NCBI GenBank assembly: GCA_947504035.1
Contig: CANNGA010000011.1
Coordinates: forward strand, 62,001 to 126,000
Source of the DNA: an uncultured Flavobacteriaceae bacterium
GTDB lineage: Bacteria; Bacteroidota; Bacteroidia; Flavobacteriales; Flavobacteriaceae
Length of the DNA stretch: 64,000 bases
Reading direction: 5' to 3'
This document shows positions 1-64,000 of the stretch, in pieces (position 1 is the first letter of the stretch; every line of letters starts with the position of its first letter). The notes beneath the pieces are model-generated. The model saw only the letters and a list, made by a program, of their open reading frames with translations, was not told where the DNA came from and made no database searches. The position numbers and the translations under genes were made by a program.

Positions 1-1179
1 ATTTTGATAGGCCTGGTTGTTTACCGACAATAAGGCGAGTCCATCGCCCATATAATAGCCTTGTACATTTTCGCTGTTTACCGACTCTGTGCCTACCACA
101 CGTTTGGAACTCATTTTAACAGAAAAGTAAAAATCATTACGACGGTGTACATGAAAATCTGATTCCCAAAAATGCTTGTTTCCTGATAAAACGGTGCTAC
201 TAATAGCTGCATCATAAGCCTTTGCATGAGGCTTATCTAACTGTTTCATCTGTTCTAAACAAACTTTTAAGCGTGCTGCTTTCTTTTGCTGTTCATCTTT
301 GTAGAGATGTCGTCCTAAAGCGCTAACACCATAAGAATTGTTCCAATATATCCATTGTTGCCCTTCTAAAACGTAATTTCTTAATGTAGCTATTTTATGC
401 TTTTCAAATTGAAAAGGGGTCGCATTTACAAACGCATAGCATTGTATCATATTTTCTAAATACCACAGCCCATAATTGCCAAATTGCAATTGCGCACCGT
501 GTTCGTGATAGGACCAATCGGCTTTAATACCTACATTTTTAGAAACTTTTAATTCTTCTTGAATGGCTTTGCTTGCCTCGGCTACAGTTTCTACATCTCG
601 CAATAACAAGGATTTTAGTAGTACATTGGTCGCTAACCACACTTTATTTTGCCCAGACATTTTTATTTTGGCACGATTGGCGAGCTCAATCCCTTTATCG
701 AATTGCGTTTTGGTCAATTCACTTTCCATTAGCAACAGTGTTGGTAGCAAAAATTTAGGCACCCCAATATGTTGATCGTGCCAATTGGCACTTAAAAAAT
801 CATGATCTAACCAATAGTCTAGGCTTTTGTGTATTTTTTTTGAAAGCGCTTTATCCTTATACAATTTTGAACTTTTAGACGTATAGCTAATGGCTAAAAT
901 TTGCAGGTATTTTAAATGGTCTTTTACAGGCCATTCGCTCTTTATTTTGGTGTTATAGTCTATCGTATTCCAAGAACCGTCTTCCTGTAAGGTGGATAAT
1001 AGATGGTCTACAGTTTGCGGTTCTGCTTTGTGCTGCACATAATAGTTTAAAACATTTTCATGCAATTGCGCTAGTGCTTCTGGGTACAATTGCTTTATCT
1101 CCCTATCGGATGTATTACAACCAAATATGAGAAGAATAAGAACGCCTATACCATATGCTTTAAAATACTTGAGCACCAT
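1..1179 (-). CDS. PL8-family-like polysaccharide lyase lipoprotein, N-terminal 393 residues (cut by window edge)
   Basis: The open frame starts with ATG at 1179, two bases after the stop of the GH2 gene, and runs off the window start. It begins with a lipoprotein signal ending in LLIFGC (Cys21). The alpha/alpha-toroid part of PL8 lyases (hyaluronate, chondroitin AC and xanthan lyases) follows. ANWHDQHIGVPK near residue 130 matches the PL8 catalytic Asn block. YHEHGAQLQFGNYG matches the block holding catalytic His and Tyr, and GVSALGRH matches the Arg block. A downstream segment SSKRVVGTESVNSENVQG then GYYMGDG matches the start of the PL8 beta-sandwich. The family eliminates uronate-containing chains; that it acts on ulvan fragments is inferred from the operon. 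It is the last gene seen of the operon starting at 15374. The C-terminal half lies outside the window. Confidence 0.85.
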   Translation of the reverse strand, partial: MVLKYFKAYGIGVLILLIFGCNTSDREIKQLYPEALAQLHENVLNYYVQHKAEPQTVDHLLSTLQEDGSWNTIDYNTKIKSEWPVKDHLKYLQILAISYTSKSSKLYKDKALSKKIHKSLDYWLDHDFLSANWHDQHIGVPKFLLPTLLLMESELTKTQFDKGIELANRAKIKMSGQNKVWLATNVLLKSLLLRDVETVAEASKAIQEELKVSKNVGIKADWSYHEHGAQLQFGNYGLWYLENMIQCYAFVNATPFQFEKHKIATLRNYVLEGQQWIYWNNSYGVSALGRHLYKDEQQKKAARLKVCLEQMKQLDKPHAKAYDAAISSTVLSGNKHFWESDFHVHRRNDFYFSVKMSSKRVVGTESVNSENVQGYYMGDGLALLSVNNQAYQN

Positions 1180-1181
1180 AA

Positions 1182-4100
1182 TTAATCAATAAACAGCTCG
1201 TCTATATATGGCCCACTTTTACCTGTGGTTTCTAATCGGATGCTATTAGCACCTGCTTTTAAGCGAATAATGGTGGGTACAAACTTCCATTCTTTTTCCC
1301 AACCACCAGTGGGCTTAAATTCTAGGGTTCTAATGTATTCGTCGTTTACATACAACTTCATAGGGTGCTTCTGCCCTTCGTTATTGTGCATGTATCGCAA
1401 ACGAATGCTGTAATCGCCGCCTTCGCCATCATTTTCTTGGTAAAATTCTACCGAACCTTCTTTATTTTCAAAAGTTACAAAACCGCTTCCTTTAAAACGT
1501 CTCGCTTCTCGACTGGCTTTGGCATTGCCTTTCAAAATTCCATCTTCGGCAGAGAGGTTTACACCTCTACCAATCCATAGATCTTTAGAATGCTCATCAC
1601 CCCAAAACAAACCTTCATTCTTACCAAAGGCTTCGCTTAGCGTAAGTACTACTTTGCCATTTTGTTTTACAATGGCTTTTACGGTTGTACCATCTGTAAT
1701 TGTGAAAGGTGCTTTATAAATGCGTCCCTTTGTTTCTGGGTCATCGCCATTCGTGGTATAGAACACCTCTAGTTTTGAAGATGCTTTTTTCCCTAAAACA
1801 GCGATCTCTTTAACATCAATAGTAATTTCGTTTGAAATGTATAGGGCTTTATCACCTAAGATGGATGCCGTAAGTATTGCTGCGTTTTTAGCATCGGGCA
1901 GAGCTCTTAGAAACAGTCGTGTTTTTCCAAAAAACAAGGCTCTATACTCCGATTTTGTTCTGCTTGTTGGATCAATAGGATTGCCATTTTCCATAGAGAT
2001 CTTTTTTATATCGCCTTGGATGGCATAATACACCTTGTTCTCTCCATAAGGATATAGGTTGCCTGATGCGTCTAAACTTTCTGAAGACACAATATAGCTT
2101 GTCGTAAAACTATCTTCTGCCTCTAGTTCCTGGATATGGTTTTGTAATGTTGATGGCTGCTTACTGGTTGTAAATGCCGTTTTTTTAATGACTTTCCCGT
2201 CTTTATAGGCTACAGCTTCTAGCGTGCCTTCTTCATAAGGGACCATCCATTCGCATTGCATTTCATTCCACACTGTTCCGGGTTTATCTTTTCCTAGAGA
2301 CTTGCCATTTAAGAATAGCTCTACCTCATCGGCATTAGAATATACCCAAACTGGAATTACTGTGCCTTTTTCCATTCTTGGATGCGACCAGTGTGGCAGC
2401 ATGTGGAGCATCGGGGTTTTGGTCCACTGACTCTTATAAAAGTAAAACAGGTCTTTTTTAAATCCTGCAACGTCTAAAGCTCCTCCCATAAATAAGTTGA
2501 AAGGCAAGCCCCCATGTACTAAACCTGCTTCTCCGTAATAATCGAAACCTGTCCATCTAAAATGTCCGCTATGCCATGGATTATCCCGCATCACTTCCCA
2601 GTATTTTCGTGCTGATACGCGAACTGTTGCATTGTCGTAAGACGAATTGAAACTTTGCTTTCTGTTACGCCAGTTTTTGGGGTTGATCCCTTCGTAAAAG
2701 AAAATTTCTTTTTCTGTGAGGTTTGGCAATGGGTAGGTTCCTGGTAATTCGTTATCGCGCCACCAGGTCTGGGTTCTGTAATAGCCTCTGGTTTGCCATG
2801 TGTGCGGTGCTTCTGTAGAGATAAAAGGTTTCTCTAAGGTTTTAGTTTCTATAAAGGTTTTGGTTTCTGAACCGCCATTTACGCCTTCAATATCCATATC
2901 TTCTGGATTTCCTGCACCTGAAGTAAACAATCGTGTGGGGTCTAACTGCTTGCCAAATTTCACCAATTCTGGACCAATAGGGCTATGGGTTTCATTTCCT
3001 AAACTCCACACAAAGATACTCGCATGGTTACGGTCTCTGGTAATCCATTCTGTAACATCGCGCTGCCACCATGCATCAAAGGCTTGTTTGCCATAATCTT
3101 GGGGTGCTTTTTTATGCCAGCCATCAAAAATTTCATCCATTACTAACAATCCTATTTCATCACAAATGTCGTAGAACATTGGTGGTGTTGGGTTGTGTGA
3201 AGGGCGTATTGCATTAATGCCCATAGCTTTTAAGGATTGAAGTTTCCAACGCAACAAAGGTTTTGTCCACGCGCCACCTACGGGGCCGCCTTCCCAATGC
3301 TCACAAACTCCTTTTAGTTTTACATTTTCACCATTAAGCCAAAAGCCTGTATTGGTGTCCCATTTTACAGTTTTAAAACCAAAAGTGGTATGCACTTCAT
3401 CTATCACCTTTTTACCGTCTAAAATTTGAGTAATGGCTTTATACAAGGTTGGGCTTTCTGGACTCCACAATTGGGGTTTCGCTACCGTTAATTCTATAGT
3501 GTTTAAGTCGCCGTTTATGTTTGCCTGCTTCTTGTTTATTATTTTTCCTTTTGGAGATATTACTTTAACCTTATAGGCTAACCCCTTGCGCTGCCCATTA
3601 ACTTCAGCATCAATACTAACGGTTGCCGTTGCTGTAGTTATGGAGGGTGTCTTTATAAATATACCATTGGGCTTAAAATGTACAGGGTTAACCTCTATCA
3701 ACTTTACAGCGGCATAGATCCCACAGGGGTGGTACCAACGTGCAGAAGGCTCTAGAGCATTATCTACACGAACAGCAATCGTGTTTTCTCCTGCTTTTAG
3801 ATGTTTTGAAATGTCGTAACGAAAACTAATATAGCCATAAGGTCTTTTGGCTAAATATGTTCCATTAATCCAGACTTCACTGTTCATATAAACCCCATCA
3901 AAATTAATGTATGTGATGTTTGATAAACTTTTCTTTTCAACCGTAAAAGTCTTGCGGTACCAACCAATACCACCATCGTGGTAACCGCCGCCTTGACCTT
4001 GATCGCCGCCTTTACGTACGCCTTTCTCAAAAGACCAATCGTGAGGAACATTTAAAGCCGTCCAGTTGGAGACGTCTACGGTTTCTTTAGAAAATGATGC

Positions 4101-4229
4101 ATCATCTTCTAAAATAAAACTCCAATGGTTATTAAAGTTGGTTTCTACACGTTGCGCAAAAGAAGATAAGGTCGCCAATACACCTATTGCAACACTTAGA
4201 TACAGATTGAAAAATTGTTGTTTATACAT
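1182..4229 (-). CDS. GH2 glycoside hydrolase (beta-galactosidase/beta-glucuronidase type) with chitobiase-C-like and CBM6/35-like C-terminal domains
   Basis: The protein has 1015 residues and an N-terminal Sec signal ending near ATLSSFAQ. Domains in order: GH2 sugar-binding domain (about 30-190), Ig-like domain, TIM barrel (about 300-600), Ig-like/DUF4982-type region, a chitobiase/hexosaminidase C-terminal-like segment (around LEVFYTTNGDDPETKG), and a CBM6/CBM35-like beta-sandwich at the end (GGWEKEW ... GPYIDELFID). The acid/base is E413 in WSLGNET; the nucleophile is probably E473 in ISTEAP. GH2 enzymes are retaining exo-hydrolases; the substrate cannot be read from sequence, and beta-uronidase or beta-galactosidase on ulvan oligomers is a reasonable inference. 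It sits between the sulfatase at 4295 and the PL8-like lyase in the same operon. Confidence 0.92.
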   Translation of the reverse strand: MYKQQFFNLYLSVAIGVLATLSSFAQRVETNFNNHWSFILEDDASFSKETVDVSNWTALNVPHDWSFEKGVRKGGDQGQGGGYHDGGIGWYRKTFTVEKKSLSNITYINFDGVYMNSEVWINGTYLAKRPYGYISFRYDISKHLKAGENTIAVRVDNALEPSARWYHPCGIYAAVKLIEVNPVHFKPNGIFIKTPSITTATATVSIDAEVNGQRKGLAYKVKVISPKGKIINKKQANINGDLNTIELTVAKPQLWSPESPTLYKAITQILDGKKVIDEVHTTFGFKTVKWDTNTGFWLNGENVKLKGVCEHWEGGPVGGAWTKPLLRWKLQSLKAMGINAIRPSHNPTPPMFYDICDEIGLLVMDEIFDGWHKKAPQDYGKQAFDAWWQRDVTEWITRDRNHASIFVWSLGNETHSPIGPELVKFGKQLDPTRLFTSGAGNPEDMDIEGVNGGSETKTFIETKTLEKPFISTEAPHTWQTRGYYRTQTWWRDNELPGTYPLPNLTEKEIFFYEGINPKNWRNRKQSFNSSYDNATVRVSARKYWEVMRDNPWHSGHFRWTGFDYYGEAGLVHGGLPFNLFMGGALDVAGFKKDLFYFYKSQWTKTPMLHMLPHWSHPRMEKGTVIPVWVYSNADEVELFLNGKSLGKDKPGTVWNEMQCEWMVPYEEGTLEAVAYKDGKVIKKTAFTTSKQPSTLQNHIQELEAEDSFTTSYIVSSESLDASGNLYPYGENKVYYAIQGDIKKISMENGNPIDPTSRTKSEYRALFFGKTRLFLRALPDAKNAAILTASILGDKALYISNEITIDVKEIAVLGKKASSKLEVFYTTNGDDPETKGRIYKAPFTITDGTTVKAIVKQNGKVVLTLSEAFGKNEGLFWGDEHSKDLWIGRGVNLSAEDGILKGNAKASREARRFKGSGFVTFENKEGSVEFYQENDGEGGDYSIRLRYMHNNEGQKHPMKLYVNDEYIRTLEFKPTGGWEKEWKFVPTIIRLKAGANSIRLETTGKSGPYIDELFID

Positions 4230-4294
4230 TGTCTGTTTTAATTTATGTGGTAAATGATTGGCTTAAAACAAAACCATCATCGCATTATAGAAAT

Positions 4295-5773
4295 CTATTT
4301 TTTTCTTTGCTTTCTACTTCGATCATTCTGTAAAAAAGGCCCTTTATCTTTTGGAATTTCAGATTCTAAAAGTGCTTTCATTTTACGCTCTATTTTTTTA
4401 TACTTTGCTTTACCCGATAGGTTTACAAAAGACAATAAGCTGTTTTTATGTTCGTATAATTCTGCACTTAACACTTTCTGCGTCTTCGCATCTCTCCATT
4501 CTGTATACCTCCAATTGCCATCTGTTGCGGTACACCCCATAATGTTTTTACCACGAGCATATACACTTGTGGCTACTTTATCCCACTCTTTATTAGGCTC
4601 ATCTAATAAAGGCATGATGCTTTTACCATCGAATGCTTTGCCTTCTATATTGCAATAGTCTACCAGTGTTGGAAAAATATCGACATTCTCTACTAATGCA
4701 TTAGATGCTACGCCTGTCTTACGCTTTTCATAGCCTGTTTCTCTACTGATGATTAACGGCACACGCACATCGATCTCTACATTAGAATGCTTACACCAAG
4801 CGCCATATTCTCCAATTTTATACCCATGATCGCTCATAAACACAACCATCGTGTTTTTACGCAAATCTAAATCTTCTAACGTTTTCATGACTTTCCCTAC
4901 TTGGGCATCGATATAACTTATAGAGGCATGGTACCCATGAATTAAATCGCGGGTTAAATCATCATCTAAATCGCCTTCTTTAGGAATGCCATGATAACCT
5001 TTTAATTCTCCCCACTTTGTAAGTGCCAAACGGTAAGCCCCTTCTGGTTTTTTTCTAGAAGGAATTTCAAAATCATTTTTATTGTACAAATCCCAATACT
5101 TTTTTGGAGCATTAAAAGGCAAATGCGGTTTACTTAAACCTACAAACATTAAAAATTTATCGTCTTTTAATTTTTCTAAGGTTTCTATAGCGTATTTAGC
5201 AGCTCGCCCATCTTTATACGCTTCGTCTGGCACATCTGCGCGATCGAAAGCAGGACCTTTAACGCGTTTCCCCTCGCTTTTAAGTCGCTCTAAAAGCGCT
5301 TTATTTTCGGGAGCATTATACGTATTTGGTTCTTTTCCATAATAAACAGACCATTCTTTTTTATCATCAGTACCATGATGATATACTTTACCAATACTCA
5401 CCGTTTTGTACCCGTTTTTCTCAAACAATTGCGGCATAGACACCACATCTTTATGCACTGATCTTAAAGACGTAAAAATGCTATAAATTCCTAAATTTTG
5501 AGGACGGATTCCTGTTAGTGTACTCATTCGGGAAGGCGCACAAATGGCTTGCTGTACATAGGCTTTTTTAAATAAAACACCTTCTGTTGCTAATTGATCG
5601 ATATGGGGTGTTTTGGCAGTGGGGCTGCCATAACAGCCTAACTCTGCTCTTAAATCATCTACATAAAACACCAATACATTTGGGGCTTTTTTAGAGGCAT
5701 CTGTTTTTTCTTGCTGAGCAGTAACACAAAGTGTACTGATGAATAGAAGTCCTAATACTATTATTTTTTTCAT
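4295..5773 (-). CDS. S1 sulfatase, iduronate-2-sulfatase-like
   Basis: The protein has 492 residues and a Sec signal ending in LCVTAQ. The metal-binding start [15 protein letters not shown] and the formylglycine site CAPSR (Cys78, core C-X-P-X-R) define an S1 formylglycine sulfatase. The [11 protein letters not shown] signature and the [11 protein letters not shown] segment are typical of the iduronate-2-sulfatase-like subgroup. It needs maturation of Cys78 to formylglycine. Its likely role is periplasmic desulfation of rhamnose-3-sulfate or uronate-containing ulvan oligomers (inference). It lies 20 bases after the sulfatase at 5794 and 65 before GH2, in the same direction. The C-terminus is lysine/arginine rich. 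Confidence 0.93.
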
Positions 5774-5793
5774 TTGTGTGATATAAATTAATC

Positions 5794-7308
5794 TTATTTA
5801 ACGGGTTTTGGTGATTGCACAACGCCTTTGCCTTCTTTAAATTTCCAAAATGGAATGGCAGGTTTGTTTTCTGCAAACACGTAATTGTATTTTTTGAGGT
5901 AATAGTCCCTCGATTTAAATTCGTCGTCTAAGGCATCTAACTTCGCCATTAATGTAGCATCTAATTCCTTTTGAAGGGTTGCAAACTCTGGATTATCTAA
6001 TAAATTGTTCATTTGATAAGGATCTGCTACGTTATCGAAAAACAAATTTGGCCCTTCTGTAGTTCTGCCATAGGTGTATTGTTTTGTTCTTATAGCACGG
6101 TAAGGGAGTTGTTTGAAATTTGATGCAAAAGGCGCTACATTCATCACTAAGGCGGCACGGTCTGCGTTTGGATCTGGATGTGTTATCAATTGGGTTAAAT
6201 CCTCGCCTTCTATACCTTCAGGAATTTTGATATTGGACAGGCCTAATAAGGATGGTAAAATATCTGGTGTGGTTAAAGGGGCATTGACCACAGCGCCTTT
6301 TTGGCTGTCCATACCTGGGTATCTTATTAAAAAGGGTACACGAATAGATTCATCCCAAGCCATTTGCTTAACCCAAGGTCTTATCCCATGAGCTCCCATC
6401 ATTTCGCCATGATCTGCTGAAAATACAATGATGGTATTATCAGACAGGTTTAAGGTTTCGATTTGTTTTAGCAAACGCCCAATAGCTTCGTCAGTTGCTG
6501 TTGCATGTGCATAATAGCCTTGTAATTCTTCTCGGGTACGCTTTTCTAATCTCTTAGGAACATTAGGGTTTAATGTTAACGCCTCTTTAGGATACAGATC
6601 TTTGTACTTTTGCGGTGCAGAATGGTGCGGAAAATGAGGCGTTGCTATAGACAATACCGCTAAAAAAGGGGCTTCGTCTTTGGCATGTGCCTCTAAGTAT
6701 TTATTCGCATCTTCTACGATAGCAAAAGGCGAATAGGCGTTCCAGTATTTTAGTTCGGGATTGTCATTATCATAATACGGCATTTTATTGTAATTATGCG
6801 AACATTCTAATCCTTTCCAATAGGTAAATCCTTGGCGGCGTTCTTTAGGAATAAATCCTTGACGCCCATGACCATCTAAGTGCCATTTGCCCCAATAGGC
6901 TGTGTTATACCCTTCGGCTTTGTATATCTCGGCCATGGTTACTTCTTCTGAGGGTAAGTATATGTCGTTAACAATCATTCCCGTTGTTGTGGGGAACTTC
7001 CCTGTAAAAAGCGCTGCTCTATGCGGCGTACATACTGGTAAAACCGATACCGCGTTGGTAAAGTTGACTGCTGTTTTTGCAAAGGCATCTAAATTAGGTG
7101 TTTTCACATCTTTATTTCCAGCATAACCTAAGGCAGAACCCCGCCATTGATCGGTTAAAACATAAACGATATTAGGTTGTCGCACTTCTACGTCCACCTC
7201 AACATGGGACGGTTTGTCTTTTTGTTTACAATTGAATAACACGCCTATAAAGACGACTAAAATTAGTTGTGCCGTGATATTACAATTCATTACATCTTTA
7301 GTTTTCAT
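5794..7308 (-). CDS. S1 sulfatase with CTPHR formylglycine motif (paralogue of the upstream gene)
   Basis: The protein has 504 residues. A lipoprotein-like signal ends at FNCKQK. The N-terminal metal site is [16 protein letters not shown]. The formylglycine core is C-T-P-H-R (Cys93): it fits C-X-P-X-R but has His where most S1 sulfatases have Ser. [13 protein letters not shown] supplies the second Asp-His metal ligands. It is a close tandem paralogue of the gene at 7336, sharing long identical blocks such as [13 protein letters not shown] and [14 protein letters not shown]. The two probably arose by duplication and may differ in sulfate position or chain length (inference). Spacing to the upstream gene is 27 bases. 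Confidence 0.92.
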
Positions 7309-7335
7309 TCGTTTGCCTTAAAAGCATTTGCAAAT

Positions 7336-8868
7336 TTACTTATAATTTAATGGTCTTGGGGATTGTACCTTGCCTTCCCCTTTATCGAAACTCCACCAAT
7401 CTATGGCGTTACGTTTTTTGTTAAGCGTAAAGTTCCAACGTTTCATATAATAGGTCTTAGGCCTTATATCATCTCCTATTTTTTTAAGGGCCTTACGCAA
7501 TTGCGCATCCAAATCTTTTTGAATTGCATCTAGTGCTTTTGTTTCCAATAAATTGTGCTCTTGGTAAGGGTCTTTTATATTGTCATAGAACATACTAGGC
7601 CCTTCAGGTGTTATGGCATAGGTGTATTGCTTTGTTCTTATGGCTCGGTAGGGTGCATCATTATTATTAGCGCCAAATGGCGCTACGTTCATTACAAGTG
7701 CTGCACGGTCTGCTTTTGGATCTGGATTTTTAATTAATGCCGATAGGTCTTCACCTTCGATCGTTTCTGGAATTTCTATTCCAGATAAACTTAAAAGTGA
7801 CGGTAGTATATCTGGCGTTGTTAAAGGTGCATGGACTACAGCGCCTTTATGCGCTGCAATTTCAGGATGACTTATTAAAAAAGGCACACGTATAGACTCG
7901 TCCCATGCCAACTGCTTTACAAATGGTTTTACGCCATGTGCCCCCATCATCTCTCCATGATCTGCCGAAAAAACAATTATCGTGTTTTTTAATAAGTCTT
8001 GTTTTCTAAGGTTTTCCAATACTAAACCTATCGCTTCATCTGTAGCTGTGGCATGCGCATAATACCCTTGCAATTCTTTACGACTTCTTTCTTTGAATTT
8101 GTCTGCAACATTAGGATTTAAAGTCAGCCCTTCTGGCGGATACATATCTTTGTATTTCTTTGGAGCAGATGAATGTGGGTAATGTGGTGTTGCAATAGAA
8201 ATAACGGCTAAAAACGGCGCTTCATCTTTGGCGTGTTGGGTAATGTATGTATTGGCGTCTTTTGCTATAGCAAATGGGGAATATTCACCCCAGGTTTTGA
8301 TGTTCGTATCTTCATTATCATAATAAGGCATTTTAGTATAATTATGAGAGCATTCTAAAGCGCGCCAAAACTCAAATCCTTGTCGTCTTTCTTTAGGAAT
8401 AAACGTTTTCCTGCCATGACCATCTAAATGCCACTTGCCCCAATAGGCCGTATTATATCCTGCTGATTTATATATTTCTGCCATGGTTAATTCTTCTGCT
8501 GGCAGATGAATGTCGTTTAAAAACATTCCTGTTGTTGTGGGGAACCGTCCTGTAAATAAGGCCGCTCTATGTGGTGTACACACAGGGGTTACAGATACTG
8601 TATTGGTAAAATTAACAGCTTGCTTTGCAAAGGCATCTAAATGCGGTGTTTTAACATCTGGGTTACCGGCATAACCTAAGGCAGAGCCACGCCATTGATC
8701 TGTAAGGATATAAACTACATTTGGTTTTCTAGAGGTTTCTTCTATAGCTGTAACCGCGCCATTTAAGGGAGCTTTAGTTGTTTGTTTGCAACCTACTAGT
8801 AGGCTCATGACACTTACCATAAAGAGTGCAAGACTATTAGTTTTTATCATTTTATTATTTTTCGTCAT
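7336..8868 (-). CDS. S1 sulfatase with CTPHR formylglycine motif, lipoprotein
   Basis: I chose ATG 8868, which lies one base after the TAG stop of the GH43 gene. The frame is open further upstream to 8928, but that would overlap GH43 by about 59 bases and put extra residues before the signal peptide. ATG 8850 is also possible. The signal MIKTNSLALFMVSVMSLLVGC is a lipoprotein type. The metal site is [16 protein letters not shown], the formylglycine core is CTPHR (Cys about 97) and the second metal site is [13 protein letters not shown]. It is the tandem paralogue of the sulfatase at 5794. Likely role: removal of sulfate from ulvan oligosaccharides in the periplasm or at the outer membrane. 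Confidence 0.92.
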   Translation of the reverse strand: MTKNNKMIKTNSLALFMVSVMSLLVGCKQTTKAPLNGAVTAIEETSRKPNVVYILTDQWRGSALGYAGNPDVKTPHLDAFAKQAVNFTNTVSVTPVCTPHRAALFTGRFPTTTGMFLNDIHLPAEELTMAEIYKSAGYNTAYWGKWHLDGHGRKTFIPKERRQGFEFWRALECSHNYTKMPYYDNEDTNIKTWGEYSPFAIAKDANTYITQHAKDEAPFLAVISIATPHYPHSSAPKKYKDMYPPEGLTLNPNVADKFKERSRKELQGYYAHATATDEAIGLVLENLRKQDLLKNTIIVFSADHGEMMGAHGVKPFVKQLAWDESIRVPFLISHPEIAAHKGAVVHAPLTTPDILPSLLSLSGIEIPETIEGEDLSALIKNPDPKADRAALVMNVAPFGANNNDAPYRAIRTKQYTYAITPEGPSMFYDNIKDPYQEHNLLETKALDAIQKDLDAQLRKALKKIGDDIRPKTYYMKRWNFTLNKKRNAIDWWSFDKGEGKVQSPRPLNYK

Positions 8869-8869
8869 T

Positions 8870-9850
8870 CTAGTTCTGTAACCGCTCAACACCGTCTTGG
8901 GTGGCATAAATTTCTTTAATAGTACCATCTTCGTTATAATACAAATACTCTATACAAATATTGCGCCTGTATTTTGTACCTCCATTCCAATCTTGTACGT
9001 GATAAAAGAAATACTGCTGATTCTTATAGTTTATAATGGAATGATGGTCTTGTCTTTGTTTTGGGTTTATAGCGCCTTTATAGTCGAATGGTCCATAAGG
9101 ACTGTCTCCAATCCCATAAAATCCTCCCAAACCAGCATTATAAGAGAAATAATATTTTCCATTATAGGTATGCATGTAACTTGCTTCAAAAAAATTATCA
9201 TTTCCATATGCTATCAGCTTAGGCGCTTCAGCCAACTCTAAAAGGTTGTCTTTTAGCAAAGCGACTTTAGGAGTCCTCACCCCCCAATAGAGGTAGACTT
9301 TTCCATTAGTATCTGTAAACACGCAAGGATCTAACCATTTGCCCTCGACACCTTTTATCCAACCTAAATCTTTAAAAGGCCCTTCAGGAACATCGCTCAC
9401 AGCAACACCACATCGCATGTCGTCTTTTGTTCCTTTTACAGAATGCGGATATATTAAATAGTATTTATCATTTTTATAAATAGCCGTTGGCGCCCACATC
9501 CAACCCGAAGCGCCCCAAGAAATGGCTTTAGAATGCAACACGTCTCCATGGTCTGTCCAGTTTACCATATCGGTAGAGGAAAAGGCACGGTAACCATCCA
9601 TTGTATCATAGTTTACAGCATCTTCCCTATCGTGAGAGGTATACATCCAAACTTTCCCATCTTTCCATACATGTGCTGAAGGATCTGCTGTTCTAATATG
9701 TCGTATTACGGGGTTATTCTCCTTTGTTTTAGTCGTAACGTCAATTGGATCTACAGCTGTTATTTTAGCATCCTTTTCTTGGTGTTTACAACACAACATA
9801 AGCGTTGTAAACACCAAAAGGATTAAGATGCTGTGACGTTTTAGTTGCAC
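8870..9850 (-). CDS. GH43 glycoside hydrolase lipoprotein
   Basis: The protein has 326 residues. The start is GTG at 9850, which shares one base with the TAG stop of the upstream GH78 gene (TAGTG), so translational coupling is likely. No ATG lies before the lipoprotein signal (LILLVFTTLMLCC). A single five-bladed GH43 propeller follows. The three acidic residues are visible: Asp in RTADPSAHV (base), Asp in KWLDPCVF (modulator) and Glu in NFFEASYMH (acid). GH43 enzymes are inverting xylosidases, arabinosidases or galactosidases; beta-xylosidase activity on ulvan is an inference. The second gene-junction overlap of this kind (TAATG) is one gene upstream. Confidence 0.9.
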   Translation of the reverse strand: MQLKRHSILILLVFTTLMLCCKHQEKDAKITAVDPIDVTTKTKENNPVIRHIRTADPSAHVWKDGKVWMYTSHDREDAVNYDTMDGYRAFSSTDMVNWTDHGDVLHSKAISWGASGWMWAPTAIYKNDKYYLIYPHSVKGTKDDMRCGVAVSDVPEGPFKDLGWIKGVEGKWLDPCVFTDTNGKVYLYWGVRTPKVALLKDNLLELAEAPKLIAYGNDNFFEASYMHTYNGKYYFSYNAGLGGFYGIGDSPYGPFDYKGAINPKQRQDHHSIINYKNQQYFFYHVQDWNGGTKYRRNICIEYLYYNEDGTIKEIYATQDGVERLQN

Positions 9851-12594
9851 TACAATTTAGAGGTAAATGTATATGTCCCTGGTTGCACTTGTAATGTATT
9901 ATCATTCATTAGTTTCACATTACTGTTAGCTTCAGTTGCATCCATCTTTCCTGGCATTATTACTTTTGCCGTTGTATTAGGAGGAACGGTAACTTTTAGG
10001 TTAAACGTTCCCTCTGTAAGGGTCCACGCAGAAGCTACTTTTCCATAAGGCGTATTTAAATCGGCTTCTGCAGACGTTAACGGTGCTCTTGGTTCTGGTG
10101 CTATTCTAATCGTTTTGTACCCTGCTTCTAATGGTGCTATTCCTGCAATACGTTCGTATATCCACTCACCAATAGCACCATATGCATAATGGTTTAAACT
10201 ATTCATGTTTTGAGGGTTAAAGCCTTCTGTTTTACTGTAACTGTTCCAACGTTCCCAAATCGTTGTTGCGCCCTGATTTATAGAATAGAACCAAGACGGG
10301 TAAGTTTCATTGAATAATAACTTATAAATAACATCGATTTCTCCTGTTTCATCTAATACTTGAGATAAGAGAGGCGTTCCTAAAAATCCTGTTCTTAAGT
10401 GGTTATCTGCTTCTTTAAGCTTTCTTAATAGATTCGCTTTAGCCTTTTTTTGTTTTGCTTCTGGTAATACATCGAATGCCAATGCTAATAAATAAGAGGT
10501 TTGCGTTTCTGCAACAGCTTTAACGTTTCCATTCGCATCAAAAAATTCTGCATCGAAGGCCTGTGCTACATTTTCATATAGCTTTTGGTATTTTTTATAC
10601 TCGGCTTCTTTTCCTAATACTTTTGCTGTTTGAGCTGTAAGCTTTGTTGAGTGTGCAAAAAAAGCTGTTCCTATTAAACTGTGCGACGTATCTCCTCTAG
10701 TTTCTCCATTTTCAGGAAGCGGTTGTAGCCAATCTGCGAAACCTCCCATAGAAGACACAAAGTTTTTAGATGTTGCTTCATGATACGCAACCCACCCTTT
10801 CATCATGTCAAAATTCTCTTCTAGGATTTTTTTATCTCCTGTTCTGTAATAAATTTTCCAAGGAATGATGGTACTTACATCACCCCAACCTGCGCTTACT
10901 TTGTTGTTGTATAATACATCTGGAACTACCCAAGGCACACCACCATTATCATATTGTGATTCTCTAACACTTTGCATCCAACTTGCCCAAAATTTATAAA
11001 CATCGGCATTAAAAAGAGAAGTAGGTCCAAATACTTGTGCATCTCCTGTCCATCCCATACGCTCATCACGTTGTGGACAATCTGTTGGAATATCAAAAAA
11101 GTTTCCTCTTAATCCCCAAACAATATTGCTTTGCAATTGATTTAATTTGTCGTGTGAGGATTTAAATGTTCCATTTTCTTCAAAATCTGAATACTGTACC
11201 ACTCCTGTCACCCACTCTTTTGATGGTGTTTTTGTAGTATCAAATCCACTTAACTCGACATAACGAAACCCATGAAATGTAAATTTTGGCATCCACTCTA
11301 CAACACCATCTTTAGAGGCCGTGTAATAGTTGGTAGAAGCTGCACTTCTATAGTTTTCTGTATAAAATGTTCCATCTGGTGATAACATTTCTGCAAATCT
11401 AATTTTAAGTGTTTCTCCTTTTTTCATAGGCACTTTTAATAACGGTACCCCTACCATATTTTGCTCCAAATCAAAAATAACAGCACCTTCTTTTTCAATA
11501 ATGTGCTTGGTTTCTAATTTAAGTTTTGGTTTCACAGTAGTGTGCCGTTTTGGCTCTAATCTTATGGCTTCTGTAACAGGAAAAGCATCGGCTTGTTTCC
11601 AACCTTTAGCATCAAAACCATGAGTTGTCCAATTTGCCATTTCCAAATTGGCATCGTACGTTTCTCCGTCATAAATTTCAGAAACTCTAATCGGACCATT
11701 TGTTGTCCCCTTCCAAGTGGCGTCAGAAAGTATCATTTCTTTTGAGCCATCTTTCATCGTCAATTCTAGCTGACATAGCACTTTGGGTGATTCGGTATCG
11801 CTCCAAAAAGATTTCATCCAACCTAAGCGACCAGAGTGCCATCCTGCGGCAACTTCTACACCTATAGCATTTTGTCCAGAAACGATAAGGTCACTCACAT
11901 CATAAGTAATGGTTTCTATACGCACTTTATAAGGGGTGTATCCTGGAGGCATAACATCATCACTAACGTCTTTTCCATTTATAGCGACATCAAAAACACC
12001 TTTTGCTGTAATGTATAATTTTGCTGAAGCAATAGCTTGCGTCAATTCAAAATCTTTTCTTAGATATTGAGGTCTGTGAATAATGTTATCTTGACTCCCT
12101 AATACGTTTTCTTCTTTTGTGGGCAATCCGATCCATTTGGCTTTCCAATCCGAATTGTGAAGTAATCCCAATTCGAACGTATTTGTAGCACTCCATTGTG
12201 AGGCTGCATCGTCTTGGTTCCAGTATTTTACTTGCCAATATACTTTTTGACGTGAGGTTAATGCTTTGCCTTTATAGTCTACCCAGATGGATTGGTCTGT
12301 AACTTGTTTTTTAGAATCCCATAAATCGGCATTATCTGGTAATAGATCTGGACTGCTTGCTGCAACAATTTGATACGCAGACTGCGATTTAACAGTCGCA
12401 TCTATAGGCAATTGCCACGAAAATGTAGGAGTGGCATCGTAAAAACCTATAGGGTTCTCAAAACCTTCTGAAATGGCTAATTGCACTGCCGAAGGTGTTG
12501 TTAGTTTTGGGGTATCTGTACAAGATGTTAAACTTAATACAAACAAGTAACTAAGTGGTAATAAAAGGTGTTTAAACATGATTATATTTCGCAT
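9850..12594 (-). CDS. GH78 alpha-L-rhamnosidase, lipoprotein
   Basis: The protein has 914 residues. ATG at 12594 overlaps the upstream TAA by one base (TAATG), which supports this start; Met6 is an alternative. The lipoprotein signal ends in FVLSLTSC. The domain order is that of GH78: N-terminal beta-sandwich domains (WDSKKQVTDQSIWV, then WKAKWIGLPTKEENV), the alpha/alpha6 catalytic barrel holding DCPQRDERMGWTGDAQ (general acid E511), and a C-terminal beta-domain starting near IRIAPEPRAPL. GH78 releases alpha-L-rhamnose by inversion, which fits rhamnose as a main ulvan sugar. It is paralogous along its full length to the gene directly upstream. Confidence 0.95.
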   Translation of the reverse strand: MRNIIMFKHLLLPLSYLFVLSLTSCTDTPKLTTPSAVQLAISEGFENPIGFYDATPTFSWQLPIDATVKSQSAYQIVAASSPDLLPDNADLWDSKKQVTDQSIWVDYKGKALTSRQKVYWQVKYWNQDDAASQWSATNTFELGLLHNSDWKAKWIGLPTKEENVLGSQDNIIHRPQYLRKDFELTQAIASAKLYITAKGVFDVAINGKDVSDDVMPPGYTPYKVRIETITYDVSDLIVSGQNAIGVEVAAGWHSGRLGWMKSFWSDTESPKVLCQLELTMKDGSKEMILSDATWKGTTNGPIRVSEIYDGETYDANLEMANWTTHGFDAKGWKQADAFPVTEAIRLEPKRHTTVKPKLKLETKHIIEKEGAVIFDLEQNMVGVPLLKVPMKKGETLKIRFAEMLSPDGTFYTENYRSAASTNYYTASKDGVVEWMPKFTFHGFRYVELSGFDTTKTPSKEWVTGVVQYSDFEENGTFKSSHDKLNQLQSNIVWGLRGNFFDIPTDCPQRDERMGWTGDAQVFGPTSLFNADVYKFWASWMQSVRESQYDNGGVPWVVPDVLYNNKVSAGWGDVSTIIPWKIYYRTGDKKILEENFDMMKGWVAYHEATSKNFVSSMGGFADWLQPLPENGETRGDTSHSLIGTAFFAHSTKLTAQTAKVLGKEAEYKKYQKLYENVAQAFDAEFFDANGNVKAVAETQTSYLLALAFDVLPEAKQKKAKANLLRKLKEADNHLRTGFLGTPLLSQVLDETGEIDVIYKLLFNETYPSWFYSINQGATTIWERWNSYSKTEGFNPQNMNSLNHYAYGAIGEWIYERIAGIAPLEAGYKTIRIAPEPRAPLTSAEADLNTPYGKVASAWTLTEGTFNLKVTVPPNTTAKVIMPGKMDATEANSNVKLMNDNTLQVQPGTYTFTSKL

Positions 12595-15374
12595 TAATTA
12601 TATTTGGATTGAAATTTATAACTGCCTGGCTCTGCTATTATTTTTAGCAGACCTGCATCGGCATTTATTACTTTTAATTTAGAGTTTTTTTTAATTTTTT
12701 GACCATTTACGAGTACTTTTTTTAGAGTTCCCTTTGGGATGCTAATTTCGGCTAAAGTATTGGAAGGAATGACAACATTTAACTGAAATGTTTTATTTTT
12801 AATTTCCCATGATGATGCTACTTTTCCATAAGGTGTATCCACAGATGCCGAAGCCGCATGTAACGGGGCTCTTGGCTGTGGCGCAATTTGTATTTTTTTA
12901 TATCCCGGTTCTAAAGGCGCGATACCAGCAATACGTTCGTAAAGCCATTGCCCTATAGCACCATAAGCATAGTGGTTTAGGCTATTCATACTCCGTGTAT
13001 TAAATCCTTCTTCTTTACTAAAGCTATTCCAACGTTCCCACATCGTGGTAGCGCCTTGATTTATAGAATAAAACCAAGAAGGATAGCTCTCTTTAAATAA
13101 AATTTTATACATGATATCTATTTCTCCCATGGCATCTAAAACTTTTGGTAAAAGAGGTGTCCCTAAAAATCCTGTACCTAAATGGTAATCTGCGTCTTTA
13201 ATGATTTCCAACAAATGCTTTTGTGCTTTTAGTTTTCGCTCTGGCCTTAGCAAATCAAAATGAAGTGCCAATAGATAGCTTGTTTGTGTTTGTATTTTGC
13301 CTTTAAACTTTCCATTCGCATCAAAGAAAGTAGTTTCGAAAGCACTTGCCACTGCTTTGTAGAGTTCTCGGTATTTTTTCTCGTCGGCTGTATGCCCTAA
13401 AACACCAGCAATTTGAGATACCAAATGCGCAGAATGCGCAAAAAATGCAGCATGAATTAGGTCTTTTGGCGTATCTCCTCTATTGGCTATTTTAAGGGTT
13501 TTAGAAGGGTACGGTTGTAACCAATCTCCAAAAGAGTGCATCTTAGGTTGATAGGCTTTATTTCTTACTTTAGACTGATAATACCCTACCCATTTTTTTC
13601 CCGATTCGTAGCTTTCTTCTAGTACAGTAATGTCTCCTGTGGCCTTATAAATAGCCCAAGGAATAATAACAGCGGCGTCTCCCCAGCCAGAACTGCCATT
13701 TTTATTCTGAATGACATCTGGTACGATATAAGGTATCAATCCATTTTTGTGTTCGGATTGGTTTTCTCTCAAACTTTGCAACCAAGCCGTCCAAAACGCA
13801 TGTGTCTTAAAATTAAACAATGCTGTAGGCGCAATTACTTGCGCATCTCCAGTCCATCCTAAACGTTCGTCACGTTGTGGACAGTCTGTTGGAACATCAA
13901 AAAAATTATCGCGTAGGCCCCAAGTAATATTACTTTGCAATTGATTCAATTTAGCATGAGAAGCCTTAAACGTACCATTTTCCTCAAAATTAGAGTGTTG
14001 TACGATTCCTTTTACCCAAGAGCCGTCTGGTTTCGCCTTGGGGTCATAGCCACTCAAAGCAATAAACTGAAAACCATGAAAGGTGAATTTTGGCATATAT
14101 TCGATAACACCATCTTTAGCGGCAATGTAATAATCTGTCGATGTTGCAGATCGGTAATTTTTAGTATAAAACGTCTTATCTTTTAGCAACATTTCGGAAA
14201 AGCGTATTTTTAAAGTATCTCCTTTTTTCATAGGCACTTTAAGTTTGGGCACGCCAACCATATTTTGTTTCAAATTAAAAACAGCTATGTTCTCTTTTAC
14301 GGATACAACGTCTACATCTGTTATCTGTATTTTATTTTTTACTGTGTGGTGCCTCTTAGGGGCTAGTTTTACATCGGGAGCAATAGGTTGTACATCTACA
14401 GACTGCCAATTGTCATCTTTAAAAGTTATAGAAGACCAGTTAGGGATTTCAAAATTCGCATCATAAATCTCTCCTTCGTACACGCCTGCCAATCGTATTG
14501 GTCCATTAGTCGTTCCTTTCCAACTTTTATCGGATACAATCATCTTTTTTGAACCGTCTTTTAATGTGAGTTCTAATTGACACAATAATTTTGGCGACGC
14601 AAAATTTTCGTAAAGCGCCGTTCCTCTGCTAATTCTACCAGAATGCCATCCTGATGCTAGTGCTACAGCGATTGCATTTTTCCCCCTTTTTAATGCTGTA
14701 GTCACATCGTAAGTAATGGTTTCTATACGGTGGTTGTATGGCGTCCAACCTGGAGGCATCACATCGTCACTAACAGCTTCCCCATTTATATGTACATCAA
14801 ACACTCCTTTTGCGGTAATATAAAGTCTCGCTGTTACAACTTGAGACGCTACTTGAAACCCTTTTCTCAAATACTGAGGACGGTGCATTAAAAACGCACG
14901 TACACCTTTAATGCTATCTTTAGCAGTGTCTAGTCCTACCCATTTGGCTTTCCAATCGCTCGTGTGCAGTAAGCCTAATTCAAACGTATTTATGGCACTC
15001 CATTTAGAAATGACTTGGTCTTGATTCCAGTACCTTACTTGCCAATACACCTTTTGTCTTGACCTTAATGGTTTCCCTTTATAGGTTACAAAAGTGGATT
15101 GAGCACTTATTTGTTTTTTAGAATCCCATAAGTCTGGATTGCTTTTTAAAAGTATAACCGATGATGCTACACGTATTTGATACGCAGATTGCGCTTTAGT
15201 TAAAGGCAATTTCCATGAGAAGGTGGGCTTAGAATTATAAAAACCTAAAGGATTCTTAAATCCTTCTGAAAGCGTTAGTTGCTCTGGTCTTTTTAGACTA
15301 CTTTGTGCATTACAAACCCCAACTATAGAACATAATAGAATACAAAATTGTAAAAGAAAGACATTAGATTTCAT
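12594..15374 (-). CDS. GH78 alpha-L-rhamnosidase, first gene of the operon
   Basis: The protein has 926 residues with a Sec signal (FCILLCSIVGVCNAQ) instead of the lipoprotein signal of its paralogue, so the pair may sit in different places. The catalytic block is DCPQRDERLGWTGDAQ (general acid E503), with GH78 beta-sandwich domains before it and a C-terminal domain (IQIAPQPRAPLHAAS). It starts the run of genes down to position 1. A promoter with the CAGGAYA box of this locus lies at 15415-15457. Confidence 0.95.
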   Translation of the reverse strand: MKSNVFLLQFCILLCSIVGVCNAQSSLKRPEQLTLSEGFKNPLGFYNSKPTFSWKLPLTKAQSAYQIRVASSVILLKSNPDLWDSKKQISAQSTFVTYKGKPLRSRQKVYWQVRYWNQDQVISKWSAINTFELGLLHTSDWKAKWVGLDTAKDSIKGVRAFLMHRPQYLRKGFQVASQVVTARLYITAKGVFDVHINGEAVSDDVMPPGWTPYNHRIETITYDVTTALKRGKNAIAVALASGWHSGRISRGTALYENFASPKLLCQLELTLKDGSKKMIVSDKSWKGTTNGPIRLAGVYEGEIYDANFEIPNWSSITFKDDNWQSVDVQPIAPDVKLAPKRHHTVKNKIQITDVDVVSVKENIAVFNLKQNMVGVPKLKVPMKKGDTLKIRFSEMLLKDKTFYTKNYRSATSTDYYIAAKDGVIEYMPKFTFHGFQFIALSGYDPKAKPDGSWVKGIVQHSNFEENGTFKASHAKLNQLQSNITWGLRDNFFDVPTDCPQRDERLGWTGDAQVIAPTALFNFKTHAFWTAWLQSLRENQSEHKNGLIPYIVPDVIQNKNGSSGWGDAAVIIPWAIYKATGDITVLEESYESGKKWVGYYQSKVRNKAYQPKMHSFGDWLQPYPSKTLKIANRGDTPKDLIHAAFFAHSAHLVSQIAGVLGHTADEKKYRELYKAVASAFETTFFDANGKFKGKIQTQTSYLLALHFDLLRPERKLKAQKHLLEIIKDADYHLGTGFLGTPLLPKVLDAMGEIDIMYKILFKESYPSWFYSINQGATTMWERWNSFSKEEGFNTRSMNSLNHYAYGAIGQWLYERIAGIAPLEPGYKKIQIAPQPRAPLHAASASVDTPYGKVASSWEIKNKTFQLNVVIPSNTLAEISIPKGTLKKVLVNGQKIKKNSKLKVINADAGLLKIIAEPGSYKFQSKYN

Positions 15375-15414
15375 AACTAAAAACTATAAGACGTTTTAAT
15401 TTTAATAATAGGGA

Positions 15415-15457
15415 GCAATATCTTCTTTTTTGAAGTAAAAACTGTCCTGAGGTATCT
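15415..15457 (-). promoter_or_regulatory. CAGGAYA-box promoter of the GH78-to-PL8 operon
   Basis: On the minus strand the site reads AGATACCTCAGGACAG, then GATATTGC starting exactly 27 bases after the first C of CAGGACAG. The same geometry is seen before most transcription units here. The -7 box is imperfect (GA instead of TA). It lies about 40 bases before the GH78 start. Confidence 0.6.
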
Positions 15458-15474
15458 CGCTTTTTAAAACTTAT

Positions 15475-17394
15475 TTAAGTTACCGTAATCGTACAAGAAA
15501 TCTCTTTAATTGCTTTAGGAAAAACGAATATTAAAGGTAACACTTCCATACCTGGCACTTGGTTAAAAATACGTTCTTCTTTCCTGCCTTTTATTTTAGC
15601 AGGTACGTTAGACACAATTCTAACAATACCTTCTTTTTTATGTAATTCTATAATGTACTTTGAAGGCCTGACCACTTTTTCTCCTGTTTGCGAAATAATA
15701 GGGACTACGAATGTATCTCCATTAGCTTCTTCTGAAGTCCTTCTAGCTTTTAAAATAGCCTTTTCTCTATCAAATTGATAATTTAATAGAACATTTGAGT
15801 GATCTATCGCATACTCTTTATCTCTATTCGTTAAGGTTGCCATCACTTTAAAATCAATAGTACCATCTTTATCTGAAAAACCTACTTTAGCTTTTAAATC
15901 ATGAATATTAGTGTACCAAACAGCATCAACCCATCGTTCTACTCGGGGTGTTATACAAAAATCGGCATTCGGTTGTGGTTGTTGATTAAAAGGCTCTACC
16001 ACCAAATATTCTGCCATACTCGCTGTAAACAACGGCCCTACTTTATCATGCCATAACACATTAAGTGCCCCTCCTGTTCCTGCTACAGAATATGCTTTTT
16101 TCCAAATTTGATCGTAGGTAGATACAGTGCTTTTCCATGGCCCTCGTACCCCTAGCCAAACGTCTAATTCTGGAAAGTGTTTAACCCCATTACGAACACT
16201 TCTAGGTACAGGAGTCTGTTTATCTAGATTTCCTATTTTTTCGGTATTATCTAAAATAAAAGCTAAACTTTTAGCATGTGAAAATGTGTGATGTATACAT
16301 GGTTTTATGCCATGAGATTCATAATGCAGCCCGCCTGCTAGTAGACCATTTACTGTACAACGTTCTAATAATTCTGTATTTAGTACGGCTGCAGTGCCAA
16401 AAGCAGGATTTCTATGTGCCATAAGTGCAAAACCTGGCTGGCATCCATCTGTCGTGCGACTGCCCCAATAGCTCCACTTATTTTGTCGCGTGCCAAAACT
16501 GTTATCCCAAGCCCCATCTGGTAGCATAAACTCTAAATGACCTTCCATAGATGTGGTAAGCAATTCTAATAACACGTCGTCTTTCTCTAGAATCGCATAC
16601 TGCACTACAGCATTTAAAGATTCCTCTACGTTATACCCTATATCTATAGGGTATAAACCTTTTGCACTCTTATCATTATCTGGTTTATCTTCACCAAAGA
16701 TTAATTTATTAGGCTCTGTTAGATACTTTGGCACTAGTGCTGCAAATTCTTTACTACGTTTAATGTAGGCCTCCTCTTTGAAGTAGTGCCCTAAAAAATA
16801 AAGAGCATAAATAGCTGTAAACCTATAGTTAATATGACTAAAATGGATATCAAACCTATCATAAACAAACGCTATTGCTTCTTTAAGCCTTGCATCCCAC
16901 TTGGCCTTTAAATCTTTTGACAATAAATGTCCATGATATTTTAGCGCTTCTCCTAAGGCAATTGCACCAAACACTGTAATTCCATTCCATGATTTAGGAT
17001 CAATCATGTTTGTCCAACTTCCCTTTGGCCCATCTACATTCACAGACCAATCTAACAATTTTAGTGCTGCATCCAAATATTTTTGTTCTCCAGTAGCATC
17101 TGCCATATACATAAGGGGATATACTGCTTCATTTGCTCTTCCGTGTACAACTTCACAGGCATAGCAATAAAGCGCCCCATCATGAACTGGGTTACTTTTA
17201 TCATCCACCTGATCACGAATCATGGCATCACACCATATTTTTAATAGATTAAAGGTTTGTTTTTCAAATGCAGTCATCCCACTTTCAGACCACACTTCTC
17301 GTTTCCCTTTTTCAAAACCGCAACTGTACATAGGCATTACCATCCCTATACTCACCAATGCAGAACTTCTAATAAATACTCTTCTTTTCATCAC
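15475..17394 (-). CDS. Tat-exported protein of unknown function, possible alpha/alpha-toroid lyase or dehydratase
   Basis: The protein has 639 residues and is a full-length paralogue of the protein at 52244. It starts with a twin-arginine type signal (KRRVFIRSSALVS) that includes a Cys. I do not recognise a named family. The first 400 or so residues are helix-rich and toroid-like, and the last 200 look like a beta-sandwich, an arrangement similar to heparinase-II/III-type lyases. Blocks kept in both paralogues: GYNVEE, LPDGAWDNS, KWSYWGSRT, NPAFGTAAV and PCIHHTF with HAK. The conserved Asp, Tyr, Arg and His are good candidates for an active site. A role on uronate-containing ulvan oligomers is inferred from context only. 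A terminator at 17471-17518 separates it from the lyase gene upstream. Confidence 0.85.
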   Translation of the reverse strand: MMKRRVFIRSSALVSIGMVMPMYSCGFEKGKREVWSESGMTAFEKQTFNLLKIWCDAMIRDQVDDKSNPVHDGALYCYACEVVHGRANEAVYPLMYMADATGEQKYLDAALKLLDWSVNVDGPKGSWTNMIDPKSWNGITVFGAIALGEALKYHGHLLSKDLKAKWDARLKEAIAFVYDRFDIHFSHINYRFTAIYALYFLGHYFKEEAYIKRSKEFAALVPKYLTEPNKLIFGEDKPDNDKSAKGLYPIDIGYNVEESLNAVVQYAILEKDDVLLELLTTSMEGHLEFMLPDGAWDNSFGTRQNKWSYWGSRTTDGCQPGFALMAHRNPAFGTAAVLNTELLERCTVNGLLAGGLHYESHGIKPCIHHTFSHAKSLAFILDNTEKIGNLDKQTPVPRSVRNGVKHFPELDVWLGVRGPWKSTVSTYDQIWKKAYSVAGTGGALNVLWHDKVGPLFTASMAEYLVVEPFNQQPQPNADFCITPRVERWVDAVWYTNIHDLKAKVGFSDKDGTIDFKVMATLTNRDKEYAIDHSNVLLNYQFDREKAILKARRTSEEANGDTFVVPIISQTGEKVVRPSKYIIELHKKEGIVRIVSNVPAKIKGRKEERIFNQVPGMEVLPLIFVFPKAIKEISCTITVT

Positions 17395-17470
17395 TACACT
17401 TTTTCTTACGGCAAAACTAAACCTAATTTAATAATTCTTCTATTTTAAAAATATACTTATTTTTTATCAA

Positions 17471-17518
17471 AAAAATATGCATTACGACTTCAATATTGAA
17501 ATCGCAATGCATATTTTT
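17471..17518 (-). terminator. Long AT-rich hairpin terminator after the BNR lyase gene at 17560
   Basis: A near-perfect inverted repeat with arms AAAAATATGCATT and AATGCATATTTTT around a TTCAATATTGAA centre. It sits just 3' of the 17560 gene, with T-rich ends on either strand. Confidence 0.7.
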
Positions 17519-17559
17519 CACTAGAAATAGTCTCTAAATCAAATGTTTTAGGTGTAATT

Positions 17560-20037
17560 TTATTTTACAACTAATTTAGAGTGGAATGCTTTTTGAGTCT
17601 CTCCAACCACTCTTATCAAATAAATACCTGGAGTGAATTTCCCTTGCGTTTGTATACGAATACTGCTAGACTGTACAGGTGTTGTGTATACTGTTTTACC
17701 TAAAATATCACTTATAGTAATTGTTACTTTACCCAAAGCATTCATTTTAATAGTAAACCCATCTTTTGCTGGGTTAGGAAATACGGTAACTGCCTGTGGT
17801 GCAATAGCCTCTTCATCTGTACTCAATGTCGATGTTGCTAAAACAGATTCTGCGACCCATTTACTTCTATCATCTGTAGCTGCTGAATGTACAATTGTAT
17901 TATCTGTATCGTGATACAAATAGCGGTCTATATTTCTTGTTTTAAAACTAAACGTTTCATTTACGGCATCGTAAAGTACTTGCCACATTTTATCAGAATC
18001 TTCTCTAGGTGCAGCAAACCCTGTATTTATCATGGTACCATCTGCGCCTCCTGCATATCTTAGTATACCTCTAGCAGATTTACTTTCTATATTATAAAAG
18101 TTACCAGAACTAACTTTAACAAACTCCCATTGTTTATCACTACCTTCTGAAGCGCTACTTGCGGTAAGTCCAGAATTCTCAGAATCTAAATACAGTCCTG
18201 TTGCCACATTCTTTAATCGGTATATATCTCCTGTTAAATCTGAAGGATCTCTTTCTTCTACAGTTACTGTAATTGCTTCTGAGGTTACAACTTCTCCTGT
18301 ACTGCTATACGCTATAGCATCAATATCATGTTCGCCTATAGCTGTAGCCTCCCATTCTATAGAGAATGGCGCTTCGGCATCGGTCGCAATTATTTCACCA
18401 TCTATTCTAAAATCAACTTGAGTAACAATGCCATTATCTGTATAGGCATCGGCAACAATTTTTGTAGACGTTCCCGAACTTACCGTACTATTGTTTGATG
18501 GTGTTGTTAAGGCAACTTCTAGTGGTGTTGGTGTGGCATCTATATCTAAATCAATAATTTGTAAATATATAGGCTGAGCACTTCCTGTTTTCTTTTCCAT
18601 AAGATAATAATACAGTTTTCCATCTTCAATATAAACAGCACCGTGATCAAAGCGTTTTCCAGAAGTAGCTTCATACACGCGTCTAAAGTTATTTGTACCG
18701 CCTTTCGCTTTTTCAACAAAAACTCTATCGTTAGCGTTTAAACCAATTATATATACATTATCTCCATAGGTATATATGTCTGTAGCTCCTGCGAATTCTG
18801 TCGTCGTTGTAAAATCGGCAGCTCCTGCTCTCTTATAATTATGGCTATTTTTAGTTACACCATTTTCATTATCTCTTACTGTATTGATCATATGAACATC
18901 ACCTTGATCGGTAACAGTCCAATCAAACCCTCCAACAATATATACTTGATTCTTTGCTGTGGTTTCTACAAGATCTCCGGGCTCGAATACTTTAACTTTA
19001 TCGGCGTCTAACAATGGCAATGAAAACCCTTGTCCTGTATGATCTTTCCAACTGTCTGTACCGTCTTGATTATCTGAATAGGCATAATACACCCCATTTT
19101 GATATTGAAATTTATCATCATTATTTGAGGATCTACGCTGAAAACCTACTCTTATTTTCCCATCTACATATTTCATATTTCCATAGAGTCCCCAATTATA
19201 TTGCTCTCCCATGCTTCTCGCTCCTAACACATTAAAATGGGTAAAGCTAGACCACGTAGAGGTACTGGCTGTATATTTTGAAAATTTGTAAGCTCCATTA
19301 TTATTTCCACCTTCTCTTATATACACAAAAAGATCACCAGAATCATTTAAAAAGAATTGAGGATAGGTTAAGCCTTGGAAGTTTGAATAATCTTCTCCCC
19401 CATTTAAACTTAAATGCTTGTATCCGCCATCTTCATTTGGCATAAACTGATCTAATGTGAACTGTGCATCGGATACAGAAGCTGCATTTTTTGCTGAAAA
19501 AGAGTATCTAAAATAGTCGTTAGAAAGACTTCCGTCTGAAGGTCTATTTCTAGAGTAGGCATGCATGTCGTATATCATATGAATGGTCCCATCTAAAGGG
19601 CTTATTCCTAAACCTATAGTATTATGCGATTCTCCAATCCACCATCTGTTTAAATAGCCTGTATGGCGATGCGGAAACTCTATGGTAGCGATAGTATTTG
19701 TAATGGTATTGTAACGGGATAACATGACGTGCCGATCTGCCTTATCACCACGGTACCATGTCATAAAAACATACTCATTGTAGGTCTTAATACAATCACC
19801 ATGTGCTGATATGCTACGGCCAAAAAAATAATCATACGGCGCGTCTTCTCCTGTATTAGGAGCATTACTTGTTACTTTAGAACCACCGAAATGTAGCGCT
19901 ATATCTGAAATTTTAATTTCATTTTCTAGTACAACTTGCGCATTTATAGTTGCGAGATAACCTAACAAAATACTTAAAGTTACGACTAACTTTAGCAATT
20001 GTTTTTTAGGTTTTGTTTTGAAAGTATTTTTTTTCAT
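17560..20037 (-). CDS. T9SS-secreted BNR-propeller ulvan lyase (PL24/PL25-like) with Ig-like and trefoil-like modules
   Basis: The protein has 825 residues. Order: Sec signal (1 to about 33, ending ATINAQ), a BNR_4-type seven-bladed propeller (about 40-500), an Ig-like domain (about 515-605), a trefoil/RICIN-like module (about 610-740, DIYRLKNVATGLYLDS) and a T9SS type A sorting tail (FPNPAKDGF to the C-terminus). The propeller has ESHNTIGLGISPLDGTIHM then YDMHAY: two His 21 residues apart. Known PL24/PL25 ulvan lyases have a similarly spaced catalytic His pair. Expected reaction: beta-elimination next to uronate in ulvan, outside the cell. It is a full-length paralogue of the gene at 56516. 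Confidence 0.85.
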   Translation of the reverse strand: MKKNTFKTKPKKQLLKLVVTLSILLGYLATINAQVVLENEIKISDIALHFGGSKVTSNAPNTGEDAPYDYFFGRSISAHGDCIKTYNEYVFMTWYRGDKADRHVMLSRYNTITNTIATIEFPHRHTGYLNRWWIGESHNTIGLGISPLDGTIHMIYDMHAYSRNRPSDGSLSNDYFRYSFSAKNAASVSDAQFTLDQFMPNEDGGYKHLSLNGGEDYSNFQGLTYPQFFLNDSGDLFVYIREGGNNNGAYKFSKYTASTSTWSSFTHFNVLGARSMGEQYNWGLYGNMKYVDGKIRVGFQRRSSNNDDKFQYQNGVYYAYSDNQDGTDSWKDHTGQGFSLPLLDADKVKVFEPGDLVETTAKNQVYIVGGFDWTVTDQGDVHMINTVRDNENGVTKNSHNYKRAGAADFTTTTEFAGATDIYTYGDNVYIIGLNANDRVFVEKAKGGTNNFRRVYEATSGKRFDHGAVYIEDGKLYYYLMEKKTGSAQPIYLQIIDLDIDATPTPLEVALTTPSNNSTVSSGTSTKIVADAYTDNGIVTQVDFRIDGEIIATDAEAPFSIEWEATAIGEHDIDAIAYSSTGEVVTSEAITVTVEERDPSDLTGDIYRLKNVATGLYLDSENSGLTASSASEGSDKQWEFVKVSSGNFYNIESKSARGILRYAGGADGTMINTGFAAPREDSDKMWQVLYDAVNETFSFKTRNIDRYLYHDTDNTIVHSAATDDRSKWVAESVLATSTLSTDEEAIAPQAVTVFPNPAKDGFTIKMNALGKVTITISDILGKTVYTTPVQSSSIRIQTQGKFTPGIYLIRVVGETQKAFHSKLVVK

Positions 20038-20121
20038 AAGCGTTTATTGATTAAATTCACAAATCAATTGTAGATTTATATGGGGTAATTTCTATATTTC
20101 TCATCACTAAATAGTCATGCA

Positions 20122-20137
20122 GTGTCCTGATACATTT
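20122..20137 (-). promoter_or_regulatory. CAGGAYA box upstream of the BNR lyase gene at 17560
   Basis: Minus strand reads ATGTATCAGGACACTG, matching the locus box. No clear TAnnTTTG lies at the usual 27-base spacing, so the promoter assignment is weaker than for the other units. Confidence 0.4.
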
Positions 20138-20413
20138 ACTCTATTTTATGTTAATTTATTGACAAATCCTTATAATTTAATGTTTTTTATGCAAAAAACC
20201 TAATTTCAACACATTGCAAACCAAAAAAATGCCATTTGGAGCTATCAAATGACACTTTTAAATATTAGTTTTTATAGTGTTTTTCCGTACTTTAAATTCT
20301 CTTTAATATCACGCTTTTTTATGATGTTATTTTTTAACACTACCGATTCTCTTACGAAATTAAACACTTTCTTTTAAAAGCCTTCTCTCATAAAAACACT
20401 AATAGAACTTCAC

Positions 20414-20451
20414 AAAAAAAAGCCCAGTTCTCCGTAGAATACTGGGCTTTT
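20414..20451 (-). terminator. Intrinsic terminator after the BNR lyase gene at 20493
   Basis: Stem AAAAGCCCAG/CTGGGCTTTT with an inner TTCT/AGAA pair, followed on the minus strand by a T run. It lies 40 bases 3' of the stop. The rest of the 455-base gap holds only the upstream box at 20122 and AT-rich sequence. Confidence 0.8.
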
Positions 20452-20492
20452 AATCGTGTTAATTTATTTTAAAATAATACAGACATCACCTA

Positions 20493-22613
20493 TCAATCCA
20501 CAAGCAGTTTTTTATTATAAATCTTAGCGTTTTCACTCGTTATTTGAATAATATATAAGCCTGAAGTAAACCCTTGTGCTTTAGATAATTCTAAATAACC
20601 ATTCGTAATCGTATTGGTGTAGATTTGTTTTCCCAACATATCCATAATTTTGACATTAGAAGTCCCTAACCCTTGTAATACGATACTAAACCTGTCATGT
20701 GTAGGATTTGGAAAAACACGTATTGCTAGTTCCTCATTTTTAAAAGGCTTTGCTTCTTGTGCTTTTGTGCTTCCCACACTTTCTAATCTCCATTTACTTC
20801 TATCTCCTGTCTCAGTACTAAGTTGTACGAGCTTATTACCATCGGTAGCTGCGTTAAAAATGTATCGCCCTGTTGCCTTTAATTCGAAGCGGTACGCCCC
20901 AGAATCTAAAGCCTCTACAGACCATACTTTGTCATTATCGGCCCTAGGGGCATTGCGTTTGGTTCCTATAATAGCATCTCCTGTAGCACGCAGAATACCA
21001 GATCCATCTGCTTCGGTTCTACTGTCTATATTATAATAGTTTCCTGTTTTTACAAATTGCCACTCTTTATCTACTCCGCTATTTACACTTGCCCCAATAA
21101 CAGCTCCACCTCCTACAGAGCGCAAATACCTCCCTGTTTCGACATTTTTAAATTTATACCAAGTGCCTGTAAGATCAAAATTACCGTTACTAGGCGGTAT
21201 AGCATTGCCAGCTTCCTCTCCCGTATCTTCTCCTATCTGAAAGACAAAATTAAATACCTTTTGGCTATCAGTTTTCTTATTACTTCTATCTTCTGAGACG
21301 ATTACAAGTTTTCCATCTACTAATCGCACAACAGAATTACCGAGAGTTTCATTAGTCTCATACACCAAATCATTTCTATAATCGAATACTCCTGCTTCAG
21401 TACTTTGTATTGTTATTCTTCCCGTCTTTTTATTAATTGCTGTATGGTATATACGATCTCCGTAAGCAATCCCTGTTTTACTTTCACCAGAATGTTTCGT
21501 AAATTCCTTTTCTCCTGCTTTACGAACATAGGTATAATAATATTTCGTAGCATTCTTCCCTCTACTTCTAAAACTTAAATGCACATCACCTCTATCGCTT
21601 ACTGCTAGAGAAGGCCCTCCACTAGAGCCACTACCATTTTTAGTTTCAGGAAGGTCTATAAGAAATGGTGCATAGTCTTGTACTGGTAATTTATAGGTTA
21701 CTCCAGACGCAGCTGCATCGACATCCACTCCAATAAAATTAGAAGTCATTGTTGGACCACAATTAGCGAGATATACACCTTCATTTAAAATACCATCATC
21801 TTTTTTTCTTGCCCATCGTACTGAGAATCCGTAATAAATACTTCCGCCTGCTAAAACTGGCGCTGCTCCATAAGCATAATTTCTATCTTTTACTTCTACA
21901 TGAGGTTTCCCAGAGCCTCTTAGTACCATTTTAGAACGTGACCAAGTGCTTGTTGTACTGTTGTAGACATGTACCATTTCATTTCCTCCTACAGCAGACC
22001 CCTTACGGTAATTCAAAATAATATCGCCTGCATCATTTTCTGTAAGTTGAGGATATGTTATTGTAATATCTTGTCCCGATGCCAAGTAACCTCTCGTTTT
22101 TTCAAAAATACCGATTTTAAAATCACTATTCTTAACGAAAGCAGTACCTGGTTTTGATACGATATACTTTAAAGGATCGTTATGATGGTCGTAAAAAATA
22201 TGGATTGTACCATCTGTTTTACTCACTGCAACACTTATGGTGTTATGCGAATCGCCCCAACCATTTACTTTAGGTCCTATTAACGTATTTTTATGTGGTA
22301 ATTTTACAGTAGCCCAAGTTCCTGATCCTATCTTTTTTCGAGAGATCATTAAATCTCTATTTTTCATGCCTCCTTTATACCAACCAAAAAAGATATAATC
22401 ATTAACGACTGTAAAACAATCGCCTCTTGGACTTATGTTTGGGTTGTAATGAAATGCTTTTACGGCCTCACCGTCTTTATCATTGGGATACCAAAAATAA
22501 AGTCCTTCATCTGTAATAGTACTTTTCTCTTTAAAAGTGACACTTTGCGCCGTACTCATTTTAAAGTACAGTATGCTAAATACAAATAGTATTAGCTTAA
22601 ATAGATACCGCAT
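20493..22613 (-). CDS. T9SS-secreted BNR-propeller ulvan lyase (PL24/PL25-like), second type
   Basis: The frame is open from ATG 22655, but I prefer ATG 22613 (MRYLFKLILFVF), which gives a normal Sec signal ending MSTAQ; the longer form adds 14 polar residues. Order: BNR_4 propeller (about 40-470), trefoil-like module (about 490-620, TWYKFKNVETGRYLRS) and T9SS sorting tail (FPNPTHDRF to the end). The propeller holds WGDSHNTISVAVSKTDGTIH then YDHHND, so a His pair 20-21 residues apart is kept as in PL24/PL25. It lacks the Ig-like domain and is clearly diverged from the 17560 and 56516 proteins, so it probably belongs to another subfamily or cuts at another site. Confidence 0.8.
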   Translation of the reverse strand: MRYLFKLILFVFSILYFKMSTAQSVTFKEKSTITDEGLYFWYPNDKDGEAVKAFHYNPNISPRGDCFTVVNDYIFFGWYKGGMKNRDLMISRKKIGSGTWATVKLPHKNTLIGPKVNGWGDSHNTISVAVSKTDGTIHIFYDHHNDPLKYIVSKPGTAFVKNSDFKIGIFEKTRGYLASGQDITITYPQLTENDAGDIILNYRKGSAVGGNEMVHVYNSTTSTWSRSKMVLRGSGKPHVEVKDRNYAYGAAPVLAGGSIYYGFSVRWARKKDDGILNEGVYLANCGPTMTSNFIGVDVDAAASGVTYKLPVQDYAPFLIDLPETKNGSGSSGGPSLAVSDRGDVHLSFRSRGKNATKYYYTYVRKAGEKEFTKHSGESKTGIAYGDRIYHTAINKKTGRITIQSTEAGVFDYRNDLVYETNETLGNSVVRLVDGKLVIVSEDRSNKKTDSQKVFNFVFQIGEDTGEEAGNAIPPSNGNFDLTGTWYKFKNVETGRYLRSVGGGAVIGASVNSGVDKEWQFVKTGNYYNIDSRTEADGSGILRATGDAIIGTKRNAPRADNDKVWSVEALDSGAYRFELKATGRYIFNAATDGNKLVQLSTETGDRSKWRLESVGSTKAQEAKPFKNEELAIRVFPNPTHDRFSIVLQGLGTSNVKIMDMLGKQIYTNTITNGYLELSKAQGFTSGLYIIQITSENAKIYNKKLLVD

Positions 22614-22938
22614 ATCTGGCTTTGTCTGTGTGTGTGGTGTGTTTAGTTTAGTCATTGTTTTAAATTCATTTAGTTAGTAAAAAAATAAGAGTGCAGCTTT
22701 CTAAAGCTTATTCCTGTTTGTATACATAAGATCCTTGTTTTGAAAGCATAAGGATGCTTTGCTGAGTATCAAAGAATTGGTATATATGTATGTTTGAATA
22801 TCCTGTGTCGCTGAATCGCTACCACGGTTTTAGCATGAAATAGGTCCATAATATCTGTTTAGTTCGTTGTATTTGAATCTCGAAGATGGTCAGTCCACAA
22901 CAAATACAGTACGAAAAAACATTCAAAATTTAACATGA

Positions 22939-22954
22939 CTATCCTGTACTATAA
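22939..22954 (-). promoter_or_regulatory. CAGGAYA box upstream of the BNR lyase gene at 20493
   Basis: Minus strand reads TTATAGTACAGGATAG. The box is 325 bases before the chosen start, implying a long leader. The sequence at the expected -7 position (TTTTTTCG) is a poor match. Confidence 0.4.
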
Positions 22955-23108
22955 GGGTGTTTAGTTAATTTAACTTGTAGTTTTTTTAATATTAAATAGA
23001 AGTTGTTGAGTGTAAGATTATTAAACAAAAAACCATACTAGTAGGATTTACCTTGCTTTTTATCGAATTAATTCTGTGTTATGAATGTTTTAAAAAAAAT
23101 GACAAAAA

Positions 23109-23133
23109 AAAGGCTGTCTTTTCAGACAGCCTT
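23109..23133 (-). terminator. Intrinsic terminator after rhaM
   Basis: Stem AGGCTGTCT/AGACAGCCT with a short loop; the minus strand continues with a run of T. It lies about 30 bases 3' of the rhaM stop. The rest of the 22614-23161 gap holds the box at 22939 and nothing else I recognise. Confidence 0.85.
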
Positions 23134-23161
23134 CTCGGTTTACAGTGTATTATATTTTAAA

Positions 23162-23476
23162 CTATTCTAGATAAAATACTTCTTCTAAAGGTATAGAAAC
23201 AGGAGAATTATCAGGATTAACTTCCATTATATCTGCCATGAAGGCCCACCATTTCTTAACAATTTCATTATTGGATAAATCTTGAGACCCGCCTTCTCCA
23301 GATACTTTTTGAAACGCAAAAAGCGTATGCGTTTCTTCATCTAAAAAAATGGAATATTCGCTAACACCATTTTCTTCTAATAAGGTTTTTAATTCTGGCC
23401 ATAACGCATCATGGCGTTGTTTATAAGCGTCTTTTTGACCTTCATTCAATTTCATTTTAAAGGCTAGTCTTTGCAT
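23162..23476 (-). CDS. rhaM: L-rhamnose mutarotase
   Basis: The protein has 104 residues, the usual RhaM length, and no signal peptide, so it is cytosolic. The start MQRLAFKMKL, the YKQRHDALWPEL segment with the catalytic His, and the KKWWAFMADIM segment are typical of the RhaM/YiiL family. It interconverts alpha and beta anomers of L-rhamnose before isomerisation. It is the only clearly cytosolic sugar enzyme in the window and links the PUL to rhamnose. It is probably its own unit: a terminator follows at 23109 and another precedes it at 23767. In the 357-base gap upstream (23477-23833) I see only that terminator. Confidence 0.93.
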   Translation of the reverse strand: MQRLAFKMKLNEGQKDAYKQRHDALWPELKTLLEENGVSEYSIFLDEETHTLFAFQKVSGEGGSQDLSNNEIVKKWWAFMADIMEVNPDNSPVSIPLEEVFYLE

Positions 23477-23766
23477 AACATATATTTTTAAATATTTATA
23501 TTCTTCTATTTTAAGGGCTTTTAATTTAGAAACTCTAAAATAGCTTTCAAGTGTTTCCCCTGATTATGCCTTAGAAAACTTATTATGACTTTCAACTACT
23601 GTAAACACAAGCGTTACGCTACGTTTTTTAATTTAACCGTAGTCATGACCACACTAAAATTAAGACAATAGTAGTGTTAATGGCATAAAACCCTCATGAC
23701 GATGTTCCAAGGCATAATCTGAGTTTAATAACGGGCAATATAAATGAAAAAAACAGGAATAAAAAC

Positions 23767-23794
23767 AAAAGCAACGGCTATACCCGTTGCTTTT
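23767..23794 (-). terminator. Intrinsic terminator after the GH3 gene at 23834
   Basis: Stem AAAAGCAACGG/CCGTTGCTTTT with a short loop, then a T-rich run on the minus strand (TTTTGTTTTT). It lies 40 bases 3' of the stop. Confidence 0.85.
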
Positions 23795-23833
23795 ATGATT
23801 TATAAATCTCTAGAACTATTATGTTAGAGTTGA

Positions 23834-26035
23834 TTACTTCACCTCTACACTTAATTCAGATAGTTTAGCCCCTAAATCTAAACTGCGTTTACCAGGCGAC
23901 GAATTCCCTATAGTAATAACGGCATTCCCCTTGTGTCTTTTAGACACGCCATTCTTATCGAAATAGTTAAACACGTCTTGATTTAACTTAAACTGAAGGG
24001 TTTCAGAAGCATTTGGTTTTAAACTTACGCGTTTAAAATCTTTAAGCGCTGCCAAAGGCACCCCTTGGTCATTTCCTTTTAAAGACACGTATAATTGAAA
24101 TACATCTTCTAAGTGATAGTTACTTGTATTCTTTACTGTAACTGTTACAGTGGGAGTGGTATTCTTTTTTATTTTTTTAGACGCTATTGTAATATCAGAA
24201 AGTTCTAAGGATGCAAATGACAATCCGAAACCAAATGGATACATTGGCGTTTTTGTCATGTATTTATATGTCCTTCCATCCATATTATAATCTGCATAAT
24301 CCGGCAATTGTTCTTTGTTCATTGGGAATGTTAGAGGTAACTTTCCAGAAGGTGCGACATCCCCAAAAATAACATCTGCAATGGCATTACCTCCTTGCTC
24401 TCCTGGATACCAAGCATAGATTACGGCATCAGCCAACTTACTCACCTCTTGTAAATCTAATGGACATCCTGCAAACACAACAACGATTAAAGGTTTTTTA
24501 TGTTGTCCTCTCATTTTTCTTAAATAGGTCATTTGGCTTTCAGGCAAAGACATGCTTAAGTTATCGCCTTTATCCGTTGAGCCAATAGCCTCATTTTCCT
24601 CACCTTCCATGACAATTGTTAACCCTAAACCAATTATAGTAGCATCTGCTTTTCCTGCTAAATGGCTATAGTCATCACCATCATTACTATTTTTTTGGTT
24701 TATCATTGCTCCTGCTCTATACTGCACTCTTGTTATTGGAGATACTTTACCAACAACGCCTTCTACTAAAGTCACTAGGTTATCTCCTAAACCGTGATAG
24801 TTCCCTATTAAAGTTCTTACGTCTCCTGCTAAAGGGCCGCTAATAAATAATTGTTTTGCCTCTTTGTTAAGTGGTAACACATTATTATCGTTTTTAAGTA
24901 ATACAATAGATTTTTGCGCTACTTCTCGGGTTAAGGCGATATGTTCTTTAGATCGTACAGCATCTAAACCAATGTTTGCATAAGGATTAACTTCTGGGGT
25001 ATCGAACATCCCTAACTTAAACCGTGTTTTAAGCAAAGGGCGTAACCCGTTATCGATATCTTCTACTGTAATTAAGCCTTGTTTTAAAGCCTCACCTAAT
25101 TTCTCATAGGTATCGCCACAATTTAGGTTAGTACCACTCTTTAAGGCCAACGCTGCAGAGGCTTCTGGCGTATCTGTTATTTTATGAGATTGATGAAAAT
25201 TACGTATTGCCCAGCAGTCACTTAAAACATGCCCTTTAAAGCCCCAATCTTCTCTTAAGATGCTTTGTAACAACGTAGGGCTACCACAACAGGCTTCATC
25301 GTTAGTTCTATTATAAGCACACATTACGGCTTCTACGCCCGCATCTACGCATGCTTTAAATGCTGGTAAATAGGTTTCTTTTAAATCCTGTGGATTTACT
25401 ATGGCATTAAAACTATGTCGATCTGCTTCTGGTCCACTATGCACTGCATAATGTTTAGCACATGCTGCTGTTTTTAAATATTTTGGATGGTCACCTTGCA
25501 TTCCTTTTATAAAAGAGGCCCCAATTTGTCCAGATAAAAAAGGATCTTCTCCATAGGTTTCTTGACCTCTACCCCATCTAGGATCCCTAAAAATATTTAC
25601 ATTAGGACTCCAAAATGAAAGTCCCATATAACGAATAAATTCACCATTACTTTTAACCAAATGATTGTTTACCGCTCTTGCTTCTGTGGATATGGCATTA
25701 CCAACTTTTTGTATTAAATCTCTATCGAATGTCGAAGCCAAACCTATCGCTTGAGGATAAATAGTTGCCTTAGGCCCTCTAGCGACTCCATGTAATGCTT
25801 CGTTCCACCAATCGTACGATTTAATATCTAGACGATCTATGGCACTACTTGCATTTAAAAGCTGAGATATTTTTTCGTCTACGGTTAAACACTTCATTAA
25901 TAATTCAACGCGTTCATCAAAACTAAGTGCGTCATTCTTCCATAACTTAGAGTCACAATCTGTTTGAGCAACTCCATTGAAGCTTACACAGGTTAACAGT
26001 AATAGAGTTAAAGTTAAAATTTTTAGATGTTTCAT
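23834..26035 (-). CDS. GH3 glycoside hydrolase, beta-xylosidase-like
   Basis: The protein has 733 residues and a Sec signal ending SFNGVAQ. The N-terminal barrel begins with the layout typical of plant/bacterial GH3 beta-xylosidases (ELLMKCLTVDEKISQLL, then YDWWNEALHGVARG). The nucleophile is D273 in VLSDCWAI. An alpha/beta sandwich and a C-terminal fibronectin-III-like domain follow. Expected reaction: retaining release of beta-xylose from non-reducing ends, fitting the xylose in ulvan. It has its own terminator, and a hairpin separates it from the GH3 gene upstream. Confidence 0.92.
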   Translation of the reverse strand: MKHLKILTLTLLLLTCVSFNGVAQTDCDSKLWKNDALSFDERVELLMKCLTVDEKISQLLNASSAIDRLDIKSYDWWNEALHGVARGPKATIYPQAIGLASTFDRDLIQKVGNAISTEARAVNNHLVKSNGEFIRYMGLSFWSPNVNIFRDPRWGRGQETYGEDPFLSGQIGASFIKGMQGDHPKYLKTAACAKHYAVHSGPEADRHSFNAIVNPQDLKETYLPAFKACVDAGVEAVMCAYNRTNDEACCGSPTLLQSILREDWGFKGHVLSDCWAIRNFHQSHKITDTPEASAALALKSGTNLNCGDTYEKLGEALKQGLITVEDIDNGLRPLLKTRFKLGMFDTPEVNPYANIGLDAVRSKEHIALTREVAQKSIVLLKNDNNVLPLNKEAKQLFISGPLAGDVRTLIGNYHGLGDNLVTLVEGVVGKVSPITRVQYRAGAMINQKNSNDGDDYSHLAGKADATIIGLGLTIVMEGEENEAIGSTDKGDNLSMSLPESQMTYLRKMRGQHKKPLIVVVFAGCPLDLQEVSKLADAVIYAWYPGEQGGNAIADVIFGDVAPSGKLPLTFPMNKEQLPDYADYNMDGRTYKYMTKTPMYPFGFGLSFASLELSDITIASKKIKKNTTPTVTVTVKNTSNYHLEDVFQLYVSLKGNDQGVPLAALKDFKRVSLKPNASETLQFKLNQDVFNYFDKNGVSKRHKGNAVITIGNSSPGKRSLDLGAKLSELSVEVK

Positions 26036-26233
26036 TTTGCTTTAGCCAATTTGTTTAATGTCGTTAATATTTTGAATATTTCATCTTTTGCAAAGCTTGC
26101 AATATTCCCAAACCAATAATAAATTCTTACGAAGATACAAATGATGCAAAAAATGTATACTATAAACACAACGCTAGTTATACTATTACAACATATTTAC
26201 TTCTTTCTAATAGTCTCTTTACCTTAAACAAAA

Positions 26234-26262
26234 AGTCCTACGTTCTATGTAAACGTAGGACT
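26234..26262 (-). terminator. Hairpin between the two GH3 genes
   Basis: Stem AGTCCTACGTT/AACGTAGGACT, followed on the minus strand by a T-rich stretch. It lies about 80 bases 3' of the GH3 gene at 26344. The 308-base gap (26036-26343) therefore likely holds a separate promoter for the 23834 gene, but I find no CAGGAYA box there. Confidence 0.75.
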
Positions 26263-26343
26263 CTAAAAATTTCAACTTACCTGTATATTATTTATACAGC
26301 TGTTAAATACAAGTAATGTTTTATCTTCTCAATAGTCATTGCT

Positions 26344-28503
26344 TTATTGACATTTAAGTACAGTACTTTTCAAATGTTCTTGTAATGAAGTTCCCCCTAC
26401 AGAAATCGTAAATGTTCCTGGCTCTACGACTTTCTTTAAATCTTGATTCAGCACATTCAATTCATCGAAACCTAAATTAAATGTTACCGTTTTTGTTTCT
26501 CCTGGTTTAAGCGTTATTCGTTTAAAGCCTTTTAGCATTTTAAGATAACGTCCTACAGAAGCATGATCGTCTCTAACATACATTTGCACGACTTCATCTC
26601 CTAATCGCGCTCCTGTATTTGTAACTTCAACACTTACAGTCGTATGGCCATCGATACCTATTTTTGATGCTGCTAATTGTGGTGTACCATAGGTAAACGT
26701 TGTATAACTTAAACCATGTCCAAATGGAAATAATGGTGATTTATCTGAAAATCTGTATTTTCCTTTTCCTGATCCAATAAAATCTGGACGTTCTAAATAT
26801 GTTGTTGGAATTTGACCTATAGCTCTTGGAAAAGATACCGTTAACTTTCCTCCTGGGTTAACATCTCCAAAAAGTGCATCTGCTATAGCGTCTCCCGAAT
26901 GCATTCCTAAATACCATGTTTCTAATACAGATGGTATGTTTTCTGCAATATAATTTACCGTTAACGGTCTTCCATTAATTAAGACAACGATAACTGGTTT
27001 ACCTGTTTTATGAATTGCTTCTACCAATTCATTTTGTAATCCATATAAATCTAAATCGGAACGATCACCTCCTTCTCCACAAGTACGCTTAGAGCCACCA
27101 ACAACCAATACAACAGCATCTGATTTTTTGGCTGCTGCAACAGCTTTTGGTATTCCAGCCTTAGACGTTCCTAATAAACTCACACCTTGCGCATAATTAA
27201 TTTTAACGTTATCACCTACTTTCTGTTTTATCCCATCTAAAACAGACACATAATAAGGGGGTACTCCAGAGTAGCCTCCTAAAAGCGTAAACGTTCCTTT
27301 AGCAGGTTTGTTTTCATGAGCATTAGGCCCTATTACGGCTAAAGACTTTATCTTATCAAGATTTAATGGCAACAAGTTGCCTTCATTCTTAAGCAATACA
27401 ATCGCTTTTTTAGCCATTTCATAAGCATGGTCTTGATGTTCTTTTTTACTTACTGCAACATTTTCATCCACAACTTTTGCTGCTTTATCGAATAGGCCTA
27501 AGTTATGTTTCGCAGTAAGTATTCTAGTGGCTGCCTCGTCTATGTACTTTACTAATTTTGGATTTTTCTCTAAAGTATCTTTTAATACGGTACTATGATA
27601 AGCGTAAAGGTGTAATGGTTTTTTAATTACCAAATCCATATCTACTCCCGCTTTTAGTCCTAAAAGCGCAGCTTCAGCCCTTGTTTCTGTAATAAAATGC
27701 ATGGTTTGTAAACGTCCTACATCGTTATTATCAGATACTAAAAAACCATCAAAACCTAGTTCTCCTCTTAAAACGTCTTTCAATAGCCATGTATTCATGT
27801 GGCATGGTACACCATTAAAATCTTGGTGCCCTGGCATAATACACCCTACTTTTGCTTCTTTTACAGCGGCTTCAAAAGGCGGTAAGAATACTTCACGTAA
27901 GCGGCGTTCAGACATATCACTAAAACCGCCATTAATACCTCTTCTATTTTCTGGATATCCGATAAAATGTTTTGCAGTAGTCAATACATGGTTCTCATCA
28001 AATCGTTCTTCACCTGTACCTTGCATCCCTTCAATAAAAGCGACTCCCATTCTTGATACCAAGTATGGATCTTCACCATAAGATTCTTCCACACGACCGT
28101 ATCTAGGGTCTCCCGTAATAACATCTAAATTTGGTGAATAAATATGGCTTATATCTAAACTACGTGCTTCCAAAGCTGTCTGCGATGCCATGGTTCTAAC
28201 AAGCTCTGGATCCCAAGTAGACCCACAGGCTATGGCTTGAGGATATACCGTTACACCACCGTCTTCCCATAAACCATGTAAGCCTTCACTGTACTTCATT
28301 CTAGGAATGCCTAATCTTTCATTTGCTGGTGCATCCTGAGTCATTTCAGCAATCTTTTCTTCCAAAGTCATTTCGCTGATAAGCTGTTTCACTTTTTCTG
28401 GGACTTCTGTACGTTGCGAATTCCCTGTTGCTTTAGATGCTGTTCCTGAATCACAGTTTACTATTGCTAATGCAATAACGATGATACATGCTAATTTCTT
28501 CAT
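26344..28503 (-). CDS. GH3 glycoside hydrolase lipoprotein (beta-glucosidase/xylosidase type)
   Basis: The protein has 719 residues. The lipoprotein signal ends in IALAIVNC (Cys18). Barrel segment YSEGLHGLWEDGG, nucleophile D258 in LVSDNNDVGRL, alpha/beta sandwich with AVIGPNAHENKP, and a C-terminal fibronectin-III-like domain. It belongs to a GH3 group different from the neighbour at 23834. The substrate is unknown; beta-xylose or beta-glucuronic-acid ends are candidates by context. It follows the GH5-like gene with a 34-base gap and is probably co-transcribed with it. Confidence 0.92.
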   Translation of the reverse strand: MKKLACIIVIALAIVNCDSGTASKATGNSQRTEVPEKVKQLISEMTLEEKIAEMTQDAPANERLGIPRMKYSEGLHGLWEDGGVTVYPQAIACGSTWDPELVRTMASQTALEARSLDISHIYSPNLDVITGDPRYGRVEESYGEDPYLVSRMGVAFIEGMQGTGEERFDENHVLTTAKHFIGYPENRRGINGGFSDMSERRLREVFLPPFEAAVKEAKVGCIMPGHQDFNGVPCHMNTWLLKDVLRGELGFDGFLVSDNNDVGRLQTMHFITETRAEAALLGLKAGVDMDLVIKKPLHLYAYHSTVLKDTLEKNPKLVKYIDEAATRILTAKHNLGLFDKAAKVVDENVAVSKKEHQDHAYEMAKKAIVLLKNEGNLLPLNLDKIKSLAVIGPNAHENKPAKGTFTLLGGYSGVPPYYVSVLDGIKQKVGDNVKINYAQGVSLLGTSKAGIPKAVAAAKKSDAVVLVVGGSKRTCGEGGDRSDLDLYGLQNELVEAIHKTGKPVIVVLINGRPLTVNYIAENIPSVLETWYLGMHSGDAIADALFGDVNPGGKLTVSFPRAIGQIPTTYLERPDFIGSGKGKYRFSDKSPLFPFGHGLSYTTFTYGTPQLAASKIGIDGHTTVSVEVTNTGARLGDEVVQMYVRDDHASVGRYLKMLKGFKRITLKPGETKTVTFNLGFDELNVLNQDLKKVVEPGTFTISVGGTSLQEHLKSTVLKCQ

Positions 28504-28537
28504 TAAATTTTAAATTTTATAGTGTGTAATTGTTTAT

Positions 28538-29929
28538 TTAAAAATTTCGTAAGCCTGGAACTATTTTAATATTTAAGCGTTTTCTACCTTTTGGCCACTT
28601 TAATATGATTAATTTTTGTCTAAAAGCATCCCAAATAAAGTCTGAAGCACTTACATTGTAAGGGCTTTTATACGTTTCCATACCTACGGTCTTTAAAGGG
28701 TCGTAATATAACACTATATCGTCATCTATTAAAATAGAAAATCCATCTGGATAGTGTCTATTGGCTCCTATAAATAAAGTTGAAGGCCCTTTAGCGTAAT
28801 CTGGCACAATATTAAGACTTAAAGTTCGCTTAGCGTGATCAAATAAAAAAGATTGAATATCTCCTGCTATGGCCTGCGGAAAAGGTCTCGCAATAACGTC
28901 TGTAATGTATTTGCGTTCTACAGTACCAACGTCTGTGCTATCACTAAAAATAGACCATGTAGATGGGCCTCCCGGTAAAAAGTGTTGCATGCTTCTATTT
29001 CCTAAAAACCAAGCTTTTATAGCCCCTACCCCCATACGATCAAAAACTTCTGCGGTTCTAATATAAAGCTCTCGGTATTTTAATTGTCCTAAATTACCTT
29101 GAATAAGAGTATCTGTAGTGGCAAAGGTAGGAAACCCCCATTCGCCTATTAAAATTGGAGCTTTTAACATATCTGACTCTCTATCAAAGCGGTCCATATT
29201 TCGCTTTATAAAATCTATATCATTTTGATAGATATGCGGTGCAAAAACAATGTTTTTTCTATTTATGGGCGCTGTTACTTCAGAATATTGGTTGTTATCT
29301 ATTTTCTCTCCTTTATTCATAAAAATAGATTGAAACAATATGAGTTTATCTGCATTTATGTTTTGACTTTCATCTATTATCTTTTGATAAAGCGGAATAA
29401 GGAAATCATTTGTTAATTTTTCATAAGACATCTTCATGGTTAATTTTCTAGGTTCATTAACGACATCGTAACCTAAAACCGAGGTATTCGTAGCATACCT
29501 GTTCCAAATGACTTTCCAAGCGTCTATATACGTTTTATATTCTCCTTTTTTATTTTTCCAAAACGTTTCCCAAACAAATTTATCTACACCATAAACAGTC
29601 ATTTTAAAAACAGTCTTTATTCCAGAATGCTGTCCTAAAGCAACCAAAGTATCTAACTTTTTAAGGTAATTGGGGTCTAATTTCCCTCCAGGAAAACGAC
29701 TCAACTTACCCAATTCTAATCTTATGACTTGCGTATTAGCCCCCATACGCACCATACGCGCATAATCATCACTGCTAAAAAACACTTCCCCTTCATGATC
29801 ATTTGTATTTACAACAAATCCTCTTGGTATGACATGCCGTCCTAAATCATCTCTTAGACCATGCTTAATTTGCGCTGAAACGTGTAGTGTTGTCAATACA
29901 AGCGTCCATAATATTACTTTAATTTTCAT
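28538..29929 (-). CDS. GH5-like clan GH-A glycoside hydrolase
   Basis: The protein has 463 residues and a Sec signal ending LHVSAQ. The TIM barrel has the two clan-A glutamates: acid/base E159 in YDVVNEPRK and nucleophile E263 in ILIGEWGFP. The start (GLRDDLGRHVIPRGFVVNT) and the GEWG motif recall the endoglycoceramidase-like part of GH5. A beta-sandwich of about 90 residues ends the protein. GH39 is less likely from the motifs. Substrate unknown; a beta-linked end sugar of ulvan oligomers is the contextual guess. It is the first gene of a unit with the GH3 gene, and a good promoter lies just upstream. Confidence 0.8.
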   Translation of the reverse strand: MKIKVILWTLVLTTLHVSAQIKHGLRDDLGRHVIPRGFVVNTNDHEGEVFFSSDDYARMVRMGANTQVIRLELGKLSRFPGGKLDPNYLKKLDTLVALGQHSGIKTVFKMTVYGVDKFVWETFWKNKKGEYKTYIDAWKVIWNRYATNTSVLGYDVVNEPRKLTMKMSYEKLTNDFLIPLYQKIIDESQNINADKLILFQSIFMNKGEKIDNNQYSEVTAPINRKNIVFAPHIYQNDIDFIKRNMDRFDRESDMLKAPILIGEWGFPTFATTDTLIQGNLGQLKYRELYIRTAEVFDRMGVGAIKAWFLGNRSMQHFLPGGPSTWSIFSDSTDVGTVERKYITDVIARPFPQAIAGDIQSFLFDHAKRTLSLNIVPDYAKGPSTLFIGANRHYPDGFSILIDDDIVLYYDPLKTVGMETYKSPYNVSASDFIWDAFRQKLIILKWPKGRKRLNIKIVPGLRNF

Positions 29930-29967
29930 CTAAATTTTCTTTTATAATATATACCATTTTTAACCTT

Positions 29968-30009
29968 CAAATGTATGGTCTTATATCTGTTTCAGTGTCC
30001 TGAACAGTA
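29968..30009 (-). promoter_or_regulatory. CAGGAYA-box promoter of the GH5-GH3 unit
   Basis: Minus strand reads TACTGTTCAGGACACTG, then a perfect Bacteroidota -7 box TACATTTG starting 27 bases after the first C of CAGGACAC. The -7 box is about 40 bases before the start codon. Confidence 0.75.
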
Positions 30010-30084
30010 CTGCTAGCCTAGTTATCTTAAAATGACGTCTCACTAAAAGTATTGAATACTTCCGTATACAAGCTCCTTATTTAT

Positions 30085-30118
30085 AAAAAAACCGAAAGAT
30101 TGTATCTTCCGGTTTTTT
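30085..30118 (-). terminator. Intrinsic terminator after susD
   Basis: Stem AAAAAACCGAAAGAT/ATCTTCCGGTTTTTT with one mismatch, T run on the minus strand, 40 bases 3' of the SusD stop. Confidence 0.85.
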
Positions 30119-30155
30119 AAAACTAAAACTGTAATGTACTTAAACAATTAAATGT

Positions 30156-31739
30156 TTATCTATATCCATTGTTGGTTGGATCGGATTCTAGTAATATTGG
30201 ATTTAATTCTAATTGCTGTAATGGAATTGGTAATTTCACATGCCATGGTCTTATATTTTCACTAGGATTCCAAAAACGGTATTCTAAATCCTGAACTACA
30301 TCTAACAATATCCCCCAACGAATTAAATCGTAACGTCTATGTGCTTCCCCTGCTAATTCCCACTTTCGTTCGTCGTAAATAGCTTCTCTAAATTGCTGTT
30401 GAGACAATCCTGTTAACTCCCATTCTGCTTGAGTTTCGTAAGCACGTTCTCTAACAGCATGAATGTACTGATAAGCATTTCCTGGCCCATTAATTTCATT
30501 TTCACATTCAGCCGCCATTAAAAATACATCTGCCATACGAAATACCAACCTATTATCTGAATGGTTAAAACGTGGTGAATTATTCACATCTAAGTTCCAA
30601 AATTTAGGCATATAAGGAAAGTTCAACTCAAAGCCTAAATAAGTATCTGCTATGTTTAAAGGTCTTCTCAAATCGTTCAAAGGAAAGTTTTCTGCAAAAT
30701 CCATTGAAGCCACTTGTAAACCTGTACCATTAAAAGCTTCTCCTCTAGCACTTAGTGCCTCTCTTAGAGCTCCTCTTTCATCAGAATTTTTAGGTTCATC
30801 TCTTAATCGAGGACTATACATACTTGGTCTCCAGTTTCCATTACCAAAAACAGTACGTAAACTACCATCTGCTCCTGCTACTCCTTCAATAAATTGTCCT
30901 CTAATATCTTTTGCAAAATCTAAAGACCAAATAATTTCTGCATTATACTCGTTATTAGGATCGAATACATCTGCATAATTAGGTAATAGGCTGTGCGGCG
31001 ATTCGTTAATAATCTCTAAACATTTCGCCAAAGCTAAAGGCCATTCACGACGCTGCATTAATATTTTAGCTTCTATAATAGCGGCTGCCCATTTTGTCGC
31101 CCTTCCGCGTTCACTTTCTGGATAGGTACTGGGTAGGATGTCTTGAGCAAACCTTAAATCTTCTAAAACTCCGTTCAAAATAATTGCCTCATCAGTTCTC
31201 ACCAATACTCTAATCTCTTCTAAAGCGAGAGGAGTGTCATAATAAGGTGCATCTCCCCATAAATTGGTGATATGCCAATAACATAACGCACGAGCAAAAC
31301 GCGCTTCTGCTATAATATCTATTTGAGATTCTGGCAAAATTGCTTCATTGCCATCAACACGATCTATTAAAATATTTGCATTAAAAATAATGCGATACAA
31401 ATCTGCCCATGTATCAGAAACACTCATGCGTTGTACCGATCTGTCTGCTATAGCTTCGTTTAAAGAATAATTACCTAAAGGTTCTACAAAGTTAGCTGCT
31501 CTGTTAGGCTCTATAATATCTGCACCATTGTCGTAAAAATGATCTAATCCAACTTGACCATAAATGGAGTTATTCTTCATAATGGCATACATGCCTGTTA
31601 TGATCAACCTTGCATCACTTTCAGACGCAAAAAAATCTTCGGGTGTAATTTGCCCTTTTGCCTCTTCTTCTAAAAATCGCTCACAGCTAAAACTTAAAGC
31701 TATTATTAAGAGGTATAAATATATATGTTTTGTTTTCAT
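30156..31739 (-). CDS. SusD-like outer-membrane glycan-binding lipoprotein
   Basis: The protein has 527 residues with a lipoprotein signal ending ALSFSCERF (Cys19). The SusD/RagB pattern is seen: EDFFASESDARLIITGMY near the N-terminus, TPR-like helices (ARFARALCYWHITNLWGDAPYY) and the C-terminal ERKWELAGEAHRRYDLIRWG signature. SusD lids the SusC transporter and binds the oligosaccharide. It follows SusC by 86 bases. It is the only SusD in the window. Confidence 0.97.
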   Translation of the reverse strand: MKTKHIYLYLLIIALSFSCERFLEEEAKGQITPEDFFASESDARLIITGMYAIMKNNSIYGQVGLDHFYDNGADIIEPNRAANFVEPLGNYSLNEAIADRSVQRMSVSDTWADLYRIIFNANILIDRVDGNEAILPESQIDIIAEARFARALCYWHITNLWGDAPYYDTPLALEEIRVLVRTDEAIILNGVLEDLRFAQDILPSTYPESERGRATKWAAAIIEAKILMQRREWPLALAKCLEIINESPHSLLPNYADVFDPNNEYNAEIIWSLDFAKDIRGQFIEGVAGADGSLRTVFGNGNWRPSMYSPRLRDEPKNSDERGALREALSARGEAFNGTGLQVASMDFAENFPLNDLRRPLNIADTYLGFELNFPYMPKFWNLDVNNSPRFNHSDNRLVFRMADVFLMAAECENEINGPGNAYQYIHAVRERAYETQAEWELTGLSQQQFREAIYDERKWELAGEAHRRYDLIRWGILLDVVQDLEYRFWNPSENIRPWHVKLPIPLQQLELNPILLESDPTNNGYR

Positions 31740-31825
31740 CTTAAATTCTAATTTTTATGAGAATATCCTGTTTTTATAATATTTAAATACCACATCTAAA
31801 TACATAACAAGCGTCTCCCTATTTC

Positions 31826-34800
31826 TTAAAACGTTACATTTAAACCAAGAGTTATCACTCTTGGATTAGGGTAATTGGCACCTGCAAAACCTTGCGCTAT
31901 GTTTCCTAGGCCTGATCTGCCAAAATTACTGGTCTCTGGATCGATCAATCTAAAATTAGATACTAGAAGTAAATTACTACCAGACACGTATATTGTTGCA
32001 TTTTTAAGTGCATTTAAATGCATTTTTTCTACAGGAAGATTATAAGCTAATCGCACTGTTTTTAAACGTAAGTGCGATCCATCTTCTACGTACTCAGAAT
32101 TAGGAGGCGTATCTGTAACAGAATCTGCTCCAGCTCTAGGGATATTTGATGTTGGATTTTGCGGCGTCCAACGGTTAGCTAACTCTGCAAACTTGGTAGT
32201 TTCGCCTCTATTGAAAAAGTGATTACGTGTTCTAAGGTTATAAACTTCATTACCTAAAGTGCCTTGAAAGTAAAATGAAAAATCCCAATTCTTGTATGAA
32301 AACGAATTTTCTAAACCAAAAATTAAATCTGGTAAAGGGCTTCCTAAAACCACGGCATCTTCCGTTGAGATAATTCCATCTCCATTTACATCTTCAAAAC
32401 GAGACCCCCCAACAACTTGGGGATCGGTTAACCCAGAAGCGTCTATTTCTTCCTGACTTTTCCACGTACCTAAAAAACGCACCCCTGTAAACACAGGAAC
32501 CGACTCTCCTACAATTAATCGTGTATTACCTGATCCTAAAATTTCATCTACGGTAAGGTCTATAAAATCGACATCACCAAGATCTAATATTTCATTTTTA
32601 TTAGCCGATAAGTTTAACGTTGTATTCCAATTAAAATGGCTCGTGTTAATATTTGTTGAATTTATAAGTAATTCCCATCCTTGATTTTCTAAAGCACCAA
32701 CATTTTGGAGCTGTGTTGTAAATCCAGTTTGTCTCGGTATACTTACATCTAATAACAGGTCATCAGTACGTTTATAATAGTAATTAAACTCTGTAAATAA
32801 TCGACCTCCAAAGAAAGAGGCTTCTAAAGCAACATCAAACGAACTTGTCACCTCCCATTCTAAATTTGGATTTGAAGGTCTACCAAAGGTTAAACCGCCT
32901 CTTTCATTACCATTAACTGTCGTGTTCGCTTCTACTAAAACACCTTTTGTACTCCCTGGTTGTATAGCTTGGTTACCTGCTTGTCCATAACTAGCTCTTA
33001 TTTTTAAATCTTGAAATACATTTTGATTTTGCATAAAAGGTTCTTCGGAAATCTTCCATGCGAGCGCTACAGAAGGGAAGAAATTATATTGATTCTCTGT
33101 TGCAAAGACAGAACTACCATCTGCTCTTCCTACTAAAGTTAACAAATATTTATCTTTATAAGAATAATTCAAACGTCCAAAAAAGGACGCTAATTGAAAT
33201 TGAGTAAAATCACTATTTACTGTACTACGGCTTGGATCTGAAAACGATAAATCATTAAAACCAACAACATCACTGGTTATTCCAAAAGCCTCAGACAAGG
33301 ATGTCTCTGTAGTTACCTTTTGAAATGAAGCACCTCCTAGTGCTGTTACATTGTGGTTTTTACCAATGGTAGATTGGTATTGCATTGTATTTTCATTATT
33401 CCATCCTACCGAAGCATCTTGTTCTACACTAGCATCTCCAAGCGCATTGATTACTAATAGATTTGGTTGCTGACTAGAATTAAATCTATTGCGCTTAATA
33501 TTGTTAAATTCTGGGTTAAATGTAGATTTTAATGTCCATTTCTCACTTGGTTTATATTCTAAATACAAAGTCCCCAATAAATTATTAGTAAGTGTCTCGT
33601 TAATATTTAAACCTGCATTAGCTATAGGGTTAGAGAAAGGCGCTCCAACAACATCGTTAAATCCACTAAAAGTACCATCTTCATTACGTATAGGTTGAGT
33701 TCGTAGTGTACTAAATGCTGTTCCAAAGCCAACGACTCCATTGTCTTGTTCTAATCTAGAATAGTTTATTTTAAACCCTGTTTTAAGTTTATCGCTTAAT
33801 TTGATATCTAAATTTGCTCTAAAAATATACTTTTCGATGCCTGAAGTTATAATAATCCCTTCTTGATTGAAATAGTTTAAAGACGTATAATAGTTTACAT
33901 TATCGTTTGCTCCTGTTACAGATACATCTGCATTTTGAATTGGTGCTGGTCTTAACAATAAGTCAAACCAATCATTATTGGGATATGTAGAAGGCGCATC
34001 AGGAAAAGGTATAGCTACATTTCTAAATGTTGCACTTTCGTTTGTAAATGAAATTTGCTCTTCTTGAGATAACAACTCTGGTAATTCTGGCACTAATTGC
34101 ATACTTGTGTACAAATTTACATTAACTTCTGGTTTGCCTTTACCTACACCTGTTCCTCCTTTAGTCGTTACAAGTACAACACCATTTGCTCCTCTAGCCC
34201 CGTAGATAGCTATAGAAGAGGCATCTTTTAAAACTTCAATAGATTTAATATCATTACTATTGATATTATTGAGGTTAAAGTTCGTTCCAACAATAATACC
34301 ATCTATCACCCATAAAGGTTCATTACTTCCTGTAATAGAATTACCACCACGTATTCTAATCGCAGTTCCAGCTCCTGGAGCACCGCTTACTTGTGTGACT
34401 TGAACCCCTGCTGCTCTACCCTGTAGTGCTTGGTCAACTCTAGCTACAGGTACTACCGTTAAATCTTCTGCCGTTACAGAAGCTACAGAACCTGTTAAAT
34501 CTGATTTGCGTTGTGTACCATAACCGATAATGACAACCTCATCAAGCTCATTGTCTTGCTCTAAAACGATGTCAATCGTTTGTTTTGTCCCTACCAAAAT
34601 TTCTTTACTAGAGTACCCAACATAAGAAAACACTAAAGTGCTCTTTGCACCTGCTTCAATTTTATACTTCCCGTCAAAATCTGTGCTTGTGCCTTTTGAA
34701 CTTCCTTTTATAACAACGGTTGCCCCAGGAAGAGGTTGTCCATCGGCTGTTATCGTTCCAGAAATAGTTTGAGCATAAGACATTGCCGTAAACGACAACA

Positions 34801-34867
34801 TCAAGATGACGCACAACCACATGCGCCTAAAGCCATAAAAGACTCCTTTTCCAATCTGTAGTTTCAT
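31826..34867 (-). CDS. SusC-like TonB-dependent outer-membrane transporter
   Basis: The protein has 1013 residues: Sec signal to about residue 32 (AMSYAQ), a CarboxypepD_reg-like domain (ISGTITADGQPLPGATVVIKG), a TonB box/plug region (VVIIGYGTQRKSDLTGSVASV, then IRIRGGNSITGSNEPLWVIDG) and a 22-strand-type barrel ending in VITLGLNVTF. It imports oligosaccharides with SusD using TonB energy. The adjacent promoter carries the CAGGAYA box with its upstream repeat. Confidence 0.97.
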   Translation of the reverse strand: MKLQIGKGVFYGFRRMWLCVILMLSFTAMSYAQTISGTITADGQPLPGATVVIKGSSKGTSTDFDGKYKIEAGAKSTLVFSYVGYSSKEILVGTKQTIDIVLEQDNELDEVVIIGYGTQRKSDLTGSVASVTAEDLTVVPVARVDQALQGRAAGVQVTQVSGAPGAGTAIRIRGGNSITGSNEPLWVIDGIIVGTNFNLNNINSNDIKSIEVLKDASSIAIYGARGANGVVLVTTKGGTGVGKGKPEVNVNLYTSMQLVPELPELLSQEEQISFTNESATFRNVAIPFPDAPSTYPNNDWFDLLLRPAPIQNADVSVTGANDNVNYYTSLNYFNQEGIIITSGIEKYIFRANLDIKLSDKLKTGFKINYSRLEQDNGVVGFGTAFSTLRTQPIRNEDGTFSGFNDVVGAPFSNPIANAGLNINETLTNNLLGTLYLEYKPSEKWTLKSTFNPEFNNIKRNRFNSSQQPNLLVINALGDASVEQDASVGWNNENTMQYQSTIGKNHNVTALGGASFQKVTTETSLSEAFGITSDVVGFNDLSFSDPSRSTVNSDFTQFQLASFFGRLNYSYKDKYLLTLVGRADGSSVFATENQYNFFPSVALAWKISEEPFMQNQNVFQDLKIRASYGQAGNQAIQPGSTKGVLVEANTTVNGNERGGLTFGRPSNPNLEWEVTSSFDVALEASFFGGRLFTEFNYYYKRTDDLLLDVSIPRQTGFTTQLQNVGALENQGWELLINSTNINTSHFNWNTTLNLSANKNEILDLGDVDFIDLTVDEILGSGNTRLIVGESVPVFTGVRFLGTWKSQEEIDASGLTDPQVVGGSRFEDVNGDGIISTEDAVVLGSPLPDLIFGLENSFSYKNWDFSFYFQGTLGNEVYNLRTRNHFFNRGETTKFAELANRWTPQNPTSNIPRAGADSVTDTPPNSEYVEDGSHLRLKTVRLAYNLPVEKMHLNALKNATIYVSGSNLLLVSNFRLIDPETSNFGRSGLGNIAQGFAGANYPNPRVITLGLNVTF

Positions 34868-34898
34868 AAATATTTAAGTTAATTAGTTATTTAATTTT

Positions 34899-34941
34899 CT
34901 AAAATATTTGTTAAAAACTAATAGGCTATCCTGCACTATCC
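34899..34941 (-). promoter_or_regulatory. CAGGAYA-box promoter of susCD
   Basis: Minus strand reads GGATAGTGCAGGATAG, two GGATAG copies 10 bases apart, then TATTTTAG starting 27 bases after the C of CAGGATAG. This is one of the clearest copies. The rest of the 706-base gap up to 35573 is AT-rich, and I see no gene or further signal in it. Confidence 0.75.
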
Positions 34942-35573
34942 GCTACATACCGGTATTATTAACCTACTTTCACATATGCTTTTTCATTTTTTTAACAAGA
35001 AAAAGAATACCAGAAGCTTTAAGAGTCGAACTTTAGAGCATTTTAACATGTACGAATAAGTATCTTTTTATAAGAAGAAAATTATAATATTTTTTTTAAC
35101 CAAATACCATGATATGACCTTTTTTCTTACAATAAAACATTAAATGATTGCTTTTATAAATGACCTGTAAACATTGTGAGAAGGATGCGCTGGGTCTAAA
35201 ATCGTATTGCATATTTTAACAATAAGAACTTTGGCAATGGTTATCATAGTCCTTCAAATTTGAATACCACCAATATGGTATAGATTAAAACAGAATTAAG
35301 AATCTATAATCACCATTCTACTATTGTTTTTTAACATCAGAAGCCTAAATGAGAATTGAAAAGAATACGCATGTTTGGATCTATTTCGCAGGCGTAAGCT
35401 TTCATACAAAAACATGAAATATACAAGGCATTCCGTATTTAAAATTTAGGATAAGCTTTAATGAATTCAATCCGCCCTAAAGTCTTGTCGCATACCTACT
35501 GGCATTTAAAATTAAGATGTAACGGTCTCTAACAAAAGTAAAATAGAATCTTGTTTTATTTAAAACACCATTT

Positions 35574-36353
35574 TTATAGAGATTTTAGTCTTATGTTTTT
35601 ATATGCTATGGTCATTGGTGGCCCTTTATGTACTTGAACGCCTATATAACCTTCTAAGCTGTTATTTATGGTATCTAAGTCAGTTACATCACTCATCAAA
35701 ATACCATTAACGTAGTGTTGCATTCTGTTCCCCTTTATAATAAGATGCATGCTATTCCATCCCTTAGCATTTATGTGAGATCTTAGAACCTCTTTTTTCT
35801 CTAACTGCGCGGTTACTTGTCTTGATTGCCAACAGTTTTTCTTGACATTGGCACGCAAGTTAGTCGCATGAATGCTATCAGGCATTTGAGGTATAATAAC
35901 CACTTCTCCCATATAAGCTAAAGTGGTACGCTTTTTTTCTTCATAATTCTGCCCAACGTAACGTTTTTGACCATCTATATCCGATTGGTAGCCTCTTAAT
36001 CTAAAAGGCTGTCCTTCTATAAATGTACTTCTGTAGTTGACCCCACTATTACCAAATTCGGAAACCTTATAATCTAATTTAAGCTCGAAATCTCTAGGTT
36101 TATCCTTTTTATAAATAATAAACGAATTCTGTTTTAGTAGCGTTTGCGAAGTTACGGTTCCTAGCAATTCCCCATCCTTAACGCTCCAATATTTAGGATC
36201 ACCAGACCAGCCCTCTAAATTTTCACCATTAAAAATAGGTATAAATCCGTTTTCTATATTTGTTGGTACTGGTTGAGAGATTTCAAGTGTTTTTTTTGAA
36301 ATTTCTTTACACTGTAATACACTTAACACTAAAATAAAACTCCAAACTTTCAT
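35574..36353 (-). CDS. DUF1080 (3-keto-disaccharide hydrolase-like) lipoprotein
   Basis: The protein has 259 residues and a lipoprotein signal ending LSVLQC (Cys15). The concanavalin-like DUF1080 fold is seen in FIPIFNGENLEGWSGD, YWSVKDGELLG, NSGVNYRS and GYIGVQVHKGPPM. Some DUF1080 members cleave 3-keto-glycosides; others are of unknown role. In this locus it follows a heparinase-like lyase, 71 bases downstream. Its function on ulvan is unknown. It is probably the last gene of the unit from 42340. Confidence 0.85.
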   Translation of the reverse strand: MKVWSFILVLSVLQCKEISKKTLEISQPVPTNIENGFIPIFNGENLEGWSGDPKYWSVKDGELLGTVTSQTLLKQNSFIIYKKDKPRDFELKLDYKVSEFGNSGVNYRSTFIEGQPFRLRGYQSDIDGQKRYVGQNYEEKKRTTLAYMGEVVIIPQMPDSIHATNLRANVKKNCWQSRQVTAQLEKKEVLRSHINAKGWNSMHLIIKGNRMQHYVNGILMSDVTDLDTINNSLEGYIGVQVHKGPPMTIAYKNIRLKSL

Positions 36354-36424
36354 GATTTTAATTATGTTTTACCGTTTGACACAGTTGATTTATTTTGAGA
36401 AGTATTACCCGTTATATTTTAAAC

Positions 36425-38881
36425 TTATTCGGTAAAAACATTTACGCCTTTACGCTTCCTTTTCAACTCTAAACGTTTCTCTTTATAAGTTAAACTTGAA
36501 CCTTCACCGATATACAACGTCACGGTTTCTTTAGCCTCTGGATTCGCTTCCACCCTTACAATGGCATAATGTCCTTTAAATGTTATATTGTGTTCTGGAA
36601 CCTCTAAAAGCCCTAATTTATCATTACATAAAATATAGTCTATAATGTGTTTACCGTTAACTTTACTAACGACTTTTGTACCTATGAGTTTAGTACCTGC
36701 CTTTAGAGCTGTTATTGATGTTACAGATCCTTCTTTATCCAAACTAGGTTCTAATACCGCTATAAATGGACGTTCCCATGCTTCTCCTTCTTGACGAATC
36801 GCTAAAACTTTTGTTGTTTTATAAGCATAGCCGTTTTTAGCTTCTCGTGTTGGTGGTGCTAATGCCTTAGTATATGTTCTTTCAACACCGCTAGGCACAA
36901 ACATATGCATGTAGCGTTTATCATAATTGATATCGAATCGAATTTTAACAGATTTAGTTGTTGGAGCCGTAGCCATTTCTTTTTCAAAAAAACGCCATCC
37001 AGGAGATTTTACAGGATCACCAATATCGGTATCATATAATTTCGTCTTAGTGACATTTAACTTTTTGGCATTTCCATCTAATAGTGAAACCTTATCCCCT
37101 ATATTGTGATAAACATAATCATGAAATCTATTGGTTCCATTAGATTTCGATCTAAACATATCAAAATAATACCCCGTCCTCTCACTGGTTCTAATAAGAC
37201 CTAAAGTACGCTGTTGTGTGGCATTATTAACCTCATCCTTTAATAATTGCGTTGCAAAATTAAACGCTTTAGAAACAGGTTCTTCAAGATGTTTTGGCTC
37301 TGAAGCTACATTTTTTGCCGTATTTTGCCATACATGTGCCTTTTGCTTCCAAGACCCTTCTTGACGACCATGGGATGTTCCATTTACAATTACAGTATTG
37401 TTACCTGCATGTAATCTAAAATAATGCTCATGTTCTGGCTCGCGTCGTTGTTTTACACTTTTAGGTAGCCCTGCGTTTGGCGCCATAACATAATTAGCAC
37501 CATAGAGTTCCATACCTATGCCTGTAACATGAGAATGTACATAATGTGCACCACCAATAATACCACACAAACCATAAGTCTCATTATTTGCTTGCGATAA
37601 ATTACGTTGTAAAGCTATACCTGCATGTTCTATAATCACTGTAGGTTTTTGAAAGTCTATACCTCCATTTATCCTTTTAGGAATTGGCTGTCCCCAAAAC
37701 AATTGTAGTTCTTGATAATTATTAAATACCTCGTCATCTAAAACAGGTGCATAACCGCCTTGGGCAGTGTAAGCTTGCAGCAAAGCGATTTCTGCTTTTT
37801 GTTTCAACTTAGGCGCATTTGTTCGCGTTGCAATATCTAAAGTATACCTATACAAATCTTGTGTATAGTCTTTATTTCGTTTTGAATCGCCATACCTTAC
37901 AAAACGTCGGTCTGGAAGCCTTAAATTATCAAACAAAAAGTTACCTTCAAAAATATGCCTGTTTGTAGCAGCAATGTTAAGTTCTGGCTTGATACGATCT
38001 ATAATATTTAAAATCATAGTTACTGGCGGCATAAAACTGTAACTAAGGGATTCTGGCCAGATACCTTGCGTTCCAAATATAGGAAGAATGGTATTTTTAA
38101 ATGAATTTTGATGCGCTGTTCCTTTTTCCCAAAACACATTAAACAACCGCTCTCTTTCTACATCATCTTCTATACAAAGAATGCCAAACAATGTCCCTGG
38201 TGCGGTTAAAATAGGATGGTTAGAAACCACTTTTCCATGCTGATCTTTTCGTCCATATTCCTGCAACATGTCTCCAACCATATTTGCTATCGCTTTTTGA
38301 GCTAAACCATTATTAAATGGTACACGTCTGCCTTTTTTAGAATCATAAACGGTTGCTCCAGGCATCTTCAAATAGTTATAACTAAAATCGTAGGTTAATG
38401 CCAAAGGCCCATATGTTGTTCTTGGATCATAAAAAGCATTCCCTGCAATACTTGTTTTTTGAGGTGTTCTGGATGCTAAATATGTGAGGTAAGGTTGTAT
38501 AATATCTGCTGCAAATTGCGCATATTTTACATCCTGCGTTAAATAGTACAGCATCGCTGCACGAGATGCTAAAGCTAAGATTTTATTATGCTTGGCTGTG
38601 AAAGGGCTAGCCTGAAATTCTGTGTTTTGCTTACTATGAGTGGCAAATTTAGGAATCGTACTTGTAATTGCGTTCGGATTTTTAAAATGCCGTAATACTT
38701 CAACATCTACCTCAGCATGCAATTGTGCGTTAATCGTTTTAGCCCAACTGTAGTTTTCTATAAGATTTAAAAGTCGAGGGCGGTCATTAGCCGTTGTATA
38801 AATTATAGGGTGCTGCAAAGTTTGCGCAGATACCACAACCGTAAAAACTAACGCAAGAGTGTATATTATTTTCTTTACCAT
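36425..38881 (-). CDS. Heparinase II/III-like polysaccharide lyase (candidate PL40-type ulvan lyase)
   Basis: The protein has 818 residues and a Sec signal ending VTVVVSAQ. The N-terminal half (about 30-430) is helix-rich with TYGPLALTYDFSYNYL and TQGIWPESLSYSF. The C-terminal half looks like the beta-sandwich of heparinase II/III: GGAHYVHSHVTGIGMELYG, then HYFRLHAGNNTVIVNG. The His/Tyr content of these blocks fits a lyase active site. PL40 ulvan lyases share this architecture as far as I recall, but assignment to that family needs a profile search. The start follows the stop of the sulfatase by two bases. Confidence 0.72.
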   Translation of the reverse strand: MVKKIIYTLALVFTVVVSAQTLQHPIIYTTANDRPRLLNLIENYSWAKTINAQLHAEVDVEVLRHFKNPNAITSTIPKFATHSKQNTEFQASPFTAKHNKILALASRAAMLYYLTQDVKYAQFAADIIQPYLTYLASRTPQKTSIAGNAFYDPRTTYGPLALTYDFSYNYLKMPGATVYDSKKGRRVPFNNGLAQKAIANMVGDMLQEYGRKDQHGKVVSNHPILTAPGTLFGILCIEDDVERERLFNVFWEKGTAHQNSFKNTILPIFGTQGIWPESLSYSFMPPVTMILNIIDRIKPELNIAATNRHIFEGNFLFDNLRLPDRRFVRYGDSKRNKDYTQDLYRYTLDIATRTNAPKLKQKAEIALLQAYTAQGGYAPVLDDEVFNNYQELQLFWGQPIPKRINGGIDFQKPTVIIEHAGIALQRNLSQANNETYGLCGIIGGAHYVHSHVTGIGMELYGANYVMAPNAGLPKSVKQRREPEHEHYFRLHAGNNTVIVNGTSHGRQEGSWKQKAHVWQNTAKNVASEPKHLEEPVSKAFNFATQLLKDEVNNATQQRTLGLIRTSERTGYYFDMFRSKSNGTNRFHDYVYHNIGDKVSLLDGNAKKLNVTKTKLYDTDIGDPVKSPGWRFFEKEMATAPTTKSVKIRFDINYDKRYMHMFVPSGVERTYTKALAPPTREAKNGYAYKTTKVLAIRQEGEAWERPFIAVLEPSLDKEGSVTSITALKAGTKLIGTKVVSKVNGKHIIDYILCNDKLGLLEVPEHNITFKGHYAIVRVEANPEAKETVTLYIGEGSSLTYKEKRLELKRKRKGVNVFTE

Positions 38882-38883
38882 TC

Positions 38884-40482
38884 TTAATCTACTGTTAATT
38901 CACTCTTCCACCAATTGGTATTTGGCTTGTAATCCTTATCCAGAACTTTTAACCGATCTTCTTCTAAACTTGGCCATTTTTTGTTCTTAATACGTTGCAA
39001 ACGTCTTGTTGCTTTTTCTTTGTCGTATTCAGAATCCATTTCTGGCATTTTAGCATTCATTTCTTTTAACCAAGACATCAATTTAACTCTTAAACGCCTA
39101 GCGGTTTGGGGTTCGTCTTCGATCACATTTGAAGCATCACACTCTTCAGAAGGTAATTTAAACAAGGCTTCTGATCCGTCTTCCCAATAGTATATGTATT
39201 TCCAATTATTTTGCCTTATGGTTGACGTTGGACTACCGCCTTGGTTGCCATAATGTGGATAATGCCAAAAGAAAGGTCTGTCTAATTTTATAGGATCGCC
39301 TTCTAAAAGCGGTTTTAAACTCACTCCATCCACATGTTGTTCTGGAGTTAGCGGTATCCCCGCTAGATCTAATAAGGTGGGATAAAAATCGGTACTTATA
39401 ACAGGTAAATTGGATCTGGTACCTTCAACATCTAACCAAGGGACTTTAATAAGGTAGGGGGTTCTAATCCCGCCTTCCCACTGGTACCCTTTGCCACCTC
39501 TTAAGGGGAGGTTGCTCGTAGCATAATGATCTCCTGAAGCTACACCGCCATTATCTGATGTGAACACAACTATGGTATTATCTGCAACACCGTTTTCTTT
39601 TAAAGCTTTTAAAACAATCCCCACAGCATCATCCATCGTTTCTACAAGTCCTGCATATACTGGATTGTCCTGTACTTGACGTACTGGCAAAACACGTTCC
39701 ATTTTATACCCCGTAGCGGCAATACCCATCGCTTCAGCTTTATCTCTATACTTTTTCCATTTGGCTTGAGTCGTTTGAATAGGGGCATGTACCGCATAAA
39801 AAGATAAGAATGCAAAAAATGTTGAATCCTTATGCTGCGTTATAAAATCTGCAGTTTCATGTGCCAGTCGTAATGTTAAGTTTTCACCTTTCGTTCTACT
39901 CTTTAACTTAGGGTTAGACCACGGTGAAAAAAAACCTCCTGCTGGTCCACCACGATGAAATCCTCCCTTATTGATATCAAAACCATGATCTTCGGGATAA
40001 GAACCTTCATCTCCTAAATGCCACTTCCCAGCAAAAAAAGTTTTATAGCCTGCATGCTTCATAGCCTCTGCTATTGTAACATCTTCATGTGGCAAGTTTC
40101 TAACATAATCTGCTGGCAATAATTTATTATGCCGTTGCCTTGCTCTCCAAGCTGTATCTGCTTTCGCTCCAATCCAGTCTGTAATCCCATGACGAGCTGT
40201 AAACTTACCCGTCATAAGACTTGCTCTAGAAGGACTGCAAACTCTACTTGCAGCATAACCTTGCGTGAAAATCATAGCTTGTTTAGACAAACCATCTATA
40301 TGAGGCGTTTCATAAAACAAACTCCCTGTATACCCTAAGTCATGCAAACCTAAGTCGTCTACTAAAATAAACAACACATTAGGCTTTGTATTTCGTTCTA
40401 AAGTTTGGTACTTCTGTACATTACACCCTAGAAGGGCCGTTAGAATAACCAAAATAGCTAATACCTTTCTAAAATTGCTCAT
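38884..40482 (-). CDS. S1 sulfatase lipoprotein, CSPSR motif
   Basis: The protein has 532 residues and a lipoprotein signal ending LLGCNV. The metal site FILVDDLGLHDLGYTGS, formylglycine core CSPSR (Cys82) and second metal site FTSDNGGVASGDH are all complete. WHLGDEGSYPEDHGFD and the long insert with WSNPKLKS suggest the subgroup active on algal polysaccharides. It belongs to a different subgroup from the CTPHR pair. It is probably in one unit with the GH43 gene 64 bases upstream. Confidence 0.93.
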   Translation of the reverse strand: MSNFRKVLAILVILTALLGCNVQKYQTLERNTKPNVLFILVDDLGLHDLGYTGSLFYETPHIDGLSKQAMIFTQGYAASRVCSPSRASLMTGKFTARHGITDWIGAKADTAWRARQRHNKLLPADYVRNLPHEDVTIAEAMKHAGYKTFFAGKWHLGDEGSYPEDHGFDINKGGFHRGGPAGGFFSPWSNPKLKSRTKGENLTLRLAHETADFITQHKDSTFFAFLSFYAVHAPIQTTQAKWKKYRDKAEAMGIAATGYKMERVLPVRQVQDNPVYAGLVETMDDAVGIVLKALKENGVADNTIVVFTSDNGGVASGDHYATSNLPLRGGKGYQWEGGIRTPYLIKVPWLDVEGTRSNLPVISTDFYPTLLDLAGIPLTPEQHVDGVSLKPLLEGDPIKLDRPFFWHYPHYGNQGGSPTSTIRQNNWKYIYYWEDGSEALFKLPSEECDASNVIEDEPQTARRLRVKLMSWLKEMNAKMPEMDSEYDKEKATRRLQRIKNKKWPSLEEDRLKVLDKDYKPNTNWWKSELTVD

Positions 40483-40546
40483 TATAAGGTTCTATAATTC
40501 ATGACAAGTCTTACCAATGCGACTGCGCGTATTATATGTTTTATTC

Positions 40547-42340
40547 CTATATCTTAGCTGCTTTAGGTCCATCGTAATCATACGTAAACCAATCCACATC
40601 AATATAGCCAGCATCTTCTTTCTCATTCCAAGAAAAGAACCCTAAGCGGTCGCCTGTCCATTTTCCAAAAGCAATTGTAAATATGGGGCCAAAGCGCGTG
40701 TAAGTTTCACCATCTAAGCTGTATTCATAAAAGGCTTGATTACTTGTATTTGACGTTCTCACGTACAATATGTTAGTCGTTATAGCTGGTCCTTGTGTTT
40801 TTTCGGCCATAGGGTTCATATAAAATAAGTGCTTTTTACCAGTCTCATCAACTTCTACACCTAATACGTTAAAAGCACCACCATACCTTACAAAACCTGC
40901 TAATTGGTGTGGCTGCATCCCTGAAATGTCAAATTTTGCAGCTGCCGTTCCTGTAGTTATCCCCATAATACGTTGACTAAGCGTATTAGATGCTCTCCAG
41001 AAATCTGAATCTGATCCGTCATTATTTGTCCATTGATTGATATTTGGCCCATATCCTTTTGCATGAGGCAATACTTTGCTTGCTTTTAAGCGTAACCAAC
41101 CTGTGCGTTCTGTAAGTGACCAATGGGTATCTCTTGGGTTATGGTTCCACTCCCATTGCAAACCTAAAGTCGCTTGAGAAAATGTATCGTCTGTACTAGG
41201 TGCACTTACGGGATACCCATCTATAGGTTTTTTATGTTGTTTTACAGGTTCTCCAATACCGTCATTGTCTTCATCTACACCTATTATTGGCCAACCGTCA
41301 ACCCAGTTTACAGGTTCTAAACATTGAGGTCTTCCTTGAAAAGGAATATCATCGTTTTGAATAAGTTGGTGCATATACCACCACGATTTATCTGGTGCTT
41401 GTATAAGCGCACCTTGGCTACAACTACGGTTATTAAACGCCGTGCCTTTTTCTAAAACCGTCTTTACGTCGTAAGGGCCATAGATACTTTCTTTAGATCG
41501 TAGTACAATTTGCTTTCTATCATTTTTAGGATTCTTAACACCTGGTAACGTAGAATTGTCTCCCATAGTCCACTGCGCTAAAAAGATATACCATGTACCA
41601 TCTATCTTATAAATTTTTGCAGCTTCTGCTCCCATACCTGTATATACCAATTTACCTTCATCTAAGATTTTTGTACCATCCCAGCTCATTTCGTAAATTC
41701 TATTTTCATTACCTTCAATAGTATTGGCTTCACTTTTCTGTTTTCCAGCAGTATTTACAATCACATAAGCCTTGTGGGCTTCTTCATCCCAAAATACAGC
41801 TGGATCATCTAGTACCTTTGCTTTTGGCAACATAAATACGGGTGTTGTCCAAGGGCCTTTAATGTCCTTAGCGGTAGTAACCATTAAACCATGTTGGTAA
41901 TCTATTTGGTAACAATACCAAGTACCATCATGATAGGCCAAATCGCCAGCCCAAACACCAAAAGAGTATCCATTCATACGGTCCCAATTGTATTCTGGTG
42001 CCCACGATAATTTATCAAACACATGTCCTACGTTAGTCCAGTTCACCATATCCTTAGAGGCTAGTATGGGCATACCAGGAGACACATGTTGTTTCGATGT
42101 AATCATATAATACGTATCTCCTACCTGTTCTATATCAGAATCTGGATAATCGGCATTTAGAATAGGATTCACATAAGTTCCATCACCTTGGTCTCCCCAA
42201 CTTCCTGTAGTTCCTTGAGTACTTACTGGGGCTTCTGCACTAGTAGACGCTGTTTCTTTTGCTTCTTGCTTACAACTAAAACTTATTAATAGAGCACCAA
42301 ATACCAAAGGTTTTAGAGTACTTAAATATGATCGCTTCAT
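40547..42340 (-). CDS. GH43 glycoside hydrolase lipoprotein with concanavalin-like C-terminal domain
   Basis: The protein has 597 residues and a lipoprotein signal ending LISFSC. The propeller (about 50-370) has base Asp in NADYPDSDIEQ, second Asp in KVLDDPAVFWD and Glu in GAEAAKIYKIDG. A C-terminal beta-sandwich (about 390-590, FSQATLGLQWEW onward) is of the GH43 C2/beta-xylosidase accessory type. The architecture fits a xylosidase or arabinosidase. It starts a unit with a clear CAGGAYA-box promoter. Confidence 0.9.
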   Translation of the reverse strand: MKRSYLSTLKPLVFGALLISFSCKQEAKETASTSAEAPVSTQGTTGSWGDQGDGTYVNPILNADYPDSDIEQVGDTYYMITSKQHVSPGMPILASKDMVNWTNVGHVFDKLSWAPEYNWDRMNGYSFGVWAGDLAYHDGTWYCYQIDYQHGLMVTTAKDIKGPWTTPVFMLPKAKVLDDPAVFWDEEAHKAYVIVNTAGKQKSEANTIEGNENRIYEMSWDGTKILDEGKLVYTGMGAEAAKIYKIDGTWYIFLAQWTMGDNSTLPGVKNPKNDRKQIVLRSKESIYGPYDVKTVLEKGTAFNNRSCSQGALIQAPDKSWWYMHQLIQNDDIPFQGRPQCLEPVNWVDGWPIIGVDEDNDGIGEPVKQHKKPIDGYPVSAPSTDDTFSQATLGLQWEWNHNPRDTHWSLTERTGWLRLKASKVLPHAKGYGPNINQWTNNDGSDSDFWRASNTLSQRIMGITTGTAAAKFDISGMQPHQLAGFVRYGGAFNVLGVEVDETGKKHLFYMNPMAEKTQGPAITTNILYVRTSNTSNQAFYEYSLDGETYTRFGPIFTIAFGKWTGDRLGFFSWNEKEDAGYIDVDWFTYDYDGPKAAKI

Positions 42341-42368
42341 TTCTAATTTATTTTGAATTTTAAAATGT

Positions 42369-42411
42369 TAAAAATAGAAGAATTCTTTGGAATTATTGTC
42401 CTGATCTGTCA
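42369..42411 (-). promoter_or_regulatory. CAGGAYA-box promoter of the GH43-sulfatase-lyase-DUF1080 unit
   Basis: Minus strand reads TGACAGATCAGGACAA, a GACAG/GGACA repeat with 10-base period, then TATTTTTA starting 27 bases after the C of CAGGACAA. Confidence 0.7.
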
Positions 42412-42589
42412 TGCAAATTCTTTAAGTTTCTAATAATTCTATCAATATTATCTATGCTACTTTTTTAGATTAAAAAAGACAACATATTCATCTTACAAAT
42501 TTAAAGTGTATTTCAGAAAAGCAACATAAACGTTCTCCCCTACGTTTAGTATTCGTTGAGAGTTTTCGCTCTATTCAAACATAAATGGT

Positions 42590-44614
42590 TTAATACCGTT
42601 TTCGTTCTAATGTTTCTCCAGTGCTATCATACACTTTCCAAGTACCTATACGCTTATCTTTTTTATAACGCCCTTTAATATGGATACTTCCGTTAGGGTG
42701 GTACTTACGATACACACCGTATTTCATACCATTTTTAAGAGGTACGCTTAATTTTAAACTACCATCTTCATAGTATTCTTTATAGACCTTTGCGTTTAGG
42801 TCATCTGGTGTGATCGCTTCCACTTTAATAAGTTCCTCTTCTTCAACCATTTTTAACAAAGTACTGTTACGTGTTTCGGGAGTCTCAAAAGCAGTTTTCC
42901 ACTGTTTTTTATAAGATGTTGAAAAGGGGTTGGGCGATTCCGCAGAGTGTGGTGCGTTTTCAAATGTCTTGGGGTCTCTATATACTGCGGCTAATGTACT
43001 TTCAAAACGAGTTCCTGAAGCACTTAATTGCAGTCCTATTTGCGAAAAACATGTAATGTAATCCTTATTGTTTTGCAATTGCTTTTGCGCTTCTGGACTT
43101 ATCATTGCCATTAAATTTTTATAAAATAAAGGCATGTTTATATAAGCAAACACGTTAGATGTCGCTTCAAAATGTTCTGAAAATTCCTGATAGGTATCAG
43201 ACATTGCTAATGTTTGTTGAGATTCGTAATCATTTATGATATTTTTAAGCGTTTGCGGATGGTTACTAAAAATAACATAATCGTCTATAATGGTAAAATA
43301 CGGTTTTTCTAAATCTTTAAAGAAACGTCCTAAAAGCGGTTTAAAAAACCCTTTCATCGCCATAAAATTAATAGCGTAATTCCTATAATTCACCTGCTTA
43401 AACTTAACTGGTGTTTTCTTTTTTATTTGTTTTAAAACAAAGTCCAACTGTGTTTTAGCCTCAGTACCGTCCTTTGCTTTTAAGACAACCGCAAATTCAT
43501 TTTTACGGCCTAAGTTAGAGGGCTGTAATTGCAAAAAAGCGACTTCATCGTCCATCCAGTCAATAAACTGTGTTTTTATGTCTATATTTAAAAAGCGTTC
43601 CGTTTTTGCTATAGTAGCATCGTAAGTTCCTAAATCCTTTGCGTTTTGCGCTTTAAGCTCGTGAAAATTATCATAAAAACGCTCATAGTTATCAAAACCT
43701 AGGCTTAAATAAAAAGCAGTACGCTGTGGAGCAACCTCAGCAATGCTGCGTTTCCCCAATCCAGATTTATGCAAAGCTTCTATATAGGTTTGGTGTGTAT
43801 CATTAAAATTGGTATAACCATTAGCTAGCAGTAATTCATCATCTAAATCAAAACTAAACCCCGAATACCACAAATGCGCACTCATATAATTTAATGACGC
43901 ATTAGGGGCATCCATATAACACATCGCAAAATCTTTTACATATTGTTGCTGTATGTACAAACGTAACATGTCGTCATGGTCTACTTTCTTAAAAATATCA
44001 AGATAATTTTCATCCCGCCCAATGGTTGGTGCTGCATATTCGTCTATAGCTGCTTCTGTAAGCGCATTGGTATAAGAGGCTACAAATAGATTATCCAGTA
44101 TTGTAATGTAGAGTGTTTCTTTGGTTTCTTTATCTAACAGCTCAATAATTTCATGTGTTTGATAAGTCCTTCTACTAAGGCTGTAATTAACGCTCATCAC
44201 CTTATCCAAATAATCTTTAAGTTGGGTAAATTTTGAAATTTTCTGTAAATCTACGACAAACAAAAAGTCGTAATCTTTGGGTTTATACATGTGGGCAGAT
44301 ACCACTAAAGATCGAGACCCTAAAAGCTTAAATAAACTTTTATTATCTTGAAATAATGTATCTAAAGTATTCGCGTTTTCTGTTAACTCAGAAAAATAGG
44401 GGTGCTGTTTAAGATGTGTCCAAATAGTATTGGTACGTATATCTTCCCACGTAGATATTGGTTTTTCCGTTTCAAGAAAAAACACAGCATTTGAGGGAAT
44501 CACATAAATAGGTCGCAAGTTTTTAGTAGGTGTTACAAACGTATAGTACGCATAGCCCATTAAACCTAGAATCCCCCCTAATATTAGTATTATTTTAGTC
44601 TTTTTTGCCATCAT
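42590..44614 (-). CDS. DUF3352-like membrane-anchored protein with C-terminal MORN-type repeats
   Basis: The protein has 674 residues. An N-terminal membrane segment (IILILGGILGLMGYAYYTFV) is followed by a large soluble domain that looks like the DUF3352 family, starting with YVIPSNAVFFLETEKPISTW. The last 60 residues hold MORN_2-type repeats (YEDGSLKLSVPLKNG, YHPNGSIHIKG). No catalytic motif is visible. It is not a usual PUL gene and may be a housekeeping neighbour caught inside the locus. No CAGGAYA box precedes it. Confidence 0.8.
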   Translation of the reverse strand: MMAKKTKIILILGGILGLMGYAYYTFVTPTKNLRPIYVIPSNAVFFLETEKPISTWEDIRTNTIWTHLKQHPYFSELTENANTLDTLFQDNKSLFKLLGSRSLVVSAHMYKPKDYDFLFVVDLQKISKFTQLKDYLDKVMSVNYSLSRRTYQTHEIIELLDKETKETLYITILDNLFVASYTNALTEAAIDEYAAPTIGRDENYLDIFKKVDHDDMLRLYIQQQYVKDFAMCYMDAPNASLNYMSAHLWYSGFSFDLDDELLLANGYTNFNDTHQTYIEALHKSGLGKRSIAEVAPQRTAFYLSLGFDNYERFYDNFHELKAQNAKDLGTYDATIAKTERFLNIDIKTQFIDWMDDEVAFLQLQPSNLGRKNEFAVVLKAKDGTEAKTQLDFVLKQIKKKTPVKFKQVNYRNYAINFMAMKGFFKPLLGRFFKDLEKPYFTIIDDYVIFSNHPQTLKNIINDYESQQTLAMSDTYQEFSEHFEATSNVFAYINMPLFYKNLMAMISPEAQKQLQNNKDYITCFSQIGLQLSASGTRFESTLAAVYRDPKTFENAPHSAESPNPFSTSYKKQWKTAFETPETRNSTLLKMVEEEELIKVEAITPDDLNAKVYKEYYEDGSLKLSVPLKNGMKYGVYRKYHPNGSIHIKGRYKKDKRIGTWKVYDSTGETLERKRY

Positions 44615-44927
44615 TTTTATATTAAAACAGTCTCCCCTACGTGCGTCGTATGACTTGATTTCCCGTCTAAAATACTTTCTTCTTTTACTTTATTCGATAA
44701 AAAACACGAAAAATGAAACTAATTTAAACTTTTTTTAGGCAGCCAACAAGGCGCTTCTAACTTATCGAAATCAAAAACACCGCAACTCAAAACAAACAAC
44801 TAATAATCACATAGTTAAGCTCTTAACACAAACGTATTGCCCTCTCCTGCATTTACATGTTGCTTTAAAACTAAACAAAAAGACTTACAAAAAAAACAAA
44901 AAACACCTTACACATTTAAATCCTACC

Positions 44928-44986
44928 AGATCAGACCATTACAGTTTTGTACAGGATAGCCAAAACGGCTATACCGTGTATATTGC
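44928..44986 (+). promoter_or_regulatory. CAGGAYA-box promoter of the first PL28 gene
   Basis: Three CAG triplets lie exactly 10 bases apart: CAGACCATTA, CAGTTTTGTA, CAGGATAGCC. TATATTGC starts 27 bases after the C of CAGGATAG (44979). The first part, AGATCAGACCA, is repeated before the next PL28 gene. The rest of the 44615-45036 gap is AT-rich with no gene. Confidence 0.75.
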
Positions 44987-45036
44987 AATCCGTTGAAAAT
45001 AAAATTTTAACAAATAACTAAACTAAACCATTAAAA

Positions 45037-46023
45037 ATGAGACACAAACTAAATTTAAAATTGTTAAGAAAAGCCAGTTATGTATTTACAGCAGTAGCCC
45101 TTTTTTCATGTTCTAATGAAGACCAATTGGAAACCAATTTAGAGCAGCTAGACACCGAACAGATTAACCTTGATTCTAATGCACTATCTGGCAAAAAAAT
45201 TTCAAACCCAAGTAAAAGTTCTAACTGTAGAGCTGGTAATTTTGGTGCCCAATTTTATAAAGTTAATGATGATGCTAATAAGCTCAATCCATTTAATAAA
45301 GACATTAAAGAAATTGATGATAGAACTTGTTACTACAACTATTGGCAACAAACTATTAGTGGTAGAAAAACAGGTATATACCGCTTAAAAGCCAACTCTA
45401 ATCATATTGATAACATTCAACCTAGAATTGAACGCGCTACAAGACGTGTTAATAATAGTAAGAATGGAAATTCTATATCATTTGAAGGCTACTGTACTAT
45501 TCAAGATGTAGGCTTCACCGGTAATCATGATGCGAATCTTACAAGTATATCTGACAAGAACGGTACTTATTTTATCCAAGCTAAAGGGACACATGATAAT
45601 AGAACAATTGGTTCTAAAGATCCTGCTATTCTTTTGTTAATTGCTAAACCTGTATACGAACCTAGAAATGGAAATAAACCTCGTAAATTAAAACACTATC
45701 AAATATTAAGTGAACAAATTAAAAAACGTGGTGGTTCTGGGTCAGATAGAAAGCTTGTTAAAATAACAACTGTTAGAAAAGGACAGCGTTTTAAAGTCAC
45801 TATGAAAAATTATTTCAAAACCAAATTCGACCAGCGTATTGTTGTAAATGTGAATGGTAAACGCTACGAATTTGATGTTCCTAATACCGAAATCAAATCA
45901 GGGCCAAACAAAGGCAAGAGACAATTTGGAAATCAAGCTAAAATTCGTTTTGGCGCCTACCGTTGTCAAGGTGGCAAAGCCAGAATAGATTGGGATAACG
46001 TAAAACAAACACTAAAGAATTAA
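45037..46023 (+). CDS. PL28-like ulvan lyase, surface lipoprotein
   Basis: The protein has 328 residues. The lipoprotein signal ends at Cys25 (AVALFSC) and is followed by SNEDQ, an acidic stretch like the Bacteroidota lipoprotein export signal, so surface display is likely. A jelly-roll domain of about 240 residues follows: DDRTCYYNYW, IQPRIERAT, TYFIQAKGTHDN, DPAILLLIAKP, RGGSGSDRKLVKI and IRFGAYRCQGGKARIDWDNV. These blocks match the PL28 domain in the secreted protein at 54387. The Lys of QAKG and Tyr of FGAYR probably are the catalytic pair. It is a tandem paralogue of the next gene. Expected reaction: endo-cleavage of ulvan beside uronate. Confidence 0.87.
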   Translation: MRHKLNLKLLRKASYVFTAVALFSCSNEDQLETNLEQLDTEQINLDSNALSGKKISNPSKSSNCRAGNFGAQFYKVNDDANKLNPFNKDIKEIDDRTCYYNYWQQTISGRKTGIYRLKANSNHIDNIQPRIERATRRVNNSKNGNSISFEGYCTIQDVGFTGNHDANLTSISDKNGTYFIQAKGTHDNRTIGSKDPAILLLIAKPVYEPRNGNKPRKLKHYQILSEQIKKRGGSGSDRKLVKITTVRKGQRFKVTMKNYFKTKFDQRIVVNVNGKRYEFDVPNTEIKSGPNKGKRQFGNQAKIRFGAYRCQGGKARIDWDNVKQTLKN

Positions 46024-46047
46024 TCGTTTTACACATAGATTATTTTT

Positions 46048-46080
46048 AAAAGCTGTCTTCTAAAAAAAGGCAGCTTTTTT
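46048..46080 (+). terminator. Intrinsic terminator after the first PL28 gene
   Basis: Stem AAAAGCTGTCTT/AAGGCAGCTTTT followed by a T run, 25 bases after the stop. Between here and 46570 I see only AT-rich sequence without features. Confidence 0.85.
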
Positions 46081-46570
46081 CATTTAGACGAATCAAATGA
46101 CTCACCTTTATATTAGTCTAACCAACACCTCAACGGCACCACTGCGCTCCATCTTACTTTAAGCTTATTACAAACGAACATTACTCCCCATTACACCATT
46201 TTTTTGCACAAAAATGGCAAAAGAATACACTTACTACACAAAAAATCTGTTTTCAATAAACACCATTAGTGACTGTAATACCCCCTCTTCCACTATTCTT
46301 ATTCATAACTATTTCCTTAGTATTATTTCCCCGATATTTAGCACCTTTTCGTTTTATGTGTCACTATGTGCGCTTTAGGTGGTCCTTCTAAAATTAGAAT
46401 TTTATATAAACCTACTACGCCTCTTTTACAACTAACAACATCTTCTTTATTTGCGCTTCTACATAACACCACGTATCTATAAATATTTGATAATCAATTA
46501 CTTATAACGCACCATACAGTCCTAACAAACTTAGTGGAAAATACCTTACAAAAACAACCTAAACCCTTCT

Positions 46571-46629
46571 AGATCAGACCAGCACAGTATTGTAAGGGAC
46601 GGATTACAAATTTGTTGCTTATATCTTGC
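46571..46629 (+). promoter_or_regulatory. CAGGAYA-like promoter of the second PL28 gene
   Basis: AGATCAGACCAGCACAGTATTGTAAGGGACGG aligns base by base with the promoter of the first PL28 gene. Here the last unit is AGGGACGG rather than CAGGATAG. TATCTTGC starts 27 bases after the first base of that unit. Confidence 0.65.
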
Positions 46630-46687
46630 AGCCACCAAAATACGGTACTAAGCCGTATTTAAATATTAATAACTAAAACTAAACAAA

Positions 46688-47647
46688 ATGAAAAACAGAC
46701 TAAATTTAAGAACCTTACAAAAAGTGAGTTACGTGTTTGTAGCAACAGCACTCTTTTCATGTGCTAATGAAGATCAACTAGAAACAAACTTAGACCAGCT
46801 GGACGAAAGCCCCATTAGCCTCACTGGAAAGAAAGTTAAAGACGGCAGTGATAAGTGTAGACCAAATAACGGTGGCGCACAATTCAAAAAGTTTAAGGGT
46901 GATGTGAATAAAATTGTGTCTAAAACAGACAAAGAAATAGATGATAGAACCTGTTATTACAACTATTCACAACAAAAGGTGGGCTCAAGAACCGTGGGTG
47001 TTTACCGCTTAAAATCTGGCACAAATCATATTGATAATTTAGAACCAAGAATAGAACGCGCTACACAGAAAACCGATAATAGTAAAAATGGTAATGGAGT
47101 TACTTTTGAAGGCTATTGCACTATTGAAGAAGTTGGTTTTGCAGGTAAATACGATCCTACTATCACTAGTACAAAAGATAAGAATGGCACTTATTTTATA
47201 CAAGCTAAAGGATCACATGACAATAAGACTATTGGATCTAAAGACCCTGCTATTCTTTTATTAATTGCTAAGCCTGTATTCAAACCTAAACAAAAGAACA
47301 AACCTCGTGAGTTAAAACATTTCCAAATCTTAAGTGAGCAAATCAAGGTTCGTGGTGGAAGTGGAGACGATAGAAAACTTGTTAAAATAACCACAGTAAA
47401 TAAAGGACAACGCTTTAAAGTCACTATGAAAAATTATTTTAAGACTAAAACGGATCAACATGTTCTTGTAAACGTAAATGGTACACCATACGATTTTGAC
47501 GTACCTAATACAGAAGTAACTATCAAAAAGAAAAAGAAAAGACAATTTGGAAATCAAGCCAAAATTCGTTTCGGTGCTTACCGCTGTAAAGGAGGTAAGG
47601 CTAAGATATATTGGGATAATGTAAAACAAACTCCAAAGTTTAAATAA
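46688..47647 (+). CDS. PL28-like ulvan lyase, surface lipoprotein, tandem paralogue
   Basis: The protein has 319 residues. The lipoprotein signal ends in TALFSC, followed by ANEDQ (export-signal-like). The jelly-roll blocks are as in the gene upstream: DDRTCYYNYS, LEPRIERAT, TYFIQAKGSHDN, DPAILLLIAKP, IRFGAYRCKGGKAKIYWDNV. The putative catalytic Lys (QAKG) and Tyr (FGAYR) are kept. A run of five Lys precedes RQFGNQAKI, giving a very basic edge that could bind anionic polymer. The duplication includes the promoter core. Confidence 0.87.
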   Translation: MKNRLNLRTLQKVSYVFVATALFSCANEDQLETNLDQLDESPISLTGKKVKDGSDKCRPNNGGAQFKKFKGDVNKIVSKTDKEIDDRTCYYNYSQQKVGSRTVGVYRLKSGTNHIDNLEPRIERATQKTDNSKNGNGVTFEGYCTIEEVGFAGKYDPTITSTKDKNGTYFIQAKGSHDNKTIGSKDPAILLLIAKPVFKPKQKNKPRELKHFQILSEQIKVRGGSGDDRKLVKITTVNKGQRFKVTMKNYFKTKTDQHVLVNVNGTPYDFDVPNTEVTIKKKKKRQFGNQAKIRFGAYRCKGGKAKIYWDNVKQTPKFK

Positions 47648-47671
47648 TACTATAAAAAAGATAAATTTTCT

Positions 47672-47706
47672 AAAAGCGGCTTTCCAAAAGAAGGCCGTTT
47701 TTTTTG
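47672..47706 (+). terminator. Intrinsic terminator after the second PL28 gene
   Basis: Imperfect stem AAAAGCGGCTTTC/GAAGGCCGTTTT followed by eight T. Confidence 0.75.
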
Positions 47707-47859
47707 ATTTATATCATGTACTCCTAATCTTATCGCCCTATATTTAAATTAGAATTTGAGCTATTTGTAATATTTACATCCGTAACCCTAACACTAACAA
47801 GACTTTAAATAAACCACTACAGTTTACAACATGTAGATCACAACTTTTGTCACTCAAAA

Positions 47860-47904
47860 CAGAAGTGTACAGGACACTTAAAAAACAAAAACATCTTATA
47901 TTTC
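47860..47904 (+). promoter_or_regulatory. CAGGAYA-box promoter of the divergent jelly-roll gene
   Basis: CAGAAGTGTA and CAGGACACTT are in tandem with 10-base period; TATATTTC starts 27 bases after the C of CAGGACAC. Confidence 0.72.
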
Positions 47905-47962
47905 CCACGACCATGATATATCACCTGATAGATCAAAAAAAATAACTAAATTAATATACAAG

Positions 47963-48877
47963 ATGAAAAAAACAAATGTATTACGTATTGCGAAATTTGG
48001 ACTCGTTTTAACCTTAGGTATCACACTATCGTGTGCTTCTGAAAATGATGCAGATCCCACACTTGAAGCCATAACTCCAACCTCTATTACAAATCCAACC
48101 AACCGCTCTGCTCGAACAAGTTGTAATGAAACCCGATTTCCTAATTTGGGTCCTGGCGCCACTAGAGGTCAAGTAAGCGGGTGTAACGACGCTAATTCTC
48201 CTAACAATATTGGTAGGTTAGACTGCAGATCTCCACACACATTTGGAGGCTATGCTAATGTAGGCGGAGGCTTTGGCAGGTATAGAATTACGGGCTCCAC
48301 ACAACGCTTTGATGGCACACGAACTCGGGTTGAACGCTTTTTTAATAGAGTGGATAGAAGTAGAAATGCTTCTTCTACACTCAACTACAATTTTATCATA
48401 GATGAAGTAAGTAGTGGATTAACGTGTATTGTGCAAGCACATGCCGAAGGAGAAATCCTAGAAGGAGAAAGAGAAGGTCAAGATGCCCGCAGTGCTGTAT
48501 TTTTATTATATGTAAGGAAAGCTAACCGAAGGGACAGTCGTGGTAGGGAAATCTATATTGCCGAAACTCATGAATCTACAACTCCATTTACAAACTTAAA
48601 CAGGGGTGTTAGAACAAGAACATTTTTTAGAAATATCACTCAAGGGGTATCTTATAACTTAGCCTACCAAACAGGTTATGACAACAGCTCTGATATGTTA
48701 GCAGAATCTACTATAACCATTTCTGGTGGTGGTAGTACGCAAAGTAAAACATTAGAGCATACCTACACTTCAGAATCTGTTACAACCAGATATGGCGCCT
48801 ACGAAGCCTGTGATGTCTGTGATGATGACCAATTTCAAATTAGAATACGCAATGTTCAATTTTGTAGAAACAACTAA
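47963..48877 (+). CDS. Divergent jelly-roll lipoprotein, candidate polysaccharide lyase of a new type
   Basis: The protein has 304 residues. The lipoprotein signal ends in GITLSC, followed by ASENDAD (acidic, export-signal-like). No named family is obvious. Aligning by eye with the PL28 neighbours gives the same order of blocks: RTRVERFFNRVD (PL28: PRIERAT), NFIIDEV (TIEEVG), CIVQAHAEG (FIQAKGSH), SAVFLLYVRK (AILLLIAKP) and RYGAYEAC with IRIRNVQF (FGAYRC, WDNV). So it appears to share the jelly-roll fold, but the Lys of QAKG is replaced by His in QAH, which recalls the QIH motif of PL7 alginate lyases. It shares the locus promoter architecture. Function as an ulvan or related lyase is inference. 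Confidence 0.75.
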   Translation: MKKTNVLRIAKFGLVLTLGITLSCASENDADPTLEAITPTSITNPTNRSARTSCNETRFPNLGPGATRGQVSGCNDANSPNNIGRLDCRSPHTFGGYANVGGGFGRYRITGSTQRFDGTRTRVERFFNRVDRSRNASSTLNYNFIIDEVSSGLTCIVQAHAEGEILEGEREGQDARSAVFLLYVRKANRRDSRGREIYIAETHESTTPFTNLNRGVRTRTFFRNITQGVSYNLAYQTGYDNSSDMLAESTITISGGGSTQSKTLEHTYTSESVTTRYGAYEACDVCDDDQFQIRIRNVQFCRNN

Positions 48878-48894
48878 TGCTTATAGCTCTAAAA

Positions 48895-48924
48895 AAGAGG
48901 TGCGCCTTAGATGGCGCACCTCTT
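48895..48924. terminator. Strong bidirectional terminator between convergent genes
   Basis: Perfect 12-bp stem AAGAGGTGCGCC/GGCGCACCTCTT with A and T runs on both sides, between the plus-strand gene at 47963 and the minus-strand sulfatase at 49045. A second small hairpin (ACACTAAA/TTTAGTGT) follows at about 48933-48950. Confidence 0.88.
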
Positions 48925-49044
48925 AAAAAATCACACTAAATTTTAGTGTAATGAAATATCAAAAATTAAGCAACTATCGCTTTGTCCTGTTTAAAAATAC
49001 CTACCTCAAACATTTTAAGGCTTCAACTTAAAATATATAAAGCA

Positions 49045-50442
49045 TTAAATAGCTTTAATATAATCGGGGTTTACAGTGTTTGGAATTGGAGCATTTGTAG
49101 TTTCGCACCACTGTTTTAAAAGTTTTAACAAGGCTTCTGCCTTTTCTGGGTGTGTTGCTGCAAGGTTATGACGCTCCTCTATATCTTCAGCCAAATTATA
49201 TAACTCAATCGCATTATCTTCATAATAATAATGCAGCTTCCAATCGCCTTTTCGTACTACAGATCCTGGTCGTGTTCTAAATAACGAATCTCGGTTTTCG
49301 TTATCATTAACATTATAAGCTTCTAAATAGATTGGAAAATGCCAATACAATGCACGCTCTATATGCTCTTTTTCTGCTTCAAGGACAGCTTTTAAACTAT
49401 GGCCATCTAAACCTAATGTAGATGCTTCAATACCTGCATAGTCCAAAAGGGTTGGAAAAATATCAAGATTACTAATTGGAATATCATTTTTAGTATTTGC
49501 ACCAATCTTATTGGCATACATAAAGAAAAAAGGAACGCGTACTCCCCCTTCATAATAGCTTCCTTTCCCTGCTCTTAGAGGCTTTTGTTTTGTAATACCG
49601 TATAGGCCTCCATTATCTGAAGTGAACACGATAAGCGTATTATCAAATAGTCCTTTTTCTTTTAATTTTTTAGTAAGCAACCCAATATTCCTATCTAAGT
49701 TATCTACCATAGATGCATATTTCACATTACCTTGTCCCTTCCACGGCGCCTTCTTTTCATATTTAGGTACAATACTATCTACCGCCATTATAGGCACATG
49801 CACTGCATAAGGCGAATAATTAAGATAGAATGGTTTTTGAACTGTATCTACAAACTGAATGGCTTTTTCCATTATGGCATCTGTTAAATACTTATCAGAA
49901 CCACCTTCTATGGTAACATTTTTATAAGGTGGGTAATAACTTTTAGGCAACCCGTTATGCCCTCCTCCAATATTAACATCAAAACCATAAGTTAAAGGGT
50001 CGTCACTTAAATGCCATTTGCCCGCATGGCAGGTTCGGTAACCATGTTCCTGTAATACTTTGGGTAGAATTTTATGTTTTGGTGCTAATGTATGGGTGTT
50101 TTTTGTAGGGATTAGTTTTCTGGTTTCAGATTTCCCTCGTGTGGAAGGACTTACGGTATACACGCCATGGCGAGGTGTCCATTGCCCCGTCATTAAACAG
50201 GCTCTACTCGGTGCACAGTTAGATGCAGAGGCATAGCCATTGGTAAATACCATACCAAGGCCTGCAAGGTAATCGATATTAGGGGTTTCATAATATGCGC
50301 TTCCCATAAAACCAACATCTTTCCATCCCATATCATCAACGTTTATAATGATGATATTAGGTATTGTCTGTTTTGGTGCCTCGGTTTTATTACATGCGCC
50401 ACAGCATAGGATTAAAAATAATAGTGTTAGTAGTCTCGTCAT
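49045..50442 (-). CDS. S1 sulfatase, CAPSR motif
   Basis: The protein has 465 residues with a short lipoprotein-like signal (LILCCGACNK). Metal site IINVDDMGWKDVGFMGS, formylglycine core CAPSR (Cys76) and FTSDNGGLYGIT are complete. It is shorter than the sulfatase at 38884 and only moderately similar to it. It is probably a single-gene unit. The 470-base gap upstream (50443-50912) holds a weak half-match to the CAGGAYA box (minus strand ATCAGGACTTCC near 50585-50596) and nothing else I can support. Confidence 0.93.
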   Translation of the reverse strand: MTRLLTLLFLILCCGACNKTEAPKQTIPNIIIINVDDMGWKDVGFMGSAYYETPNIDYLAGLGMVFTNGYASASNCAPSRACLMTGQWTPRHGVYTVSPSTRGKSETRKLIPTKNTHTLAPKHKILPKVLQEHGYRTCHAGKWHLSDDPLTYGFDVNIGGGHNGLPKSYYPPYKNVTIEGGSDKYLTDAIMEKAIQFVDTVQKPFYLNYSPYAVHVPIMAVDSIVPKYEKKAPWKGQGNVKYASMVDNLDRNIGLLTKKLKEKGLFDNTLIVFTSDNGGLYGITKQKPLRAGKGSYYEGGVRVPFFFMYANKIGANTKNDIPISNLDIFPTLLDYAGIEASTLGLDGHSLKAVLEAEKEHIERALYWHFPIYLEAYNVNDNENRDSLFRTRPGSVVRKGDWKLHYYYEDNAIELYNLAEDIEERHNLAATHPEKAEALLKLLKQWCETTNAPIPNTVNPDYIKAI

Positions 50443-50912
50443 TTTCTAATAAATATCTGTTTGTGAATTATAGTGTATGTACATTTAATACCCGACAAAA
50501 ATACAGTAACAAATTTTAACTGCTCTTAGATGTAACAACTTCCTCAATAATTCTGTGGTATAAATTGTAAATCTTAATAACAGGAAGTCCTGATTTAATC
50601 TAAACCTCTGCATCCATTCTAGTCGCTTTTATCTCTTATAATACAGGCTTTGTCTTTTAGTAAGATTTTTCTATTTACATAAAATTTGAAAATCCCAAAT
50701 GCGCTCACAATTACAAATACTACGGTTCTATAGCACTCAAAAAACAGGTTTAGATCTGAATAACAACACATTAAAAACCAAAAATTATATCAAAAAAAAA
50801 CTAGCATCAATATTTACGATCTAACAAATCGAAAAAAAAACAGCAACACCTTTCAAGGCCTCTTAGTCATACTTCTTTTTTACTTCTAAATGAGAGAAGA
50901 GTACCCCCTCTT

Positions 50913-52244
50913 CTACTGTTTAAAGCGTATCGCATCCAGCTTAAAAGTATGCTCTAAAGCACCTTTAAACACCAAATAGATATCGTATGTTCCCCTTGCT
51001 ATCTCAATATGCATTTGTTGCGATTTAAAGCCATGTGACGTTTTTAATTTTGTTTCACCTATAAGCCTACCATTAGGACTACCAATTCTTAATTCTAAAT
51101 GTCCATTTTTGCCTTGATACTGTACTTGGGACAGACACATTTTATAAGTCGTATCAAACGTAAGGTTAGCAAATCTTATCCAGCTGCCATTTTTTATGTT
51201 TGATAGTACAAAACCTTTCGATCCATCCCCTGTTTTCTTAATACCTTCTGAGACTTCATAATACCACTCTGCTTCAATGGTATCCCACGCGGCATTATAC
51301 CGGCCCACACCATAAGCATAATGCGCATCTAAAAATTTAGTATCTGTTACAAGGTGTCCCTTATCATCAATATGGCAATACGTTATGATAGAGGTTCTGT
51401 ACTTAAATCCTTTTTTTACATAAAAGCACCATATATGGTAAAATTGACCTTTCCAATCAAAGAAACTTCCATGCGCAAATTCATTCAAGTGGTGGCCTTC
51501 TCCAACAGCGCCAACACAGGTATAAGGACCATATATAGATTGAGAAATGGCATAATCCCTTCCCCAACTTAGGTAATAGATTCCCTTTTTTTTAAACAGG
51601 TAATTTTTATCCATCCAATGCGGTGCATTTTGCCATGCTTTGCCTTGAATTTCAATACGTTTTGGAGGTTCTGCCGTAGCAACCATAGTGTCTTTAAGTC
51701 GCACAATATGAAACCCATTTCCATTTGCTTTATCCCCATAAATCAAATAAGGCGTTTTAAACGCATCATCATCAATAAAAATTGTAGGATCATGCATTGG
51801 CGCTACCAAAGGTTGTTGTAATGGATCTTTAAATGGACCATAAGGTGTATTGGAAGTCATAACACCTATACCACGTTTTCTATCTGAAAAATAAAAATAG
51901 TACTTTCCATTTCTACTTGCGGCATCACCTGCCCAGCAATCTTCGCTGGCAGCATTCATGAAATTATCTTTAGGACTAATGGTCTCTCTAAGCCGCCACT
52001 GCGTTAAGTTTGTAGATGAAAACACACGCCAATCTTTCATGACCCACGTTTTATCATGAGGAGATGCATCATGTCCACTATAAAGATAAAGCGTATCATT
52101 AAACACTCTTATATGAGGGTCTGATACGCCTTTATTCTTAATAATTGGGTTTTGGGAAAAACTGAAACAATAGACCAGCAATGTCCCTATAAAAAAAATA
52201 TTATTTATAGATCGTACTTCTATATTGCTCTTATTTTTAACAAT
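50913..52244 (-). CDS. GH43 glycoside hydrolase with CBM6-like C-terminal domain; probable ATT start codon
   Basis: The first ordinary start in frame is TTG 52181, but it cuts the signal peptide (LLVYCFSFSQ only). The frame stays open upstream and encodes a full signal (VKNKSNIEVRSINNIFFIG, then TLLVYCFSFSQ) with no ATG, GTG or TTG before that TTG. ATT at 52244 overlaps the upstream TAA stop by one base (TAATT), just as TAATG and TAGTG do elsewhere in this locus, so I choose it, giving 443 residues. The propeller has Asp in GVSDPHIRV, Asp in PMHDPTIFID and Glu in LNEFAHGS. The last 120 residues (GSWIRFANLTFD onward) look like CBM6. Substrate unknown, xylose or arabinose-type ends likely. Confidence 0.82.
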   Translation of the reverse strand: MVKNKSNIEVRSINNIFFIGTLLVYCFSFSQNPIIKNKGVSDPHIRVFNDTLYLYSGHDASPHDKTWVMKDWRVFSSTNLTQWRLRETISPKDNFMNAASEDCWAGDAASRNGKYYFYFSDRKRGIGVMTSNTPYGPFKDPLQQPLVAPMHDPTIFIDDDAFKTPYLIYGDKANGNGFHIVRLKDTMVATAEPPKRIEIQGKAWQNAPHWMDKNYLFKKKGIYYLSWGRDYAISQSIYGPYTCVGAVGEGHHLNEFAHGSFFDWKGQFYHIWCFYVKKGFKYRTSIITYCHIDDKGHLVTDTKFLDAHYAYGVGRYNAAWDTIEAEWYYEVSEGIKKTGDGSKGFVLSNIKNGSWIRFANLTFDTTYKMCLSQVQYQGKNGHLELRIGSPNGRLIGETKLKTSHGFKSQQMHIEIARGTYDIYLVFKGALEHTFKLDAIRFKQ

Positions 52245-54160
52245 TAACTTACAGTTATTGAAATGGTTAATTCTTGACGTCCAGATTCAAAAAACACTTC
52301 TAAAGGTAGTGCCTCGACCCCTGGTACCATATTAAACGTGCGCTTTCCTCCAATTGCTTTGGTTTTTATAGGTGCATTGGCTTTAATCGTCACCAAACCT
52401 TCTGGTTTTTTAATCGTAATTTCATTGGCATTAATGTTTGTCACGACTTCACTAGAAGGCGATACAATTGGCAATACAAAAGCTGTTTGTTCCAGAATAT
52501 CTTGAGCTGTACGCGCTTTAATTTCTACTTTATCTACTGTACAAGTATAAGCAATATCAAATGCAGAAGCGGTCTCTTTAACCTCTTCTCGATCTCCATT
52601 TTTTAATTTTACTTGGGCTCGTAATTCAATAGCTCCATTCGTGTCTTTAGACGCTACCGTTGCGGGTAAATCGTAAAGGTTGGTATGCCAAACGCCTTCC
52701 TTATATGTTTCAATACGTGGTGTTAAACACACATCTTTACCGGGCTGTACTTGTTGGTTATTTTTTTCAACCAAATGGTATTCTGCCATACTTGCTGCAC
52801 ATAAAAGTCCAACTTTATTATGGTATAACACACCTAAGGCACCACCGGAAGCTTGTCGAAAATCGTATTTATAATGGTATTCTGCATCGTAAGCACTTAC
52901 AGTACCTCTCCAGTCGCCTCTCGCAAAAAGGTATACTTCTAGGTCTTTAAAATGCTTTACCCCTTCTGCAGTGGCTCTAGGTAAAGCTGTATTTGCGTTT
53001 ATTTCTGGTAAATGTTTCCAGTGGTCTAACAATGCTGCTAAAGGTTTTGCATGTGTAAACGTATGATGAATACAAGGCGGGATACCTGCTTCTATAAAAC
53101 CAGGACCTCCATGAATTAAACCATCTGCAGTACAGCGCTGTAATAACTCTGTATTTTTAACTGCTGCAGTTCCAAAGGCAGGGTTTAAGTGTGCCATCAT
53201 ACCAAATGCGGGTTGGCTGCCATCACAGGTTCTACTGCCCCAATAGCTCCATTTGTACATTCTATTCCCCCAACTGTTATCCCAAGCGCCATCTGGCAAC
53301 ATAAACTCTAAATGGCTATTCAAGGATGTTGTTAAAATTTTCAATAACTCCTCATCGTTTTCTTTGAGCGCGTACATGACTAATCCATTCAGGGTTTCCT
53401 CTACATTATAGCCTAAATCTACACCATGCAATCCTTTTGCACTAAGCTTGCTCGAACTCTTTTTACATTCTCCAAATAGCAGTCCTTCATTCGCGGTAAA
53501 ATACGATTTTACTTGAGATGCTAATGTTTTACTCTTGGTTTTAAAATCTTCTCGTTTTAAAACACCTCCAATTAAATTTAGACCATAAACGGCTGTTCCT
53601 GGATAATTAATATTGGTAAAATCTATTGTAAATGTATCGTAAATGTACTGTCCCGCACTTTCTAAGCGCACTGTCCAAGCTTTGCGTGTTGCTGCATCTA
53701 AAACATCACCATGGTAGTGCAACGCTTCTGCTAAAGCAATGGCGCCAAAAACAGTAATACCTTTCCACGATTTTGGATTTCTAATCACGGTCCAAGACCC
53801 ATCGGCTTGAGATACATTATTTTCTGCCCAAGTCATGACTAACTTAGCACCTTCTACGTATTTTTGGTCTCCTGTACTATCAGCCATATATAAAAATGGA
53901 TACACAGCATCCATACAACGGCCATGGATATGCGAACAGGACGGACACCCTAAGGCGCCATGTTCCTCTAAATTAGACGGATTGTGAATTTGCATTTTAA
54001 GCATCCCATCACACCACTCTTTTAAAAGTCCTGAAATTAAATGCTTGAACTCTAACGAGTGTTCTGGATGTTGCGTACACGCGTTAAATAATCCTGCCAT
54101 TGGGAGAGAAACTCCTAATCCTGCTAGGGTTGATAGTTGTATAAAGTTGCGTCTTTTCAT
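52244..54160 (-). CDS. Tat-exported protein of unknown function, paralogue of the protein at 15475
   Basis: The protein has 638 residues with a twin-arginine start (KRRNFIQLSTLAG) and a Cys at FNACTQ. It aligns with the 15475 protein over its whole length. Kept blocks: GYNVEE, LPDGAWDNSWG, KWSYWGSRTCDG, NPAFGTAAVKNTELLQRCT and PCIHHTFTHAKPL. It is helix-rich in front and a beta-sandwich at the end. I do not recognise its family. It may be a lyase, hydrolase or dehydratase of uronate-containing oligomers. A CAGGAYA-box promoter precedes it, and the GH43 gene downstream overlaps its stop. Confidence 0.85.
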   Translation of the reverse strand: MKRRNFIQLSTLAGLGVSLPMAGLFNACTQHPEHSLEFKHLISGLLKEWCDGMLKMQIHNPSNLEEHGALGCPSCSHIHGRCMDAVYPFLYMADSTGDQKYVEGAKLVMTWAENNVSQADGSWTVIRNPKSWKGITVFGAIALAEALHYHGDVLDAATRKAWTVRLESAGQYIYDTFTIDFTNINYPGTAVYGLNLIGGVLKREDFKTKSKTLASQVKSYFTANEGLLFGECKKSSSKLSAKGLHGVDLGYNVEETLNGLVMYALKENDEELLKILTTSLNSHLEFMLPDGAWDNSWGNRMYKWSYWGSRTCDGSQPAFGMMAHLNPAFGTAAVKNTELLQRCTADGLIHGGPGFIEAGIPPCIHHTFTHAKPLAALLDHWKHLPEINANTALPRATAEGVKHFKDLEVYLFARGDWRGTVSAYDAEYHYKYDFRQASGGALGVLYHNKVGLLCAASMAEYHLVEKNNQQVQPGKDVCLTPRIETYKEGVWHTNLYDLPATVASKDTNGAIELRAQVKLKNGDREEVKETASAFDIAYTCTVDKVEIKARTAQDILEQTAFVLPIVSPSSEVVTNINANEITIKKPEGLVTIKANAPIKTKAIGGKRTFNMVPGVEALPLEVFFESGRQELTISITVS

Positions 54161-54253
54161 GTTTATATTATCTCTAAAACCATTGCAAAGTATTATACCT
54201 TAAGGTTTAATCTTAGCACTAGTTTTAATTATTAGGTATCGTTTTTTAAGTCC

Positions 54254-54298
54254 TGAAATTATTAAGATATAGCACCAAAACCATCCTGCATTGTCCTG
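54254..54298 (-). promoter_or_regulatory. CAGGAYA-box promoter of the unit at 54160
   Basis: Minus strand reads CAGGACAATGCAGGATGG, two CAGGA copies 10 bases apart. TAATTTCA starts 27 bases after the C of the second copy. Confidence 0.7.
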
Positions 54299-54328
54299 TA
54301 AAATACGTCCATTTTTATTAGCGTATAA

Positions 54329-54365
54329 AAAAGCGACGCCCTAGTACTTCGTAGAACGTCGCTTT
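54329..54365 (-). terminator. Intrinsic terminator after the secreted PL28 gene
   Basis: Stem AAAGCGACG/CGTCGCTTT with a long loop, T run on the minus strand, 22 bases 3' of the stop at 54387. Confidence 0.8.
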
Positions 54366-54386
54366 AGATATTTAAACTAGTCTTTA

Positions 54387-56396
54387 TTATTTAATTACCA
54401 ATTTCGAATGGTATACTTTATTTTCTTTACCCGTGGCCTTTATAAGGTAAATACCGCTAGTAAATGTATGATTAGTTGCTACATTCAATGTAGATTGATC
54501 GGTTTGCTTCTCGTAAACCTTCTTGCCCAAAACATTATAAATCTCTACCGTTACATCCTTTAATGTTCCTAAAGTTATAGTAAAGTTGGCACTTGCTGGA
54601 TTAGGATAGACGGCTATTGAAGTTGCACTTAATTCTTGATCAGAGACATTTAAAACCTGACTCGTTGAAATGGCTTCCCATACACTTCGGGTATCTGATT
54701 CTGTAGCGATACTGTGTGTCACAGTTCCATCTACTTCTTGATATAAATACCTACCTGCAGTTCTAGATTCAAATCTATAGGTATCTTCTGTGTCGTTATA
54801 TTCAATTCGCCACGTTTTATCTGCATCACTTGATGGTGCTTCTATTCCTGTATTTACAACACGATAGGCGCCTTGAGAAAAATTAGCACCTGGAGCACGT
54901 AATACACCAACAGTTTCGCTATCAATATTAAAAAACGCCCCACTTTCAACAAAAGTCCAGTGTGTGTTTTGAGCCTCTCCAGAATCTGTCATTACAACTG
55001 GATTTGCACTTGCCCCTACAGCTGTTAAAAATTGACCTGTAGCTACGTTTCGCAATCTAAAAATTTCGTCTGAAGGCGGTGTACCAGAATTATCTACAAC
55101 TTCCTCTTTTTCATAGGTTGTATTTGCCCACCTAATTTGTGCTCTTCCTCCTCTTACTCTATATACACCATAGCGAATACCAGATTCTAAACCTCTTTCT
55201 GGTTCTGGAATATTATAATTAAAAGCTTCACCACCAATTATAGCATCACAATAATGGATTTTTTTTGTAATGTCGCTTGGGTCTGCTCTAAACCCTACAT
55301 CTAACACAAAGTCTACTTCTTCATTTTTAGTTACGCGTTTTAGAAAAACAACTTCTCTGCCACTGCCGCCTTCACCGCCACGTTCTAAAATACGTTCAGC
55401 ATAAATATCAAACGCTACTTGCTTGTCTGCATTAATACCTGTACCATAAACAGGGTGTGCTCTATATAAACAAATAGCTGGATCCTTAGAACCTCCGCCT
55501 CCAGAGTGTTTTCCTTTAGCTTGAGCAATATAGGTGCCATCTTGACCAAAATTGCCAGCGTCTCCAACTTCTAAAATTCTAAATGTTCCAGTGAATCTCG
55601 CATAACTCCCAACACCGGTTTCTCCCGATCTAGGTAAAGAACGTTCTATACGAGGTTGCAAAGTATTTGGCGCATCCCAGTGGTTTGAGCCATCTGTAAT
55701 ATTATAAATTCCCCAATCTTTCCCATTAACGTTACTTTCTGAATAATCAGAATAACATGTTCTATCATCGGCTGTTCCTACATTAACAGAATTTGACACA
55801 TCTACATTTCGGGTATTATTGTTTTCAAATTCACCTGAAGAGGGACAACTTAGGTCTGCATTTGTATCTTCATCTGGAGCGACCTCTACTGGTGTCTCTA
55901 CAAATGGAATGAGTTCCCAATTACTTCTATTATCTGTTGCGGCAACTGCAATATGGGTTACAGTCCCATTAGGGTCATGATACATAAATCTGCCACTATT
56001 TCCAGATTGGAATCTATAAGTATCATCCGTTTGGTTATGTTGTAGTGTCCAAATTTTATCAGTATCCGCAGCAGGCGAAGCTTTAGTTGTACTAACCACT
56101 ACAAAAGCGCCTCCTGGACCACTAGCACCTGGTGTACGTAATATGCCTGAGATCTCACTATCTATATTATAAAATAAGCCGCTCTGCACAAACGTAAAAT
56201 ATGCATTTGCAACATCACCAGAACTTGTCATTGTAACTGCATTTGCAGCTACACCTGTATCTGTTAAGTATAAACCTGTTTCCACATTTCTTAATCTAAA
56301 AATGTTATCGGAAGGTGGCGCATCTTGCGCTTTGACACAAAGCGCATAAAATGTTAAAGTTAAAAGTAGTAGTGTTCTAAAAGTATTGTTTTTCAT
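54387..56396 (-). CDS. T9SS-secreted PL28 ulvan lyase flanked by two trefoil-like modules
   Basis: The protein has 669 residues. Order: Sec signal (1 to about 23), trefoil/RICIN-like module 1 (about 30-170, [14 protein letters not shown]), PL28 jelly-roll (about 190-440), trefoil-like module 2 (about 450-590, [14 protein letters not shown]) and T9SS sorting tail ([13 protein letters not shown] to the end). The PL28 part has [45 protein letters not shown] and [19 protein letters not shown], very close to characterised PL28 enzymes as I recall them. Putative catalytic Lys (QAKG) is present; the Tyr is in YGVYR. It is a free secreted counterpart of the lipoprotein PL28s. It lies 119 bases after the lyase at 56516 and is probably in the same unit. 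Confidence 0.9.
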
Positions 56397-56515
56397 AATT
56401 TATAAATGTTTATTGGGGTACTTATTTTCGTTCATTCACTTTAATACTAGCAATCACGAGCTTATTGAATAGTTATCTTACTTCAATACATCTTCAGTTA
56501 AGTCTATTAACAAAC

Positions 56516-58996
56516 TTATTTTATAATTAGCTTTGAATGAAAGTCTCTATTGTCGCTAGATGTAGATTTTATTAGATAGATACCTGCTTTAAATTTACTA
56601 CTGTCTATATCTAAATCATTTGCTTTAGGTGCATGTTGAAAAACAACTTCACCCAAAATATTATAAATCGTTATTGTTTCTACACGTGCCGCATTTTTTA
56701 ATTTAATAGTAAATTTATCTTCAGCCGGGTTAGGGTATATTGAAATAGAAGTTTCATTTAATTCTTGACTTGATACGCTTAGAACTTGACTTGTGGATAT
56801 GGCTTGCCATTTGCTTCTCGCGTCTGTTGCTTCTGCCGCAATATTTACAATATTTCCACTTTCATCTTGATACATAAATCTATCATTCTCTTTAGCTTCA
56901 AAACGAAATGTCTCATCTATTGCATTGTAATGTACAGCCCATACTTTATCATTATCGGCTGCTGGTGGTGTTTTTGTTGTACTTACCACCAAGTTTGCAC
57001 CTGCTGAAAAACTTTCTCCAGTAAAACGTAAAATCCCAAAGCTATCGCTATCTATATTATAAAAACCTCCACTTTGCACAAAATTCCAATGTGTATTTTG
57101 CGCGTCTCCAGTTGCACTCATTGTAACAGCTGTAGCGCTTGCACCTCCGTCTGTTAAAAATTCTCCCGTTTCTACATTTCGTAGTCTGTACGTATCTTTT
57201 GTTAGATCTGCTGGGTCTACTTCCAAAACGTCTATACGATGTACCTGCGATGCTATATTTTGCTCATTATCATCATAAGCAATGGCTTGAATAGTATATG
57301 TACCTACAGTTTGAGGTGTCCAGCTTAACGTGTAAGGCGCTGCTGTTAATGCTTCATGCAATACACCATTAATCATAATATCTACTTTAGCAATAGCCCC
57401 CATATCTGTTGTGGCTCTAGCAAAAATATCAATAGCTTCCCCTTCGTCATAAACACTTTCATCAGCTGGTGCTAAAAGTGCAACGCCAAATGGTTCTGGT
57501 TCTGTACTTACATCTAAATCTATAATTTGCAAATACGTAGGCCTAGTATCATCCTTATCGGTAGCATGATTTTCTAATAAGTAATAATATAATTTCCCTT
57601 CAGATATGTGTATTTCGCCTTTTTGAAAACGTCTGCCTTCTGTAGCTTCATAAACTTTCGTAAAAAAATTAGTACCGCCTGGTGCTCGCTCTACAAAAGG
57701 GCGTCCAGAACTGTTTAATCCAATAATGAATACATCGTTTCCAGCAGCGTATAATGCTGAAGCACCAGGGAAATCTGTTGTAATTATAAAGTTATTTGCA
57801 CCTGCTGGTTTATAACTATGTATGTTTTTAGTCACGCCGTTTTCATCATCTCTAACTCTACTAATAATATGTACATCGCCGTTATCTGTTACGGTCCAAT
57901 CAAAACCACTCACAATATGTACTTGGTTTTGTAATGTTGTCTCTACATAATCTCCGGGTTCATATACCAAAACTTCTTCTGCTTTAACCAAAGGCATAGT
58001 CATCGCTACACCTTCATGATTTTTCCAATCTGTTGCTCCTGTTGGATCGTCAGAATAGGCGTAATACACCCCATTCTGAAACCTATACTTATCAGATCCC
58101 GTATTCAATCTTCGCTGAAAACCAATTCGTATTTTACCATCTACGTACTTCACATTACCATAGATGCTCCAATTGTTAGTTTCTCCTTTACTACCAGCTC
58201 CTAAGGCATTGATACGTTGGAAACGTCCCCACGTAGATGCACTAGCATCATAGCGTATGAACGCTTGCGCACCATCATGAGATGTGCCTTTTCTCATGGT
58301 TAAAAACAAATCACCTTCATCATTTAAAAAGAATGTAGGATATGTATATTTAGAGTAATGTTCTGGATCTCTCACGCCATCCATAGTACAATGTTTGTAA
58401 TCGCCATCTATAGGGTCTGGTACAAATTTATCAAGTGTAAACTCTTCATCTGGTAATTCGGCAGCATCTGCTACCGAATACGAGTAACGGAAATAGTCAT
58501 TTACAAAAGCACCACTATTCCCGTAGGCGTGCATATCGTAAACCATATGTATTGTTCCGTTTAACGGACTAATTCCTATAGCAATGGTGTTATGCGTTTC
58601 TCCAATCCACCATTTTCCAGCTAAGCCTGTGTGTTGGTGCGGAAACTCTATTGTTTTTTTTGCGCCTGTTAAAGTATTATAACGTGTTAACATAACATGG
58701 CGATCGTTTTTACCTCCACGATACCAAGTCATAAACACATAATGCTTATACGCTTTAACACAATCACCATGAGGAGACAGCGCATTACCATATCTATAAT
58801 CGTAGCCTGTGGTTGAATTTGATGCACTGGATCCCACTTGCACGCCATCAAAAAACATAGCTAAATCAGTTATGTGTACTTCTTCTTCTAAAGTAACTTG
58901 AGCGCTAAGTGTAACTGTAGTTAAAAGTACCACAAGTAATAGTAATCTTTTAAATCCAAGTCCATCGGTATAAGACTTCAAATTCTTTCTTTTCAT
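56516..58996 (-). CDS. T9SS-secreted BNR-propeller ulvan lyase (PL24/PL25-like), paralogue of the one at 17560
   Basis: ATG 58996 (MKRKNLKSYTDG) is preferred; an in-frame ATG at 59044 would add 16 residues before the signal. The signal ends TVTLSAQ. Order: BNR_4 propeller (about 30-490), Ig-like domain (about 510-600), trefoil-like module (about 610-735, [15 protein letters not shown]) and T9SS tail (YPNPAEDKFTI to the end). ETHNTIAIGISPLNGTIHM then YDMHAY keeps the His pair 21 residues apart. The architecture equals that of the 17560 protein, so a duplication separated the two by about 39 kb. Confidence 0.85.
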   Translation of the reverse strand: MKRKNLKSYTDGLGFKRLLLLVVLLTTVTLSAQVTLEEEVHITDLAMFFDGVQVGSSASNSTTGYDYRYGNALSPHGDCVKAYKHYVFMTWYRGGKNDRHVMLTRYNTLTGAKKTIEFPHQHTGLAGKWWIGETHNTIAIGISPLNGTIHMVYDMHAYGNSGAFVNDYFRYSYSVADAAELPDEEFTLDKFVPDPIDGDYKHCTMDGVRDPEHYSKYTYPTFFLNDEGDLFLTMRKGTSHDGAQAFIRYDASASTWGRFQRINALGAGSKGETNNWSIYGNVKYVDGKIRIGFQRRLNTGSDKYRFQNGVYYAYSDDPTGATDWKNHEGVAMTMPLVKAEEVLVYEPGDYVETTLQNQVHIVSGFDWTVTDNGDVHIISRVRDDENGVTKNIHSYKPAGANNFIITTDFPGASALYAAGNDVFIIGLNSSGRPFVERAPGGTNFFTKVYEATEGRRFQKGEIHISEGKLYYYLLENHATDKDDTRPTYLQIIDLDVSTEPEPFGVALLAPADESVYDEGEAIDIFARATTDMGAIAKVDIMINGVLHEALTAAPYTLSWTPQTVGTYTIQAIAYDDNEQNIASQVHRIDVLEVDPADLTKDTYRLRNVETGEFLTDGGASATAVTMSATGDAQNTHWNFVQSGGFYNIDSDSFGILRFTGESFSAGANLVVSTTKTPPAADNDKVWAVHYNAIDETFRFEAKENDRFMYQDESGNIVNIAAEATDARSKWQAISTSQVLSVSSQELNETSISIYPNPAEDKFTIKLKNAARVETITIYNILGEVVFQHAPKANDLDIDSSKFKAGIYLIKSTSSDNRDFHSKLIIK

Positions 58997-59072
58997 AATA
59001 TTTAGTGTTGGCTGTTTAGAAATAAAAAAGTTATGGCAAAACACTTCTATAGCAAATTAACCACAACCTACA

Positions 59073-59116
59073 CAATATTAACAAAATATTTTGATTAATC
59101 TATCCTGACCTATCCC
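59073..59116 (-). promoter_or_regulatory. CAGGAYA-box promoter of the unit at 58996
   Basis: Minus strand reads GGGATAGGTCAGGATAG, two GGATAG copies 10 bases apart. TAATATTG starts 27 bases after the C, one base longer than the ideal -7 box. Confidence 0.65.
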
Positions 59117-59177
59117 GTATGTTAAAAAAACACCTCCTAATAAACTATCTACCAACACCTCATCTAAACCACATCAA

Positions 59178-59211
59178 AAAAGCCAATAGCTTTTAAGGGC
59201 TATTGGCTTTA
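59178..59211 (-). terminator. Intrinsic terminator belonging to the decayed gene at 59236
   Basis: Stem AAAGCCAATAGC/GCTATTGGCTTT with a T run on the minus strand. It lies 25 bases 3' of the remnant's stop codon, where a terminator of the original gene would be expected. Confidence 0.7.
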
Positions 59212-59235
59212 ACATCATTTCAGTATTTATTTTAC

Positions 59236-59310
59236 CTAAATACACTCTAATTTGGTAGCGTATGCTTTATTCGTATCCCATTGACACCTCTATACATTTT
59301 ATCGTATTTA
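59236..59310 (-). pseudogene. 3' remnant of an NHL-propeller gene (duplicate of the gene at 60605)
   Basis: Read on the minus strand, the last codons give W-D-T-N-K-A-Y-A-T-K-L-E-C-I-stop. The gene at 60605 ends W-N-A-N-K-A-Y-P-I-K-L-E-R-V-stop. The DNA match continues upstream (plus strand GGTATGCTTTATTCG-like block in both) but the frame is broken by stops before it. Only about 75 bases are recognisable. Confidence 0.75.
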
Positions 59311-59409
59311 AATTCTCAAAACAATAAGAAGCTATTAATACTTTAAATTTTTGCAACTATTTTTTAATTCGGGAAAACAACGTTAATTTTATTTTAACAT
59401 AATTATTCC

Positions 59410-59417
59410 TACATTTG
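59410..59417 (+). promoter_or_regulatory. -7 box TACATTTG before the PL28 gene at 59505
   Basis: A perfect TAnnTTTG box about 90 bases before the start. No CAGGAYA box lies at the usual distance, so this PL28 gene may be controlled differently from its paralogues. Confidence 0.5.
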
Positions 59418-59504
59418 TAATTATATAGATACGAAAAGCAGGTGTTATTTATAAGATATTATTTTCCCTAAACTCAATTATGACATTTTAACAACGAAAC
59501 AATT

Positions 59505-60449
59505 ATGTATACATCAAAATTAAATTATTTTTTTAAAGCTGGTCTTATTATTTTATTAACCACAGGTACATCATGTTCTATTGAAGAGGATATAACCACA
59601 CTAGAAGAAAACAAAACTAATACAAACGCAGAGGGTTTATTTTCTAAAAGAAAACAAAAACCCGATGCCAATATTTGTACACCAGAAGGCACCAATACAT
59701 CAAAAATATATACTTTCCCTAATGATGTTAACAAAACTACAGTATGGGCAACTTCGCAAATTGATGACAGAACCTGTGCCTACAATTACACACAAGAAAC
59801 GTTTAACAGTCATACTTACGGCGTTTACAAACTTAAAACCGATTCAAATCATTTTGATGATCTACAACCAAGAATTGAACGCCGTAGTAGAACTGTAAAC
59901 ACTACAGGTAATGGAAGTTATGTCCTTATATCTGGTTATGTAACTATACGCGAAACAGGGCATGCTACAAACCAATGGCCTTTTGATGATGTTCGAAATA
60001 CATCAGGCTCTTATTTTATACAGGCAAAAGGAAAGCACACTAATCCAGACATTGGTTCTAATGATCCTGCAATTTGCTTGCTTTTAGCTAAACCAAAGTT
60101 TACAGGACAAAATCAAACATCTTTCGATATTTACAGAGAAGAAATCACCAAAAGAGGAGGTTCTGGAACTACAGGCAGGCAATTGGTGTATCTTACTAAT
60201 ATACCAGCAGGTACTCGTACATTTGTAAGTTTAAAAAATGGATTTAATGCCAATAATGAGCAGTATGTACACATAACTATTGGAGATACTGCTTATAACT
60301 GGACAGTCCCTAATTCTATAGGTGAAGAAAATGGTCTTAATCAAGTTGGAAAACAAGCTAAAATACGTTTTGGAGCCTACCGCTGTAAAGGTGGCGAAGC
60401 TGATATATTATGGGATACTGTAAGCCAGAGTTACAATGAAGTTCAATAG
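59505..60449 (+). CDS. PL28-like ulvan lyase, surface lipoprotein
   Basis: The protein has 314 residues and a lipoprotein signal ending TTGTSC, followed by SIEED (export-signal-like). Jelly-roll blocks: DDRTCAYNYTQ, LQPRIERRS, YFIQAKGKHTN, DPAICLLLAKP, DIYREEITKRGGSG and IRFGAYRCKGGEADILWD. It is closer to the secreted PL28 in the DIYREEI block than to the tandem pair at 45037/46688. Putative catalytic Lys and Tyr are kept. It is a single plus-strand gene set between minus-strand units, next to a gene remnant. Confidence 0.87.
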   Translation: MYTSKLNYFFKAGLIILLTTGTSCSIEEDITTLEENKTNTNAEGLFSKRKQKPDANICTPEGTNTSKIYTFPNDVNKTTVWATSQIDDRTCAYNYTQETFNSHTYGVYKLKTDSNHFDDLQPRIERRSRTVNTTGNGSYVLISGYVTIRETGHATNQWPFDDVRNTSGSYFIQAKGKHTNPDIGSNDPAICLLLAKPKFTGQNQTSFDIYREEITKRGGSGTTGRQLVYLTNIPAGTRTFVSLKNGFNANNEQYVHITIGDTAYNWTVPNSIGEENGLNQVGKQAKIRFGAYRCKGGEADILWDTVSQSYNEVQ

Positions 60450-60489
60450 CTTTCACCAATTTAATGGAGATTAGCTCCAAAAATAGAAT

Positions 60490-60526
60490 AAAAGACCAAA
60501 AAGTAGTATTACTTTCTGGTCTTTTT
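60490..60526. terminator. Bidirectional terminator between convergent genes
   Basis: Stem AAAAGACCA/TGGTCTTTT with inner AAGTA/TACTT pair and A/T runs on both sides, between the PL28 gene and the minus-strand gene at 60605. Confidence 0.85.
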
Positions 60527-60604
60527 ACTTATAAATCATGATAGGGATCATAAAACATCATAACCCACTTCTTATTAGTACACCCTGTACTGTAATTAAA
60601 ACAA

Positions 60605-61705
60605 CTAAACCCGCTCTAATTTTATAGGGTATGCTTTATTCGCATTCCATTGGCACACGTATAAATTTTCATCGTTATCTACACAAACATCATGACAATG
60701 GCGAAAAATAGGTTGCTCTTGTACCATACGTTGCAATTTCCCTTTTTTGTATTTAGGTTTCGTTCCTCCTGGATTAGACACCACTTTTCCTTTATGGTCT
60801 AAAATGGTCACAAAACCTGATTTAGGATTACTATTAAAAGGATGTGTCGTTTTATCGCCTTCTACATAATCGGTATCTGAGGACCAACAAACGCCTGAAT
60901 ATAAATTTTGATTATGGATGACTGGTCGACACACAAAAGCTCCTGGCAAATCTATTTGCTCTATATATGTTCCATCTAGCGTAAAACGTTTAAAACAATT
61001 CGCCGCTCTAGAAGTTATTAATAAGGTAGGTGCGCCTTTACCTCTATAATCGATACACACGCCGTGAACAGTTTGAAATTGATTTTGACCTGTCCCTCTA
61101 CCTTCTCCTATTTTTCTAATAAATTCACCATCTTTAGTAAATTGAAGAACGTAATTTGCGCCATAGCCATCGGCGATGTAAATATCCCCATTAGGTCCAA
61201 TAGCACTTTCTGTAGGTCTGAATTTGTCTTTTTTATCGTAAGCGCCGTATTTGGACGGGTGCCCAATAATCATTAATTCTCTACCGTCTGTAGTCGTTTT
61301 TATCATGCTCTCCCCTTTAGAATCGCATATAAATAAAAAGTCTTCAGAACCGTCGTTCCACAGTGATAATCCATGCCCTCCTTTGTAACGCACACCCCAC
61401 GAATCTAAGAGCTTACCGGACTTATCATAGATTAGTATATTATTTTTAGTATTATCTCCTACTACAATTAAACGGCCTTTTGAATCCATGACCATTTCAT
61501 GACAATTTTTAACAGGTGTTATTGCACGGTCTAAGTCTCCCCATGACTTGTGTACTTTATACTTAAAATCGCCATGCCCAATAGTAGTGTCGTACATTTT
61601 AGGTTTCGATTTTAAGATATTAAAATGAGGTACAACGGCTAGGCCCAAACTCGCTTTTGCTGTTGTATTTATAAATGTTCTTCTGTTTATTTTAGACTTT
61701 GTCAT
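60605..61705 (-). CDS. Tat-exported NHL-repeat beta-propeller protein
   Basis: The protein has 366 residues. The twin-arginine signal (NRRTFINTTAKASLG) is clear. NHL-type repeats follow: MVMDSKGRLIVVGD, SAIGPNGDIYIADGYGANYVLQF, EFIRKIGEGRGTGQNQFQTVHGVCID and DVCVDNDENLYVCQWNANKA. This suggests a six-bladed propeller with possible binding or lyase function. No known catalytic set is recognised. It follows the DUF1501 gene by 15 bases and is the last gene of the unit running from beyond the window end. A decayed copy of its 3' end lies at 59236. Confidence 0.82.
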   Translation of the reverse strand: MTKSKINRRTFINTTAKASLGLAVVPHFNILKSKPKMYDTTIGHGDFKYKVHKSWGDLDRAITPVKNCHEMVMDSKGRLIVVGDNTKNNILIYDKSGKLLDSWGVRYKGGHGLSLWNDGSEDFLFICDSKGESMIKTTTDGRELMIIGHPSKYGAYDKKDKFRPTESAIGPNGDIYIADGYGANYVLQFTKDGEFIRKIGEGRGTGQNQFQTVHGVCIDYRGKGAPTLLITSRAANCFKRFTLDGTYIEQIDLPGAFVCRPVIHNQNLYSGVCWSSDTDYVEGDKTTHPFNSNPKSGFVTILDHKGKVVSNPGGTKPKYKKGKLQRMVQEQPIFRHCHDVCVDNDENLYVCQWNANKAYPIKLERV

Positions 61706-61720
61706 AATGGCTAAAATTAG

Positions 61721-63202
61721 TTAAGCATTGTTGTTTTTTGTTGATTTCATTTCTTTCCCAAACAAATCTAATATAGGCTTTCCTTTGCCATCTGGAGTGG
61801 TATAAAAAGGTCTGCTTTCTACGTTGTAATGCGTTTGCGAATCGATCCCCAAGGCATGATAAACCGATTGATGTACTTGATCTATAACTACAGGTTTCTC
61901 TATAGACACACAAGGCCGTTCATCTGCCGTTTTACCATATACCAATCCTTTTTTAATACCACCACCCCACATTAAAATAGAACCTCCATCTGTAAAATGA
62001 CGGTGCATGCCGTAATGTCTAATATGTTCAATTTTATCGGGCTGTCTTCTAGCTTGATCTCTTACCTCTTCGCCTGGTCGTCCTTCCATGATGGCATCTC
62101 GACTAAACTCACTGGCTAAAATTACTAAAGTTCTGTCTAAATGCCCAGATTCATCTAAATCTTTAATAAGTTGCGCTACGGGCTTATCTATTAAAGCTTT
62201 CATTTGCTTCACTCTAGTATGTCCATTGGCATGAGTATCCCACCCTAAAAAGGGTTCGTATTCTGTAGATACACTAATAAAACGTCCGCCACTTTGCGCT
62301 AAACGCTTTGCTAGTAGGCATCCCAAACCAAAACGGCCTGTATTATAGGTGTCGTATTTTTCTTTGGGTTCTTGAGACAGGTCAAACACCTTCGCTTCTG
62401 GTGAATTTAAAAGGCGGTATGACTGTTCCATAGAACGCATTAGCGATTCGCGTTGGTAATCGCTTGCTTGCGCCATAACTTCACTTTTATTAGAGAGTTC
62501 TTTATATAATTTATAGCGTGCTTCAAAACGTTTTAAAGACATGCCTTCTGGAGGGCGCACACTGTCTAATCCTTCTGAAGGGTCTGGGATTAAAAATGGC
62601 CCGTATTCACTCCCTAAAAAGCCTGCGGAATGGAACGCTTTTAACTCTTCTGCTTCCCCCATTGTGAAACGTTGTCCTATAGCTATAAATGGTGGTATTA
62701 CAGGGTTTGCTGGTCCCAATTCTTTTGCGATCCAAGCGCCAATATGTGGGGCTTGTACCGATTGTGGTGGCTCATAACAAGTATGCCAATGGAATTGGTG
62801 TCGTGTATGCAAAATAAACCCTAAATCTGCAGCCTTATACGATCTTATAATCGCACCTTTGTCCATCACTCCTCCTATAGACTGTAAACCTTCAGAAAAC
62901 TCTAAGCCATCTACAGCCGTAGGATGTTTTGGAAACGTACTTAATACGCTATTGGTTTCTAGTCCTTTTTCAAAAGGGGCATATTTTTTAGGATCAAATG
63001 TTTCTGTATGTGCCATTCCTCCTGCCATCCATAACAGAATGACACTATCTGCAGAGGCCGCCATTTTTTTTACCTCTGGCGAACACGAACTTAAAAAGCT
63101 TGCTACAGGAATGGTAGTCGCAGAAGCTGCAATACTAGCAGCCGTCATTTTTTTTATAAAGTCTCTACGTGAATTTATAGTTTTGTTATTATCCTTCATC
63201 AC
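61721..63202 (-). CDS. DUF1501 protein, Tat-exported, sulfatase/phosphatase-superfamily fold
   Basis: The protein has 493 residues. Tat signal NSRRDFIKKMTAASIA; then the DUF1501 start VILLWMAGGMAHTETFDPK, SYKAADLGFILHTRHQF, GRFGLGCLLAKRLAQSGGRF, ASEFSRDA and HYGMHRHFTDGGSILMWGG. DUF1501 proteins are related to alkaline phosphatases/sulfatases but lack the C-X-P-X-R site, and their reaction is not established. They are abundant in Planctomycetes beside DUF1549/DUF1553 genes, as here. It lies 16 bases after the upstream gene. Confidence 0.88.
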   Translation of the reverse strand: MMKDNNKTINSRRDFIKKMTAASIAASATTIPVASFLSSCSPEVKKMAASADSVILLWMAGGMAHTETFDPKKYAPFEKGLETNSVLSTFPKHPTAVDGLEFSEGLQSIGGVMDKGAIIRSYKAADLGFILHTRHQFHWHTCYEPPQSVQAPHIGAWIAKELGPANPVIPPFIAIGQRFTMGEAEELKAFHSAGFLGSEYGPFLIPDPSEGLDSVRPPEGMSLKRFEARYKLYKELSNKSEVMAQASDYQRESLMRSMEQSYRLLNSPEAKVFDLSQEPKEKYDTYNTGRFGLGCLLAKRLAQSGGRFISVSTEYEPFLGWDTHANGHTRVKQMKALIDKPVAQLIKDLDESGHLDRTLVILASEFSRDAIMEGRPGEEVRDQARRQPDKIEHIRHYGMHRHFTDGGSILMWGGGIKKGLVYGKTADERPCVSIEKPVVIDQVHQSVYHALGIDSQTHYNVESRPFYTTPDGKGKPILDLFGKEMKSTKNNNA

Positions 63203-63218
63203 TCAACAGGTATTCGTA

Positions 63219-64000
63219 CTAGTTAATAAATTGAAATTCAGGAGAAATTAAAAGAGACCAAAACACATCCTGAACTTGTGCTGTACTTGGCTCTCGACCT
63301 AAAGCGCCTATTAAAATCTTTTGTTCATCAGACGAGGGGTGTCTTCCTAACAATTTTTGATATAATGTATCCACAAGCACTTCGGTATCATGGCCATAGG
63401 TATGAAGCCATTGTTCGGCACCTTGTTTTAAAATGCCATTAAAAAAAGCGCCATTGGTTAGTTCTAAAGCTTGTAATAGGGTGGCCTGTTCTTCACGTTT
63501 AGAAACTACAATTTCTCTATTTGGTCTTCCTAAGGCTTTTAAAAAGGCGTGCTGTTTGACCAAGCTAGCTCTTGCAAATGTTTTTTCATGGGATTTAAAA
63601 GTAAAATCTAATAGTTTCGCCCAATTGCGATTGCCGTAATTTTTAACCTTTTTCCATCTTTTGGTATCGTAATTAAAGCGCATCCAATTGCCTTTTGGTG
63701 TATGAGCGGTACTTTTCCAAGTCTCATCAGAATACAAATTCTCTATTTGGCCATCCTTGTGCTGAATTCTCATCGCAAATAAAATACTTGCAGGGTTCCC
63801 TATTTTACCTTCATTAGTCCCTTCTACAGCAATGGTATTATTACCTTTTGTTAAAAGCTGTGTGACATCATACTTGCCAACTTCTGTCCAATTATGCCCC
63901 TCTCCAACAGGCATTTCATTTATATATAGTTTATAAGAGTCATCCACCGAAATTAAAACAGAAGCGTCTTTTATAGCGTCTTTTTTAAGCTGAAATGTTT
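63219..64000 (-). CDS. DUF1553/DUF1549-type (planctomycete-like) protein, C-terminal part cut by window edge
   Basis: The frame is open to the end of the window (about 260 residues seen). It starts inside a beta-sandwich resembling a carbohydrate-binding module (FQLKKDAIKDASVLISVDD, YKLYINEMPVGEGHNW). The C-terminus has the DUF1553 end: ASLVKQHAFLKALGRPNRE, LLQALELTNGAFFNGIL, LLGRHPSSDEQ and SLLISPEFQFIN. Full-length family members usually also have a PSCyt1 cytochrome-c-like domain and DUF1549, expected outside the window. Function unknown. It leads the NHL/DUF1501 unit. Confidence 0.78.
   Translation of the reverse strand, partial: TFQLKKDAIKDASVLISVDDSYKLYINEMPVGEGHNWTEVGKYDVTQLLTKGNNTIAVEGTNEGKIGNPASILFAMRIQHKDGQIENLYSDETWKSTAHTPKGNWMRFNYDTKRWKKVKNYGNRNWAKLLDFTFKSHEKTFARASLVKQHAFLKALGRPNREIVVSKREEQATLLQALELTNGAFFNGILKQGAEQWLHTYGHDTEVLVDTLYQKLLGRHPSSDEQKILIGALGREPSTAQVQDVFWSLLISPEFQFIN

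Follow-up and report, generated by a model that had tools for sequence, protein, structure and literature searches.

A tandem operator at a fixed distance from the -7 box points to a genome-wide L-rhamnose/ulvan regulon with a GntR-type protein as candidate reader

The promoter element in an ulvan PUL

We analysed a 64-kb stretch of DNA (the window) that carries an ulvan PUL of an uncultured Flavobacteriaceae bacterium. Promoters in this locus share the tandem repeat CAGnAYaGTA-CAGGAYAG with a period of 10 bp; from the first base of its second unit it is 27 nt to a -7 box of the Bacteroidota type. Each operator consists of two 8-bp units arranged head to tail, separated by 2 bp and both on one DNA face. 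Written as upstream unit, downstream unit, 19 nt (n19) and -7 box, the best site of the window (29968..30012, minus strand; CAGTACTGTT CAGGACAC n19 TACATTTG; score 30.5) precedes a GH5-like gene at 29929. Also on the minus strand are the sites before a susC-like gene at 34867 (34899..34943; GCGGATAGTG CAGGATAG n19 TATTTTAG; score 25.2), a locus where Pfam recognised TonB-dependent receptor and SusD domains, before a GH43 gene at 42340 (42369..42413; CATGACAGAT CAGGACAA n19 TATTTTTA; score 25.0), before a 638-aa gene at 54160 (54254..54298; CAGGACAATG CAGGATGG n19 TAATTTCA; score 28.0), before a BNR/PLH30 gene at 58996/59044 (59073..59117; CGGGATAGGT CAGGATAG n19 TAATATTG; score 22.8) and before a GH78 gene at 15374 (15415..15459; CGAGATACCT CAGGACAG n19 GATATTGC; score 11.2), where the upstream unit and the -7 box are both weak. 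On the plus strand, sites precede two PL28 genes, at 45037 (44942..44986; CAGTTTTGTA CAGGATAG n19 TATATTGC; score 24.9), with a third unit CAGACCATTA upstream, and at 46688 (46585..46629; CAGTATTGTA AGGGACGG n19 TATCTTGC; score 11.7), as well as a 304-aa gene at 47963 (47860..47904; CAGAAGTGTA CAGGACAC n19 TATATTTC; score 25.8). Neither the 304-aa nor the 638-aa gene product had a Pfam match.

A sequence-only reading of the window had placed CAGGAYA-like boxes before exactly these nine starts. All nine were found, and in 9/9 the distance from the start of the downstream unit to the start of the -7 box is 27 nt. The strict pattern CAGGAYA-N20-TAnnTT occurs at five of them (29929, 34867, 42340, 45037 and 47963), because the downstream units at 46688 and 54160 read AGGGACGG and CAGGATGG; the -7 boxes before 15374 (GATATTGC) and 58996 (TAATATTG) deviate from TAnnTT. 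Two further copies, described in that reading as weaker, likewise rank among the top 11 matches of the window. The copy at 20122 is indeed a weak site, before an ulvan-lyase-like gene at 20037 (20085..20129, minus strand; CAGGACACTG CATGACTA n19 GAAATTAC; score 9.6), and its CAGGACA box turned out to be the upstream unit. The copy at 22939 is a good operator rather than a weak one (22912..22956, minus strand; CCTTATAGTA CAGGATAG n19 TTTTTTCG; score 26.9), also recovered as an operator-only genome match (C11:84939); it is 291 nt upstream of the ORF at 22655 and has no -7 box at the usual 27 nt (TTTTTTCG). The boxes had been said to precede most transcription units, which describes the nine starts above and not those at 17394, 26035, 44614, 50442, 56396 and 59505, where no site was found; some of these genes may be co-transcribed.

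The window was scanned with a matrix built from 168 sites, all of them outside the window and including orthologous promoters of related genomes. The nine sites and the two additional copies were the top 11 matches, with scores from 30.5 to 9.6, and the next match scored 3.6. Matches above 6 numbered 11 in the real window, compared with a mean of 0.73 in 60 simulated 64-kb windows (first-order Markov), although the highest simulated score of 16.1 exceeds those of the three weakest real sites (46688, 15374 and 20122). CAGGAYA by itself was dropped as a signal, as its enrichment was only mild (18 observed versus 11.0 expected, with 18 reached in 3/100 shuffles). Among distances of 8 to 59 nt downstream of these 18 boxes, TAnnTT occurred five times at 27 nt and at most twice at any other distance.

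Repeat architecture and distance to the -7 box

The sequence logo is a direct repeat with a 10-bp period, in which the upstream unit was partly preset by the underlying queries, and nothing is conserved further upstream. One of 77 sites was omitted from the logo for a second unit more than one base off CAGGA. The same filter was applied to the sets of 168, 78 and 176 sites, whose members are not independent because they include orthologous promoters of related genomes. When the downstream unit alone was searched for in the genome, CAG was located exactly 10 bp upstream in 9/20 matches. Additional units at this interval had been proposed from the window; a second unit is common, while a third, for which CAG was present at the corresponding offset in just 4/176 sites, is rare and was discarded as a general feature.

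With the promoter absent from the query, operator-only matches in the whole genome had TAnnTT at exactly 27 nt in eight of ten cases when up to one mismatch was allowed and in 12/22 when up to two were allowed. In 562 kb, comprising the window and further stretches, 29/40 matches with up to two mismatches had the box at 27 nt and four had it at the next commonest distance, a count that is biased since many stretches were picked for their promoter-linked sites. The letters of the -7 box fit an ordinary primary-sigma promoter of Bacteroidota, with TAnnTTT in 114/176 and TAnnTTTG in 62/176 sites, all of which were selected with TAnnTT in the query. The gene-proximal unit, which begins 27 nt upstream of this box, thus covers the -33 region. 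TTTG was absent at -33 from the 176 sites, which proves little, because the operator letters partly exclude it by construction and because TTTG was not identified at -33 in Flavobacterium johnsoniae either, according to excerpts of the published account (PMC7366714).

A regulon beyond the window and its candidate reader

The two-unit pattern with promoter was found 17 times in the whole genome, versus once for the reversed pattern, and 13 of these 17 sites fall outside the window. This genome scan had been suggested as a refuting test; it did not reveal equally frequent matches before unrelated genes, as 11 of the 13 outside sites precede genes for carbohydrate degradation, uptake or rhamnose metabolism (rhaEW, GH78, PL28, GH39-like, sulfatase and SusC-like genes). 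The other two lie before lipoprotein-like genes for which Pfam gave no significant match. In a congener, a RhaT-like gene (by eye) and a lactate-oxidation gene set are also preceded by sites. The looser CAGGAYA-N20-TAnnTT gave 20 genome matches versus five for the reversed control, and some of the 20 fall within long ORFs and resemble chance matches.

With 13/17 sites outside the window, the operator marks a genome-wide rhamnose/ulvan regulon, and its assignment to this PUL's own activator is not supported. It had been interpreted as the operator of a PUL activator absent from the window, of which the activator-type position beside the promoter on one DNA face and the regulator encoded elsewhere were supported, and the PUL specificity was not. 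We consider it probable that the boxes are operators of a genome-wide L-rhamnose/ulvan regulon, read most likely by an activator that we call GntR-A. Its gene (G000:C11:23675-24712) is located 37 kb before the window, divergent from rhaEW, and the protein, our best candidate for the reader, contains a GntR domain (PF00392, 1.9e-10) and a Peripla_BP_3 domain (PF13377, 5.5e-09).

Co-occurrence across 149 genomes at the family level points to the same protein. With GntR-A presence defined by E<=1e-90 and sites by at most one mismatch, a site was present in 28/28 genomes with GntR-A versus 6/121 without (Fisher 9e-25), the latter six having one site apiece. Among the 33 genomes bearing rhaEW, sites were found in 28/28 with GntR-A versus 1/5 without (p 1e-4). 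Such co-occurrence cannot distinguish GntR-A from another protein that is always co-inherited with it. Scored with a matrix from 78 sites of the genus, all 26 GntR-A genomes tested carry a site of at least 25 bits at 22-87 nt before the rhaEW match, and two further rhaEW genomes (G119 and G031) have a diverged, divergently oriented GntR gene (by eye) together with a diverged site. In 16/28 GntR-A genomes, a gntR copy has a site with at most one mismatch no more than 500 bp away, and in 12/28 none is so near; the site list is partial for a few genomes, and places omitted from it leave this count unchanged by eye. Within 2.5 kb of gntR, a site is present in 33/36 loci, three Echinicola loci included, and missing in 3/36. 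This adjacency arises partly because the sites adjoin rhaEW. In the five congeners where gntR-A and rhaEW lie opposite each other with 700 nt or less between them, the conserved element noticed by eye is the repeat before rhaEW.

From these observations we infer binding, inducer, subunit arrangement and activation rather than repression as follows. GntR-A, in which a GntR domain is combined with a LacI-like domain for sugar sensing, would read the two-unit operators with two subunits occupying the two units; the predicted binding target of GntR-A, and of its paralogues B and C, is CAGTATAGTACAGGATAG. Rhamnose or a rhamnose metabolite would be the inducer, and the inducer-bound protein would recruit RNA polymerase to rhaEW and the ulvan PUL of the window, and likewise to the scattered PL28, GH39-like, GH78, sulfatase and SusC-like genes.

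Alternative readers, known systems and GntR paralogues

The best-known role of GntR proteins that carry LacI-like domains is repression at palindromic sites, and GntR-A might act on the same operator by covering the -33 region and blocking the promoter until rhamnose releases it. The operator occupies the place where a -33 element is expected from the 27-nt spacing, and the best-scoring solved relative by sequence is the DNA-binding domain of AraR, named an arabinose repressor. However, repression does not call for a rigid spacing from the -7 box, whereas 8/10 of the operator-only genome matches keep it at exactly 27 nt, and the different operator of a paralogue (GntR-D, below) lies at nearly the same distance, so we regard repression as unlikely. 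That an alternative sigma factor recognises the CAGGAYAG box as its -35 element is the least credible of the readings considered. It would account for the fixed distance and for a -33 region without TTTG, the latter partly a matter of construction, but the downstream box is that of an ordinary primary-sigma promoter (TAnnTTT in 114/176 sites, with TAnnTT in the query), and sigma-factor promoters do not usually have a second, similar unit one turn of the helix farther upstream.

Many PULs use a hybrid two-component system (HTCS) that has an AraC-type domain; here such a protein is a distinctly improbable reader. Bacteroides HTCS motifs are direct repeats in excerpts of PMC3878776, and the operator is found upstream of an HTCS gene in G000 and G008; however, the two motifs whose dimensions those excerpts give have a period of 20-21 bp rather than 10 bp, and in G003 and G010, which hold 21 and 16 sites, the best matches to the site-bearing (C20-type) HTCS are 31% and 35% identical. 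With no match beyond 35% identity in these two site-rich genomes, an HTCS-type PUL sensor is unlikely, and the C20-type HTCS, missing from both, was rejected. Another HTCS, 2.5 kb from sites in G003, was rejected as well, since its long matches elsewhere reach only about 28-36% and none of the other 11 congeners has a close relative of it. Scarcely any more probable, and if anything slightly less so, is an unlinked AraC-family rhamnose activator. The genome has 22 HTH_18 matches, and RhaR of Bacteroides thetaiotaomicron is an AraC-family activator of rhamnose genes (excerpts of PMC3870299 and PMC11669328), but AraC-type RhaR motifs have a 21-bp periodicity (excerpts of PMC3870299), and by eye no AraC-family gene was recognised beside the rha genes in the three stretches inspected (L045, L107 and L166), which have a GntR gene there instead. 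A DeoR-family reader was also discarded, HTH_DeoR being patchy (7/12 congeners, none in the site-rich G001, G002 and G003).

The candidate GntR-A resembles regulators of the AraR/FucR type in its GntR domain make-up and its link to sugar catabolism. AraR has a LacI-like sugar domain and a palindromic operator; here, in contrast, the operator is made of tandem head-to-tail units of 10-bp period at a fixed -7 distance, with no palindrome in the logo, and the regulon spans a PUL plus scattered genes. FucR of B. thetaiotaomicron is listed as a GntR protein in excerpts of PMC3878776. According to excerpts of PMC5320631, the MocR-type regulators GabR, TauR and PdxR likewise combine a GntR wHTH with direct repeats on one DNA face, and MocR-type activators switch on a divergent operon, as proposed for GntR-A. 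Their repeats are two or three turns apart, unlike the 10-bp period here, and their sensor is aminotransferase-like (same source), whereas GntR-A has Peripla_BP_3; at Pfam E<=0.001 only GntR and Peripla_BP_3 were found in it, and no aminotransferase-like domain. The HTCS/SusR-like PUL activators of Bacteroides also have direct-repeat operators before PUL genes, but HTCS motifs are described in excerpts of PMC3878776 as 14-16-bp sites with 5-6-bp spacers, and HTCS as membrane sensors usually encoded with the PUL, whereas the GntR gene here is encoded with the monosaccharide pathway; a direct-repeat period of about 21 bp was not seen in the logo.

Rhamnose regulons of DeoR-family RhaR share the period, with imperfect direct repeats of 10-11-bp periodicity, but belong to a different protein family whose Rhizobium member is a repressor; the excerpted account names no Flavobacteria (PMC3870299). 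RhaR of B. thetaiotaomicron controls rhamnose catabolism positively, as proposed here for GntR-A, and differs in its AraC family and 21-bp periodicity (excerpts of PMC3870299 and PMC11669328), a periodicity absent from our logo. Its reconstructed regulon is a single operon in excerpts of PMC3878776.

While the enzymes of ulvan PULs have already been studied, the present analysis provides a candidate regulator, a sharp operator and a regulon list; among the matches listed from the open-access literature (in one case the best 15 of 342) there was no study of a regulator of ulvan PULs. Our analysis suggests that a PUL can be controlled by an end-product sugar sensor encoded with the monosaccharide pathway, not by SusR, HTCS or ECF systems, and that GntR proteins can act as promoter-proximal activators on tandem 10-bp repeats. 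Searches with the operator could reveal unlinked ulvan genes, and it could also serve in designing a promoter inducible by rhamnose for use in marine Flavobacteriaceae.

As paralogues B and C also adjoin sites in some genomes, the operator may have more than one GntR-type reader. B-linked sites were found before HTCS in G000 and G008 and not in G001, G004 and G011, and a C-linked site is present in 5/6 GntR-C-like loci. The spacer is TA in 22/26 and CA in 4/26 A-linked sites, TT in the two B-linked sites found among five genomes (first unit CAGTACTG or CGGTACTG), and AG in four and AA in one of the five C-linked sites. A tentative extension, which we hold to be possible rather than probable, is that paralogous GntR-LacI-type activators A to D, set beside rhamnose genes, an HTCS gene, a uronate operon and galactose genes, respectively, act on head-to-tail 10-bp operators at a nearly fixed promoter distance, with A, B and C using slightly different spellings of one operator, and that the monosaccharides set free from ulvan would jointly switch on the whole dispersed ulvan system. 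Even the HTCS gene would then be switched on in this way, and the usual oligosaccharide sensor inside the PUL would be replaced. GntR-D, whose neighbours are galactose genes (by eye), is linked to a different tandem repeat of its own, CTAGTAGGGTCTAGTAGG, with an exact 10-bp period, which is intact in 6/11 genomes and carries 1-2 mismatches in three; TAnnTT follows 25-28 nt past it in eight of those nine genomes.

The element in the window and its spacing

Pfam searches of the window (G000:C11:62001-126000), whose genome comprises 4.23 Mb in 73 contigs, identified an ulvan locus (PUL) with PL28 lyases, BNR/PLH30 lyase-like proteins, SusC/SusD-like proteins and sulfatases, as well as GH78, GH3, GH5-like and GH43 enzymes. 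The nine CAGGAYA boxes that the sequence-only reading had placed 27 nt before -7 boxes are present in the window sequence with exactly this spacing. CAGGAYA alone barely exceeds chance in the window (18 seen vs 11.0 expected), and the result becomes clear once the promoter geometry is added. A set of 168 sites, none from the window and some of them orthologous promoters from related genomes, served to train a 49-column matrix, with which both strands were scored. The window's 11 best places (30.5 to 9.6; next 3.6) were the nine sites plus the weak copies at 20122 and 22939, compared with a mean of 0.73 matches above 6 in sixty simulated windows. As the top simulated score was 16.1, the three weakest sites (46688, 15374 and 20122) are insecure by score alone. 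No site was found before the window starts 17394, 26035, 44614, 50442, 56396 and 59505. The last of these belongs to a PL28 ulvan lyase gene (59505-60449) that is divergent from an operator-bearing gene, its own operator being absent among the top matches. The strong operator at 22912-22956 lacks a -7 box where one would be expected and lies far from the next ORF; it may be the remnant of a decayed promoter or a distal site.

The consensus of 76 sites from the window, its genome and congeners was CAGnAYaGTA-CAGGAYaG-N19-TAnnTTt, i.e., two head-to-tail units and a -7 box. The query left positions 4-8 of the upstream unit open, as well as the end of the -7 box, and both nevertheless agreed among these sites. 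Regarding the proposed further units 10 bp upstream, the second held up, with CAG exactly there in 9 of 20 whole-genome matches to a query without the upstream unit; a third was rare, with CAG in 4 of 176 sites.

The spacing is tested most cleanly by an operator-only search of the whole genome. Here, TAnnTT was located at exactly 27 nt in 8/10 matches with at most one mismatch and in 12/22 with at most two, while the reversed control pattern gave 5 matches at up to two mismatches. Across 562 kb of the window and further stretches, many of them chosen for promoter-linked sites, the distance was 27 in 29 of 40 cases, against 4 for the next commonest distance. Such a fixed distance to the -7 box is characteristic of an activator or a promoter element; it would not be required of a repressor site. 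Two operator-only matches (G000:C6:142552 and C6:145469, in the genome of the window) lie before similar secreted proteins and have no -7 box at 27; in one, TAnnTT is at 28.

Genes preceded by the element

Allowing two mismatches over both units and the promoter, we found 17 sites in the genome, 4 in the window and 13 elsewhere, vs 1 for the reversed pattern. Sites outside the window lie upstream of rhaEW (aldolase and dehydrogenase), a GH78 gene, two PL28 genes, five GH39-like genes, a sulfatase gene and a SusC-like receptor gene; sites also precede two lipoprotein-like genes (by eye) without significant Pfam match. Two GH39-like genes (C7:21328 and C7:25752; L052, L053) share a common N-terminal sequence and have one operator each, perhaps as a result of a recent duplication in which the promoter element was retained; the one scanned matched GH53, with GH39 below the cut-off. 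Furthermore, the site at C5:50757, whose upstream unit is poor, precedes another PL28 gene, and a three-mismatch site in this genome lies before an operon for proteins that by eye resemble mannonate dehydratase and glucuronate isomerase.

Among 12 congeners, sites with at most two mismatches numbered 14-21 in eight genomes and 6 in G007 (87% complete), with low counts in G005 (4), G006 (2) and G009 (4); the reversed pattern gave 6 matches summed over all 12. Site-preceded genes in congeners include a RhaT-like symporter (by eye), lactate-oxidation genes (CCG, LUD and LutB domains), and sulfatases, a GH78-like gene and PL28-like genes (by eye). The substrates named throughout correspond to ulvan and its constituent sugars. 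In two congeners (L048:806-1327 and L072), a perfect operator accompanies a lipoprotein-like gene of 174/175 aa, a candidate new ulvan gene.

GntR-A as candidate reader of the operator

GntR-A, a protein with GntR and Peripla_BP_3 domains, is encoded at C11:23675-24712, divergent from rhaEW. Identity amounts to 78% or more in the nine site-bearing genomes and to 63% in G005, where the rhaEW promoter has a diverged site copy with TAAATT at 27; in G006 and G009, the best relatives are only 37-38% identical. Within a family set of 149 genomes, all but two from different genera, 34 carried a site with at most one mismatch (reversed control: 1 match in all) and 28 encoded GntR-A (E<=1e-90). All 28 were among the 34 site-bearing genomes (Fisher 9e-25), and the six without GntR-A had one match each. 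A search for rhaEW was aimed at telling the protein apart from the pathway: among 33 genomes with rhaEW, sites were present in 28/28 with GntR-A and in 1/5 without, the latter (G075) having its site 10 kb from rhaEW. With a matrix derived from 78 sites of this genus, to which G000 and G003 contributed, a site of at least 25 bits was located 22-87 nt before the rhaEW match in 26/26 GntR-A genomes covered there (all of the 28 except G013 and G138). Of the five genomes with rhaEW but no GntR-A, three were read. In G119 and G031, a diverged GntR gene lies divergent to rhaEW and the site is diverged as well (17.5 and 11.8 bits, respectively); G048 has neither a divergent GntR gene nor a site in the stretch read.

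Moreover, a site above 12 bits lay within 2.5 kb of gntR-A in 33 of 36 contig loci, three Echinicola species included, some records representing the same congeners; this adjacency follows in part from adjacency to rhaEW. The GntR-A tests agree, on genomes that are not fully independent by phylogeny. Tandem second gntR-A copies, 65-70% identical to GntR-A of the window's genome, occur at G001:C15:307401-309633, G002:C62:110385-112535 and G003:C7:348238-350466.

Beyond the sites, geometry, regulon content, co-occurrence and adjacency demonstrated here, two GntR-A subunits would occupy the two units and contact RNA polymerase from the -33 region, with rhamnose or a metabolite as the putative inducer. 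Activation from direct repeats is known for MocR-type GntR proteins (excerpt of PMC5320631). TTTG at -33 occurred in 0/176 sites. This is weak evidence, because the operator letters partly exclude TTTG by construction and, in an excerpt of PMC7366714, it was not identified at -33 in F. johnsoniae either. Among the best matches listed from mostly open-access literature, none concerned a GntR protein or tandem-repeat operator for ulvan or rhamnose genes in Flavobacteria.

Paralogues and their elements

GntR-D, 37-39% identical, adjoins galactose genes (by eye). Upstream of it, in L152-L162 (e.g., L157 about 3756-3815, before the GntR gene and then the galactose genes), lies the conserved element CTAGTAGGGTCTAGTAGG (GntR-D strand), a further tandem repeat with an exact 10-bp period and a different sequence. 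It was intact in 6 of 11 genomes, had 1-2 mismatches in three and was not found in two. TAnnTT followed at 28 in five, 26 in two and 25 in one of nine elements and was not nearby in one, counted from a unit register of our choosing. Judging from these elements, the 10-bp tandem architecture accompanies this GntR protein type, a point in favour of GntR-A as the putative reader. The recognition-helix stretch reads SRDTVEKAY in A copies, ERAY in B and mostly LMAF in D; C-like copies have YKAY or FKAY in five of six cases and FKSY in the sixth. The basic residue in A-C, absent in D, is suggestive only.

GntR-C genes are followed by a site with an AG spacer and a uronate operon (mannonate-dehydratase-like and glucuronate-isomerase-like, by eye) at L163:5307-5349, L103:4623-4665 and L092:8424-8466.

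An operator precedes the gene for a hybrid two-component system (HTCS) in G000 (L017 / G000:C20:56345) and G008 (L170:5099-5141) and was not found there in G001, G004 and G011; with an HTCS gene behind the operator, the regulon may include a membrane sensor. The 18-bp operator CAGTACTGTTCAGGACAC before the window's GH5-like gene (29995-30012) is identical to L170:5099-5116, which precedes the HTCS gene of G008 adjoining GntR-B, and is perhaps a B-type target.
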